From Neckera pumila (Eukaryota; Streptophyta; Bryopsida; Hypnales; Neckeraceae): 64,000 nucleotides of DNA. Made by a program: the position numbers and the translations under genes. The stretch's first letter is position 1; every line of letters starts with the position of its first letter. Below are positions 1-64,000 of this stretch, one piece after another. The DNA lies in NCBI GenBank assembly GCA_963969595.1, contig OZ018412.1:12030501-12094500 (forward strand), read 5' to 3'. The notes below the pieces were generated by a model. The model was given only the letters and a program-made list of their open reading frames with translations. It ran no database searches and was not told the origin of the DNA.

Positions 1-747
1 TGACTCACTCAGATCATCCTTACCCTCTTCATCTTCCTCATCTGAGGACTCGTCCTCCATTCCGGTCTCAGGTTCTAAGTCCGGAAGTTCAAATTGTACG
101 AGGGCGAATGCGGCTTCATACTGTACCTCCTCATCCTTCGTCAATACTCCTTCAAACTGATAAAGATGATAGAGAAAAGGGCAGATAGGGGACGGCTTAG
201 CCCTCTTTGCTCTTGCCATCTTATCTACCTGATCCTGAATGATCATTCCCCAATCTACTTTCCGGTCCCCTGCTAAAGCACCAAAGATGGTGTTGGCTAG
301 GGTCGGGGAAACTCGACTCGGCCTCTCTGGACTAAGGATTGTAAGGATATACTGCAACAATCTCTTCTCTCTTGGGTCTATGCAGTCATTGACCCGGAAC
401 CCATCCTTGCGGCTGAGAGGGTTCCAAAACTTACCTAATGCTGATTGGTCTTTCCGGGATGCGAGTCCCTCACCTTCTTCACTGAAAAGGTAGACCTGCC
501 TCCACATCGCCACCATCCACTTCGCCGGTTGAGCTCGGATGGTCGTCTTGTGTCGGCTCGCCAACTTGCCCGACAGTTCCCTTACCATCTCCTCGTTCTT
601 GAAGCTCCATGGTTGGGTCTAGAATCCAGCGCACCCCATCTGCTCCAGGTCTGCCCGCAACTCCTCTTTCTCCCGCTCATTCCTTGGCAATGGTGGCGTT
701 ACAAATCGTAACGCAACCGTGGATCCTTCTCCTTGGGTCGAGGCCAT
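1..747 (-). pseudogene. Transposon-type ORF, 5' part, with one internal TAG; runs off the left edge
   Basis: Reading the minus strand from the ATG at 747-745, 249 codons stay open to the window edge except for one TAG at 621-619 (codon 43). The N-terminus starts MASTQGEGSTVAL and leads into a charged stretch (NEREKEELRADLEQ). After the TAG come a tryptophan-rich section (AKWMVAMWRQVYLF), a block containing SPERPSRVSPTLANTIFGAL, and an acidic run (EDESSDEEDEE) near residues 230-245. The block resembles the 'putative plant transposon protein' type of domain found in plant retroelement relatives, but that is recalled similarity, not a search. Same-frame coding sense on both sides of the TAG points to a single nonsense change rather than two genes. 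The LTR-like repeat at 1410 lies 660 bp upstream of the ATG, so the two could belong to one element. The 3' end is outside the window. Confidence 0.5.
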
Positions 748-1409
748 CTCTACCCGCGTCTGAATGCTGCCGGTCTACAATTGACAACCCGGAATAGGAG
801 TATGCCTCTTTCTCTCTCTGAGCTGCGCAGACTTTACCACAAAACCTCTCTGCTTGTAGATCCTCCCTTCGCACTAAAGCTCTCCACAAATCTCTCTCTA
901 TATATACTTGCACTCTCATGTGTCGATACTAGTTGGAGACCGGAAACAGGAAGCGTATACTCTCTCCAAGTTTTCAATATGGGCAGGGAAATTTGGATGG
1001 CCAATATCTGAACAGCTGATCCATTAAGAGGGCCAACCACATTCCTTCCTAATGATTCCCTTAATTCAGAGTTTGCCCGTTAACCCAGCCCGTTAATTAT
1101 TACTGTTCGTCCATGATTAGAATGTCCCCCTAAAGTTAGGTAGGTCAACGTTGGGGTTCCAATTCCCGATTCCGGTTTCCTGATCCTATATAAGCTAATC
1201 CAGGTTTTGGTTCTGATTTTCCGATATCGATGATTAACTGTTATAGCTATTCCTGATCAGCCAACTTCCGGTTTCCGGTCCTAATCACTATATGGTCTAT
1301 AATTACTGTACAAAACAAAAAAAATTACTGCAAAGAGGAATATTATCCTTCTATCTATAATTATATTTACTAAGATAGGAATTCCAGGTTCCCACATACG
1401 CTCCTAGGT
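748..1409. other. No gene seen; spacer between ORF start and LTR-like repeat
   Basis: I see no sustained coding frame, RNA gene or clear repeat. If the minus-strand ORF and the repeat at 1410-2272 belong together, this would be the untranslated leader of that element. Confidence 0.4.
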
Positions 1410-2272
1410 CGTCGGTCAACTTCACGCAAATCTTGCCACATGATTAATTTGGAGGAATGTCACTGATTGGGCCACCTCCCGCTATTGGAACGCCATGAAA
1501 TTTGTCGGAGCGCATTATTAACATAAAGAGACTATCCTTATTTTTGTGAGATTTTATTGCAACTAGGGAAATTTACATGAATTTTCCGTTGTCAGTTTAA
1601 GCGGTTGACCGTTCGATGGGATATTTCCCTAAGTCGGAAAATTCCGAAATTTCTTGGGGAACCTGGCATGGAGTTTTCCAAGAGATGTGCAAGTTTATAA
1701 TTCTTCACCTCGCATACACTAGTCTGGATGGAATTCCATCTTGTTTAAAATAACTGACAGTCAAGGAATCTTTCACATGCAAGGGAATCTTGGCAGGTGG
1801 ATTCTGCTTTTGACCTCGTGACATGCTTCCAAACCAAGAGCACAATCCGGCAGCCGCAGATTCCTCTGCAGGCCCATCTTGAGAAAGTAACTCCTGCAAG
1901 CTAACATTTGAGCTTTCTACTATTTCAATGGTGGAATGGGGAAATTGAAACCTTTCCAGGGAAATCTATCCTAAGACTCATCTAGACCTCCCTCGAACCA
2001 CTTTTAGCCAGGTAGAATCACGTGCACACATTTTAGGCTATTTCGGGTAAGAACCTTCAAACCTTTGAAGTCCCGTTACTTCCTGGTTTTTAACCTATTT
2101 ACAAGCGAGAGTTAGGGATCTATTAAGGGAAAAATCCTATTATTGACCAAATGCTATATGGGTATGTAACAACTCTAGTTTGGTCTTTCACTCTTTTTTG
2201 GTCTTTTTGTATCTTTTTATGACTTAAATTACACAATAACAGAAAAAAGAAAACTATGAGTCCTAAGTGACA
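1410..2272 (+). mobile_element. LTR-like repeat, copy 1
   Basis: This 863-bp block matches 31980-32848 along its whole length in direct orientation, with many substitutions. Shared landmarks are GGTCAACTTCACGCAAAT at the left, AATGTCACTGATTGGGCCAC, and AAGTGACAAATTGG at the right. Both copies end ...AAGTGACA. Copy 2 begins TG and copy 1 has CG there. Both are followed after 3 bases by TGG(G/T)AGCTCACAG, which could be a primer-binding site since such sites begin TGG. No second LTR, gag or pol is seen within a normal distance on the right. It may be one LTR of a deleted element, or a non-LTR dispersed repeat. Confidence 0.5.
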
Positions 2273-2599
2273 AATTGGGAGCTCACAGGCTCAGACTTCT
2301 TGCAATGGATTTTCTTAACAATCCCGCAGAGATCATGGCTTTAGGGTCAATTTTGCTTCTGTTGCTGTTAAGTGCGCATCGAAGTCTCCTTGTCAGCCCA
2401 CCTAATGAGATTGAAGAGGAAATGCTCGTTCAATTTATGAGTGTAGAGGACCTCGTATTGCCAGCGGCCTTGGATCTCAACAGAGTCGCTGTCCCTGCAC
2501 TCCACAGCTTTCGTGTCTGGAATACGTTTTTGCTTCTCAAAGAAGATTTAGGGCTTTGGGTGAAGCCAAGAAGCACAACTTGATTTTCGTGTTTTCTCT

Positions 2600-3527
2600 T
2601 GAATCAGTATGACGACGAATGTTGGCTGAAAATGTTTTGTTTCACGCAGCCAACAATGATGTCCTTAGCTGAACTGCAGAAATCTACTTTGCAGAAGAAG
2701 AACACGAAGTACAGGTTGGCAATACCGGTACTTGACTACTTGTTTGTGTTTGCTGCGCTATTTTCAAACTAACAAGTGGCAGTAGTATGCTGATTTGCAT
2801 TGAGTTCTTCGTGGTGGGGCAAAGCGTAGTGTCCATGATTGTCAGGGAGGTTGTTCACACCATTAATATTGTCCTGAGGTCTAAGATTTCTTGGCCTATT
2901 GGTGACCACCTACTTGAAATAGAAGCTGCCTTCAAACAGCTCACTGGACTTCCTGGTGCTGTAGGCGCCATCAATGGAACTCATATAGGTATATCAAAAC
3001 CCAAGTATGGTGCCACTGATTACTTCTATTTCAAGGCTAGTGGTTTTATCATGAATTGTCAGGCAGTCATGGACAACAGGAAACGTTTCCTCGATTTGTT
3101 TGTTGGTATGCTCGGCTCCTTGAACAACTCTCAAATGCTTCAACGGTCAATTTTGTACCACAAAGCCCAATAGAACTCTCTCTGGAATCCAAGAGTTTCT
3201 TTTTCTGGTTTTTTCCTGTATTTGTTGGGTGATGGGGGCTACCCTGTAATGCTATGGCTTATGGTCCCTCACTGGCAGCAGAGAAATCTCTCCATTGCTG
3301 ACCGTCTCTTCAATAGGCGTTTGAGTCGAGGAATAAGTGTCGTTGAGAATGCATTTGCACTGTTGAAGCAAAGCTTTTGTAAACTCCACGGCAAAACTGA
3401 TTTGGATGTATGCTTCTTGCTAGATGTTGTCATTTGTTGTGCAATTTTGCATAACGTCTTGTTACGCCAATCTCATGGCGATATAGAATGGCTTCTTAAC
3501 ATTCTTCGCACTGAGGGATTCGATTAA
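2600..3527 (+). pseudogene. PIF/Harbinger transposase (HARBI1-like, DDE_Tnp_4), decayed
   Basis: The order of family blocks is preserved. An N-terminal piece around 2608-2770 reads DDECWLKMFCF and LQKKNTKYRLAIPV. From 2787 one frame continues through IVREVVHTINIVLR, AINGTHIGISKP, LGDGGYPVM and VVENAFALLKQSF to 3527. The family catalyses DNA strand transfer with three acidic residues. Here the first is Asn (AAT at 2973) instead of Asp, the second Asp is at 3231 and the Glu at 3345. A TAG at 3171-3173 interrupts an otherwise continuous frame, and the N-terminal piece is in a different frame ending in stops near 2771. It is therefore inactive. A SANT/Myb partner gene lies convergently at 5674-3869, the two-gene arrangement usual for these elements. 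The ORF at 2275-2583 just upstream is not recognised. Confidence 0.85.
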
Positions 3528-3868
3528 GAAAACAATGTCCAGGACATATCGGGAGTGGATCGCCATGACGTTGGTGGTAAGCCACAAGAAGTGGAGCTTG
3601 GGAAGGTGAAACGTAGCAAGCTTGGTGTATTTCTGGCACTTCAACAAATCGCTCCAGTTTGAAGATAGAAGGTACGTAAACATTGCAAAGTCAATGTTAC
3701 AAAAACAAAGCACATCTTTATTTATTTTGTTTTTTTGGCTGTACACATGTGGACTACTTCTATGATTACTGTACAATACTATCCATCTACTCACGCATTG
3801 CAAACTGAACTAAAGGCCGGTAATTGTGCACGCAGATGTTAACAGCTAGCTACCACTGCAAAGGAAAT
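3528..3868. other. Spacer between convergent Harbinger genes
   Basis: No coding sense seen. It lies between the 3' ends of the transposase and SANT/Myb remnants and would be the shared terminator region of the element. Confidence 0.4.
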
Positions 3869-5674
3869 TCACATCAGTGGAGCAGGCGAGTCTATGTCGC
3901 CATTGTTGCGGGCAATAGAATCCGGTATATAGTACCTAGGTATAGGATGGCCATCAGATGCATGATCCTGACGTGGGTCACCTTGGTTTGCAGTTGATGC
4001 TTGTAATGCCATGAAGTTAGTCAGGCCCTGTCGTCGGTCCAATCCGGCACTGAGGACGCTCGATAGGGCTGCAAGCATGGTTGTCATATCAGACGGAATA
4101 TCACTGTTCATGGACAGAATCGGACCGATTAGGGTTGACCGGCTACGAACTTCAGAGCCTTGTAACTTTTGCAAAAATTCTTCAAATTGGGCAAATGAGA
4201 TGTTCTTTGGCATCTAAAGTTTTTTTAGATGCCGAAGAACATCTCATTTGCCCAATTTGAAGAATTTTTGCAAAAGTTACAAGGCTCTGAAGTTCGTAGC
4301 CAATCAGCCCTAATTGGTCCAATTCTGTCCGTGAACAGTGATATTCCGTCTAATATGACAACCATGGCTGCAAGGCATTGTACAAGTTCACCTTGTTTTT
4401 GTATTGAAAGTATTGCATTTTCATTTGCCATACGTGAAAAGTCTTGGAGGCAGTGGTCACGATTCCGCTGGTACTCCATCTGCTCAGCAAAAAGACGCAC
4501 TTGTACATCCATTTTTGTGTTCTCTATGTGTCTGCTTGCTTCTACCATCTCCTTCATCTGGCCAGCCATTACATCACCTGTCGCTTTAGTTGCCTCCGCA
4601 ATCACAGAGTGCCTATTGACACTCCTTTTACGAACGCCTGTACTAGGAAGTTGACGCCCACCACTTCCCTCTGCTGTGTCACTGTTGTTGAGAACAAATA
4701 GGGTCACTCCAGGTGGAAGAGTGCTCTTCGGACGAATAGGTGGCGTGCCGCTGGGAGTCAAAATCTATGGAGTTGGCAGTCTCCATCCTTGATCAGGTTC
4801 ACCTGGATGATAAGGGGAAAAGTCGGCACTGGTGTGTTCTTTGCTCCAGTCCATTGCATCAGCAGTCGTCAGTGGGTCGGCTGTGTCGTCTTTACTGGTA
4901 CTGTTCTCTTCTACTTCGGGAGTGTTGCTTGAAGGAACGTAGTAGTTTCTATCACCAACTGCCAGGAGGTTTCGATTGTGAGGCGGCAGTATGCTGGAAT
5001 GGCCTCCATACCAGTTGTTGATGCTATTGAAGAGGTCTTGCAAGAAAGTTTGTAGCAAACCTTCAGTCTTCCTTGCTGCGGGCGTCAAACTCCAATAGTC
5101 TTGTGCATTTGTCCCAGTCCGTGTAAAGTAATCAGAGATGCGCTTGAAATCAAGAATGAGCTGATTCTACTTGCTTTTACAGGCAGGTCCATCTTGTGGA
5201 CAAGGAGAGCAATGGGCTTTCATAACTTCAAAATTGATGCATTGCCACTTTCCTACATCAAGAATCATCAACTCTCTTCCATCGACAGTATCAAGTTCCT
5301 CAAGGAACATGTCTCGCTTTGCCTTGACAAGTGCATCAATTTCTTGACTCTGCCAATTTGGTCCACGCTCCTTCTATTGCCGCTTGGACGGGCTGCTAGT
5401 ATCGATGGTGAGGGGAGGCGCTTGACATCGATGAGGTCTAGGCAATGCGCGTGGCCATCCTTGTGCGTTGTTACTCCTAGTGACACGGCTGCTTGCAAAA
5501 AAGCACCACTGGATAAAGTCATGAATCGAAGGGAAAATGACATTCAATTGGAAGTTAGAAAGTACTGATTGCAGACTGCATGGCACAAGGGAATGACAAC
5601 AAAGACATGAACAAGAAGGCGCATGAAAATTTACCGTCACTATGAAGCAAAGCTGCCGATACTAGTGCATCCAT
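3869..5674 (-). pseudogene. Harbinger SANT/Myb-like accessory protein, broken
   Basis: The putative start is the ATG at 5674-5672 in a good context (GCCACCATGG), reading MDALVSAALLHSD to a possible donor at 5634. Beyond a short intron one minus-strand frame carries the SANT-type region (KERGPNWQSQEIDALVKAKR, KRISDYFTRTGTNAQDYWSL), a spacer, and a C-terminal coiled-coil-like part (MVEASRHIENTKMDVQVRLF, FSRMANENAILS). In-frame TAGs stand at 5376-5374, 5169-5167 and 4767-4765; the second is where Trp is expected (KSK-W-NQL). A 142-bp inverted duplication (4076-4366) splits the tail, and the last part (FAQFEEFLQKLQGSEV to SPAPLM) resumes at 4213-3869. In the family this protein binds the element's ends and helps the transposase reach the nucleus. 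The exact exon 1-2 join is uncertain. Confidence 0.75.
4076..4366. repeat. Near-perfect inverted repeat, 142-bp arms, inside the SANT/Myb remnant
   Basis: Bases 4076-4217 are the reverse complement of 4225-4366 at roughly 94% identity by eye, and the differences are mostly C/T or G/A transitions. The centre reads GGCATCTAAAG then TTTTTTAGATGCC, so the arms almost meet. The left arm on the minus strand looks like the original coding sequence (MPKNISFAQFEEF), and the right arm is an inverted copy inserted next to it. Confidence 0.9.
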
Positions 5675-6678
5675 GGTGGCACCTGAGTTCGCTTATCCTG
5701 CACAGACACATGGAAGTATGTCAAAATTCATAGAAGCAAAGACGTAGGCAATTCACGTTGTTCCACTTGGGTAGCTTCTCGAAATGCAGGATCAGCGCGG
5801 CCTGAAACTCATAAAATTGCAGGACGTGAAATTGCAGCACGTGAACTCACCTTCAGAAATGGAAGGAGCGGGTTGATGAGGACCACCATGAAGTCGACTT
5901 GGCAATCAACCGTCCATGCTTGGCTTCATACTTTTATGGAAGAGCACGGTTGGTGAAGTCACGTAGTTGTAATGAAGGATGTGGACGGAGTCACTGTTTC
6001 TTCATGCAACGCATGTAGGAAAACGGAGACGTACTCTACAAGCTCAAACTACCTCTCTATAGTCTGATCTGACGAGAATTGAACATGTGCAGCCAAAGAT
6101 TTGTGCAAACTGCTTCAATGATGATCCAACGTCTAATTTAAGCTTGAGCTTGCTTGTGTGATTGGTGTTTGCCTTAACTGTGTGGCTAATCTACTGCAAC
6201 CGTAGTGTTGCCAAAGTGGACGCAGGCTAGTACAATTTTAGTGAACTTTATTAAACCGGCCGTAATCTGCCCGCATAAAGTTAATGGGCATACTACGGAC
6301 CCATTAAGTATGAGCGATGCTACTAGCCGCAAATCTATGTTCTAGCCTGTTCTGGGTATTATTTTATGTCCAATTTGTAGCGTGCACTGAGAAATTAATG
6401 TCATCCACCGCTCTTCTTAATGCCGCTCTTTCCATCGGACATGTCGGAGTCCAAGTAGGCTCGGTGTTTCCAAACCACAGCTGGTCTGCATGGCCCCAAC
6501 TTTATGTTCACTAAGCACACCTGTAACGCCAAGTGTGGACGGGCCCTACATGAAGGAGTTTCTATGACCCGTAGATGTTTCCATGAATCATTGGCCTATG
6601 TCAAGTGCTGACAAGTGTCTTCTCTAAGACTATGCCTTTTCTCAGAATTTTGATCTGTCATTCTAGTGGTGTGAACTA
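5675..6678. other. No gene recognised
   Basis: This presumably holds the 5' flank of the Harbinger SANT/Myb gene and ordinary intergenic DNA. I found no terminal repeats that would mark the end of that element. Confidence 0.35.
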
Positions 6679-6837
6679 TTACAAAATTCAGTAGCATTTA
6701 GTTAAACAACCTTTTACTCTCCAAAGTCCTCATCTACAAACTTCATCCACATCCATACCTTAAGTTTGTTTGTTTGTTTTGTTTTGTTTGTTTTGTTACG
6801 TTGAGATCTCCCGTGCCGTGTGTCCCTCAGCCGCATG

Positions 6838-7107
6838 CTTGATACCATCGAAAAGCTCTTGGCGAGGAGGGGTGCACGGGCTTGGTTTTGTGGTGTTTGC
6901 ACCCACGGTGAGCAAGTTATTGAATTTCGAAGTACTTATGGATCAAAAAAATTAGAATATTATTTTTATTTGGATTTTGGTTGCGTTCTAGATACGGTTG
7001 GAAAGCTCTCAACCAGGAAGGGTGGCCAGGCTTTGTTTTGTGGCGTTTGGAGCGACGGTGTAAAAGATATTGAATTTCAAAGTTTTTATTATAAATTAGA
7101 AAATTAG
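6838..7107 (+). repeat. Tandem 150-bp duplication within G1
   Basis: Two diverged copies each run from GATAC to TATTGAATTTC, with GAAAGCTCT, a GG-rich centre and TTTTGTGG(T/C)GTTTG shared. A third copy lies at about 63107-63210. A short protein-like frame across it (CGVCTHG, CGVWSDG) is probably accidental. Confidence 0.6.
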
Positions 7108-7380
7108 AAAATTATTTTTAATATGATTTTGGCTATGGCAACGGCACAAGGCTACACTAGTATTATTAATGTAAGCTTCAAGAACAAGACAATGGCAAAA
7201 CATTTATGGTGCGCTCCATTTGTTTGGCTAATTTTAGGACAAAACATACAAACAACAAATATTTATAAAGATAGATGGTTTGCCAAAACCCAAAGAATCC
7301 ATTAAGTATTATACCAATGTAATCTAACTATTTGTCATCAGTAATTTATTTTGAGTTTACTGTAGAGAAGAGAAGCTCTT

Positions 7381-7948
7381 TATGTACACATGGTGTGGTA
7401 GGAGGTAGAATAACCCAGGCCATGTGCATATGTAATTTAGAATTTGTAGTTTCTCAACTGCTCATAGTTATCTAAAGTAGAAATTGTATTAAAATTAAAT
7501 TTCAGACCTCATTTAGGCATAGTAGAATGATATTTTGCATAAAAATTTGAACTAGAAAAGTTGGGAAATCAAGTTAAGTTTCATCTCCAAAATTTTTGTT
7601 TGAGACTGAAATCTTCCACTCAAAAATTATGGACAAATTTCAAAGAGGATGTTTGAAAATGTAAAAGAAAATCCTTTCCAACCCCTCTCTAAAATTTGTC
7701 CATAACTTTTGAGTGAAAGATTGCAATCTCAAACGGATTTTTGGAGATGAAACGTAACCTGATTTTACAACTTTTTTTAGTTCAAAATTTCTTGCAAAAT
7801 GTCATTCTACTATGCCTAAATGAGGTCTAAAATTCTAGTTTTAACACAATTTCTACTTTAGACTTAACTATGAGCAATTGAGAAACTACAAATTCTAAAT
7901 GACATAAACAAAGGGGTGTTCCATCTCCTACCACCCCATGTGTATATA
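7381..7948. repeat. Foldback core F1
   Basis: The two halves are inverted copies meeting near 7665. TATGTACACATGG...GGTAGGAGG at the left is mirrored by CCTACCACCCCATGTGTATATA at the right, and CCTCATTTAGGCATAGTAGAATG (7507-7529) by its complement near 7796-7825. The transcript would form a hairpin with arms of about 280 bp. Related foldbacks are at 19222-19810, 22770-23245 and 50405-50790. Confidence 0.85.
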
Positions 7949-8275
7949 AAGATTTGTATTCTAATATCAAATCACAAAACTTAAATGGCTCACAAATCAA
8001 AGTAAGGAATTCAAACATCAAAATTATTAACCTCAATGAATTAATTGTCATTTTGTTGAAAGCTGTCATTTTGTGTATTGTTTTAATTGAAAATGTTTAA
8101 TTTCCCAATAACCTGACTATGCAAAAGTCGGACATCTTTGACGCGTCGTCATTTAGCTAATTTGGATGTAGATTATTCCACACCGTTTCATCTGTAGGAT
8201 GAAATGATGTGGAATATTCCACATCATTCCGTCCGTAGGAAGGCAGTCTCTTTGACTGCTATTGAATGTCATGTA

Positions 8276-9037
8276 TTAGCTTTCATAATAGCTTTGAAAA
8301 AGAAAAAGAAAACATTTGTCAAGTACTTTGAATCTTCAAGAGAGTTTCAAAGTGCTGAACAATTTCTTTTTGTTGGTTTAGGGAGAGAGCTTCTAAAATC
8401 ATCCAAGACCAAAATCAGAAGGGAAGATGAAAAATACTTCTTCCATCAAGATTTAAGTGTTTGTAGTGAAACCTTTTAAATGAATGACATTGATCACACC
8501 GTAAAAAATATAATTAAAAAGATTCCAAATTCTATACTATTAGAATCAATGAAAAGCATTGCATGTGTTCATTGCAACCTAAACAAAATTGCATTTAGTC
8601 AAAACAACCATACAAACACATGAGGTCCAAAGTAGAGACTTATTTGGGGATGGAGGGAGTACAATAGAAATCAATTAGGGAGTTGCATGTATTCTTCAAA
8701 TACTCCTTGTTCCACCGTAATGGATATCCCTATCCTCTAATTCAATAGTAACTTAATATCATCACCACAAACTATTTTAAAGTTGAAGTCACTTTTATGT
8801 GTAGTAAATGTTTTTATGTTTGTCAAATCCATAAGCTTTAAAGGTTTATTGACTATGTCGGAAGGTATGAATATTTTTGTTGAAATTCTAGACAATCAGT
8901 GATGTCTCTTGAAGGTTTGAGTACAATTACTTTGTACAATTTTGCTGGATCAAGGAAAGTGTTCAAACTTATTTTACAAGGTTTTGAGTAATTGATGATG
9001 GCATAGATGAGTAAAAAGTTGATTTGTCATGGCTTCT
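8276..9037. other. Unassigned AT-rich spacer with a Stowaway-like end
   Basis: GGGATGGAGGGAGTA at 8651-8665 matches the well-known terminal motif of Stowaway (Tc1/mariner) MITEs. No convincing opposite end was found, so this is a fragment at best. The ORF at 8204-8479 has no recognisable content. Confidence 0.3.
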
Positions 9038-9368
9038 CATTACAAAAAATTTCAACCCTTTGGAGGGCTGCTTTAGATTGACAAACCAAGCTATTTTCAA
9101 ACTTGGTCTGTCAATTTGAAAAAGTCCTCCGATGAGTAGTCAAATAAGCTAATTGCTTGCCAAAACAGTCAAATTTTGCATTTTTTTCTTAGTTTTTTAG
9201 TTTTTTAGTTTTTAATTTGTAAAACTTGTTGTTGCACCATTGTCACTGCAATTTCACCTACACAAAAATAGGGAAAAAAGGAAATTTTTAGCCCTTTAAA
9301 AATCAAATTTCAAGGTACTTCGGAAGGTTGTAGAACAGCCCTCCGGAGGCTTGAAATTTTCTCTAATG
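9038..9368. mobile_element. D element, copy 1
   Basis: The left end CATTACAAAAAATTTCAACC and the right end GGCTTGAAATTTTCTCTAATG are inverted repeats. Each is followed inwards by a CAGCCCTCCGGAGGGCTG-like palindrome, which is partly mutated at the left. It is 331 bp and non-coding. The same ends occur at 16552, 22335, 27708 and 37711. Confidence 0.7.
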
Positions 9369-9384
9369 TTGTGAAGATTGGTAT

Positions 9385-9425
9385 CATTATAGAAAATTTC
9401 AGCCCTCCGGAGGGCTGCTCTAGAG
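9385..9425 (+). mobile_element. D element end, copy 2 (fragment)
   Basis: CATTATAGAAAATTTCAGCC is followed by a perfect 18-bp palindrome CAGCCCTCCGGAGGGCTG. No matching right end is seen nearby, so only one terminus remains, 17 bp from copy 1. Confidence 0.5.
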
Positions 9426-10821
9426 TAGCAAAATTGACTATGATTATAAAGATATTTGTTTAGTCATGAAGTTAAAATACTTATGATACAAGTGGTGTAG
9501 GAATTGATCTTTCTAATAGAAAAGTAGCATCTTACTAGTGGGAATTTGTAGGTATAAGAGATTGTGAACAAATCAAGACACAGTGCATGAGCCTCAATCA
9601 ATTAATAGTTGATCAAGCATAAATTGATATACAATAAAAGTAGACTAAATGAAACCATTTTCATGAAACTTTATATCATCTAATAAAAAAGAGTCTATCT
9701 AATGACTAAATTATGCGAAGGACTATCATATTTAATAGTTTACAAAGCGATCGAACCCTGTAGTGTTGTTGATGCCAAAAGTGGCATATGAATTACTAAT
9801 GACTAATTATGAAGTTTGCAATCAAACTTTCCAATCCATTCCAAATTGATAGTTCATAGTCTTCACACAATGGCGCCTCTAATTAACAATCATTGGTGAC
9901 CGAATTGGAGAAATTATGTTTAGTTGAACACCTTATGTAACCTTGAGCAATATTTCCCTTTAACATCTTCATCCTCTATAAAGGAATTGCAATAAATTTT
10001 TGGAACTCTATAAAGGGATTTTTGCAATCAACAAAAGGACCAATTAACTTCAATTTTGTTAAATTGAAGGAATTCTAATATTTATTGGTACCTTTCATAA
10101 CACCTATTGTGAAACATAAATCCATACTTATCTTAGATTTAGACCTTCTTGTATATATATTTCACAATCTTTGACTCCAGAATCAGGCCCCTTTAACCCC
10201 CTTTAACAAAATTGATGTTACTCGTACTCTATCATATTGGAGGGAATGCCACAAAACGTTCCACATATGCATACACTCAATAACCCCGCAGCCCTAAATC
10301 CATCTGAGCATATTGAAAGTCAAATACAAGCCTCCTTAAATCCTTTTCTCAATCTACCCGCAATGGAATCAACTCAAGGCCTCAGGCAATATGTACACAG
10401 CCACCTCAAATAAACCCCTCCAAAAAAAATGTGCAAATTGAACACATTGTCTGACGATTACCTTAATAGCAAATACTATCAAATGAAACCTCGCATCATA
10501 TCATTGGTTGATTGGTGACTAGTTGACTTCAAGCATTGGCGCTTCTCAACACGGATGCTCTGGAATCTAAATCTTAGCAACGTCGATTTCGTTAAGTCGC
10601 CAATAAATTATTAGTTTGGAAGCGTGACTTGAAGCCAAGATCAATTCCTGTCAGTTTGTGGCCTGAAATTATACCTACGTGAAAGTACACTGTGATCACA
10701 ATTTTTGGCTGTGTGAATACTGCTAATTTCTTAACAAAATTGTCGTTAGTTTTTAAGCTTTGTGCAGTTGCGGGTGGCACAATTTTGGCGCTCTGAAGTG
10801 CAAACAGAGATATCTTTTAAG
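9426..10821. other. No gene seen, AT-rich
   Basis: I found no coding frame of note, no RNA gene and no repeat shared with the rest of the window. Confidence 0.35.
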
Positions 10822-11096
10822 TACACTAAAAATGATATTTAGTGTTGGCAACACTAATTACGAACCTTGACACTAAATATCATAAGTAAGTAACACTAAA
10901 TCTAATTTCTAACACTAAATATGCTCTATGGTAAATCTGAAATTTGAAAAGGGTTACATTTAGTGTTAGAACATGTTAAAAAAATGCACACGTTAAAAAA
11001 ATGAACTAAATCCGCTACAATTCAGATTTAGTGTTGTGGCTGGTAGGGGGGTAAAACACTAAATGTCATACTACACTAAATATCATTTTTAGTGTA
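10822..11096. mobile_element. K element, copy 1 (CACTA-ended MITE, 275 bp)
   Basis: The ends are a perfect 24-bp inverted repeat, TACACTAAAAATGATATTT... at 10822-10845 and its complement at 11073-11096, both with TA outermost. Four or more ACACTAAAT motifs lie inside. The outer TA could be a Tc1/mariner-type target duplication, or the CACT start could mark a CACTA relative. AGTGCAAACAGAG occurs at 10796 and again at 11095, overlapping the right end. It lies about 170 bp beyond the stop of COMT copy 1. Confidence 0.7.
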
Positions 11097-11257
11097 GTGC
11101 AAACAGAGCGTGAGAAGAGTATGAGATTCAAAACTTTGCACGGAGCCTGCAGATGGTGGAATATTCCGCAAGGTGTCAGTGAGTACTTGGCAGGGATCTC
11201 TCACGATCCACATGAACGATTCATCCAAGTGCTCAAACCAATCATCCAATGCAAGCT

Positions 11258-11263
11258 TTTATT
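11258..11263 (-). promoter_or_regulatory. Polyadenylation signal AATAAA, COMT copy 1
   Basis: The minus strand reads AATAAA seven bases past the TAA stop. The same signal stands at the same distance in copy 2, in a conserved context (CAATAAAAGCTTGCA). Confidence 0.5.
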
Positions 11264-11269
11264 GATTGA

Positions 11270-13704
11270 TTACTTCTGAAACTCGGTGACTGCAACCATG
11301 TCCACTTTGCAGACAACCTCGACTTCTCTAAACCCTGCAGCCAAGCCCAGCTTGCGGTAGTCGCTTTCAGTGCGTTCGCGGGCCCCGGACTCGATGAAGG
11401 CCATCATGCGGATGTCACCTTGCAGGGCCAAGTGATCCGCTCCTTCAAAGTTGATAATTTCGGGTACCACGTTGTCCAGCGCCATCACTTTGCCGTCGGG
11501 GGGCAACGCCTCGTAACACTTCTTTAAAATCTTCACACAACTCTCGTCATCCCAGTTGTGCAAGGTGTTCTGCAGAGAGGAGGTCGACACCACATACAAC
11601 GTCAGTCAAGTCTTTTGAACTGGCGATACTCCTTGCACCATTTTCACATTTACATCAGCTGGTTGCGCTTATTGTGCTTAAATAGACATATTCAAACTAT
11701 TATGCAGATTGCATTTCATCCACAAGCCATTGCTAAGTCAGGATTTTTCACCGCAAGCCCCCTCCCGGATTCCAAGATCATTCATTTCCTTCCTCTCTCG
11801 AAGGTGCACTGCGACAGTCTACTGAAACTGACGGTCTGTTCCACTTTAGGAATATTGAGCAAGTTCAATTAAATTGAACGTCAATTTCGAAAGTTACATT
11901 GGCGGTATTCATTGCCACATACAGCTTCACAAAGGTCTAGTTTCAGGCCACAAACTACTGAAACTAGGACAGGTCGATAGATTTTGGGTGTAGGCCACGC
12001 GTCCTGAACCACACCAAAGTAATGGAATTTCGACAAATTTACGAAATTGACGCTATTGGGATTTGGGAAGTTCCCAATTGCCCAAAATGAGATTCCCGAG
12101 CAGTCTTTCCTTATACGACTACAATAGGTCTAGAGTTAAGTTTTGCACAATTGCAAAAACCTATAGCGCGCAGTCCTTATTTTGAGGGCTTTGTGCAGAT
12201 GAATGTCCCATTTGTGGTGCCTGGAATCGCACCAATTTACCTGGATTGACGATAGTCGTGTACACTTCACGATGTCAATCAGTCGTATCAAACTTATTAT
12301 TATTGTTCATATCCCATCTCTATCAGTCAAAAAGTAATACTTCTCGTTCAAGTATTCGGTGTCTAGTCTACACACATGATTCAAACTATCTTTTATTTCC
12401 TCCTAATTCAAGAAAGTGAGAGGTGTGTGTGAATTCAGACAGACCTTCATGAAGATGGCGTCACCGTCATTGGGAACGGACTCAAACATATTCCCAGCCA
12501 CATGCTCCACTCCTGCCAGGGCTCAATCAATCGACTTCAATTCCCTTTCTCGATCATGCGTACAAATTATCTAGCTTTCACCAGCAATCGGCAGTAGAAC
12601 GCAAACTGAAGTTCCAAAACTTGTAGAATCAAGGGAGTTTTAAGAGTTTAGCATGAAGGATATGAAAACGGACTTTACAATCTCAGTTTGAATTAATCAT
12701 TTCCGCCTCCAAGCTAAGTGATATACCGTACCTTCGTTCATGAGCATGATGGCAAACTCTTAACATTACCTTCCCTTGTGTTGAACAGTGCATGCACACA
12801 GAAATCAAAGATTGATGTGCTCCAAAACTTCAATCAAAATCAAGAATTCCAAGAACTCTGACGAAATCAATGCCGATCCAGATCCAAATCCATCCATCCA
12901 TGCATCCCCGAGATTAGGATACCTACTTGGAATTGGCTTGCACGCGCCGATCACATGCGGCTGATCGAAGTTGACTGCTCGTATATGCGCATATCTCTCC
13001 GTGACCAGCTTCATCGCCGTCCCCTCACCCCCTCCCACATCCACCAGCACCTTCACCCCTTCCAACCCTTTGTACTCATCCAGCACCGCCTTCAAATAAA
13101 TTTTTGAGTATGCAGCCATCGCCTTATTAAAGGACTCATGAAACTCCGGATTCTGCTTCCCATACGCCCACACACTCAGCCCTCCATGCGCATTCGCGAA
13201 CGCAGTCACCTCCTCGTCCTCCACCGCCTCATGCAAGTGCTGCCAAGTGCAACTGTATTGCTGGTGCAATAGCAAGCTGTGCACGAAGGAGCCGTGCTCC
13301 TGGTCGTCGACGAAGAAGCGAGCGATGGGTTCCAAGGCGTAGCGACGCTCGGTGACGACGTTGGGGGACGCGGGGGGACGCTGGCCGTCTGAGGAGTTCG
13401 TGGTGGTGACGGTTTCGCGAAGGATGCGGTTGCCGCTCACCATGCGGAGGAGACGGGAGAGGTAGGAAATGTTGATGGGTTTTCCTGGGAGTGCGAGAGC
13501 CGCGATCTCGGCGGCGGTGAGCGAAGCGTTTGGGCCGGCGTGAGAGAGAGCTTCGAAGACTTGGAGGCGGGCGAGGGCGGCGACGACGCCGGGGACGCAA
13601 TCGTAGTTGGCGAGTTGGACAGCTGCGAGGCGGACGCTGTCGAGGCTGGTGGGAGGGGCCGAGGGCGCGACGTCCATACTACTGGCCTTGTTTCCGTTGT
13701 CCAT
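11270..13704 (-). CDS. COMT-like O-methyltransferase, copy 1 (three exons)
   Basis: Exons are 13704-12927, 12512-12445 and 11569-11270, with donors GTAGGT and GTCTGT and acceptors GGCAG and CTGCAG. The joined frame gives 381 residues, the usual COMT size. The family transfers a methyl group from S-adenosylmethionine to phenolic hydroxyls, as in lignin or flavonoid pathways, in the cytosol as a dimer. An N-terminal dimerisation domain (residues about 20-115) precedes the SAM site VDVGGGEG (221-228), NFDQPHVI, and VEHVAGNMFESVP in exon 2. The catalytic His is 286, but the next residue is Asn (LHNW) where the family and copy 2 have Asp. The position of the second catalytic Glu is Asp314, as in copy 2; Glu347 (RERT) is kept. 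The start is chosen because copy 2 starts identically (MDNGNKASSMDVA), though the frame is open further upstream. The substrate is unknown. Confidence 0.85.
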
Positions 13705-13932
13705 GGTGACCGTGGGGTTCAAGCTCCAAACGTTCGGCAAGCAAAGCCACTGCAAACGCCGGTGACTCACAGCCCGGGTCACAACGCGCACGCTGTACTT
13801 CAAGACGTGATTTTCAGTCACAGTTCGGGGAATGCACGAGCTAATATATCGACAAGGAATACTCCAATACACGCTCATATATTGGTGACTGAATAATGAG
13901 AAAACTTGTATTAAGAGAGAGGCAAGTGCAGG

Positions 13933-13940
13933 TATATATA
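13933..13940 (-). promoter_or_regulatory. Possible TATA box of COMT copy 1
   Basis: TATATATA lies 229 bp before the ATG on the minus strand, a plausible distance for a plant promoter with a leader of about 200 bases. There is no equivalent at the same place in copy 2, so it is unproven. Confidence 0.35.
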
Positions 13941-13983
13941 CTAGAGGATTCAGTCTAATGGGATGAATAGGGCGAGATGGATG

Positions 13984-14142
13984 CACAAGAGACTTTTTTG
14001 CGTTTCCCTCTCTCACTTTCCCCTGTGTAATCGGTAATTCATATGACTTTTGGATTGTGACACAGGGAAAAGCTAAGTCACAGGAATTACCGATTACACA
14101 AGGGGAAAAGTGAGAGAGGGAAACGCAAAAAAGTCTCTTGTG
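13984..14142. repeat. Long hairpin with 56/58-base arms upstream of COMT copy 1
   Basis: The left arm 13984-14039 begins CACAAGAGACTTTTTTGCG. The right arm 14085-14142 is its reverse complement except for two single-base length differences. The loop is 45 bases. ATG stands directly outside both ends (13981-13983 and 14143-14145), a possible 3-bp target duplication. It may be a small foldback element of recent origin, given the near-identity of the arms, and it sits just upstream of the promoter region. Confidence 0.85.
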
Positions 14143-14227
14143 ATGAACAGATAAGTTCGTCAACAACAATGCATGCAGTTCGTGCTCTCGGTTTCGATTG
14201 CTGGATTGGAATTAAGTGGGACTATTG

Positions 14228-14304
14228 AAATCAGCTAGAGCTTCGGACTACTGAAGCAGGGAGTTCGGCACTTCAAATGAATCGAGAACGGAATTTAAAT
14301 GAGT
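14228..14304 (+). repeat. Direct repeat, unit a
   Basis: About 75 bases are nearly identical to 14743-14818 (AATCAGCTAGAGCTTCGGAC to GAATCGAGAACGGAAT), and similarity continues for a further 40 bases (ATTCGGGCT...CAGTCACTTTGCA). The two copies are 515 bp apart in direct orientation upstream of COMT copy 1. Confidence 0.85.
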
Positions 14305-14742
14305 ATTCGGGCTGGCAGTCACTTTGCAGAGTGAATTTGAAGGACTTAGGTAGAGGCACTGATACCCGATCATTTGAGCGGTTTATCAGCAGATCGTGAG
14401 CAGCACTATGAGGTGGTGGAAATTTTTCCCATGTAAGAAGATAGGAATATGGGGATCGCAATTTTTCATAATTTTTTTCCCAAAATTGAAATTACTATTG
14501 AGTTTTGGGAGCCATAAAGTACTCAGAACCCATGGTCATTGTCTAGACTCTTCCAATTCTAGTACTACTTTTCCGCTCAATGCTTCTTATTTTCTAGCTC
14601 AGTACAGCAAGATATGTGTCGTAACCTTATTAGTCCCAACCTTGAACAAGAAAAAAAAAAAACATGTGTCAACTACCACTAGTTTCTGCGATAGAGGCAC
14701 TGCAACAGAACCGTGTCAAGCAGCTACCACGTACTTACTTGC

Positions 14743-14818
14743 AATCAGCTAGAGCTTCGGACTACTGAAGCAGGGAGTTCGGCACTTCAAATGAATCGAG
14801 AACGGAATGGAAATGAGT
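14743..14818 (+). repeat. Direct repeat, unit b
   Basis: This is the partner of 14228-14304. The segment just before it (14695-14735, GTGTCAAGCAGCTACCACGT) also occurs upstream of COMT copy 2 at 45192-45211, so the duplication involved COMT 5' flank DNA. Confidence 0.85.
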
Positions 14819-14876
14819 CTGTTTCAATGCATGCGAGGTGTCGAGACAAGATTCGGGCTACCAGTCACTTTGCACA

Positions 14877-14945
14877 GTGAATTTGCAAAGTGAATTTGAA
14901 GAGTAAATTTGCAGACTGAGTGAATTTACAGAGTGAATTTGAAAG
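14877..14945 (+). repeat. Degenerate short tandem repeat (GTGAATTTG...)
   Basis: GTGAATTT or TAAATTTG recurs about every 10-20 bases, five times in 69 bases. The start of the run is also present after unit a at 14335. Confidence 0.6.
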
Positions 14946-16551
14946 GATTGACTTAACCTTATTAGTCTCAACTTTGAAAAGGACAGGAAATGAATATATT
15001 CTAGACTTCCGTTGAAAATCTTGCTCCAGCCTTGGTTGAAAATACTGCACCCTACATGGTTGATATGCGTCCTGGTTGACGGACACTTATGGCTGGTGGG
15101 CTTGTATTTTGACCTTTGCAACAAAACCCTGTTTCAGAAAATAAGTGATAACTTATTCTGCCCGGCTCTTCTCTCAGGAATTCTGGATGCCTGTTCTGAA
15201 GTAGAACACCGAATGTGGAATAATCCCATAGGATTTCATTCCAGAATCATCCCATAGGATATTGTGGAATAATATCGCTGACTTGTGTGTGCTCTTGACA
15301 TTGATCGCTGACTTATGTGGTGCTGTTGACATTGGTGGCTGATTAGTTGACATTAAATAACTGACCCTTGGTCCACCGCTGGTCCTTGTTCTGGTCCTGG
15401 TCTGACCAAGGGTGACGAGGGCTGACCAGCGCTTTTTTTCTTTTCCCATTTTTTGAGAAGTGCCATAGTGGCAATATAAAATTTTGTAGTGCTGCTTCAA
15501 ATTGCAACATTCATCCATATCGGATAGAAAATATCAAAATAGCACTTATCACATGTCTATAATTTGGTTTCATCTACAATCTGGCAATTTCATCCATTTC
15601 TTTTTAATTTGAATTTTTTTAGGCAATTTCATCCAAGATTTTTGTCATTTTTTTACCATTTTTTAGCTAGATTACTTTTTCTGGTGCAATTTGGCACCAG
15701 AAAGCCAAAAAAAAAGCCCTAGGGCTAATCATAAGGTAATCTGCTCTTACACCGACCATTTATAGTTTGTCTAGTTGCACTTGAGTCTCTATATGTCGTC
15801 ACTTAAGACTTATTTGTGTTCTATAGTCCATCTGTGGCTAGGTTGTTGTTTCTTTTTTCTTTTGCAATGAAGTGACAAAATTATTTACATCCATAAAAAT
15901 GAATGAAGCTCATAATGTATGGATGAAAATCCCTTTATTCATCCAAAAGAGTGTACATTCTTCCAAAATAGAGCAATCTTATTCCAAGATTTAGTAGAGT
16001 GATTGTAAAAAACACTTCACGTTTTTGGCTCAAAAATGCAGTTTTTGGCCATTGGGTTTGGCGGTACAATGCTGTACTATCAGTACTATGTTTCCGCAAT
16101 GCCCCTGCAAATCCCAACTGTCGATTCAAGGCGTTTGTAGATCTCAATCGTCGATTCAATATTATGAAATATTATAGATTGCTGCAAAGTATTACTGAAG
16201 CCACTGGAAGCAAAAAATAGCAGAAAAAAGGTATGTGCACCTTTTTATTTTTAATAATTCAAAAAAAATAAAAAAATAAAAACAAAAAAAAGTCTTTTGC
16301 TAGAAAAGATTGCGCTTACATTGCACCAAAAAATTGATGTAAGAAAATTTTTCCCTCTTCGTAACCTTTGCGCAAAGGAAGTTCACTTTGATCCCATGTG
16401 GGCAACTGACATGTTGCTATTTTCATAATAATGCATTGTCATTCCTTATATTGTTAGTAGACTTCTAACATGTTGAATTTGTGGCTTCAAGTTTGCTTTT
16501 TTGAACAAAAAATAGGACTAAAACCCCCCAAAATGGCCAAAGTAGACACCC
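14946..16551. other. No gene recognised; mixed low-complexity DNA
   Basis: Small features are CCCATAGGAT twice near 15227-15260, a GGTCC/GACC-rich stretch at 15360-15430, GGTGCAATTTGGCACC near 15692, and a repeated GTCGATTCAA near 16120-16155. None supports a gene. Confidence 0.35.
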
Positions 16552-16909
16552 CATTAGAGGAAATTTCAGGCCTTCGGAGGGCTACTCCACAGCCCTCCAA
16601 AGTCCTTTGAAATTTGCTTTTTTTTTGCTCAAAAAATCGTTTTTTTTCCTATTTCCGCATAGGAATGGCATAGGAATCCAAAATTCTAAATAAAGATTTA
16701 TAAAAAGAAAAAAAAAATATTAATAATAATCTTAAAAAAGTATTTAAAAATAAATAAATAAATAAAAAATCTGCAAAATTTGACTGCTCCGGCGAGCAGT
16801 CAGAGACTATGCTCACCAAGAGCAATTTTGAATTTGACAGGCCATGCAAAGAATAGCATGGCATGTCAACTTCGAACGGCCCTCCAAGAGGCTAAATTTA
16901 TTTCTAATG
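16552..16909. mobile_element. D element, copy 3
   Basis: The left end CATTAGAGGAAATTTCAGG and the right end GCTAAATTTATTTCTAATG are inverted. GGCCTTCGGAGGGCT and CGGCCCTCCAAGAGG lie just inside. It is 358 bp, non-coding, with an A/T-rich core and CGGCGAGCAGTCAG near 16790. Confidence 0.65.
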
Positions 16910-18552
16910 AATCAAGGGCAGTTTTAAAATAGTAAACTAACTTTAAAAATTTGAAAAAATTACTCCATGTCTGCAACTACCATATGTACCTTTCTTCCAA
17001 ATTTCACACCAAATGGACAAAAGATGCAAAAGTTATGAGCAAAAAATCACATGTCCAAGGACAAGGGGACAAAAATAGGACAAGTGTTTCTTGTAATCAC
17101 CCAGTAGCAAATTTAACAAATATTTGTTCAGAAAAAAAATTGTAGTGTTTTAGCTAAAATTTGCTCAAAAAACACACATGGGTAAAGCTTCATAGATAAC
17201 ATCCATTTCGTTAAAATAGTGGTGTTCCAATAGTTTGGCACATTTAAACCGTGTAAGGATTGACCCTTGCCTTTTGAGTTGTAGCTTCATTGTCTACTAT
17301 CTATTTGGTGTCATTTTCTAATTAGATATGAATGAAAAATTTTATATTATTAATGAAATCACATGTCTACAAAAAGTTGAATATTTTTCAACCTTTTTTA
17401 GAAAATTTGAAATTATTGTGAATGGTTTAAGAAAAAAAATGAAGAATATTCATATCAAATACAAAATAGACCCAAAAAGTCTGAAATTTTATTATAGATG
17501 TTAGTATAATAATAAGGTTAGAATCCATGATTTACTATACTCACTTTGTAGTAGTAGAGTATAGTTGAAAGTTTGATATATTTCATTCAATTCAAGAAGT
17601 TACTAAGACATGCATACGAGTATTATACTCATTACCGTGCATATTCTGTAGGTTTAAAGTTCATATTGCTATAAAATATTGAAATTTAAGATTAGAAATT
17701 TCTTATTGGAGTAGAAAGTTGCCTTGGATAAGCTTCATTTCATTAGTAGCTCATATTTGCTTGTTCATTTAGATAATTATAGGGGGTTTTAAGCTATGCA
17801 TTATAAGCTTTGGACTCAAATTCCCAAAATGCCACTTTTATGGCTAAAATTCACATCAAGAAAAATAGCAAGAAATGGCCCAAATACACTACAAGGGAGA
17901 TCCATCAATTAAACATCTTCTTTTTTAGAAAAGTCCATCAAATCATAATGGCAAACTTTGCAATACTATTCACTGAAAGTGTACTCAGATACCCTCCAAA
18001 TAAATAAACTGAATGAAAAAACATTGCTCTCCATTCTCTAGTTTCAACTAAAGTCATCCATCGGACACTTAAGGTATATCCACACTTGGAATTTAGTAAG
18101 TTTGTGATTAAAAGATAATACCTTTGAACAAAGACAGGAAGACCTGCTTTTATGGAAGCACTTAAAGTAGTATGCTCTTAAAGCGACCATTTAAGCCTAC
18201 CTAACTCATCATTGATAGTAGAACATACATCAAGCAACATGTCAGTCCTTCTTAGATAGGGGTCACAATTAGAACACGGTTGGTTTTAGGTGTAGTTACC
18301 TAATATTGAGTTGGTTTGGGAAAAATTGAGGCATCACAAGTCATCCAGCATTCAGATGTGCAAAACAACTCCTTGTGCAAATTGAAAAGATTTGGAAGCA
18401 GTGTGCGTTGAGTATTACCCAAAAATCAAGAAATTAATGCCAGCAATTCCTTGCCCATGTACATTGTGAGAATAAATGCAAGCTAATGACTATTGTAGGT
18501 TCTCAAACAATAATAGAGCTACTTCTCAACAAAGACTGTTACACGCTCTTAC
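16910..18552. other. No gene seen, AT-rich
   Basis: I see only scattered short ORFs without family motifs and no repeat shared with other parts of the window. Confidence 0.35.
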
Positions 18553-18868
18553 TTAACCCTTAAAGGACCGTTGTCCCTTCGGGGACAAATGCAATTTCGG
18601 GCAGGTACCTTTGGGTTAAATTTTTGCCTTGATTTTTTGAAACTTTTCTTGAAGATAGAAAAACTAAAAAGCTTTGTAGGAATATTATTATTTTTTCAAT
18701 TGGTGTCTGGAAACAAAAGTTATGGCCAAATAAGCTCAAAACAGGGAGAGGGGGCAACAATTTTTTTTTGCAAAATTTGCAAATTTTTTTATTGAATTTT
18801 TTTTCTCTTAAATTATATTTTTGTCTATCTGGAAAGCTTTGATTCATTCTACTTGGATTTATTATGAG
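18553..18868 (-). mobile_element. P element fragment P1 (one TTAA end)
   Basis: TTAACCCTTAAAGGACC is followed by GTTGTCCCTTCGGGGACAA and a stretch matching, in reverse, the right half of the complete element at 21153-21735 (GGCATAACTTTTG and AATCAAAGCTT motifs). The other half is missing, and G2 starts about 90 bp further on. Confidence 0.65.
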
Positions 18869-18960
18869 ATCAATAACAAATCATTTTTTTAATATTAAAA
18901 ACAATAAAAAAAAACATTTTTCAATCAAAAATCTGACGGGGCGCACCAACTGACTGCTCC

Positions 18961-20612
18961 ATTACATTCAGTAGCCTTCAAAGAGGTTGCTTTTCCCTCC
19001 CTAGAGTCCTCATCCACAAAATTCATCCTCAAAAAATTAATGTAAGCTTAGGCACCAAGATAGTGGTAGTACACTATGTTTTGTTTCATTTTCTTTGTTA
19101 ATTTTAGGACCACATACAAATCATTAAATATTTGTAGAAAAAGATGTTGGCAAAGAATCCAATGAATAATGCATTACAACCATTTGTCATCAATAACATA
19201 TTTTGGGTTTTCAAATGAAAAGACAACTCTACATATACACATGGGGTGGTAGGAGGTAGAACAACCCATGTGGGATAAATAAATTTGAATTTGTAGTTTC
19301 TCAAGCACTCATAGTTAAGTCAAAAACAAAGTATTGTGTTAAAAATAGAATTTTAGACCTCATTTAGGCATAGTGAAATAACTTTTCTCAAAACACTTTG
19401 AACTAAAAAAAGTTTTTAAATGAACATAAGATTCACCTCCAAAAATCCGTTTGGCATTTTGAATCTCCAATCAAAAGTTATAGACAAATTTGAGAGAGGG
19501 GTGGGAATGAATATTTTCTTTAACATTTTTAAAAATCCTCTCTCTAGATTTGTCTATAACTTTTGATTGGAGATTCAAAATGCCAAACGGATTTGTGGAG
19601 ATGAATCTTATGTTCATTTAAAAACTTTTTTTAGTTCAAAGTGTTTTGAGAAAAGTTATTTTACTATGCCTAAATGAGGTCTAAAATTCTACTTTTAATA
19701 CAATTCTTTGTTTTTGACTTAACTATGAGTGCTTGAGAAACTACAAATTCAAATTTATTTATCCCACATGGATTGTTCTACCTTCTACCACCCCATGTGT
19801 ACATATAGAATTGTCTTTTCAATTGAAAACACAAAACATGAATGACAAACATATCAAAGTGATGTAAGGTAAATGACCCCATTGCGGTCAAATGACCCAT
19901 GATGGACACCTAATGACTCCATTGTGGTTTTTTAGACCACAATCAATGCCTTACATGGTAGTTATGGAGTAATTAGTGACCTCAATAGGTACTTCCAACT
20001 TTTCAGTATAGAATTCTTTGTAAAAGTTGACTTCTTAGGTCTTCCATTTTTGAAAATGTTGTGACTACATTGGGTAGGAAGATGACCATATTGGATTCAG
20101 ATTTTGTTGGTCATGAAGTAGCCTACAGACTCCTATGGGCTGATCACTTCAAAAATTCAGAACTAATTCATACTTAGTCCAAAAAATATAATTTCAAATG
20201 CTCTCACCGTCTCTCACACTTATCTTTGTGTGGGAAAAAATTTGAAAAATTTCAGCAATGGCATGTAGGCACACTCCTAATTCTGACCGCAATGGGGTCT
20301 TTTACCTTAACTCAAGAATTGAGATAATTGATTTGTATAAATCGATTGCCATTTTGAATAAGTTTGCTATTTTATTTATAGATTTAATTCAAAGTCCTTA
20401 ATTTGTTGTTAATACCAATGTGCATCTACGACCTTGTAATTGACTCAGGCCCCTTCCTGGATTCTGACAAGTTTTGCCAAGTGTCTTTGCAGTTATTTAT
20501 TTGGTGTGGAATATATCACACCATTTCATCTCTTGGATGAAATGATGTGGTATATTCCACATCATTCTGTCTAGGGAAGGTAGTCGCAGTGACTGCTACT
20601 AAATGTTATGTC
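18961..20612. mobile_element. G element, copy 2
   Basis: The ends ACATTCAGTAGCC (18964) and GCTACTAAATGTTATG (20595-20610) are inverted repeats. It has the foldback core F2 at 19222-19810 and the GTGGTATATTCCACATCATT block near 20505-20575. At 1.65 kb it is the most complete copy here. It carries an extra internal block (about 19860-20300, with repeated 'AATGAC/TGACC' phrases) not seen in G1. Confidence 0.65.
19222..19810. repeat. Foldback core F2
   Basis: The arms of about 290 bp meet near 19516. CATGGGGTGGTAGGAGGTAG at the left mirrors CTACCACCCCATGTG at the right, and the central GAGAGAGG/CCTCTCTC closes the stem. The arms are highly similar by eye. Confidence 0.9.
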
Positions 20613-21152
20613 ACCATACAAATTTTCCGACTACTAAATAATTTTGATTGATATTTCCTGTCAATGCATATTTTCATGCAAGAAAGTGTCCCTCTCATGA
20701 TCTAAACTTTTCTCTAATGTTTTACTTTTAGATACTCTTGCCAGATCTCTTAGAAAAGACGCATTCTTATCTCTGTACCATCGCTCTTATGAGCCTGCCA
20801 TGGCAGATGCGTACTAGGCTTGATAGTTACAAAAGAACAGAAGTGTGAATAGTTGAATTCTTATGTAGTTATAAATAATTCAAAGACCGGAAGATAAAGA
20901 CAAGTGTAGTAGACATACCTTAAGTGTTTGCAGCAGCAATACAGACAAGTGGGGTTAAGAATAGGCCAGTGTTTTAAACATGAATCTACAGGATTCAAGC
21001 AAATAAGTGTCTCTTCCTTGTCATACTCGGCCATGAGAATCAACACCCCGGTAGCACATTGATTACACCAATTTGTTTTGAATAAACGACCTAACATTTG
21101 TACCAAGCACACAATGGCTTCTATTGTGTCGCAATCACGACTCCAAAGTTCA
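20613..21152. other. No gene seen
   Basis: The 83-residue minus-strand ORF at 20861-21112 has no recognisable motif. No repeat is seen. Confidence 0.35.
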
Positions 21153-21735
21153 TTAACCCCTAAAGTCCCAAGGCCATTTTTCAGTCAAAAATCACTCAAA
21201 ACTGCTACTTTTGTTGCGTTCATCTAAAAGATGAGAAAAAATATTTTTTTTAGAAAATAACCGTAGGATCTTATACTACACTTTTTACAGATCATGTAGT
21301 AAAAATTTTGTGATGTTTGACCGTACGGATTGAAAGATATCAGCATTCAAAGTGAAAGAAAAAGTTTTTTTCAAGAAGATGCTCTCATTGCCCGAAAAAC
21401 AAGATTGTCCATAACTTTCTCATAAAAAGTCCAAATGAAATGAATCAAAGCTTCCCAAATAGGCAAAAATATAATCTATAAGGAAATAAAATAAAATAGA
21501 TAAAATAAAATTTTTTGCAAAATTTTTTTGCTGCCCCTTCTCCCCTGTTTTGAGCTTATTTGGGCATAACTTTTGCTCCCGGGCACCGATTGAAATAAAA
21601 ATTACATTCCCAAAAGCTACTAAGTTTTTCTATCTTATGGGAAAGTTTCAGAAGTTTCATTAAAAATTGAGCTCATAGGAACCTGCCCAAAATCCATTTT
21701 GTCCCCCGTAGGGACAATGGGACTTTAGGGGTTAA
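21153..21735. mobile_element. P element P2, complete, 583 bp
   Basis: TTAA + CCCCTAAAGTCCCA at the left and its exact complement + TTAA at the right give an inverted repeat of 18 bases including TTAA. GGGACAATGGGAC adjoins the right end. It is non-coding. The TTAA at both sides fits a piggyBac-type target duplication. Confidence 0.85.
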
Positions 21736-22250
21736 CTCCTAAACTTCTTTGACTATGTTTCACCCAAAAACACTCAAAATGGACCCTTTTGATAGCAAAG
21801 GCCCCCTCAAAATTGAAAATTGAAATCTTGTTGCATCCAAGTGTAAGATCTAGTATTAGACTACTTTATTATATTGTAGTGAGGAAATGAGACGTTTTGA
21901 CCTCACAGATTGCAAGATTGTAGCATTTGAAGTTGAAAAAATTTCTTGCAGGGGCATCCAAATTCTGGGAAGCTTTGGTAGGGGGAGGCTTTTGCACAAA
22001 TTCATTCACTTTTTTGCTTGAACTTTTTTGGCTCTCTTTTTATGACAAATTTTTCCACATGTTCAAAAAAATTCATAACAATTCAAATTGGGGAACATGT
22101 ACCAAAAAATTCTAGTAGAGAACTAGCTTCAAGAAAAATCTCGTATAAAGCTTTTTTTCAACAATTTATGGCTTGCACATACATTACCTTCTTCAAACTA
22201 TAAACGGTGAAGTTCTAGATTTCATCTAGTCTTTATAAAAACCAAAAAAA
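21732..22250 (+). mobile_element. P element fragment P2b sharing the TTAA of P2
   Basis: TTAACTCCTAAACTTCTTTGAC resembles the left end of the 925-bp subfamily at 33596 and 58791. CAAAAACACTCAAAATGGACC and GACCTCACAGATTGCAAG are internal matches. No right terminal repeat is present. Its left TTAA is the right TTAA of P2. Confidence 0.5.
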
Positions 22251-22334
22251 AAAAAAAAGGAAATTGGCCAAACATGTGGTTTTGGCAAGCTTGATGAATC
22301 CATTTTGTTAACCTCCAAAGTCCCAAGGCATTTC

Positions 22335-23608
22335 CATTAGAGAACTTCTCAGCCCTCTGGAGGGCCGCTCCAGAGCAGCTAAAAGCACCCCACGATTACG
22401 TTTAACTTTGCTTAATGATTTGTTTTTCCCCTATAGTCGATCATCTGAAGTCACAATGTCCGATGACTGTCAGTGGTTTGAAATCCAAGTACCAGTAGTT
22501 AAATAATTAGGGTTCAAGGCTTGTAATACAACTTAACCCTAATAATTGCATACCTTGTTCTAATCAAGTTATGAATAAAAAGCAAATGTCAAAAATAGTC
22601 CAAGGACATCTACCATCAAGGGTTTTTTAGTGGCATCATAATAGACTTAATTCATTGACAATTGGTGAGAAAGAAGGGTGAAGAGGTTATTTTTATAGGG
22701 TTACCAATTGTCCATGGTGAATCTTCAAAGGGTATGGGTTATTTAGAAGAGAGACCACTCATTGTCAAATGCAGGAATTGTGTTAAAACTAGAATTTTAG
22801 ACCTCATTTAGGCATAGTAGAATGAATTTTTTCAAAAGATTTGAACTAAATAAAGTTGTAAATTCAAGCTAATGTTCATCTCCAAAAATCCGTTTGAGGT
22901 TTTAAGTATCCAGTAAAAAGTTATAAACAAATTTCTAAAAAGGGTTGAAAGGGAGATTTTCTTTGACATTTTAAAATACCTTCTCCTAATTTTAACTAGA
23001 ACTTTTTATTGAAGGTTCTAAACCTCAAACAGATTTTTGGAGATGAAAACTAGCTTGATAATCCAACTTTCTTTGGTTCAAAGTTTTTCAAAAAAATTCA
23101 TTCTACTATGCCTAAATGAGGTCTAAAATTCTAGTTTTAACACAATTATTACTTTAAATTGAACTATGAGCGGTTGAGAAACTACAATTCTAAATTATAT
23201 ATCCCACATGGATTGTTCTACCTCCTACCACCCCATGTATACATAGGGATCTTCTCTTCTCATCTTCAAACACCTTAAACTTAGTGGCTTTAGATTGAAG
23301 CTAGTTGGAAATGTAAGTTCTCAAATTTTTTAGCAACTAGCTTGAAAACCCTCTTCATATTTCTTAATTTCATTGAATTTGATTAAATTCCCAATTAATA
23401 ACACTGTATGCTCACGCAGTTGAACAATAAACAGACTTCTACTACACCTCATTATTAGAGTCCTAATCTCGGTCCTAATGTCTTTTGCAAAATTCACACA
23501 CTCTGACAATGCCCTGTGGCTATATGCTCCTACTAAATCTCATGCAATTAATAGACTGGTTTAGTCACTGTGGAGTGGCCCTCTGGAAGGCTGAGAATTT
23601 TTCTAATG
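22335..23608. mobile_element. D element D4, inside P3 and carrying foldback F3
   Basis: The left end CATTAGAGAACTTCTCAGCC and the right end GGCTGAGAATTTTTCTAATG are inverted, with GCCCTCTGGAGGGC inside. It is 1,274 bp, much longer than other D copies because a foldback unit occupies 22770-23245. Confidence 0.7.
22770..23245. repeat. Foldback core F3
   Basis: The arms contain CCTCATTTAGGCATAGTAGAATGAA and its inverse and meet near 22975. The outer CATGGGGTGG part is present only on the right side (CCTACCACCCCATGTATAC), so the left arm is shortened. Confidence 0.75.
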
Positions 23609-24693
23609 CCTAAGATTTTCTACCTCAAAAAACATTGAAAACTGCCATTTCTAATGCATTGATTGAAAATCCGTACAAAATTAATTTTTTCAAAATCTAA
23701 CTGTAGGATCTTGAATTGAAATTATATGAGAAGATGTGGTAAAAATCTTATGCAACTTGACCGTATGGATTGAAAGATAATAGCACTCAAAGTGACATGT
23801 TTTATTTTTTAGGGCCTTATCCAAAAATTTTAGATGGCTTTGACTGCCTCTTGTGGAAATTTTCTACACTATGGACATTAAGTTTAATTTTTTTCATAAT
23901 CAATATCATGTTAGGCATATGTTCACCAATTTTCAAGTCAATCCTAGACATGGAGCACATCCAATCAAATCTTGCAATGCAACAATGTCCCAAAATTTGA
24001 CAATACATCACCCAATCTTTGCACACATTTTCCCACCGCATATTTCAAAAACTCAGTAATCCAAACCGTGGATTGAAATAGATAATCATAATTGACAAGC
24101 CCAAAAGAAAACTCAAATATTCAAAAACATGTAGTTTTAATGTCAATTTGTAGCAAAAGGCAAGCTCTAAGACATGGGGCAGCTCTTGAATCATGGACTC
24201 TCTACTGCTCCTATGATGTTCCCCAGATGTTTCCAAGTTCCCCATCAGTTCCTCAAATTTTTGTTTGTGTTCCCGAAGCTAATTTTGCAAGGATAGCAAC
24301 TTCAGAATCCCAAGCCTCTGTTGACATGTCTAGGGAGTGTGACTAAGCTCCCCGATGCTCCCCTTCCAATGTGCTCCCCGTCCTCCTTCCTCTGTCTCAT
24401 CCAGTACAAACCTGTTGCTCTTGCCTTCTCAAGCACTGCAGCCCAGAACTTCAATTTTTGAAAGTCAATGCCATAAGCCTTGCTCCTACTGCCCCCTCTC
24501 CCCCATTTTCACAAAAAAACCTCATAACTTTTGAACCAAAGGTCTGTTTTACATAAATATTGCATGTGCATGAAGCTCTTAAAAAACTACACGTGTGATA
24601 AAAGTTTCAAAAATATGTGAAATAAATTGAGGTTAAACAAGCCTACCCGAAATCAATTGTCCCCCATAGGGACAATGGGACTTTAGGGGTTAA

Positions 24694-26860
24694 ACAAAGG
24701 TGTTGAACCACAAAACAAATGGAGATATTGGATTCAAGACATAGAAAGAAGCTAGCTTAGGAATTCTTTGATTTATTGATGGAGTCCTCTGATTTGACAC
24801 ATGGATGATGTTGAATATGACCTCTTGCTCCATTAGAAGACAAATTATTTCATCACAAGACATACTAATTAGTCCAGAGACATATATGAAGAGGGCTAAA
24901 CCAGTACTAAAAGAATTATTGAATTATTGAAGAGAGAGAGAGAGAGTGAAGACATGACACCCCATTACGGGCAGTTTCCTGCAGTTCTAGGATTCGTGAC
25001 AGGCAGAGCACACAGATAAGTACGTGAACTTTCATGAAAGTACTGTTGCGATCAAAACTTGGGGGATTTTCATAGTATACAGCCGGGAGGAGGGTGGGTA
25101 CAGTATAGATCATAGCTATATGAAGCTACTCAATTGAGTACCTTAAAATTTTTTCCAAAGCTAAAACTGGAAATCTCACGAGATCCTATGCACAACAGAG
25201 TTAGAAGGCAGTAGGTGTGAACTTCACAGCATACTCATGTAACCAAGTAACCGTAATGTAACGTAAGAATATGAGGAGTTTTTTGAAGAATAAAAACCCC
25301 AGCACTTGTGACCAGCGAAACAATGCGATGCGACTGCCCTTAACTCTCTACAAGTGTGAGTATGAGTGAACAAGTGTAGAAGTAGTAAAAAAGTTAGTGA
25401 TTCCGCCATTCGATTGTGCCGAAATATGGAGGGAATGTTCCTCACCTGCACCCATGCCACAATTCGAACAAAGTGTTAGAACCGTGACGTATGCAAGGTG
25501 TCTGCAAAACATTCCCATTGTTATCCGTGTCACCAAGTTGCAGCATAAACGAATAGCAAAAAACTCAAGAAACTCGGAGTCCTGTACAAGTGTTCAGTAT
25601 AAGCAAAAACAACTCTGTTTCCAAGAACCTGTTTTCCATCGTTCTCTATGGTACCACACAGTATTGAGAATGAGTTTGAGAGGGTCCACTTGCACTTCTC
25701 GGCGGATCAGCCACACTCCCTCCATGCAGGTGCAACAAAATGAAATCGCAGCTCTAGGAACAACGAATCAGTCACGTTGTGAGCTCAAATACAGCAAAGT
25801 TTGCTTTTGGTGGAGCCGCCCCTGCTTTGGTGCCATTAGATCAGTGCTTTCCAAGCATGGAGCCGTCATTCTTGTAGGCCGGACCACTTTTCAATTGTTG
25901 CATGTTAACTCTTGCCGTAATGCAGGTAGGTGACTGTGCAAATTTTGGCAGTTGTGGAGTTAATGTGGAGAGCCACAGCATAAAATGGAGGCTTCTGTAA
26001 AAGAGCCGATCATTATGCGAGCTGGGAGGAATACTTTCTCATGAATACACATGATTCAAATCCATTGGTAGATCCCATGATTATTGAGTTCTAATGTATA
26101 ATTAGAATACAAACAATACAAGCACCGAGATAATTTCTAAGTATGGATTGACAAGAACGATGTAAAATGAAAATCATAACCTCGATGAAAAATCATAATA
26201 TCGATGAAAAACGTTCACTTTGTTCCAAAATGGAACGGAACCCGAGAGAGAGAGGGAGAGAGAGAGAGATTGGTTTTTAAAAACACAATTCAACCTGAAC
26301 AACTGGTGTCCAAGATGGACTGCAATTTTCTTAATTCAAAAAATATATATTTATAATTTTGTAGTATGCTGTATATTGCTCTACAATTTTTGAAACAAAA
26401 AGGGCTTTTTCTAGTCCCCATTCTCTTACTATTGTCTAGGATTGTAGGATGCTAAAAATACTAGTTTATTTTATGAACAATAAATACTAGTTTTAAAAAA
26501 AAACATTGGAAAATCAATTATATTATAAATAAAATAGTTCCACCAATGATTCAAAATGTCAACTCCCTACCAGAGGTATCAATTCAATTAGAATAATAGA
26601 AGATACACATGACAAGATCTAAGTTGCCCAACTACACATGTAAAAGTGTTTATTGTGATTCTCAAATTTCAACAATGATAAATAATTCCGTTCTCAATGA
26701 CAAACAATTCTCTACTCAAGGACCAATATTTACAATTATTTATATAGCCATTTGGGTAAATAAAAGACAACCTCTATTTAGCTTATACTTGTACAATAGT
26801 ATGCAAATATGAAAAAAACAATCAAATAAGGAGGATACCATAGCATTGTAGAGAATGCAT
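24694..26860. other. No confirmed gene; (GA)n tracts
   Basis: Short AG runs lie at 24929-24948 and 26242-26270. Composition is less AT-rich between about 25000 and 26000 than around it, which may mean formerly genic or low-copy DNA. An ORF there is listed separately. No repeats of the main families are seen. Confidence 0.35.
25397..25933 (+). CDS. Unrecognised 178-residue ORF, doubtful
   Basis: This is one of the longest undisturbed frames outside the named genes, in a locally GC-richer stretch. It has many Cys, Ser, Arg and Gln, no hydrophobic segment and no known motif. It stops at a TAG inside CAGGTAGGTGACTG, which is also a good splice donor (CAG/GTAGGT), so it could be one exon of a longer transcript or simply chance. 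I assign no function. Confidence 0.15.
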   Translation: MIPPFDCAEIWRECSSPAPMPQFEQSVRTVTYARCLQNIPIVIRVTKLQHKRIAKNSRNSESCTSVQYKQKQLCFQEPVFHRSLWYHTVLRMSLRGSTCTSRRISHTPSMQVQQNEIAALGTTNQSRCELKYSKVCFWWSRPCFGAIRSVLSKHGAVILVGRTTFQLLHVNSCRNAGR

Positions 26861-26883
26861 GCCCGACAAGGTTGTCTACGATT

Positions 26884-27652
26884 CACGTGATTTGAGGCTT
26901 GTAGTGATATTCTTCAAAACACCCTTGGTTTACGCAAAGATACATTTTATTGTGTGCTTGACAATAGAATGCACAATGTTGGTCACCACAAACAAAACAA
27001 GGGCGCCATATACGTGACTAAATTGGCAAGTGCCGCCTTTCTTTATGAACTCCCTCATCCACATCCATCCCCCTTTTATGCTAATTTTGGATGAGCACAT
27101 CACAAAAATTCACCTTGAACCGCAATTGAATCATTGGCACTTTTCCTTGAGGATGGGCTCAAATAATACCAAGGTGTATGGTATACATATTCACCACCAA
27201 CGTATCCAAGAGAAAGTAGAAGATCTATGCCACCACTTGTGCAATCATATTTGACTTGAATATGATGCCTACAATTGGTTGCCTACATCTACGCCCCTCA
27301 TGTGCATGGTGTACTCCAAATGCATCGGCGAAGTCGGAATTGCATCTTGGACCGCTCCATTTCTAGAGACATCGTGGGAATGGGGACATATGAGAATGGA
27401 ATAGGCAATGCATGGGAGGAAATTAGAAATACGGGATGTTTGTCCTTTTAAAGGACACAACAAGTTTCCCTACTATCACGCATGGCCCATTCCAAAGTCT
27501 CTTGCAAGGAATTGTTCCAATTTTGTAATGTTTCAGTGCACAAGGAATTCCTACATGGTTTGATTTCATAGTGCCCAAGGCATAGATGTGCATTACCACT
27601 AAATCACAAAAAGTCCAATACCAAAGAAGTAGTTGTCCATCACTATTAGTCT
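26884..27652 (-). pseudogene. piggyBac-type transposase, C-terminal half, heavily decayed
   Basis: Family blocks occur in order on the minus strand across shifting frames. MDNYFFGIGLF (about 27645) holds the second catalytic Asp, followed by YALGTMKSNHVGIP, RNGAVQDAIPTSPMHLEY and HMRGVDVGNQL (third catalytic Asp, GAT near 27290). Then come ASYSSQ and LHKWWHR, and finally a Cys-rich tail RPCFVCGDQHCAFYC...YLCVNQGCFEEYHY, the zinc-binding domain that in piggyBac transposases recognises the element ends. Stops and frame changes make it inactive. A D element (27708) lies just upstream and the N-terminal half is not found. It is the only sequence here of the class expected to move TTAA-flanked elements. 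Confidence 0.8.
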
Positions 27653-27707
27653 ATTATGTGTCATCATCCCTCTAAACTTGCTAGCTTTTTTATGACTACG
27701 TTGTGCA

Positions 27708-27995
27708 CATTAAGAAAAATTTCAGCCTTCTAGAAGGCTGGTAAGGAATTGATTTACGGGGCCTCCTTTGGTGCAATTTCAGAATGAATAAAAAAAAAAA
27801 AAATTGAAAAAAAAATATTGAAAAAATAAAAATCTGATTTGCACTACTAGTGCCACATAAGCTCCCAATTTTTAATATTTTAAAAAAATGATAAAAAAAT
27901 AATAAAAAGACTTTACATTTTGATGTTTTTTTCATAATTGCATAGAGCAGGTGCAGCACTCGCGGCCTTCTAAAGGGCTGAAATTTTTCCTAATG
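27708..27995. mobile_element. D element D5
   Basis: CATTAAGAAAAATTTCAGCC at the left and GGGCTGAAATTTTTCCTAATG at the right. GCCTTCTAGAAGGC is a palindrome at the left end. It is 288 bp, non-coding, and adjoins the upstream side of the piggyBac remnant. Confidence 0.75.
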
Positions 27996-28273
27996 CTAAT
28001 CTTGGTTTCCCCTTGTGGGCGTTTATTTATCTACCCTTAGTAAATAGACATACACAACCAGGTTCTAGTTTCCTATGCAAAATTCTATCCTAAGTGGGTG
28101 CCTAAGCATAGTTCCAATGTGCCTTCCAAGCAATGGATCTTTTCTAATCGCTAAACATCCAAACCACTTGCAAAAAGGACCCCGAACATCCTAATCTACG
28201 GATGACAATAACTGAGGTGCCCTAACTATTTAAGCTGCAAGGATCTTGGAGTATGCAAGGCTACAGTCTAATT

Positions 28274-29182
28274 TTAAACCCTAAAACACCAAGGCTTATT
28301 CTGCCCAAAAACTCTCAAAATTGCTATTTCTAGAGCAAAGACTAATAAAAAATGAAAATTGCTTTTTTTCCACATCTAATTGTAGGATCTTATACTCAAC
28401 TGATATAGAAATGTGTGGAAAAAATTTCAGAATTTTTGACCACACAAATTGCAAGATATCTGTGTTTAAAGTGAAAAAAACAAGTTTTTTAGCACATTGT
28501 GGGACTAGATTTTTTGACTTTGAACATTTTTAACTTAAATTATTTGTACTACAAAGTTTTGAGCTTTACATCTTTATAGTGGAGAATTGAACTGAGAATC
28601 TAGGAAAAAATAATTAAAAAATAATAGTTTTCATTCTTAAAAAAATTGTTAAGTAAAAGTAGAAACAAGATAGAAGGAAAATCTAAAATATTAATATCTT
28701 TTAGATGGAATTAAAAAGCACTAATTCCAATGGTGAGATTGTTCAAGCAAGCAAACTAAACCATGCGGAACTTTTCTTTTGGAAAAATTATAAAAATTGC
28801 ATTCCAAAATGAATCCTACAAGTTATTTTTTTAAGAAGATGCTCTAATTGTCCAAAAAACAAGATTGTCCATAACTTTCTCATAAAAAGTCCAAATGAAA
28901 TGAGTCAAAGCAGATAGACAAAAATGTATTCTGTGGGGCAAAAAAAATTTTTTAAATTTGTGCAAACTTTTTTTGGTGCCCACTTTCCCATGTTTTGAGC
29001 TTATTTGGGCATAACTTTTGTTCTCGAGCACCAATTGAAAAGAAAAATTATATTCCCAAGAAATTTATCATTTTTTCTGTCTTCAAAAAAAATTCAGAAA
29101 ATCAGGACAAAAAATCAGCCCATAGGTATCTGCTTGAAATCCCATTTGTCCCTTGAAGGAACAATGATCCTTTAGGGGTTAA
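28274..29182. mobile_element. P element P4, 909 bp
   Basis: The left end is TTAAACCCTAAAACACCAAGG and the right end CAATGATCCTTTAGGGGTTAA. The interior is closely related to P6 (37802-38727): ACTCTCAAAATTGCTATTTCTAGAGC, GTAGGATCTTATAC and GAGCTTATTTGGGCATAAC are shared. Non-coding. Confidence 0.8.
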
Positions 29183-30344
29183 TAACCTTAGGTTGTATAG
29201 GGCTTCACACCATTTCCAAAAAATCAAAATTCACTGAAATTGGACACTCTTAGCAAAAGTTGTGTACGGATGAAGTTTGATCGCTATTTGGTACCTCAAA
29301 CTTCATCCATGCTTTTCTATTGGTCTCCACTTTCAAATGAATTCAAGATTTTCATGGAAGGTCTGATTTGGGGTCTTCTAGTCAAATATACAATATGGAC
29401 TTGGATGGTTAAATTGTCCTTATCTTCATTCAATCTCTATTCCAAACTTCATCTTTCTGTTTGATTTAGGTGAATTTGGTATTTTCCAAAGTTAAATTGG
29501 TTCAAAGACAACCTAAATTACCTCTATCCACTTTCTCCTCTCATTTTTGACGTTATGAACTTTTACCCTAATTTACTCAGTTAATCATAATTTATCCTAA
29601 CAATAAAAGTTTATTGGATTTTTACTAATCTTGGCTAGTTTTATCCTTATACTCTGACAAAGTTATTTTGACCTTTGCTAAATTATTATACTACTTTGAA
29701 ATTGACTTTTACTACCCTAAGCTACTGATGGATGAAATTTGGTCAATAATCGACGCTTGAATTTCATCCGCAAATTACTGCTGACTTAATTTCTCAAGTT
29801 CACTTTTACTTTCAGTTTTCTCTTCTAGATTTCTTTTACTCTTTAGGGTTTTGATTTTTATCTACTTGGATGCTTTTTGGTGTGGTTCATCCAACTCTTA
29901 CGTAGAACTTCATCATCTTGTAATTTCTTCTTTTTAACTCCAATTTTTACATACTTTATATTTTTGGAAACCTCTAGACTTCTACTTTTGACTTCTATGC
30001 TCAAAATTGACCTGACTTGGTGCCTAATCTACTCTAGTTTTTGGCCCTATTTTAATCGTGTTAATTAAGATGAATTAATCTAGGAAAGAGGGGGTTTTAG
30101 CGGCTTACCTTGAATTGTAGGTCATGGATGAGGTTGTCAAGGTTCCCCCTTCACTATTGATCTTCTCCCCACTACTTTATCCTCCTCTTTGCTCACTTCT
30201 CACAAGTTCTTGTTCTATATTTAGAGAGCTTGGTGAGTGGTGAATGGAGTGCTTGGATGAGCTTTGCAGATTATTTCTACTTTCCTAAGTTAGTCCATTT
30301 CTTCTCCTTAATTTGCTCAACTCCCAATCCTACCCTTCCTACCC
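29183..30344. other. No gene recognised
   Basis: CT-rich, with many short pyrimidine runs after 29500. Short ORFs at 29240 and 29877 have no motif. No family repeats are seen. Confidence 0.35.
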
Positions 30345-30475
30345 TTTTTCTAATCCTATTATTTTTTGTTTTCTAGCCTTCTTCTAACCTATCTACTTTT
30401 ATTTTCTAGCCTTCTTCTAATCCTATCTATTTTTGCTTTCTAACTTCCCTCTAATCCTATCTATTTTTTTTTCTT
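30345..30475 (+). repeat. Tandem repeat, about 34-bp unit, three to four copies
   Basis: TTTCTAGCCTTCTTCTAA(T)CCTATCTA recurs at about 30370, 30403 and 30437 with few changes, preceded by a weaker copy. Confidence 0.8.
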
Positions 30476-30527
30476 TTAGTTTTTTTTAACAACAAAAAAA
30501 AGATTTTTTCTAAGAAAAATGGTATGT

Positions 30528-30735
30528 GGCCTAATCTTGCGGGCTTGGCTTGCAAGCTGGGCCTTGCAGATGGCCTACCGGGCTTGGCCTACGGACTCGG
30601 CCTTACAGACTGGCTTGTCAAGCTAGGCCTACTGGGCTTGGCCTTGCGGGTTCAGGCCTGCAAGCTGAGTCGGTGGGCTTGGTCTTGTGGGCTGGCCTTC
30701 TTTAGCGAGGCCCTGGTAGTGTGGGCCAAGGCTCC
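30528..30735 (+). repeat. GC-rich degenerate minisatellite
   Basis: GGGCTTGGCCT and GCAAGCTGGGCC-like words recur about every 15-30 bases through 200 bp in a strongly AT-rich setting. The 76-residue ORF over it (repeated GLA/GL) is a product of the repeat and not a gene. Confidence 0.7.
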
Positions 30736-31979
30736 CTTCAAAAAAAAACCCTGAAATTGGACTTGGGGGTGGCTCAATCTAGACACTCAAGTGACACTTT
30801 TGGAAGCTAAATCTTTACTTGTTTCTAGGATGTTTTGGAATCTAAACCTTGCACACAACTTCCAAGGGGATTCAAAGCTCAATCATTAAATTGGTTTTAA
30901 TACCAACTTAGGACTCTTGGGTATGCAGAGATCTAGAGCTCTGCCGTCTAGGTTTTTTTTAATCTACGGTTTAGAATTAGGCTAACTGGGAGGTTCAAAG
31001 CTCCGTCGTCTCAAAGGGGGGTCCACACAAGGGGAGAGACTTTCAAAAAGGACAAACTATACCGTTTAGGAAGTAACCGACTAGAGGGGTTCAAAGCTCC
31101 ACCGTCCCGGAGAGGGATTCACACAACAAAGGAACTTTTACAAGCGGGGAAAAAACACAAAACTTAAGGATAACACACACATTTTAGTTAATACACAACA
31201 CGTATTAATATAAGACATACTTAGACACTAAAGGCCCCTCAAAGCGGCATCACCAAGATATAGTGGGGGGGTGTCTTTAGGGTTAGTACAAGACACAAGA
31301 TAGACTCTCAAAGTACAAGTTAGTAACAAAAACACAAAGCCCCCTAATTCTCAAGTTAGTGACTCAAAAGATTAAAAAAAAAGACAAATGACTCACAAAA
31401 AACACATACAATAAGATGGAAGGACCCCCAAGACCTTCAAAAACTCGAAATTTAAAACAATAATAAAACCAAAAGTACTCTAAAACATCACAAAAGTTTC
31501 TTCGGCAAAAACGCCTAAAATTCCAATATAAGTTGGACCCACAGACCCAAAACAAGAACGGGGGTGGTGTGAGAGGAAAATGGTGCCCTTTTATAGGTTT
31601 CCAAGGCACCCACCTCCCTCAAGTAACCTCCATAATCTTATCAACTTGGATTCTCATCCTTATCTTCTAAGATTTTCACGGCAATTGGATTTTATGCTGG
31701 TTCAACATTGTAACTTTTGGGATTCGCCTTGAAACTTCAAACGGATTGCGCCATTGGCTTCAAATGGACATTTTTAGTCCAAAGGTCCTTCTACCTTCTA
31801 TTCTGACATCAAAAACCCATCCTAGGTTAGTGTTAACTAGAGTCAGTAAAAGGATAAAAATCTACTTCATGGAGTTGGCCATTTTTGACTAAAGTGACTA
31901 ACTAGGGTTCTCAAGAATGTCCTAGGAAGTAAGAAAAGACTCTTTATTGACTTGATTCCAACTTTGTGCGCTCTCGGAA
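30736..31979. other. No gene; short GTTCAAAGCTC repeats
   Basis: A phrase of the type AGGGGTTCAAAGCTCC(A/G)(C/T)CGTC occurs at about 30985 and 31085, with a variant near 30945, each followed by a purine-rich stretch and CACACAA. TTAATACCAACTTAGGACTC at 30899-30918, read on the minus strand, resembles an LTR end plus a TTGGTAT primer site, but no partner LTR was found. Confidence 0.4.
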
Positions 31980-32848
31980 TGTTGGTCAACTTCACGCAAA
32001 TCCCATGCCACTACGTGGTTAATTTGGAGGAATGTCACTGATTGGGCCACTTCCTGCTATTGAAACACCATGAAACTTATTGGAGCGTATTAATAATATA
32101 AAAGAAGCTAACCTATTTTTTAGTGAGATTTTACCGCAACCTCAGGAATTTTCATCAATTTCCCATTGTCGGTTCAGGCGGTCGACTGTCTGGAAAGGGT
32201 ATTTTCCTAAGTTGAAAATTTTGAAACTTCTCGAGGAATCTTTCATGGAGTTTCCCGAGAGATGTGCAAGTTTATATTTTTTACTTTGCACACTCTGGAT
32301 GGGAGGGAAAAATCCACCTCCTCGAAGTAACCGACAGTCAAGGAATCTTCTATATACGAGGGAATCTTGGCAAATAGATTCTCTTTTGACTTCCTGGCAT
32401 ATTTCCAAATCAAGATCACAATTCGACGACCGCAGATTCCTCCGGTGACTCATCTTCAGAAAGTAACTCTTGCATGCTAACATTTGGGTTTCTACTATTT
32501 TGTCAATGGAATGGAAAAATTGAAACTTCTCTAAGAGAATCTTTCTAAAGACCTATTTAGACTTCCCTTGGACCAATTTAGCCAAGTAGATTTACATACA
32601 CAGTATTTTAGGCCATTTGAGTAAGAACCCTCACAGTTTTGAACTCCCACTATTTTTTGAGTTCTAACCTATTTACAAGCGGGATTTAGGGATCTTCTAG
32701 GGATAAAATCCTATTATTGACCAAATGCTACATTGGTATGTAACAATTCTAATTTAGTCTTACACTCTTTTTTGGGCTTTTTGCATCTTTTTATAACTTA
32801 AACTGCGAAGTTTAAAAAGAAACAAAAAACTAAGAGTCCCAAGTGACA
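31980..32848 (+). mobile_element. LTR-like repeat, copy 2
   Basis: This 869-bp block is homologous to 1410-2272 throughout. It begins TG (TGTTGGTCAACTTC) and ends CA (AAGTGACA), followed after 3 bases by TGGTAGCTCACAG. Copies 1 and 2 are 30.6 kb apart with unrelated DNA between, so they are probably two separate insertions rather than the two LTRs of one element. Confidence 0.5.
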
Positions 32849-33000
32849 AATTGGTAGCTCACAGACAAGCAGACGGATTTTTAGGAATCGTAAAATGAAA
32901 ACTACCTATAATGCAAGGCCTGAAGATGACATGAAGGCTTTGCACGTCTGTCATCGCATTATGAAATCATTCCACTCATTGTAACAGGGGAGCACAACTC

Positions 33001-33465
33001 TATTAGCTTCTAAAAAAAATTTGTCACTAAATCTTATAAACGTGTCATGTTCTTTCATAGTATCTGCAAATGACTCAGACACAATAAAATTCTTGACCAT
33101 ATCAAAGGTAAAAAACAGTCAAAAAAATACAGGACTTGGAAGGCATGATAAAAAAGCAAACTGAATATCATTTTTCCAGCGCTTAGTAAAATCCATGTTC
33201 TTGGATGTACTGGCATCTGAAATCTACTTAGTTTGACTGGACGGACAAGTTCAATTACTGGTAATTCTAGCATTAAAAATAGCAATTCATCAATACGTGC
33301 CAGTGATTCACCGAATTTGCAAGAATAAAATACATAAAAACTAAAAGGGTTAATTTGAAATTTTGAACAGATTCCATACCTTGATGTCAAAGTTGTATTC
33401 GTTGAGAATGATAGTGTCCCACATCCGCTGACTCAAGTGAAGGATCTCCTTCAATGTAATAATCT
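33001..33465 (-). pseudogene. Exon-like fragments of an unidentified gene
   Basis: On the minus strand 33465-33380 reads ITLKEILHLSQRMWDTIIL...YNFDIK between an acceptor (GATGCAG) and a donor (GTATGG). From about 33225 a second stretch reads STSKNMDFTKRWKNDIQFAF, meets one TGA near 33120, and continues VKNFIVSESFADTMKEHDTF. Codon-like character and splice signals suggest exons or a decayed gene. I do not recognise the protein. P5 is inserted immediately upstream at 33596. Confidence 0.3.
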
Positions 33466-33595
33466 CTGCATCATAGAGAATATTCTTTTAGAAATGCTGA
33501 ACTAAGACATAGTCATGCAAGTGTGCTTGATACCTAGCACTTGTGATAAAGGGACTCATTCAAGTGGAGACTACTGACTTTGAAGTTTTTAGGCT

Positions 33596-34520
33596 TTAAC
33601 CCCTACAGTTTCATGACTATGTAATCACCAAAAACGCTCCAAAACTGCCATTTCTAATACAACTACCACATTTTTGGAAAAAAACAATTTTTGACACATG
33701 TAACCGTAGGATCTTGTAGTATGATATTTTGAAAATATGTGATAAAAATTTCAGAAAATTCCACCGTGTGGATCATAAGATATAAGCATTCAAAGTCTTA
33801 AAATCCATTTTTTCAATCCTATGAAAAATTGGGCCGTTGCACTTTGCAAGCTCACTTTTCAGTGAAAACATGCAACAAAGGTGGTGCTTCTTTGAATTCA
33901 GTTTCTAAACAAGTTGTCTATATGCTTGAAAAATTTCACATCATTTGGAATTGTACAACATATAGGAAAAAATAGTAAGTAGAAAGAAGTAGAAAATGAT
34001 TCAAAAGACTAAATTGTTAAAAGTTTAATCATGGAATTTAAAAATGCCAATCCCAACAGTTGTAATGTTGTAATTATCAATGTACATCCTAGAACTTTTT
34101 TTTTCCAAAAATATTGAAAATTGAGTTAAATAAACGACTTTCAAGTTTTTTTTTAGAGTAGACAATCCATAACTGCCCGCAAACCAAAACCCTCATAACT
34201 TTTTACTCATTGATTGAAATGGAATGACTCAAAGCTTTTTAAGTATATATAAATGTAGAGAACCAATTTAAAAAAAAACTCCAAAAAAAATGATTTTTTT
34301 TTATCTGCCCAAATTGCCCAGTTACGAAAAAAAGTAACATATTAGGTCACAACTTTTGACTTGTATTTTGAAATGTCATGGAACTGCGTACACATGAAGA
34401 TATTCCTCGTCCCCACCTTCTATTAAAATTTCAGCCTCAAGTATGGATATCTCTAGTCACACGTACCTGCCCAAAATTTCTATACGGCCAAAAAACGCAT
34501 GTTGGTCCTTTAGGGGTTAA
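33596..34520. mobile_element. P element P5, 925 bp
   Basis: TTAACCCCTACAGTTTCATGAC at the left and TTGGTCCTTTAGGGGTTAA at the right. It is closely similar along its length to P10 (58791-59724) and, inverted, to P11 and P12, so these four form a subfamily. Non-coding. Confidence 0.85.
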
Positions 34521-35502
34521 ACAAAACATACACTGTATTTGCAATGTCACTTTGGTAAAAATACGTCATGTTGGCAATTGATATCTTTAGATACAGTTAT
34601 TTCCAAGTTCACAAACTGACTGTCAATGACTGAACTTTGAAGCAAACATTAAATACAAAGTTCACGTACAAAATACAGAAGCACTGATGCAACCTTAATA
34701 TAGCAGTAAGCAAGCACAAATGCAATCAGTTGCCTAATGTGTCAAATCCAGGGTACTTGAATTATAAAAAGCTGGATGGTAATCAGGATTTTCCAGATTT
34801 CATACTTGGAACACAAGATAATCCGGCGGAGGTGGAGGAGAGGAAGCGAGCAGCAGGGGCAAAAAACAACTTGGTCTCACCTGAAAGTTGATGGGAAAAG
34901 GCAGCCATGTCTAGTGATTCAGATGCAAAATGGAACCGCTTGATGTGTTGCATGGATAAACTGCTTCACAAGTTCAGACCAGGTCCCCAATGGCGTAAGT
35001 GTCGTGTCACTAGCTCCACGCACATGGCTGGTGGTGAGGGCTGTGTTCGCAGCCTCACCAGTTGAGGCGGGCCCCCACCTACCACCAGCTCGACCCCGGC
35101 AGGTGGCCGTGGCCTTCCCCGGAGTGAAACCACCTTGCCGCAGGGTGGTCTAGTAAACTTAAAAGAAGGCCCTTGGTCAGCGGATTTTTAGGCGCAATAG
35201 AGAGAGAATTCTTTTCTCTCTCAACTGAGCAGATTGAGAAAACTGTGAGGTTTTTTGGTGTCGGAGCTTGGAAGAGTTTGGGAGGGCTTGGGAGAGCTTC
35301 AACTTCATGTTCAATTATCTTGGTATGTGTATTTGCTTTTTTCAACTTTTTTTTTGGCAAATGGTAGTACATGTTCTTGGGAATGTTTCTTTGTTGTTTT
35401 TGAATTACATTTTGTGTTGAGTGCAAGTTTTGGAAGGTCCTCTCCATTTTAGGGTTTTAGGACCAAATTTTTGTTTGGAAACAATTTGAGAGAGTTTTTC
35501 AA
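34521..35502. other. No gene; GC-rich patch that could be a SINE
   Basis: Around 34985-35160 the sequence is much richer in GC. GTGTTCGCAGCC (35041-35052) resembles a pol III B box and CATGGCTGGTGGTG lies before it. The A box, the tail and a target duplication are not clear. A short frame near 34960 (GTWSELVKQFIHATHQ) is gag-like but ends at once. Confidence 0.3.
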
Positions 35503-36827
35503 GTGGATATGGAGCCTACATTTTGTGCTCAAGTGGTGCTCATGTGGCTCATGCTCTCTATGACAATGAACAATTGCTTGAGTTACAAAAGCCGGGCTTG
35601 GGAGGTCTTGAATTCCGGTGGAGGGACTTCTATGGGATTTCATTTTCTTTGGTTGTTGTTCTTGCTTTGTAAGAGGAAGAAACCAAATGCTCCCCATCTC
35701 TTTTGGGTAGAGCTTTGGCAAGCGACACATTGGAATTATGTAGAGAGGGTAGTGTGGAGAGCAAGTAATGAAATGCACCACAACAAATTCAAAAAGTTTT
35801 ATAGAATGAATTTTGGTGCATTTGAAAACTTGGTGAACATGTTGACACTATTCTTGAGAAGTAGGTGTGTGAATCAAGTGAGGCCACAAATGGAAATCAA
35901 AAAAATTGTGGCATGTGTGCTTTATAGTCCGGAGCACATGGCCATAGTCCGGAGCACATGGCGGATCGTTTTAAAATTGGTGCTTCAACCATTAGGAAGT
36001 ATGTTGACATTATTTGTGACATACTTACAAAGAAAGACAAATTGTTTAGTCATTACATTTGTATTCCTAGTGGAGACCGCCTTCAAAGCATCATTTCCGA
36101 CTTTGAAGAAATAACGGGATTGCCAAACATTTGTGGAGCTATTGATGGGACTCATATACCATTAGCAGAGAACCCTAGTAGAAGAGTGACATTAGCTGCT
36201 AGTGACTTTTTCAATAGGAAAAAACTTCATTCTATTGTTCTACAAGCGGTATGTGATTCACAGAAGATTTTTTGGAATGTTTGTGCCGGCCAACCTGGAG
36301 GAGTGCATGATGGTGGTCAATTCAAAGTCTCAAGTTTGTACAAGAGTTTGAAGAACCAGGACATTCTTCAACAACCGGTAGTTTGGGTGGAAGATGTCCG
36401 TTGCACTCCTTATTTGATTGGAGATGCTGCATATTCCATCCGAAGCTACTTGATGAAGAATTGAAAGGCACCAAACGATTTGGGAAAAAAGCGATTTGAT
36501 AATTCAATGAACTCTAGAAGAGTGGTAATTGAACAAGCGTTTGGGAGCTTGAAGAATAGATGGAGGATCTTGAGGCATTTCAATTCAAGAGTGGATAGGG
36601 CTGCAAGGATCACTGTGGCATGTTGTTGGCTTCACAACTATTGTGAGTTGTTGAATGAAGCAGAGCCTCATGTGGCTAATGCCTATTTGAGAGGAGATCC
36701 ACTAGTTGGATTTGGGAATGTAAAGTTACCCGTGCCTAGGGATGGAGAAGCATCAAAACATGAGCAAGAAAGATTGAGGGAAAAATTGTATGCACAATGG
36801 GTTTTGGAAAACCCTAATGATGAATGA
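35503..36827 (+). pseudogene. PIF/Harbinger transposase, copy 2, nearly whole with two lesions
   Basis: The N-terminal part (35503 to about 35942) contains FKKFYRMNFGAFENLV and QMEIKKIVACVLY. A 20-bp tandem duplication at 35923-35962 shifts the frame. The next frame continues HMADRFKIGASTIRKYVDI, GAIDGTHIPLAEN, VCAGQPGGVHDG, IGDAAYSIRSYLMKN, then a TGA at 36462-36464, then RRVVIEQAFGSLKNRWRIL and WLHNYCELL to 36827. The three catalytic acids are all intact: Asp at 36144, Asp at 36423, Glu at 36531. The family cuts and pastes DNA at 3-bp TTA/TAA targets. Convergent with the SANT/Myb remnant at 37557-37036. It is far better preserved than the copy at 2600, so it is younger. Confidence 0.9.
35923..35962 (+). 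repeat. 20-bp tandem duplication breaking the transposase frame
   Basis: Units 35923-35942 and 35943-35962 differ at the first base only (T/C). Since 20 is not a multiple of three, the reading frame changes exactly here (SPEHMA then SPEHMADRF). Confidence 0.9.
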
Positions 36828-37035
36828 AAGCTACCATATTGCACATGCAATTTCTCAAATCTTTGAATGCAATGCTTGTATATAAGTACAATGAATCATG
36901 TTGGAAGTAAGTCTTTTATTGAACGTAGTGGAATTTGTAACAAATCCAAACAAATCCAATTAAATTCCACACAGCATTGGTAAAACATTCCAATGCTCTA
37001 AAGCCTTGCAAGAACATAACACATAGAAAGTACTT

Positions 37036-37557
37036 CTACTTAGAAGTACTAGAGGAGTCCTTGCCCTTGAGCACTTCAACAAACAAAGCGCCCATTTGCA
37101 ATTGGCCCTTCATTGCCAAGTCCTTGCTCTCTTTGTCACTCTCTATCATCTTCTCAGCAATGGACATCTTCATCTTCTCCACCCCTAGAATTCCCTTAGA
37201 GAAATTGGTAATGGCGGAAGCAATGGACTCATCTATAGTAGCTAGCTCTCTCTCTCTCTTTCCAGCACTCCTATTAACTTGTCCCTCACATCCCGGTTGG
37301 TTAACCGCTTGTGAACGTGGGGACAGTGCAAAAGTAGCACTTGTAGAGGGGGGAATACAAGGAGTGATATGCAAAGTGTTCTCCTCATCATCACTCACAA
37401 CATGAACCTCTGAATGCTGCATACGGACACCCTGATCAACACCGTGAGGGACCCCATTGATTTTAGCCGTATCACCAAAGATATTGTCAAAGATTTTGTA
37501 CCATGGAGTCCAAGAAGAAGGTGCAACTCCCGTTTCTTCTTGCTTGGCCTTTTCCAT
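37036..37557 (-). pseudogene. Harbinger SANT/Myb-like accessory protein, C-terminal part, copy 2
   Basis: A 173-residue open frame with TGVAPSSWTPWYKIFDNIFG (the conserved stretch after the SANT domain), an acidic SDDEE segment, KRERELATIDESIAS and a helical tail (EKMKMSIAEKMIESDKESK) ending KGKDSSSTSK. The SANT domain itself is missing: at about 37555 the coding sequence meets the middle of a foldback core, which marks the G4 insertion or breakpoint. The first Met is therefore not the true start. Convergent with the transposase at 35503-36827, as in the copy at 2.6-5.7 kb. Confidence 0.75.
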
Positions 37558-37710
37558 AACTTTTGAGTGGAAGATAAAAAACTCAAACAGATTTTTTAAG
37601 ATGAAATTTAACTTTATTTAAAAACTTGCCTTAGTTCAAAAAAATTTGAAAAAAATTATCTTACTAATTATGCTTAAATGAGGTATGAAATTTTACTCCA
37701 CATTAGAGGG

Positions 37711-38912
37711 AATTTGAGGCCTTCAGATGGCCATTTCAAGCCTGTTCTCCAATTTGACTCAATTTTGTGAACAACAGTACGGGCTGTCAGAATATATTTA
37801 ATTAACCCCTAAAGGACCAAGGCCATTTTCTGCCAAAAAACACTTAGAACTGCCATTTCTATAGCAAAGAGAAAAAAAAATTGAAAATTGTTTTTCTTTT
37901 CACATCGAACCATAGAATCTCATACCCAATTAGTATGACAACGTGTGGAAAAAATTTCAGAATTTTTGACTGCACAGATTGCAAGATATCTGCGTTTAAA
38001 GTGAAAAAACAAGTTTTTCAGCACATTGCGGGACTAGATTTTATGACTTTGAACATTTTTTGCTTTAATTTTTTGCTCTACAGAGTTTTGAGCTTTCAAT
38101 CTTTATAGTGGAGAATTGAGTTGACAATCTAGGAAAAAAAATGAATCCAAAAAAACTTAATTTTCATTATTAAAAAAATTGTTAAGTAGAAGTAGGTACA
38201 AGATAGAAGGAAAATCTAAAGCATTAATATCTTTTGTATGGAATTAAAAAGCACTAAATCCAATGGTGAGATTGTTCTAGCAAAAAAACTAGACCTTGTG
38301 GAAATTTTTTTTTTTTTAAATTGTAAAAATTGCATTCAGAAATGAATCCTACAAGTTATTTTTTTCAGGAAGATGCTCTAAGTGCCCAAAAAAAAGATTG
38401 TCCATAACTTTCTCATAACAAATCCAAATGAAATGAATCAAAGCTTCCCAGATAGACAAAAATATAATCTATTAGAAAAAACATTTAAAATTTTTAAAAA
38501 TAAATTGCAAAATTTTTTTGGCTGCTCGACATCCCCTGTTTTGAGTTTATTTGGGCATAACTTTTTTTCTCGGGCACCAATTGAAAAAAAATTATATTCC
38601 TATAAAGCTTAGCAGTTGTCCTATCTTCAAAAGAAGTTTCAAAAAATCACGACAAAAATTCAGCCCGTAGGTACCTGCCCAAATTCCCATTTGTCCCCCG
38701 AAGGGACAATGGTCCTTTAGGGGTTAAAAAAATCAAATATCATTTTATGCAAAATACATATATATACATTTAATTTTAATTTTAATTTTTTCCAAAAATG
38801 ATGTGGCACGGTCTTAGCCACATCAGTCAGCTGCTACGGTTGAATTCTTGTAGCCTGGGAATGCAGGAGAACCTAGAGTCTTCTAAAGGCCCCAAATTCC
38901 TAACTTTTAATG
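37711..38912. mobile_element. D element D7, inside G4, containing P6
   Basis: The left end CATTAGAGGGAATTTGAGGCC and the right end GGCCCCAAATTCC...TTTTAATG are inverted. P6 occupies 37802-38727, leaving about 280 bp of D sequence, the normal size for this family. Confidence 0.7.
37802..38727. mobile_element. P element P6, 926 bp, complete
   Basis: TTAACCCCTAAAGGACCAAGG at the left, and CAATGGTCCTTTAGGGGTTAA at the right with GGGACAATGG inside. Both sides carry TTAA. It is closely related to P4 and inserted in D7. Non-coding. Confidence 0.9.
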
Positions 38913-39016
38913 AATACAATTCTTGCTTTAATTTGATAAACTATGAATGGTTGATTTTATACTAATTATAATTTAGATATCCTACAATCTCCTACCACCT
39001 CATAAGTATATAAAAG

Positions 39017-40824
39017 TGATTGTAAGAAAGACCTGCCGTTTTTTGTCACATTTTGTCACAACAAAGTTGTCTTCTACTATAACATTAGAGTTATGAATCT
39101 AATGCCAAAAACAAAAAACTTGTTTCCAGATATCTTGATTTTAATGGTATATCTTATTTTTCAAAAAATTTAGAAAATTATTTAATATTTAAAAGTCAAT
39201 TTCTCTAGTTTGTCACACTTTCAAGTTTAAGGGTCTTTGAATACTATTGAGTGGTTTCATTTAATGATTTTCAGTTGAAATTTCTATGGTATATTTTTAT
39301 AATAGGCAGACATGTTCAGGACTACGAAAGGACATTTAAACATTGTTTTATATCCTCCACGTCTATGCAAATAGGCCTCCCTTGCACATGCACTTGCAAA
39401 CAATAGAAATGGTTTTGACCTCATTTTTTTGGTTGAAATTCATCACTAGGAAGTCTTCCCAAATGTCCAATTTTAGTTTTTTACTATAATTAATTTATCT
39501 ATTTTTTACAGATTAAAACATCAAAGTATGTGTTTTCTAGCCACAATTTTCTGTCCAAGAATATGTCCCAAAATATACATACTTCAATGTTTTAATTTGT
39601 AATAAATAGGAATGACAATTATACAAGAATTGAAAAATGCCATATGGAATGACTTTCTAGTCATGAGTTTCAACCAAGAAAATGAGGTTAAAACCATTTC
39701 TATTGTTTACAAGTGCTCATAAGGGAGGCCTATTTGTATAGACGTAGAAGACATAAAATAATGTATTTTTAGATGCCCTTTGGTAGGAACTTGTCTACCT
39801 ACTATTGGAATATACCATAGAAATTTCAACTGAAAATCACTAATTGAAACCACTCAATAGTGTTCAAAACACCTAAATTTGAAAGTGTGACAAATAAGAG
39901 AAATTTACTTTTGGGCAATTGCAAGAAAGATCGGTACTGAAACATTGTTTCAAATGCAATGCCGAAGCTTCTTTTTGCAGTATGTTTTGAATCTTGACTT
40001 GCATGAACTTGAAATTTTTATTGGAGATTCTTCTTATGGATTTAATCACATCTGATATTTTTCAGAAATTTCCAAAAATCGCTTTATATTTAAAAATCAT
40101 TTAAACTAATTTGTCACATTTTGAATTTTAGGGGGTTTTACTACCGAAGGAGTCCCCAAATTTAATGATTTTGAGCTGAAATTTCTATGGTCTATCCCCA
40201 TAGTAGGAAGTCATGTTTCTACCAAGGGCATTAAAAAATATTTTATTTTATATCCTCTATGTCCATGCAAAGAGGGCTCTTTTGCGCATGCAATTCTGAA
40301 CATTGAAGATGGTTTTAGGATCATTTTTTGGTAAAATCTTTTTACCATGAATTCTTCTCAAATGGCATTTATCAAATTTTTTTAAAATCACTTTTCCTAT
40401 TTTTTTACTAATTAAAATGTCAAAGTATGTATTTTCTTGCAATTCTGCACTTTTCTAGTTCCCCTACTTAAAGAATTTTTTTTTGCTTTTCCTTCATAGG
40501 GTACCTTCTTCTTATAGGTATATACATTTTTCATATTTTTCAAATTGTTTCAAATTTTCTTTTCTATTTTTATAGTACTTACAAAAAAATGGCTGAAAAC
40601 GGCTATAGAGGAACAAAAACGGAAAGTCATTCTTGCAACAACCCTTTTAAACATTAAATTATTTTTTGAATTTTTTGAAAAATAAGGGGCACAACAATAA
40701 TCAAGACATCTAGAAGAATGTTTTCTCATTTTTGGCATTGGGTTCATAATTCAAAAGTTATTGCAAAGGACAATCCTAGTTTTTTCTAAGTGTGACAAAA
40801 TTGGCAAGTCTTTCTTTCAATCCC
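39017..40824. mobile_element. C element, about 1.8 kb, inside G4
   Basis: GATTGTAAGAAAGACCTGCC near 39021 is mirrored by GGCAAGTCTTTCTTTCAATC at 40803-40822, and TTTTGTCACA follows inside at both ends. Flanks ATAAAAG and ATAAAG are a possible 6-9-bp target duplication, which would suit a Mutator- or hAT-like element. The inside is built from three copies of one arm, two of them forming a foldback (39190-39912). No coding capacity. Confidence 0.65.
39190..39912. repeat. Foldback inside the C element
   Basis: Left arm 39190-39500 and right arm 39610-39912 are inverted copies: ATGGTTTTGACCTCATTTT against AAAATGAGGTTAAAACCAT, and TTTCAGTTGAAATTTCTATGG against CCATAGAAATTTCAACTGAAA. A third copy of the left arm follows at 40080-40400 in direct orientation. 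Confidence 0.85.
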
Positions 40825-41129
40825 CCATAAAGAATTGTATTCTAATTCCAAATCACAAAGCATAAATGATTTACAAAGTGAAGGGAGGGAAATGAAACAT
40901 TAAACTTATCGATCTCAGAGAATTGATTGTCATTTTGTTTAATGCTTCTAATTTGCATACTGTTTAAATTGGAAGTGTTTAATTTCTTAGTAACCCAACT
41001 AAGGCGACTTGTGACATTTTTGATGCATGGTCATTTAGCTAATTTGGGTGTGGAATATTCCACATCATTTTGTCTACGGGAAGGCAGTCTCTCTGACTGC
41101 TACCATATGTGATGCCTATACCCCTTGTG

Positions 41130-42210
41130 GCTTCCTAAAACATTCATTTCGTTCTCTTCTCAAAAGGTGCACTGTGCCATTCTAATGCAACTAAGGGTAC
41201 TGTCCTCTTGAGGAATATTGAGCAAGCTCAATTAATTTAAACATCAACTGCTTTAAATTGGCGGTATTCCATGTTCCAGAAATTGCAACATATATAAATC
41301 TTCACAAAGGTCTAATTTCAGGCCACAAACTAGGACAGGTCCAGATTTGGGGTGTAGCCTGCGGGTCCTGAACCACACCAAAGTAATTTTGCCAATTTAA
41401 TGAAATTGATGCCAAGTATTGGGAAGTTCCCAATTGCCCAAAATGAGATACATGAACAGTCTTTCCATATTCGACTACAATATATAGGTCTAGATTTAAA
41501 TTTTGTGCAATAGCACGTACAGAACTTTGCACTTTTAGGTGAACTTTGCCAGCAAAATGGAAAAGTCTCCCTTTTCATGCTCACGAAGTCGGTCAACCAG
41601 CTGAACAAATCAGCACCACGGAGCTACAAGCAATTATAGTAGCTTCTAGAATCTGTTTGTTGGAACAAAATGAACGAAGTGTTTCAGAGACTATCAACGT
41701 CAATCAGTCGAGTTAGAATGTACGAAATTCCACGACTTTTGGCACTTAATGGGAAATTTAGTTAAAATGGCGGTATTCCATAGACATTCATTTCTAGGAG
41801 AAGTGTGATTTGAGATCGCACAGTCTGAATGTGAAAGTGCCAAGTTTGTGGAATACCGCCATTTTTACGAAATATCGATTCTTTTCAGGGAGCGAGTCCT
41901 GAATCGCAAATCTACAGCGTGCGGTTCTGATTTTGAGAGCTTTCGTGCAGATGAGTTGTCCCATTTGTGGTGCCTAGAATCGCGCCAAATGATCGAGATT
42001 GACAATAGTCGTGTACACTTTCACGAAGTCAATCAGTTATATCAAACTTTTATTATTGTTCATATCCCATCTCTTTCGATCAAGAAGTCACATTTCACGT
42101 CCAAGTTCTCTGCACTTACTTGAATTTCTAACAATATTTTCGGTGTCTAGTCTACAAACATCATTCAAACTGAATTCTACTTCCTCCTAATTCAAGTCAG
42201 GTGAGGTCCA
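41130..42210 (-). pseudogene. Third copy of COMT intron 2, without exons
   Basis: This block matches intron 2 of copy 1 (about 11800-12420) and of copy 2 (about 42880-43700). Shared phrases include GGAATATTGAGCAAG(C/T)TCAAT, TGGCGGTATTC, CTGAATCGCAAATCTACAGC and TTCGGTGTCTAGTCTACA. Similarity stops just before the position of exon 2, and on the other side G4 ends at 41108 with no exon 3. It is a remnant of a third gene or a partial intron duplication. Confidence 0.75.
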
Positions 42211-42343
42211 GGTGCAAAATATTAATTTAATATTTGGATTCTAGGGGAACTGGTCCACTTGAAGGTCCCAAATTCTCTTTACTGGGAAATCTGTTCAGGG
42301 TGCATCATCTGGGTGCTCAAACCAATGGCATTCAATGCAAGCT

Positions 42344-42349
42344 TTTATT
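42344..42349 (-). promoter_or_regulatory. Polyadenylation signal AATAAA, COMT copy 2
   Basis: Minus-strand AATAAA seven bases beyond the stop, at the same position as in copy 1. Confidence 0.5.
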
Positions 42350-42355
42350 GCTTGA

Positions 42356-44983
42356 TTACTTGAGAAACTCGGTGACAGTAAGCATGTCCACTTTGCAGAC
42401 GACCTTGACTTCCCTAAACCCTGCAGCCAAGCCCAGCTTGCAGGAGTCGCTTAAGGTGCGTTCTCGGGCCCCGGAGTCGTTGAAGGCCATCATGTGGATG
42501 TCACTTTGCAGAGCGAAGTGATCCGCTCCTTCAAAGTTGATGATGTCGGGCAACATGTTGTCCAGCGCTATCACTTTGCCGTGGGGAGGCAACGCCTCGT
42601 AACAATTCGTCAAAATCTTCACACACAGCTCGTCACTCCAGTCGTGCAAGATGTGCTGCAGAGAGGAGATCGGGACCACATACAAACTCAGTCTTTTGAA
42701 TTCGCCATATTCCATGCACCATTTTCACATTTACATTTCCTGGTTGTGCTTATTGTGCTCTTATTTATATATATGCAAACTAACATGCAAATTGCATTTC
42801 AGCCAGAAGTTGTTGCTAATTCAGGCTTTCCCACCCCAAGCCCCCTCCCGCCTTCCTAAATCATTCATTTCCTTTCCGTTCAAGTAAATTGAACGCCAAT
42901 TTCGCTCGACTGGCGGTACTCAACTGCCACATATATCTTTACGAAGGTCTGATTTCAGGCCACAAATAAGGACAGGTGTAGATTTGAGGTGTAGGTCGCA
43001 CGTCCTGAACCATACCAAAGTAACAGAATTTTGCCAATTCAACGAAATTGACGCTATTGGGAAATTCCCAATTCCCCCAAATGAGATGCACTAGCAGTCT
43101 TTCCTTACACACTGCAAGAAGTCTAGAGATAAAGTTTGCACAAATTGCACAAAGCTCTGCAATTTTAGCTACCGAAGCTTTGCCAGCATAATGGAAATTC
43201 CCTTTTTCACGCTCACGAAGTCAGTCAATCAGCTGAACAAATCAACACCTGGAGCTACAAGCAATTATAGTGCCTTCTAGAATCTGTTTGCTGTAACAAA
43301 AATGAACCAAGTGTTACAGAGACTATCAGCGTCAATCAACTGAGTTACAATTGACGAAATTCCATGCCTCTGTGACACTTTCAGGGAGCGAGGCCTGAAT
43401 CGCAAATCTACAGCGGTCTTAATTTCGAGAGCTTTGTGCAGATGAATGTCACATTTCTGAAGCCTAGAATTGCACCAAATTATCGACATTGACAGTAGCC
43501 GTGTACGCTTTTGAACACGATGTCACTAAGTCATGTCAAACTTAAGTATTAATTCTAATGTTCAAACCCAATCTCTTTCAGTCAAAAACTCACATCTCAC
43601 GTCCAAGTTCTCTGCACTGACTTCAGTTTCTGACAATAAATTCGGTGTCTAGTCTACACACATGATTCAACTATCTTCTACTTCCTCCTAATTCAAGAAT
43701 GGGGGAGGTGAGTGTGAATTCAGACAGACCTTCATGAAAATGGCGTCACCGTTATTGGGAACGGACTCAAACATATTCCCAGCCACATGCTCCACTCCTG
43801 CCAGGGCGCAATCAATCCACTTCAATTCCCTTTCTCATCATGTATACAAATCTAACTATCACCAGCAATGTACAATACAACGCAAACAGAAGTTCCACAA
43901 CTTGCAGAATCAAGGGAGTTTTTGAGAGTTTAGCATGAAGGATATGAAAACGGACTCTACCATCTCAGTTGAATCATAATTATTTCCACCTACAACTTAC
44001 TTAAGTGATATACTACACTCTGTTTCATTAGCATGATGGTAAACACTTCAAACTCCATTGTAAAAACTGTGCAGCTAGTGCAGCTAGCACTCCAAAACTT
44101 CAATCAAAGCAAGTATTCCAAGAGCTCTGACGAAATCAATGCCGATTCAGATCCAAATTCACCCATCCATTCTTGCATCCCCGAGTTTAGAATCCCTACT
44201 TGGAATTGGCTTGCATACGCTGATCACATGCGGCTGATCGAAGTTGACTGCTCGTATATGCGCATATCTCTCCGTGACCAGCTTCATCGCCGACCCTAGC
44301 CCACCTCCCACATCCACCAGCACCTTCACCCCTTCCAACCCTTTGTACTCATCCAGCACCGCCTTCATAAAGATTTTCGAGCTTGATGACATCGCCTTAT
44401 TAAACAGCTCGTCAAACTCCGCATTCTGCTTCCCATACTCCCACGCACTCAGCCCTCCGTGCGCCTTCGAAAACGCAGTCACCTCCTCGTCCACAACCGC
44501 CTCATGCAAGTGCTGCCAAGTGCTGCCGAAGTGGGGTACCTGGTGTATGAGCAGCATGTGCACCATGGAGTCGTGCTCCGGGTCGTCGACGAAGAATCGA
44601 GCGACGGGTTCCATGGCGTAGCGACGCTCGGTGATGACGCTGGGGGGCACGACGGGACGCTGGCCGTCTGAGGAGTTCGTGGTGGTGACGGTTTCGCGAA
44701 GGATGCGCTTGCCGCTCACCATGCGGAGGAGACGGGAGAGGTAGGAGATGTTGATGGGTTTTTCTGGGAGTGCGAGAGCCGCGATCTCGGCGGCGGTTAG
44801 CGAAGCGTTGGGGCCGGCGCGTGAGAGAGCTTCGAAGACTTGGAGGCGGACGAGGGCGGCGACCACGCCGGGGAGGCATCCGGCTGATACGATTTGGACA
44901 GCTGCGAGGCGGACGCTGTTGAGGCTGGTGGGAGGGGCCGAGAGCGCGACGTCCATACTACTGGCCTTGTTTCCGTTATCCAT
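42356..44983 (-). CDS. COMT-like O-methyltransferase, copy 2 (three exons)
   Basis: Exons are 44983-44200, 43797-43730 and 42655-42356, with donors GTAGGG and GTCTGT and acceptors CCTGGCAG and TCTGCAG. The joined frame gives 383 residues. SAM site VDVGGGLG at 223-230, VEHVAGNMFESVP in exon 2, and the active-site block HILHDWSDE at the start of exon 3. Catalytic His288 and the following Asp289 are both present, as in typical COMTs. The position of the second catalytic Glu is Asp316 (IALDN), and Glu349 is kept (RERT). The exon 2-3 join at MK/HILHDW agrees exactly with the family pattern. Compared with copy 1 it keeps the standard HDW motif, so it is the better candidate for a working enzyme. 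Both introns share long matches with copy 1. The substrate is unknown. Confidence 0.87.
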
Positions 44984-45576
44984 GGTGTCCGTGGGATTCG
45001 AGCTCCAAAAGTTCGGCAAGCAAAGCCACTGCAAGAGAGTCACAGCACGGGTCACAGCCCGAATAGTCACAGAGATCAAGTGCAACAGAATTGTATCAAT
45101 GAGCTACCGCTAACTTCGACAATCAGGGGCACTGCAATAGATTCATAGCTCCACTCACAGCCCGAATATTTAAAATCTCATGCAACAGCATCGTGTCAAG
45201 CAGCTACCACGTACTTACCAGTTCAATGGAGGTACAATTGATCCTCGCTTTCAACAGGATTTGCCTCTCACTGCGACAAGCTGAACAAACCGAACACCTG
45301 CCGCAGTGAGCTGTCTGACTCTATCTGAAACTAGTATCGCAATATCGGTAATCGAACAGGTTAACCAATGAGTATATCATAATACGTATCTACGAAAATG
45401 AATTTGACAATAATTACAGAAATCCCAAGGTCTATGAATCGATCACAGCCCTACGCCACGTTACTTCTAACTATTCAGCAGCTTCTTGGCCTGCCTTCTC
45501 ACACTTACCGACTCAGAATACAGTCAAAAGAAAGGTGACATTCACAGAACTGAATTCAAAGAAATTTCATGAGAAG
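44984..45576 (-). promoter_or_regulatory. Upstream region of COMT copy 2 with possible 5' leader intron
   Basis: A good acceptor (CTCTCTTGCAG/TGG, exon side 45028) and a donor (ACTG/GTAAGTACG, at 45218) define a possible 189-bp leader intron. Copy 1 has the same pair at 13749 and 14738. No TATA box stands out. Confidence 0.35.
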
Positions 45577-45879
45577 TTATCGAAATATGCAAAGAACGAT
45601 CAACAGGGCAACGAACCTGGAATGCACTCCGCGGCAGAGTGAGGCTCCGATAAACTTGGCAAAAACCGGGCTCTGAATCCGCCAGCCGCGACAGGCAGGG
45701 ATGGGCAGAAACTGATGTTCGAATTTCAATTTCGGATACACAAATATGAAGTAGAAGGAATCGGGATACGGAGGATTGCAGGGATCAGGATTGAGCTTGT
45801 TGATGAAAGCATGGCCAAAGGATTGAAATCTCTCCAGGGACGACAGGGACAGGGATTCGTCCTTGGAATCCTTCTTCAC
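45577..45879 (-). CDS. Unrecognised 100-residue ORF, possibly one exon
   Basis: The frame reads MKKDSKDESLSLSSLERFQS, then a Pro/Tyr/Phe-rich part (DPCNPPYPDSFYFIFVYP). A CAG/GTTCGT donor-like site lies near 45617. It is in locally GC-richer, low-copy DNA just upstream of COMT copy 2. No family is recognised and no acceptor partner can be named. Confidence 0.2.
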   Translation of the reverse strand: MKKDSKDESLSLSSLERFQSFGHAFINKLNPDPCNPPYPDSFYFIFVYPKLKFEHQFLPIPACRGWRIQSPVFAKFIGASLCRGVHSRFVALLIVLCIFR

Positions 45880-46109
45880 GTGACGCTTGGTGAAGAAAGT
45901 TTACACCAGAGTGTTTGCGATGTGGGGTGATACGAATGAACAGCATATATCATCAGCTGGGCCGATGTCGCTAGTGATGGCCTCAGCAGTCAACTTGGTA
46001 CTGGTAGTTGACTGGTGAAGGGGTGGCAGGAAATGGATAAAGAGTAAGAAATCACAGAAGGTATATGTCTCTCCCCCAAAAGGTAAGGTACAGTACATCA
46101 GAAAAAGTG

Positions 46110-46216
46110 TACACTGAATTGTGCAATTAGGTTGCCCCAGACTATAGTTGACCTTGTCTGAAAGTGTTAGATATGAGAAATTAGTGTAGTGCAACCTAAT
46201 TGCACAATTTAGTGTA
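46110..46216. mobile_element. K-like hairpin, 107 bp
   Basis: TACACTGAATTGTGCAATTAGG at 46110 is mirrored at 46190-46216, with one mismatch over 26 bases. The loop is 55 bases. The TA at both ends and the CACT start recall K1 at 10822, although the internal sequence differs. A transcript would fold into a small precursor-like hairpin. Confidence 0.65.
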
Positions 46217-46949
46217 GACCATTTGGTCCTAAGTCTAAGCTGCACCTAAGGTAACTACACCTAAAATCGCACACTAGATATTCCTACCTAAAAGCGTACT
46301 CCCGCTATTCATATGACTCTATGATTATTTTTAGGTACACCTATTTTCAGCACTTTGAAAAGCTGTAGTTTATTTGCATGGTGTCCAAAAAATGCATTCT
46401 AAGAGAATCTAGAATCCCGTTTTGACTACCAATGGGACCCCACAACTTTTTTTCAATATAATAGTGAAAACCATGCTGAATTGCTTAACTGTGCGATTTA
46501 AGGTGCAGTTCCCTTACTCCGGCTTCCACAACTCAACTCTGTATCCGTGTGTTGTCAGTCTGTGGTCCTTTGTTTTCCACGGGCCACATGTGTCTGGCGG
46601 TCCTGTATTTCGTCCCTGCAATGAAATTTCGTTTCATTTGTTTAAAAAAAAACTAAGAAAAACGCTATTTATCTGACAGAATGTTCCCTCAGTCCGGTCA
46701 GTGATTTAGATGGATGGTGGATGACGGTACCCACCTTCAGTTGTCAGTGATCCTGAAGAGTGATTTGAACCCATGCTCAGACTGCAGAGGCGTGGAATCC
46801 GTGGATGCGTTTACTTCTGTGCACAAAATAGTGAGATTAAGGTAGAGCCACCCATAACCTACCAAATAAGAAATTTCAACATGATCTGGAGTAACTTAGT
46901 GAAGGCAAAGCAAATATTTTTCAGAGGTGTTTTTCAGAAATGACAAGGA
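46217..46949. other. No gene seen
   Basis: A frame at 46422-46676 has no motif. Nothing else recognisable. Confidence 0.35.
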
Positions 46950-47243
46950 TTGTAAAAATTTTGTAGTTTTATCGCTTGGTGAGCAGTCACCTTGACTCGC
47001 CGAAATAGTCAGCTTTTGTCCTTTTTTTTTTTCTTTTTTTTTTTCTTTTTTTTAAAAATATTTTCTTAAGATTAAAAACATAATTATTATTATTACTAAT
47101 TTTTTACTCGCAAATTTGGGTTCCTGCGCCACTATCACAGTAGAAACTGTTGCGCAGAAATAGGGAAAATAAGCATTTTTTTGCCCCGTTAAACTACATT
47201 TCAGGGTCCGTAGCCCTCCAGAGGGCTCATTTTTTCTCGAATG
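46950..47243. mobile_element. D element D6, partial
   Basis: The right end GTAGCCCTCCAGAGGGCTC...TCTCGAATG is present. The internal GGTGAGCAGTCACCTTGACTCG and the T-rich core resemble D3. The left terminus is not clear. Confidence 0.45.
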
Positions 47244-48344
47244 TTAGGTTGCCCCACATTAGTTTTTTTGACAGTTCACTCTATATAAGTACTCACAGCT
47301 ATTGTACAATGATGCATTCAATCCAAAGCCATGTGTATGGCATAAATTAGTGCACCAATTCAGGGCCAGGTTCAAAGAATTCCTTGTGCCTCCATGTGGA
47401 CAAACATTGATCCATGAGATAATTTATCTGAGAGATAAGGCAACCTAGACTAATTTCACTATTTTGTGTAGAATATCAAGATGATCGCCCATTTTTGACC
47501 ACTTAAGCAATGTAGCCTTTGTGGCATAAGGAAGGCTAATGGAAAAAATTTCCCATGTAGAGAAATAGATATTAGGAAGATTTCATCATTTTTTGCATTT
47601 TTTTCCTCAAAAATAAAAATTAGCACTATGAATTTTTTTTAGAAAGATTTTCTGGTCCCATTCTCAATATGTAGGCAAACCTATTTCCAACTATGGGCTA
47701 GTTACAAAATTGATGTAAGTGATCATTGTGGCTTCTAATGTACATATTGTGATCATTGTGGCTTCTAATGTACATATTGTGATCATTGTATGCTTTCAAT
47801 GTATATCTCTTGGACATTTTTGTTGCTCTTATGGCTCCTGCTCTATATGAACTGTCACTCTACCCCCCCCTAATCGGAAATTAAGGAACCTAAGCTGTAA
47901 GAATGGGATGCTAATCGGAAATGGATTATCTCCTTTAGTTCGTAAATTCACCTCAAGGCTCACAACGACCTCCTATAAACCTAAATATAATCCCATTTAA
48001 TAGTCCCGCACAAAAGGATGACAGCTCAAATCTAAGAGAAACCAATGTGATACAAGAGAGAAGCATATCTGACAACTTCCATGAGGCTCAAGTCGACACC
48101 ATCTACAATATCAATGCAAGACATCATTGAAGAAATCTAAGCCACCTAGTTACAAATTTGGGCACCTTTGCCATACTTAGCCTACACAATTATCAAATTA
48201 CAAAAAGAACCCTTAGCCTTGTGGATGAGACCAATACTATTTCGCGTCATATTTAGAGAGATGACATTTTTTTCTGCTAGAACTTTTGAAGATAAAATCC
48301 AATGAACTTGAAAATTTTCTTAGAGATGGCAAACTTGATTGTAA
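47244..48344. other. No gene; one short tandem repeat
   Basis: Apart from the 30-bp repeat at 47721-47808 I see nothing that suggests a gene or a known repeat family. Confidence 0.35.
47721..47808 (+). repeat. 30-bp tandem repeat, three copies
   Basis: GATCATTGTGGCTTCTAATG followed by TACATATTGT is repeated exactly at 47721 and 47751, with a diverged third copy at 47781. Confidence 0.9.
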
Positions 48345-48720
48345 TCATATACCTTTTTTTTTAAATTTAAAAAAAATCACTTTATATTTAAAAGTCAATT
48401 TTTCTAATTTGTCACACTTTGAGATTTAAGTTTTTTTTGTACTGGGGAGTACTCAAAATGAATGATTTAAAGTTGAATTTTTTGCGATCTATTTCCATAG
48501 TAGGAACATATGCCTACTAAGGGAATCTAAAAATACAATACTTTATGGCCTCTATATTTGTGCAAATTTGGCTCCTTTGTACGTGCACTTTTGAACATTA
48601 GAGATGGTTTTGACTTCATTTTTTTAATAAAATCTCATCGCCATCAAGTCCTCACAAATTGGCCAATTTTTTTTTTGGGTTCATGATTTTCTATTTATTG
48701 TTAATTTATACTTCTTTGTA
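48345..48720 (+). mobile_element. C-family arm, isolated copy
   Basis: This matches the arm at 39190-39500 and 40080-40400 (TTTGTCACACTTTGAGATTTAAG, CATAGTAGGAACATATGCC, GAGATGGTTTTGACTTCATT). No terminal repeats are seen here. Confidence 0.6.
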
Positions 48721-48798
48721 TCTATTTTTTGTAATAAACTATTTTTCTTTTCAAATAATAATGTTTCAATACTTGCAGTAAAAATAGATACAAAGGAG

Positions 48799-48871
48799 CC
48801 AAATTATTGTAAAGTATAATGTTTCAATACTTGCAGTATAAATATTATAATTATACTTTACAATAATTTGG
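48799..48871. repeat. Perfect 22-bp inverted repeat, 29-base loop
   Basis: CCAAATTATTGTAAAGTATAAT at 48799-48820 is exactly complementary to 48850-48871. ATAATGTTTCAATACTTGCAGTA occurs twice (from about 48758 and again from 48817), so the loop overlaps a direct repeat. Confidence 0.85.
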
Positions 48872-50087
48872 AATTTTTACCATAAATGAAGGTTAAAATG
48901 AGAAACTTAATTATGTAGTTTAAATTGAAAATCCATTTTAAACGGAGAACATATGAACAAAAGACACAGCATATTGTGTGATTTGAATTCTAACACATCA
49001 TGGAGCTTGCAATTGCAATAATCCTTTCAATTTTTTGACTTTTTCACAATTTCAAGTACCAAAAATGGTTATATTGAAAGTTACAATCAAGGTAGTCTTT
49101 CTTTAGTTTCTGTTTGGTTTCTTTCTCTTTTCATGCTCATTATCTCTTCATTGTCCAGCCTTTTGGCTTGGCTTTCATGTACCAACCTGTATGTGAGTGT
49201 TTTTTCTAATGTAGTGGGTTTCCCATTTGTTAAAGGAAAAAAAAAAAAAAGTGTTACAATCAAGGTTGACAAAAGCGCATCCATTTTTTTGGATGCGTGG
49301 ACCTTCTTGAATGCATGGAGCTTCTTGGAAGCGTGGACCTCGTAGTAAGTTAGTTGAACGGAAAGTGGGCATTTTTGAGCCTTGCGTCAAATCTCGAAAG
49401 TGTGACAGTGATCTTTGTCAATGATTTTTTTGCTTTTTTTTTTGGCACAAATGAAACGGAATCTTTGTCAATGTTTGTACATTTGAAAGTGCTCACGGCG
49501 GTGCAATCACTTTGTGGTTAGAAAACGGCTGCAACAGCTCTGTCTGTCTGTCTGTCTGTCTGTCTTGTCTTTCTTTTTTCTTTTTCTTTTTTGAAATAAG
49601 TGAAACGGAATTTTCATTGCAGCTCAGTCTGTCTACGAATCAGTTCTGAGAGACTGCGGCGGAGGATGCTTAAGTGATCAGCTTACCATTGTCTGATCAC
49701 ACAGCCTTTCGAGATTGCCTTCCAGATTAGATCAGAGAAGGGTTTCAGGCTTTTCCAGATCAAAGCTTTCAAGAGCTGACTACAGACTGTGGAACTAATC
49801 TCCGAACGTGCTTTACATGGGGCCCGCCTGTGAACGGCGCAATAATGAGAATGCTGGCGAAAAATCGTGCACGAAAAAACATGGATTTCCATCAAATACT
49901 CATTTGAAATGTGCAAAACAATGTAGATAAGGTAGAGCATCTGTGGGAACCAAAACCCAATTTTTGTTGTAGACCGGGCCACTTCCCAATTCAAGATGTG
50001 AAATCAGTTGGACAATCCAAAATGTTGGGCAGATGTAGATACGGAATACAGTTGGGAATGTCCAAAGTCTACCTTCCATGACATTGA
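48872..50087. other. No gene; simple repeats
   Basis: (TGTC)6 at 49541-49564 and an 18-bp near-tandem at 49295-49342 (GCGTGGACCTTCTTGAAT type, 2.7 copies, read as F-L-x-A-W-x). The tail near 49640-49840 is less AT-rich but has no recognisable frame. Confidence 0.4.
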
Positions 50088-51041
50088 GTAGCCTTCTTCC
50101 GAACGGAATGATGTGGAATATATCACATCATTTTATCTGAGGGATGAACTGATGTGGTATATTCTCCATCTTTCAAACTACAACGACAAGTGGCGTTCCA
50201 TATGAGACTTGTCTATACTATGCACAAAGAGCAATGTTAAACTTAGGCGAGCTTAACATTTAATCAAAGTATAAAAATAAGCATTGGAGCTTTAAACTTT
50301 AACCTTGAAGTACATATTGAGTAAAAAATTCACGGAGAACATGGAGTTCAACTACTACTTTGCTTTCTTTTATAGCCATTTATTTCTTGTGATTTGAAAG
50401 GAGAAGAGGAGCTCTTTATGTACAAATGGGATGGTAGGTGGTCAAACAATCCATGTGGGATATGTAAGTATGAATTTGTAGTTTCTTATCGCTCATAGTT
50501 AAGTCTAAAGTAGGAATTGTGCAAAATTTGGAATTTAAGACCTCATTTAGGTATAATAAAATGAAATTTGCAAAAAACTTTGAACTAAAAAAACTGGGAA
50601 ATCAAGTTACGTTTCATCTCCAAAGAGCCGTTTGAGGTGTCAAGCCTCCAATAAAAAGTTATAGACAAATTTCATAAAGGAGTTGGAAGGGAATTTTTTT
50701 GACATTTTCAAACATCTTCTTTTGAAATTTGTCTATAACTCTTGAGTGGAAGATCTAAATCTCAAATGGAATTTTGGAGATGAAACTTAATTTAATTTGG
50801 ACTAAATTCAATAGTATCTAGCTCCGCTAATCACCCATTTTAGCTAGCAAGTGTCGTACTACTGCTATTTGGAGCACAAAAGGCCCTCCCTTGTGTTCTT
50901 TTGTTTAGTTTTGGAGCATACCATAAATATACTACCACTATCCTGGTACTGAAGCCTACATTAATAAAATGTAGATGAAATTTGTGGATGAGGACTCCGG
51001 AGAATAAAAGACAATTTCTATGAATGCTACTGAATGTTATG
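50088..51041. mobile_element. G element G3, 954 bp, inverted relative to G1
   Basis: ATGACATTGAGTAGCC at the left and GCTACTGAATGTTATG at the right are inverted repeats. CGGAATGATGTGGAATATATCACA lies inside the left end, and CTCATCCACAAATTTCATC (read in reverse) inside the right. The foldback core is cut short at about 50790. Confidence 0.7.
50405..50790. repeat. Foldback core F4, truncated
   Basis: The left arm is complete (ATGGGATGGTAGG...CTCATTTAGGTATAATAAAATG). The right arm stops after GGAGATGAAACTTAATTT. Confidence 0.75.
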
Positions 51042-51379
51042 TAGATGAGATAATTCCTTTTGTAATATTGCACAATTTGGGCAAGTTTTGAGAAGACAAT
51101 AATGAGTGGTTCACTGTTACTGAAGTTGCCTTAAATCTTTCCGTGATAGTGAAGTCATCTGGTGTTAGGGGTTTCAATCACTTAAAATATTATACAATTT
51201 CTTCAGTGGGAAAATTTTCCTGTGTACAAAAATAGACCCATTTTCGACCCATTTTGGTCATATAGACTTTCCTATTTTCAACCAAGGGTTGGTTCAGAAT
51301 CCACCAAGGATTGGTTGCAATATTGAAAATCCTGGAGGCAAGTCTAATGTGCCAAAACTGCCTTATGAATCATACTATA

Positions 51380-51714
51380 ATTAATCACTATTCAGCTCCT
51401 CCTTCACGCAAAGTGAACAACGTATATAGCCACAATGGGGCGGTGATCAAGAATAGGTTGCTTCCACTAACAAAAAAAGATTCATTATTAGCCCACACAG
51501 TCTCAGTGTAGTTGTCTTTGGAGTTTGATGATTACAACATTGGTCAATCTTTTGGGTTGCAAAACATATTTGTCCCTTAACTAATGCCCACTAATCGATG
51601 ACTTGTAAAATTGACTATTGTGCCCAATTCTGACACAACTTATATTTGCTTTCAATTTAGAGCTACTTCAAGCTGAAATTGAACCTCATTTAATTCCCGG
51701 TCTTGAAAGCTAAG
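51380..51714 (+). pseudogene. Exon-like fragments of an unidentified gene
   Basis: 51380-51511 reads HYSAPPSRKVNNVYSHNGAV then IKNRLLPLTKKDSLLAHT before a TAG. 51661-51714 reads ELLQAEIEPHLIPGLES between TTTCAATTTAG and GTATGT, so it has both splice signals, but it ends in a stop. The two pieces could be exons of one decayed gene. I do not recognise the protein. Confidence 0.25.
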
Positions 51715-52417
51715 GTATGTGCACCCATAATCATCAGCGTTCAATAAGCAATAAGAGAATTTAGATAATATGGTACAAGGTGTACATAATTAAAATATGA
51801 GAGCCTAGGATGGAAGCGCTATTTTGTGAGCCTTGGGAAACATGAGCGGCTAGGAGCTTAAGAACATGTGAGCTTTAAATTAATTTTTTTATTTGTTGGG
51901 TTGATTGGATGTAAGACCTATGACCATGGTTTAGAGATTAAGGTCATTACATTTTAATAACTTTGAAGAATACATCATTTGCATCTTTGTGATTACAAAA
52001 TTAGAAAAATTATATCATATATGATAAAGAAATAAAAACAAAGTATGCACTCAATATACATCAGTGCCCTACAAAAATTATTCAGCTAGATAATGTTAAA
52101 TTTGAGCGGTCTTTGACTCTTTGTTGTCTATGTCTCATCATCAAACTCCTTTGTAGAGTCATCTATAAACTTCAAAATACAAAGATCTATAGAATAGGCC
52201 CATAAAGTCAATTTAGTGTTGCAAACCACAAAATCTTTGGAAATGGTCTTTGCATAGATAGGGAGTTGAAAAGATTTAAGTGGCTTGAGAAGAATCCAAG
52301 ATTTGCAAAGAACAAAGCCAAGTATAATAACCAAGTATAGTATGATAAACCTGAGAATTGTAGTTCAGAAGATTAAAGAAAATTTTATTTACTAAATGCT
52401 AGATTTCTACATCCTCA
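51715..52417. other. No gene seen
   Basis: AT-rich and without motifs. A minus-strand frame at 52128-52334 is unremarkable. Confidence 0.35.
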
Positions 52418-53873
52418 TCATCCAAACTCTAGACCAAGAGAAACAATTCTAGAGCATTGTGGTTGCGTCTTAACAACTATAAGTGTGCGGTTGATGGAAT
52501 CCAACAGAGCATCACATATTGACTTATCCACTTTCAAAGCTAGAATGCAATGATGTGTAGTCCGACAAACATGGATGCTGGAGCTAGCAGAGATATATAA
52601 ATAAAAAAAATAACAATTAAGAAGGTTGTGTCTAAATTGAAATCATTGGTAGAAGTCTTTAGAGGAGAAAAGTGCAAAATCAAGACTAACTTGTAGCTGC
52701 TATATAGTCAATAATTAATTGCCTCAATGAGCATTTGCATAAAGAGGCGAGCCTTTTTATAAGGACCTTGCCAAAGTTTCTCACAATTTATTGCAACATC
52801 ATCTTTGCTACAAAAATTTTGAAGGATGTTGTTGTGGCCAACATTATCAGCAACAACATTATAAGCAAGAACTAGCTGGAATGAAAATTTTGACACCAAG
52901 CAGCTTATTAGAACTTTGACATAAAGAAATATGGCAAAGCGCATGGTCTATAGAACTATTCATGAGGGCAACGTCAATTGTAGCTTGTTCATGGCCCACC
53001 AATCTTTTCTTTGACCAAAATCCAAATGTTTTGCAAAATCTTAAAAGATAGAAATTAATCTCACGACTATAAGGGTATATGCAAAGTAGACCTCCACCAT
53101 TGTATAGGTAGTTGTCAACAAAGTCAAAGATTGGTTGTAGCCCTTCAAGTGAGAACAAGCTCCAACGAGGAATGGACGCAGGTGGACTAGATATGGTAGG
53201 AACATGCAAACCTTTGGAGACATCAATAAGTATCAAGTCTCCTGCAGCCTATATACTCAATACAGTATTGGAAGCTAAACTTATTAGAGGATTGTTGCAT
53301 ATATACATTCATTTTAGTAAAAAAATTAAGCAAATGCAATGTAACTTATGAATTTAGCAAAAGGGTAGTAAGTACCATGTCCATGCTAGAAAGTTGATCA
53401 CATCATGGTACGTTTTGGGAAGAGGACCTTTCTTAGAACTAAATGGACTAGAAACCAACATATTCAAGATGCATTCATCTATGTCATGCATAGATTCAAA
53501 GTCGTGAACTTGAGGTGTTAGGTCCTATAACAAGTACTTTTGAGTATGAGAGAAATTAGAGAAGTCTCTTTTATGCCATTCTTGCTAGTTATTTGTTCAG
53601 ACATTGGTGTCTAACTTTGTCTTCTTCTTCTTACCCTTGTGCTCGCCGTTAGCCTTCTTTGCAAAATCTTTTTGTTTTTTTTGTTTTTTTACCTTAGCCT
53701 TTCTCTTTCATTCTTCCCATTTCTCCATATTCTTTTTAAAGGACTAAAAAAGAGCATTTCTTAAGATTGTATAGATCCTTCATTGCACTTGAGGTATGAA
53801 TGCCCGGCTTGAAGGTGTGAATTGGTCTAATTCTTAAATTTTCAATGGTGAGAATATGCAATCTAGTGATCAC
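52418..53873 (-). pseudogene. Class-beta amino-methyltransferase-like gene (N6_N4_Mtase type), decayed
   Basis: Ordered pieces on the minus strand: IENLRIRPIHTFKPGIHTSS from about 53840; from 53728 a Lys-rich region (KKQKKQKDFAKKANGEHKGK); then EWHKRDFSNFSHTQKYLL and KKGPLPKTYHDVINFLAWTW to a donor near 53385. After an acceptor at 53243 come DLILIDVSKGLHVPTISSPP, NGGGLLCIYPYSREI and EQATIDVALMNSS. A frameshift leads to GPYKKARLFMQMLIEA (to 52708), and beyond another intron to SSIHVCRTTHHCILALKVDK. The order, a DPPW-like site (here DVSKG) before a GS-x-ACR-x-D SAM site, is that of class-beta amino-methyltransferases, which methylate N6-adenine or N4-cytosine in DNA. In-frame stops occur at 53710, about 53597, 53585 and 53527. 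The assignment rests on motif order and is tentative. Confidence 0.45.
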
Positions 53874-55359
53874 TTATCCAAACAAAGATTGAAGGGGTAG
53901 AAACAACCTTTGCAATAGTTTTCTTTGCATACAATTTGAATTTGAAATATCTACAAACGGAAAAGCAATAGTCAATAATGTTAGTTACCAAAAAAGCAAA
54001 AAATCATATTTAATTTGAAGTGAAGTAATCAAATTATCCAATTTATATATCCATAAATGAGACTCCTAATTACAAGATTAGAGCCCCTAGAGGGATCATG
54101 GGAGGTGCTTCCAAATTGCATCTTGGAGCCAAGAGGTCATGGAGCCAAGGAGTCATGGAGGATACTCAATTGAGAAATCTTTTAATAAACTTTGTACACA
54201 TCTTCAAACTTTGGGACATTAGTCTCCTCCTACTTGGCGCAATGTTTTTTTGAGGGCTACACTCTGCTAATTTGCTTGCAAGAGCCCTCATGACATAGGC
54301 TTCATGAAATATGCGATCTCCTTCTTTTACAAAAATTTTATGCGTTTTTGTTTTCCGCGTAGTTCTGTATACCTCAAAGGTTGAACTGGTAGAGTGTCTT
54401 TTCTTTCTTGCTCAAATTGTTTTATCCCTTACAACATAGCTGCCTAGTAGAAAAGGAGGATAGGTGGGGCTTGCTCCTAGCTGTTTGATGTTGCACACGG
54501 CATGTGCAACACGGGAGCCCATGTGCACAACTCTATTGCTGCAAGACTAGGACCTCCTAAATGATCCACTATTAGAAACAAAGTTAACTAGTGTTTTTTG
54601 TCAACAAAAACATTCAATGTAACTTCAAGGTTGACATAAAAACATGGATTTGTTGCATTGAATGTCCACTAAAATCTGTCAAGAAAAATTTGGGCTTGTC
54701 ACCTAAACCACAGGTTTTTTATAGGTACCTCTCGGTGCCGAGAGGAATCACGAGAGGTACCTAGTTTAGAAACATTATTACAAGACTTGTGCACATCCTA
54801 CAACTCTAGATGCACTAGTCTCTTCCTACTTGGCTCTAAACTTCATTTCTTATTGTGGTCTAGTTTCACTGTTGCAAGACTAAGACCCCTCAAATTGTAT
54901 CTCAATGTCGATAGGGGTCGTGAGGGTATTTGGTTTGAAAATTTTTAATGAAATTTGCGCACATCCTCTACCTCTTCCCAATTGGTGCCGGATTTTTTTT
55001 CATGTTGGGGTTTAAAGTAGTACTCTAAAAGCAACTGCCATTCTTCAAATTGACCTCTAACTAGTTCTGGAATGGATATGAGTTGGTCCTTCAATTGACC
55101 TCTTTAGCCATTGAGTGGATCGAGGAAAAAATGTTATTTATTGAAAGAGCCAATCATTCTCCTTGAATTCCTCACAATTCTTTATAAGATTCAAAAATTT
55201 TGGATTTGGAGAGACTTGTGGTCACAAATAGGTACCAATGACAAAAATTATAAGTAATTCAATAATGCTTCAAAAATATGAAACCAATGCTATTCTTCCT
55301 TGAAAAATGAGATAATTTTTTTTTGTTTATAAAACCTATAAAAAAAAGTATACCATCCC

Positions 55360-55800
55360 TTAAATCCTAAAGTCCCATTGTCCCCTTTGGGGACAAAATG
55401 GATTTTGGCCAAGCTCCTACAATATAATTTTTATTTCAATCGGTGTTTGGGAGCAAAAGTTACGGCACAAAAGGTCCCTTTTCAGTGCGGCGGGATAGGA
55501 TTCGTTTCTGAATGCAATTTTCACAATTTTTCACAAAACATTTTTTGATAAGGTTAAGTCTGCTTTCTAAAACAATCTCACCATTGGAATTATAGTGTTT
55601 CAATCCCATCTTAGAGCAATTAATGATTTAGTTTATTTTCAATCTTGGACCTACTTCTACTTAACAGTTTTTAAAGAGTGGAAATTTAGTGTATTTTTTT
55701 GGAAAAAATTTCCTAGACTTTCAATACAATTCTTCCATACAAAGAAATTTAAATTTAAAATCTATAATGCAAAAATATTCCACAAATAGTGGTCAAAGTC
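55360..55800 (-). mobile_element. P element P7, one end only
   Basis: TTAAATCCTAAAGTCCCATTG then GTCCCCTTTGGGGACAA, followed by sequence matching P9 as far as TTTGGAAAAAATTTCC and AATATTCCACAAATAG. No second end. Lies in the R array. Confidence 0.65.
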
Positions 55801-56681
55801 ATTTGAAATTGCACGCTAGTGTTCAAGAACACTATTTTATCCAAAGCAGACTACTTTAGTCTCACCGTTGCAAGACTGAAAACTCCCAAACGGACTCTCA
55901 GTGTGGAGAGGGGTCACGGGAGGTGCTCGGTTTGGAAACATTATTACATTATTTAGTTGTACACATCATGCAACTCTAGATGTGCTAGTTTCTTCCTACT
56001 TGACCCTAAACTTCATTTTTTGTCATGGTTTAGTCTCAGAGCTGCAAGATTAACCATGTAACGCTGCCATGGACACTAAGTGTCCAATGAATGACAAAGA
56101 ATCTTTGCATGTAGGACCAAAGTGTGATTGTTCATCCTCAAAATTTCATACAAAAAGGAGAGGCCTTGCACAATAGTTTGACCTTGAATGAATACTTTTT
56201 GGTTTTCTTAAAGCAAGTGATGCACACTATGTCAAAGAGGATGATTTTTGCAGAGACTAGCCCATCCTTAGGGCATCCTTAGTCCTAAACGGTATATTCG
56301 TTCACACAATATATTTTTAACTTTTGAATGGTAAGGAGTATATAATTAGAACTTGAAATTTGTATCATTGGAAGCACATCCAAAAGCACTTTGAGTAGGT
56401 GCAAGAAATTTCAAATTTGAACATTAGAGAACCACTTTGAAAGCAAGGTAAAAGTCACAAATTGTAGAGTACCTCAATAAATCATTGTTACCAAAGCATG
56501 ATTTGACCATAGACACTCTAAAAGGAAGGAGCCCCTTTTAGACTTGTGTCTCCAAAATTGTGTCTTGGCCGTGGGGTGTGTTCGGTTTGGAAATGTTTTA
56601 ACAAGATTTGTGCACATCCTCTACTTTTATTACACATTAGTCTCCTCCCACTCGCTGCTAAAATTTGTTTCATGTTGAAGT

Positions 56682-57325
56682 TTAGCCCCTAAATGCCCAA
56701 GGTCTGTTTTAGGCTTCCTGGAATTTGCTTTAAATTGAACAAAATGCCAACATTTTGGTAAGTTGTATCAATTTTTTTGAATTGTAACCGTACAAATTCA
56801 AACTAGACATGTTAGAGATCTTATAGGAAAAGAAAACACAACAATATCATTTATGGAGTAAAAGATTATAATGTTTGACCATGAGGGTGCTAAAATTGCA
56901 AAAATCTTTCACTCTTCTTTACACAAGCCAAATCTAAAAAGTTGTTGACCAAAGACATATGAGGTTAAAGGGCCTAACTTGTACAACCCCGATCAATTTA
57001 TGGCTTCTTAAAATCTACTCTACAATTTTTTTAAATGAACTTTGAATGTGATTTTTTCTCTAAGATCTAGTGTATTTGAGGCTCATTTCCAAGAGCTCTC
57101 AACACTATGAGAAGTCAAGATTGCAATGGGTACCCTTGTACAAAAACTTGAATAGAAAAATCACTATCATTTATTTTCAAGATCAGATTTTTAGTGCTAA
57201 AATTACACTTCAGAAAGAACTTTCTAAATATTTAAACTACTAAAAATAGCAACTTGGTTAGGTTTTATTTAACTTCAAAGTTTTGAAAACACTAGATTTG
57301 GGTGCCTTGGGCATTTAGGTGTTAG
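56682..57325. mobile_element. P element P8, 644 bp, flanked by TTAG
   Basis: TTAG + CCCCTAAATGCCCAAGG at the left, and CCTTGGGCATTTAGGTG + TTAG at the right. The flanks belong to an R unit. An unoccupied R unit reads GGTTTAGTCTCAGAGCTGC near 56027-56045 where P8 sits, with one TTAG. The element therefore duplicated four bases on insertion. Non-coding. Confidence 0.85.
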
Positions 57326-57689
57326 TCTCACTGCTGCAAGACTGAGACCTCCCAAACGGCTTCTCGGTTTGGAAATGTTTTTTTTAAAACTTGGCCACAT
57401 CTTCAAGCTCTAGACGCGCTAGTCTCCTCCCACTTAGCTCTGAACTTCATTTCTTGTCGTGGGAGATGTTCGCATCGGAAATCTTTGAAGATAATGTGTC
57501 CAGCTTCCATCAATAAGCTCGGAAATTGCTTTCCCGCTCTGTTGAACATGATATTTTTCCTCGTGTCTAAGCATTGTGGTGCAAAACCGAGACCCCCCAC
57601 ATGGCCTCTCGGTGCCGAGAGGGGTCATGGGGGGCGCCGGGTTCGGAATGGTTTCAGTAATACTTTGTGGACAACTTTCGTCGCTGGAC

Positions 57690-58354
57690 TCGCTAGTCGC
57701 CACACCCGCAAAAATGAACTCGACTTCGTGGTTGTCACCGGAAAAACATCTTTAGCTGGGGCTTTAGGTTTAGGACAATCTCTGGAGTTCTGTTCTCAAT
57801 TTTCTCCGAACTGGAGTTAGGCAATGCACGTCCAACAAAGGTGGACGCGCATGGACAGTGCAGCTTGATCGGTCTCGTTTGTGACCATGAGGAGCACATC
57901 TGATCGAGAAACCAGGGAAGGAACCAATTGGTGTACCTCTACGGCGCATATCCTGACGGTAAGCTATGGCCCTGCTTGTGAATATTAAGTACTAGGAGCT
58001 TATGTTTGCGACAATCATGACACGCATGTGCTGGTTGCGTTGAAATGAAATCCTATAAGATGAATCTTGACATGTGAACACCAATTGATTATCACGGGAA
58101 TATTTTCTGTAGCACACTGCGTCTGCGTTCAGCGTCTACGTCTCGTTAATTTTTTTGTGCACCCCATCTCTTACGAGCTCCCATGCTCGACTTCTATTCT
58201 GGTTTTGCAATGATAAAATTTCGAGAATGTACAAGTGATTGCAAGATGTGTTTTTCGTTTTGTCTATACAGAAACCTAATTGAAGACAGTGTCTACCTTC
58301 AGTAATTTGCTATTGTTCAGTTGCAATCCTTGTATCTGTGTTGCCTTAAGTGTC
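57690..58354. other. No gene recognised, moderate GC
   Basis: A 111-residue frame at 57485-57820 overlaps R repeat sequence and is not credible as a gene. The rest has no motif. Confidence 0.35.
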
Positions 58355-58790
58355 TTAACCTCTAAAGTCCCATTGTCCCCTTAGGAGACAAAATGGGATT
58401 TGGACAGGCTCCTACGCTCTCAATATTTGTCGTAATTTTTTTAATTTTTTTGTAAAGATAGAAAATCACATTAGCTTTCCAAAAATGTAATTTTTATTTC
58501 AATTGGTGCCCAGTAGCAAAATTTATGGCAGAAAAACTCCAAATTTTAGTTTGGCAGGCAGAAAAAAATCTTTACAAAAACTTTAAATTAAAAATTTTAA
58601 AAATTTGTTTCATATAGATTTTATTTTCATCTACATGGGAAGCTTTTATTCATTCCATTTGGATTTGATATGCAAAAGTTATTGACGATCTTATTTTTTG
58701 GGCAATTAGAGCATCTTCTTAAAAGAATAACCTGTGGGATTCATTTCTGAACTCAATTTTGGCAATTAAAAAAAAAATAGTTTTGCAAGG

Positions 58791-59724
58791 TTAATCCCTA
58801 AAGTTTCATGACTATGTAATCACCATAAACGCTCCAAAACTGCCATTTCTAATACAACTACCAAATTTTTCGAAAAAAACAATCTTTGATACATGTAACC
58901 GTAGGATCTTGTAGTATGATATTTTGGAAATATGTGGTAAAAATTTCAAAAAATTTCACCGTGTGGATCATAAGATATAAGCATTCAAAGTCTTGAAAAC
59001 CATTTTTTCAATCGTGCAAAAAAATGGGCAGCTGCACTTTGCAAGCTCACTTTTCAGTGAAAAAATGCCGATAAAGGTGGTGCTTCTTTGAATTCAGTTT
59101 CCTAAACAAGTTGTCTATAGGCTTGAAAAATTTCACATCAGTTGGAATTGTACAACATATACGAAAAAAATCGTAAGTAGAAAGAAGTAGAAAATGATTC
59201 AAAATACTAAATTATTAAAAATTTAATCATGGAATTTAAAAATGCCAATCCCAACGGTTGTAATGTTGTAATAATCAATCTACATGCTAGGATTTTATTT
59301 TTTTCCAAAAATATTGAAAATTGACTTAAATAAATGACTTTAAAGTTTTTTTTAGGGTAGAAAATCTATAACTGCCCACAATTCAAAAACCCTCATATCT
59401 TTTGATTCATTGATTGAAATGGAATGACTCAAAGCTTTTTAAGTATATATAAATGTAGAGAACCAATTTCAAAAAAAAAAAATTCCGGAAAAAATGATTT
59501 TTTCTGATTTGCCCAAATTGCCTAGTTACGAAAAAAAGTAACATATTAGGTTACAACTTTTGACTCGTATGTTGAAATGTCATGAAACTTGGTACACATG
59601 AAGATATTCCTTGCCCCCACCTTCTATTAAAATTTCAGCCTCAAATATGGATATCTTTAGTCACACATACCTGCCCAAAATTTCTATACGGACAAAAAAC
59701 GCATGTTGGTCCTTTAGGGGTTAA
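58791..59724 (+). mobile_element. P element P10, 934 bp, nested in P9
   Basis: TTAATCCCTAAAGTTTCATGAC to TTGGTCCTTTAGGGGTTAA. Near-identical in layout and wording to P5 (33596-34520). TTAA at both sides lies within P9 sequence. Confidence 0.9.
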
Positions 59725-60124
59725 GATTTCTAGCTAGAACAATCTCACCATTGGGATTAGTATATTTCAACCCTATCTTAGAGCTATTAATGATTTCATT
59801 TTTCCTTCAATCTTGAACCTACTTCTACTTAACAAATTTTTAATGAATGAAACTAAGTGTTGTTTTTTTGAATTTTTTTTCTAGATTCTCAACTCAATTC
59901 TTCATCATATAAAATTAGAAATTCAAAATCATTAGAGCAAAAACTTTAAGTTAAGAAGGTTCAAAGCCAAGGAATGTAGTTGAACAAGGTGCATAAAAAC
60001 TAGATTCCTTCACTTTAAATGCAAATATCTTGCAATCTACACGGTCAAAGTTTCTAAAATTTCTTCCACACATTCTTACACTAGTGTAGTACAAGATCCT
60101 ATGATTAAATATGCAAAAAACACA

Positions 60125-61059
60125 TTAACCCCTAAAGGACCAAGCGGCGTTTTTTGGCAACATAGTGATTTTGGGCAGCTCATTGCGGATGGAAATTTTA
60201 TTTTTTTTCTTTGAAAATTTCACACAATGTGTGCCCAAGGAGTAGCTTTAAGGCCCAACAATTTTCAAGGCTTTTGACTAAATGGTTAAAAAGTTATTGG
60301 ATGATATGTCATTTTCAATGGTCGGCGGGCAACTCAAAAAAATTCTGAAAAATCGCTTTTAAGAAAAATAAAAATTTGAAATTGGTTCTTTAGGTTTATA
60401 TAAACGTATAAAGCTTTGAATTATTCCATTTTGATTTATGAGATGAAAATTATGAGGTGTTCTAATTTGCGGGCAGTTATGGATTCCCTACTAAAAAATA
60501 AACTTTGAAGTCCTTTATTTAATTCAATTTTTAATGTTTTTTGAAAAAAAAAAGAAGCATAGGATGCATATTGTTTATTGCAACATTACAACCGTTGGGA
60601 TTGACATTTTTCAATTCCATAATTAAATTCTTAACAATTTCGTGTTTTGAATGATTCTCTACTTCTTTCTACTTAATATTTTTTTCCTATATGTTGTATA
60701 ATTCCAAACGATCTGAAATTTTTTAAGCATGTATCCAACTTGCTTTGAAGAATGAATCCAAGGAGTCACCACCATTTTGGAAATTTTTCCATTTAAATGT
60801 GACCTTGTGAAGTGCAGCTGCCCGATTTTTCGCAGGGTCCAAAAAACGTTTTTTGTCAATTCAAATGTTAATATCTTGCAATCTACAAGGTGGAAAATTC
60901 TAAAAAATTTTCTACATATTCTCAAACAAGTTTACTACAAGTTTACTACGGTTACATGTGTCAAAAAATGTTTTTTTTCTAAAATTTGGTACTTGTAATA
61001 GAAATGGCAGTTTTAGAGTGTTTTTGGTGAAAACATAATCTCTGACCTTTAGGGGTTAA
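60125..61059 (-). mobile_element. P element P11, 935 bp, nested in P9
   Basis: TTAACCCCTAAAGGACCAAGC at the left and TCTCTGACCTTTAGGGGTTAA at the right. The interior is the reverse of the P5/P10 subfamily (CGGGCAGTTATGGATTC, ACAACCGTTGGGATTGACAT). The second insertion into P9. Confidence 0.9.
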
Positions 61060-61143
61060 AATTGTTTTTTTGCTCTTTACTATAAAAATGGCAGTTTTGA
61101 GTGGTTTTTGATGGAAAAAGAGCCTTGGGACTTTCGGGGTTAA

Positions 61144-61558
61144 GAACCTGCTGTCATTGATTTTAGATGTGAAAAGCCGCTTTGCTTTGAATGATGATCA
61201 CGGTTCGCAACTGAATTAAGAAAATTTGCTTGGATTTGTGTTGCCCCCCTAAGTCGTCACAGTCGAATTTATGACGGCTTGAGCAGCGCTGAGTGACGAA
61301 ATCTGTTGTTCTCTGTCCCGACGCGAAGACCTCTCGAAAGGCCTCTCGGTGCCGAGCAGTGATACCAGAACTTATTTATGGAATTTAATGCAATATGCTA
61401 CGGAGTACTAGTTTAGGCAATTTAGTGCAATATGCTAGCTTCAAGACAAACAAGCATCAACTTTGGCTACCTTGAGAGTGAGTGGCAATAAAAAAAATAG
61501 ACAAAAGGTATTTTGCAAGTTGTAAAGGATAATTGGGAGAACTACAACCCAAAACTGA
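61144..61558. other. Spacer with an R fragment
   Basis: CGAAAGGCCTCTCGGTGCCGAG at 61336-61357 is an isolated piece of the R unit. Otherwise nothing is recognised. Confidence 0.4.
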
Positions 61559-62390
61559 TTAACCACTAAAGGACCAACATGTAGTTTTTGGCTACATAGA
61601 AATTTTGGACAAGTACGTGTGACTAGAGATTTCTACATTTTTGGCCCAAATTTTGATGGAAGGTGGGGACAAGGAATATCTTTCATATGCACAAAGTTTC
61701 ATGACATTTGGAAATATGAGTCAAAAGTTATTGCATGATATGTAGTTTGTTTCTCAACTCGTGCAGTCTGGGCAAATCAGAAAAAATCACTTTTTTTGGA
61801 AACAAAAATTTGAAATTGGTTTTCTAGAGTTGTATATACGTAGAAAGCTTTGACTCATTCCATTTTGATCAATGAGTCAAAAGTTATGAGGATTTTTTGT
61901 TTACGGGGCAGTTATGGATTCTCTAACCTAAAATAAACTTTGAAATTCTTTATCTTACTCAATTTTCAATAGTTTTTGAAAAAAATAAAATCATAGGATG
62001 TATAATGTTTATTACAACATTTCTCCCATTGTGATTGGCATTTTTCAATTCCGTAATTAAATTTTGAACAATTTAGTATTTTGATTCATTCTCTATTAGG
62101 TCTACTTACTATTTTTTCCTACATGTTGTGCATTCCCCAATGATGTGAAATTTTTCAAGCATGTGGCCAACTTGTGTACAAAAAAGAATCCAAAGAAGCA
62201 CCACCATTTTGGACATTTCTTCATAGAATAGTAAGCTTGTAAAGTGCAGCTACCCTGATTTTTGCAGGATCAAAAAAATGATTTCAATGAATTTGAATGC
62301 TTGTCTTGCAATCCATGCAATGGAAATTTCTGAAACTTTTTCCACATATTCTCAAGTCTGCATACGACAAGATCCTACATGAGAATTTTC
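61559..62390 (-). mobile_element. P element P12, lacking its right end
   Basis: TTAACCACTAAAGGACCAACATG followed by about 820 bp of reversed P5-type sequence (AGGTGGGGACAAGGAATATC, GGGCAGTTATGGATTCTC), ending near GACAAGATCCTACATGAG with no terminal repeat. Confidence 0.75.
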
Positions 62391-63011
62391 TTCAATGCTT
62401 GAAAATTTTATGTAGCAATGGAGCGAATTTTAGCCAATTCTGTGAATGCTGGTGCCGAGAGTCCTTCTGGAAGGGTCCCAATTTGCAACTGAATTTAACA
62501 AAATTGTTTGCTTGGCTTTGCAAAATGTGTGTTGCAAACTTGAATGATGTTTGACACCATGCAATTTATGAACTTAAGCTTACCATCTGCAATTTCTTTA
62601 TCTGGGGGTGAGAGAACTTACTTGCAGCTTTGGAAATTCAGTGACTCGGAAGAGAAAATTATGTAGTTAGATAACTGATGAGCTGTGCTAGCGGCGTATA
62701 AGTTATCGTACATAACCGATTGTACATTTTTCAATCACAACCTTTGATCTACATGATCTAAGGGCATAGGAAGCAAGTTATGAGTTGCAATAAGTAATGG
62801 CAATGGTGATGGGTTGCCAATGCGATGGTGCCACATTAGCGTTGAAAAGTCAACAACTGGTTATGTTGATTAGTCAATCAAGGGTTCAGAAATGGTGACA
62901 TTGGTTGGAAGTCCCGTAGATGAAAACGTGTATTGTCCATGCAATCTAGAATTTGAGATTCTCTCAGTTTCTATTTTATGTGCATGTTGATTTTTAATAC
63001 CTCAAATTGAG
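62391..63011. other. No gene seen
   Basis: Neither coding frames nor family repeats are recognised. An ORF at 62297-62554 lies mostly in P12. Confidence 0.35.
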
Positions 63012-63235
63012 GTGTTTGTTTTGTTTTATTTTGTTTTGTTTTGTTTGTCTTGTTTGTCTTGTTTGTTTATTTAATAGGTTGAGATTTAAGAAATGATGAG
63101 CTCCTAGCCACGCCATTGGAAAGCTCTTTGCAAGGAGGGGTGCATGGACTTTGTTTCATGGTGTTTGGACCTATGGTGTGAAAGTTATTGAATTTCAAAG
63201 TTTTTATAAATAAAAAAATGGAATTGAATTATCTT
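63012..63235 (+). mobile_element. Fragment of a G element
   Basis: A TTTTG-rich tract, then GGAAAGCTCTTTGCAAGGAGG, GTTTCATGGTGTTTGGACC and TTATTGAATTTCAAAG match 6768-7110 in G1. No ends or foldback are present. Confidence 0.6.
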
Positions 63236-63818
63236 TTAATTTGGAAAAATGTAACTTTCACATCACATGTCCAAATGCCACAAACCAAAGCCCTTGCACT
63301 CCGTCATTCATAAGACTTTTAATTTGTATGAAGAACGCAAACTCTCACACCGCAACAAAGATCTTGCACTCCTCTTTTGTTTTGTGGAGTCTGACTCATT
63401 GTAGAAAATATATTGAATTTTGTAGTTTAAAAAAAATCATACTACTAAAATCATAGCTCCCTCTATAATGTCACAAATGCTACCATTAATAATAGGGGCT
63501 CATGCTTGCTATGCTACGCATTTATTGTACCATATATTAGTAAAATTTTGATATATTTGAAAAGAATGCATGATAATGATTTCAATAAGTCTTTGAAATA
63601 ATTAATTTTAATACTTTGTAAAAATATTTTCAATCATGCATATATAAAAATAATATTTTCACACAATATTATATTATAGAAATAGAGTAGTAGTTTGCAA
63701 TCACCTCTGTAATATCACTTTTACAACTTTTATGATTTCAAAATTTTATTGCTACTACAATACTACCAAATGATTTGAAAAATCTATTCAATTGAAGCAA
63801 TTTTGGATTTCACAACAA
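63236..63818. other. No gene seen, very AT-rich
   Basis: Short ORFs only. Confidence 0.35.
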
Positions 63819-64000
63819 CTAACCCCTAAAGGACCAAGGCCTTTTTTCTGCCAAAAAACTCTCAAAACTGCCATTTCTAGAGCAAAGAGTAAAAAAGTTC
63901 AAAAATTGCGTTTTTTGTACATCTAATTGTAGGATCTTATACCTAACTAGTATGAGAATATGTGAAAAAATTACAGAACTTTTGACCACATAGATTGCTA
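63819..64000 (+). mobile_element. P element P13, cut by the right window edge
   Basis: CTAACCCCTAAAGGACCAAGG starts a copy of the P4/P6 type (CAAAAAACTCTCAAAACTGCC, GTAGGATCTTATACC). The first base of TTAA is C here. Confidence 0.75.

Follow-up and report, generated by a model that had tools for sequence, protein, structure and literature searches.

Elements of the piggyBac superfamily in animals start with CCC and occasionally produce TTAG and CTAA duplications (excerpts of PMC10813416), and in T. ni piggyBac the two ends differ from each other and a palindromic internal repeat lies close to the terminus (PMC7351741). The element is a widely used genome tool, yet descriptions of native land-plant copies are few, and the mentions found were entries in repeat tables or in reviews: piggyBac is recorded from land plants in a 2015 survey (PMC4438587), is mentioned in passing among plant superfamilies in a 2024 review (PMC10794571), and is listed for a fern and among angiosperm MITEs in extracts of PMC6890710 and PMC10004981, respectively. 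It is left out of the table of six plant TIR superfamilies in a 2022 review (PMC9033089). A preliminary description of the DNA analyzed here had called the superfamily little described in land plants, which agrees with that table and, given the several plant mentions, does not hold in an absolute sense. No literature treating piggyBac, mosses and DNA transposons together was found, and no moss piggyBac element is described in the available portions of PMC10619864, PMC6890710, and PMC10004981. An apparent mention in the moss genome paper PMC10619864 was discarded, as the word in the extract was “piggybacking”.

In the window (the whole 64-kb stretch of DNA that was analyzed), we found 14 copies of a family of TTAA-flanked elements, here called P, nine of them complete and the other five incomplete or truncated at the edge of the window. 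At least 13 copies had been proposed at 14 starts, and all 14 turned out to be P copies by homology or by their terminal motif. The copy at 56682 was identified mainly by both termini, because its body resembles the P profile weakly (10.9 bits, E 0.009). The copies and a decayed transposase lying between them are given below with their coordinates in the window and their strand.

18553..18869, minus strand: P fragment of A type, comprising the right end with its TTAA at 18553-18556; left part absent
21153..21735, plus strand: complete P copy, shorter A type; 579 bp with one flank, TTAA on both sides, the right TTAA common to the 21732 copy
21732..22311, plus strand: P copy with a clear left end and homology at 21738-21940; right end uncertain, may end at the TTAA of the 22308 copy
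22308..24693, plus strand: complete P copy, A type; TTAA on both sides, another TIR element inserted at ~22333-23611
26886..27708, minus strand: C-terminal half of a decayed piggyBac transposase, with DNYF, MRGVD, HKWW, and zinc-finger motifs
28274..29182, plus strand: complete P copy A1; 905 bp with one flank, TTAA on both sides
33596..34520, plus strand: complete P copy B1; 921 bp with one flank, TTAA on both sides
37802..38727, plus strand: complete P copy A2; 922 bp with one flank, TTAA on both sides
55360..55802, minus strand: P right end and internal A-type pieces; left end absent
56682..57325, plus strand: complete P copy of a divergent subfamily; 640 bp with one flank, TTAG on both sides
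58355..61143, minus strand: complete P host copy, A type; TTAA on both sides, two P copies nested within
58791..59724, plus strand: complete P copy B2; TTAA on both sides, nested in the 58355 host
60125..61059, minus strand: complete P copy B3; TTAA on both sides, nested in the 58355 host
61559..62378, minus strand: P copy B4 without its left end; body and right end present
63819..64000, plus strand: P left end, A type; CTAA, continues beyond the window edge

The ends were scanned with a 15-base terminal motif, the four flanking bases being excluded from the score, which gave 18 ends with a score ≥ 13, where six first-order random resamplings of the window led to an expectation of 1.3. The bases before these ends are TTAA in 15 cases and CTAA, TTAG, and CTAA in the other three (the last being TTAG on the plus strand). 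Together with five lower-scoring ends accepted by homology, a total of 23 ends was obtained for the 14 copies, and TTAA adjoins 20 of them. The inverted ends are short (consensus-like sequence 5'-CCCCTAAAGGnCCA), and the left and right ends are unlike each other. CC is found at the start of 18 of the 23 ends and CCC at the start of 15, the remaining starts being CCT (2), CCA, CTC, CAC, ACC, TCC, and ATC; none begins with two purines. The preliminary statement that all ends have the form TTAA-CCCCTAAAG goes too far, as it fails for the copies at 56682 (TTAG), 63819 (CTAA), and 28274 (TTAA-ACCCTAAAAC), as well as for the 8/23 ends without CCC, which likewise limit the claimed agreement with the CCC starts of piggyBac.

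The elements are ~0.6–1.1 kb in size and fall into at least three subfamilies, where at least two had been reported: an A type (21153, 22308, 28274, 37802, the 58355 host, and 63819, with the fragments 18553 and 55360), a B type (33596, 58791, 60125, and 61559), and a third, divergent one (56682). All copies except 21732 were assigned to one of these groups. The P copies in the window are old and diverged, with a K2P distance of 0.08 for the closest pair and of 0.17–0.36 for the other five pairs measured. In agreement with the earlier remark that they have no ORF, the 18 stop-to-stop frames ≥ 70 aa (mostly inside P) reach 106 aa at most, and the five P frames submitted to Pfam had no match at E ≤ 0.1. 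A palindrome with 7-bp arms lies at about bases 15–33 of seven A-type right ends, two of which have one weak or mismatched pair; its folding compared with shuffles gave z values of -4.0 to 0.0, two of the seven being no better than shuffles, and it is absent from the B-type copies, 56682, and the left ends.

A neighbouring O-methyltransferase is closest to that of the moss Ceratodon, and the land-plant host of the preliminary description is thus supported and is most likely a moss. Exact P-end patterns had 0 matches in viral contigs and prokaryote genome contigs, as expected for a plant element, and the Rfam (gathering threshold) and tRNA scans of the window were empty. Transposases of the PIF/Harbinger type, which is common in plants, are also present in the window.

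The four flanking bases are equal on both sides in 9/9 complete P copies (TTAA in eight, TTAG in one), and no consistent longer duplication was detected in the window, the next base agreeing in 3/18 comparisons; the TTAA target proposed beforehand is borne out by these flanks. P inserted at TTAA sites within an older P copy as well as in other places. After removal of the two nested copies, with one TTAA each, from the 58355 host, its alignment with two sister copies was gap-free at both junctions; the closest gap is a single base, located 7 bases beyond one of them. At one nested site the two sister copies read TAGA and TAAA, and at the other both read AAAT.

The strongest support for a piggyBac assignment is the decayed transposase, which was absent from the preliminary description. 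It runs on the minus strand to 26886 from a 5' start that varies with the query (27649, 27667, or 27708), and its reading frame is broken by several stops and frameshifts. A frameshift-tolerant profile scored it at 51.2 bits, compared with ≤ 23.2 bits in seven null strands of 64 kb, its read-through reached 49.3 bits against PF13843, and a tblastn search of 42 relatives against the window gave 131 matches at E ≤ 0.05, all within 26757-27783 (best E 2.7e-34). In the tree, the relic groups with P0161 (support 99/98), in a clade separate from 16 animal-type proteins. None of the 12 TTAA sites listed in 24694-28273 precedes a P terminus, a low-stringency comparison gave only short matches that were mostly A/T-rich, and no ends were recognized for the element of the relic. 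The window yielded no element that combines the two P ends with a transposase. Two candidate parts of the relic were rejected: an N-terminal fragment at ~31460 on the minus strand (YCFKFRVFEG, 19.4 bits), whose score is within the null range, and a score-12 motif at 26712 as a downstream right end, which is without TTAA and is one of a kind of which ~14 (score ≥ 12) are expected by chance. Transposase relatives were not found as DNA loci in viral contigs, either with P0161 as the query or with a 17-row alignment of relatives, which gave four pattern matches with 0 confirmed; in genome contigs, 23 pattern matches were obtained, with 0 confirmed.

Sola3 elements also have TTAA as their target. 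The P copies could be Kolobok or Sola3 elements instead of piggyBac, as the TTAA duplication is alike, Kolobok is reported from one green alga as well as from red algae (excerpts of PMC9587614), and Sola1 from Physcomitrella (extracts of PMC9033089). We regard this as unlikely, however, since Kolobok termini are given as 5'-RR...YY-3' in the same excerpts (PMC9587614), a form at odds with the CC and purine counts of the P ends, and the sole TTAA-superfamily transposase detected is piggyBac, in searches that used piggyBac-type queries across the window and Pfam for 34 of its frames. With 34 frames submitted to Pfam, other transposase remains may have escaped detection.

Shorter targets lying within TTAA have also to be weighed. 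The P copies might be MITEs of the PIF/Harbinger group that duplicate 3 bp (TTA/TAA) and are mobilized by two Harbinger-type transposase genes or relics, found in the window at ~2736-3524 and ~35928-36824, and TTA is indeed contained in TTAA. This is very improbable: the fourth base is A in 8/9 copies (≥ 8/9 has probability 9e-4 with a TTA-only target, from window 4-mer counts), the one remaining copy carries G at either flank (TTAG/TTAG), making the fourth base equal in 9/9, and a 3-bp reading would make one end a base longer than the other. Elements of the Tc1/mariner type that duplicate TA, located in TTAA by chance, would keep symmetrical ends, as TA is central in TTAA, and the nested empty sites alone do not separate TA from TTAA. 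Against them stand the 8/9 TTAA targets (≥ 8/9 has probability 7e-8 with TA only), the outer bases equal on both sides in 9/9 copies, and the non-TTAA copy with G at the fourth place twice, so that this origin appears the most remote of those considered. A 4-bp duplication with a strong TTAA preference is favoured over TA or TTA because of the flank statistics and the TTAG copy.

With high confidence, we interpret the P copies as non-autonomous DNA transposons that belong to the piggyBac superfamily and reside in a moss genome, the kind of element already suspected in the preliminary description, on the grounds of the TTAA target, the 4-bp duplication, the CCC-type termini, the non-coding copies, and the decayed piggyBac transposase in the window. 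A piggyBac transposase encoded elsewhere in the genome and acting in trans would bind the two unlike P ends, excise the element, and join it to a new TTAA, which would thereby be duplicated. The relic probably comes from the transposase lineage that drove the P copies. More tentatively, the relic, P0161, and related environmental proteins may form a distinct moss piggyBac clade with intact members still extant, P being its non-autonomous swarm with a terminal code of its own and with the right-end palindrome in the role of the insect internal repeat.

The P family is of a known kind in a host lineage that is poorly described, and it leaves the understanding of the mechanism unchanged. Many piggyBac-type copies together with a transposase relic in one moss window are sequence-level evidence of piggyBac in a land-plant genome, and both the copies and the relic indicate where intact plant piggyBac transposases might be found.

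Compared with known systems, P resembles PIF/Harbinger (Tourist) MITEs in being a short TIR element, common in plants, with TTA within its target, and differs in its 4-bp duplication, that of Tourist being 3 bp (extracts of PMC10004981). It has the TTAA duplication in common with Kolobok and differs from the 5'-RR...YY-3' termini of the latter (excerpts of PMC9587614) in its purine-pair starts (0/23). With piggyBac (PF13843) and its MITE derivatives, it shares the TTAA target, the 4-bp duplication, the rare TTAG/CTAA, the CCC-type termini, the unlike left and right ends, and a nearby transposase relic that has the DNYF and MRGVD blocks as well as a zinc finger at its C terminus. P departs from described piggyBac elements in its host, most likely a moss, in a terminal sequence of its own, in its combination of small size, at least three subfamilies, and no ORF found, and in a relic whose clade stands apart from the animal-type proteins.

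The preliminary description had named 14 starts for the TTAA-flanked non-coding family P, and all 14 were recovered by self-comparison, profile search or a terminal-motif scan, with the copy at 56682 supported mainly by its two termini. The scan was run without the four flanking bases, so that counting the flanks of the ends is not circular. It yielded 18 ends scoring at least 13 of 15, where six random resamplings predict 1.3. TTAA precedes 15 of the 18; the other three were the CTAA end at 63819 and both ends of the 56682-57325 copy, where TTAG is found on the plus strand. Together with five ends accepted by homology, 23 ends were considered, and the flank claimed to be common to the whole family was thus present at 20 and replaced at three (CTAA once, TTAG twice). 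Nine copies are complete.

Complete copies of P in the window
21153-21735, P copy
22308-24693, P copy
28274-29182, A-type copy (A1)
33596-34520, B-type copy (B1)
37802-38727, A-type copy (A2)
56682-57325, divergent copy
58355-61143, minus strand, A-type copy
58791-59724, B-type copy (B2)
60125-61059, B-type copy (B3)

The four flanking bases were equal on both sides in all nine (TTAA in eight, TTAG in one), and no consistent longer duplication was seen, the next base being equal in 3 of 18 comparisons, i.e., about as often as by chance. One copy by itself hardly distinguishes a TTAA duplication from one of TA or TTA, because the boundaries of the element could be placed further outward; on a TTA reading one end would be a base longer than the other, while a TA reading keeps both equal. 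Calculated from the 4-mer composition of the window, the probability of at least eight TTAA in nine is 7e-8 for a TA-only target and 9e-4 for a TTA-only target. In addition, the TTAG copy has G at the fourth place on both sides, matching the prediction of a 4-bp duplication.

The A-type copy at 58355-61143 contains two B-type insertions. When each insert was excised together with one TTAA, the host aligned to A1 and A2 gap-free at both junctions, the nearest gap being a single base located 7 bases beyond one of them. Neither sister has TTAA at either landing site: one site reads TAAA and TAGA in them, the other AAAT in A1 and A2 alike, so that each insert appears to have landed in a TTAA of the host's own. 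Three copies abut, at 21153, 21732 and 22308; the first two have one TTAA in common, and a second may be common to 21732 and 22308, where the right boundary of 21732 is uncertain. Judged by their divergence, the P copies are old, since K2P distances range from 0.077 (B1-B2) to 0.356 in the six pairs measured.

A-type copies have inverted ends of about 14-15 bp (CCCCTAAAGGnCCA) and B-type copies shorter ones, and past these the left and right ends are dissimilar. A palindrome with 7-bp arms (TTGTCCC...GGGACAA, approximately bases 15-33) was found in all seven A-type right ends, two of them with one weak or mismatched pair, and was absent from B-type right ends, the right end of 56682 and left ends. 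As a real folded feature it is suggestive only, because single-strand folding gave z values of -4.0 to 0.0 against shuffles; no compensating changes were seen in it. In line with the lack of an ORF described for the elements, no coding sequence was found in them: the 18 stop-to-stop frames of at least 70 aa lying mostly within P reach at most 106 aa, and the five searched in Pfam gave no match.

A decayed piggyBac transposase (C-terminal half) lies beside A1, which starts at 28274, and a short TIR element starting at about 27709.

Transposase relic
~27708-26886, minus strand, decayed piggyBac transposase, C-terminal half

With a profile built from 60 piggyBac transposases, minus-strand matches near 27 kb were weak but collinear, and the frameshift-tolerant alignment to this profile scored 51.2 bits at the relic vs. 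23.2 for the best of seven 64-kb null strands (four random resamplings, the plus strand, and the window sequence once reversed and once complemented). With softer penalties, the traced alignment reached 63.7 bits (profile positions 313-465; 27667 to 27174) and contained the motifs DNYF, GTMKSNHVGIP, LEYTMHMRGVDV and HKWWH, the last followed by a zinc-finger stretch at 27017-26886. Single pieces were weak: in Pfam, a piggyBac family was absent from the results of three of four frames, and zf-Tnp_2 was a weak match of the zinc-finger frame (E 0.44), ranked after two other families. Read through with X, the relic matched PF13843 at 49.3 bits (cut-off 22.4), with an E-value that is flattering because the frames were hand-chosen. 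Each of the 42 proteins retrieved by a search with this read-through contains PF13843, and P0161 ranks first among them (646 aa, 55% identity over 97%). As a check independent of the chosen frames, tblastn of the 42 relatives against the raw window gave 131 matches at E ≤ 0.05, all within 26757-27783 on the minus strand (best 2.7e-34). In a tree of 32 hand-picked proteins (16 environmental, 16 animal-type) plus the relic, the latter paired with P0161 (support 99/98) and grouped with the environmental proteins, split from the animal-type ones (100/100). P0161 is apparently a full-length piggyBac-type transposase and comes from a 4548-base contig. The N-terminal half of the relic was not found in the window.

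The flank pattern speaks against P being PIF/Harbinger or Tc1/mariner elements, and both are disfavoured. P might, with low probability, belong instead to Sola3, which uses a TTAA target. Kolobok elements would account for the TTAA duplication seen in P, but their termini are 5'-RR...YY-3' (PMC9587614), unlike the ends of P, which start with CCC in 15 of 23, with CC in 18 and with two purines in none. The anatomy of P fits cut-and-paste transposition by a piggyBac transposase, which would be supplied in trans; the features observed are the target, equal flanks, ends, nested insertion, non-coding elements and a piggyBac transposase once in the genome. The relic's lineage may have recognised P ends. 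None of the TTAA sites near the relic leads into a P terminus, and no convincing similarity to P was found around it.

The 64-kb window has a G+C content of 37.5%; a tRNA scan found none, and Rfam at the gathering threshold gave no match across it. Two O-methyltransferase genes or gene parts and two PIF/Harbinger-type transposase genes or relics were annotated, along with other repeats.

Other features of the window
11221-14208 and 42305-45103, minus strand, duplicated pair of O-methyltransferase genes or gene parts, aligned DNA pieces ~75-85% identical
2736-3524 and 35928-36824, plus strand, PIF/Harbinger-type transposase genes or relics (DDE_Tnp_4), each across two frames
~22333-23611 (inside a P copy) and 27709-28000 (just upstream of the relic), second TIR element family with ends like CATTAGAAAAATTCTCAGCC
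19197-19840, 4070-4372, 7377-7952, 22776-23147, 39191-39912 and 50599-50798, foldback-like repeats

Ceratodon purpureus, a moss, supplied the top named match of one O-methyltransferase (58% identity, 78% query coverage); environmental proteins spanning most of the query reached 57%, and named liverwort, conifer and flowering-plant proteins at most 37%. These matches make a moss the most likely source of the window. The TIR element at ~22333-23611 has a possible, imperfect 9-11 bp duplication. The foldback-like repeat at 19197-19840 has arms of 293 bases that are 95% complementary, and several of these repeats form one family spread over the window.

That piggyBac is little described in land plants is a fair statement, though not without exceptions. 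The table of six plant TIR superfamilies in a 2022 review leaves it unmentioned (PMC9033089), a grass pea table gives 0 PiggyBac (PMC9845207), and a switchgrass survey reports none (PMC3325252). Several plant mentions nevertheless exist: a 2024 review names PiggyBac in passing among plant superfamilies (PMC10794571), a 2015 survey places it among those present in all groups, land plants included (PMC4438587), a fern genome table has 1230 entries (PMC6890710), a MITE review counts it among angiosperm MITE superfamilies (PMC10004981), and the abstract of an animal survey states that piggyBac was isolated from plants too (PMC10813416). Among the titles, abstract openings and passages listed from the open-licence literature, no description of a moss piggyBac element was found.

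In T. ni piggyBac the two ends must differ from each other, and the element carries an internal repeat that is a 19-bp palindrome (PMC7351741). For animal piggyBacs, rare TTAG and CTAA duplications have been reported (PMC10813416), and both of these flank types are seen in P.
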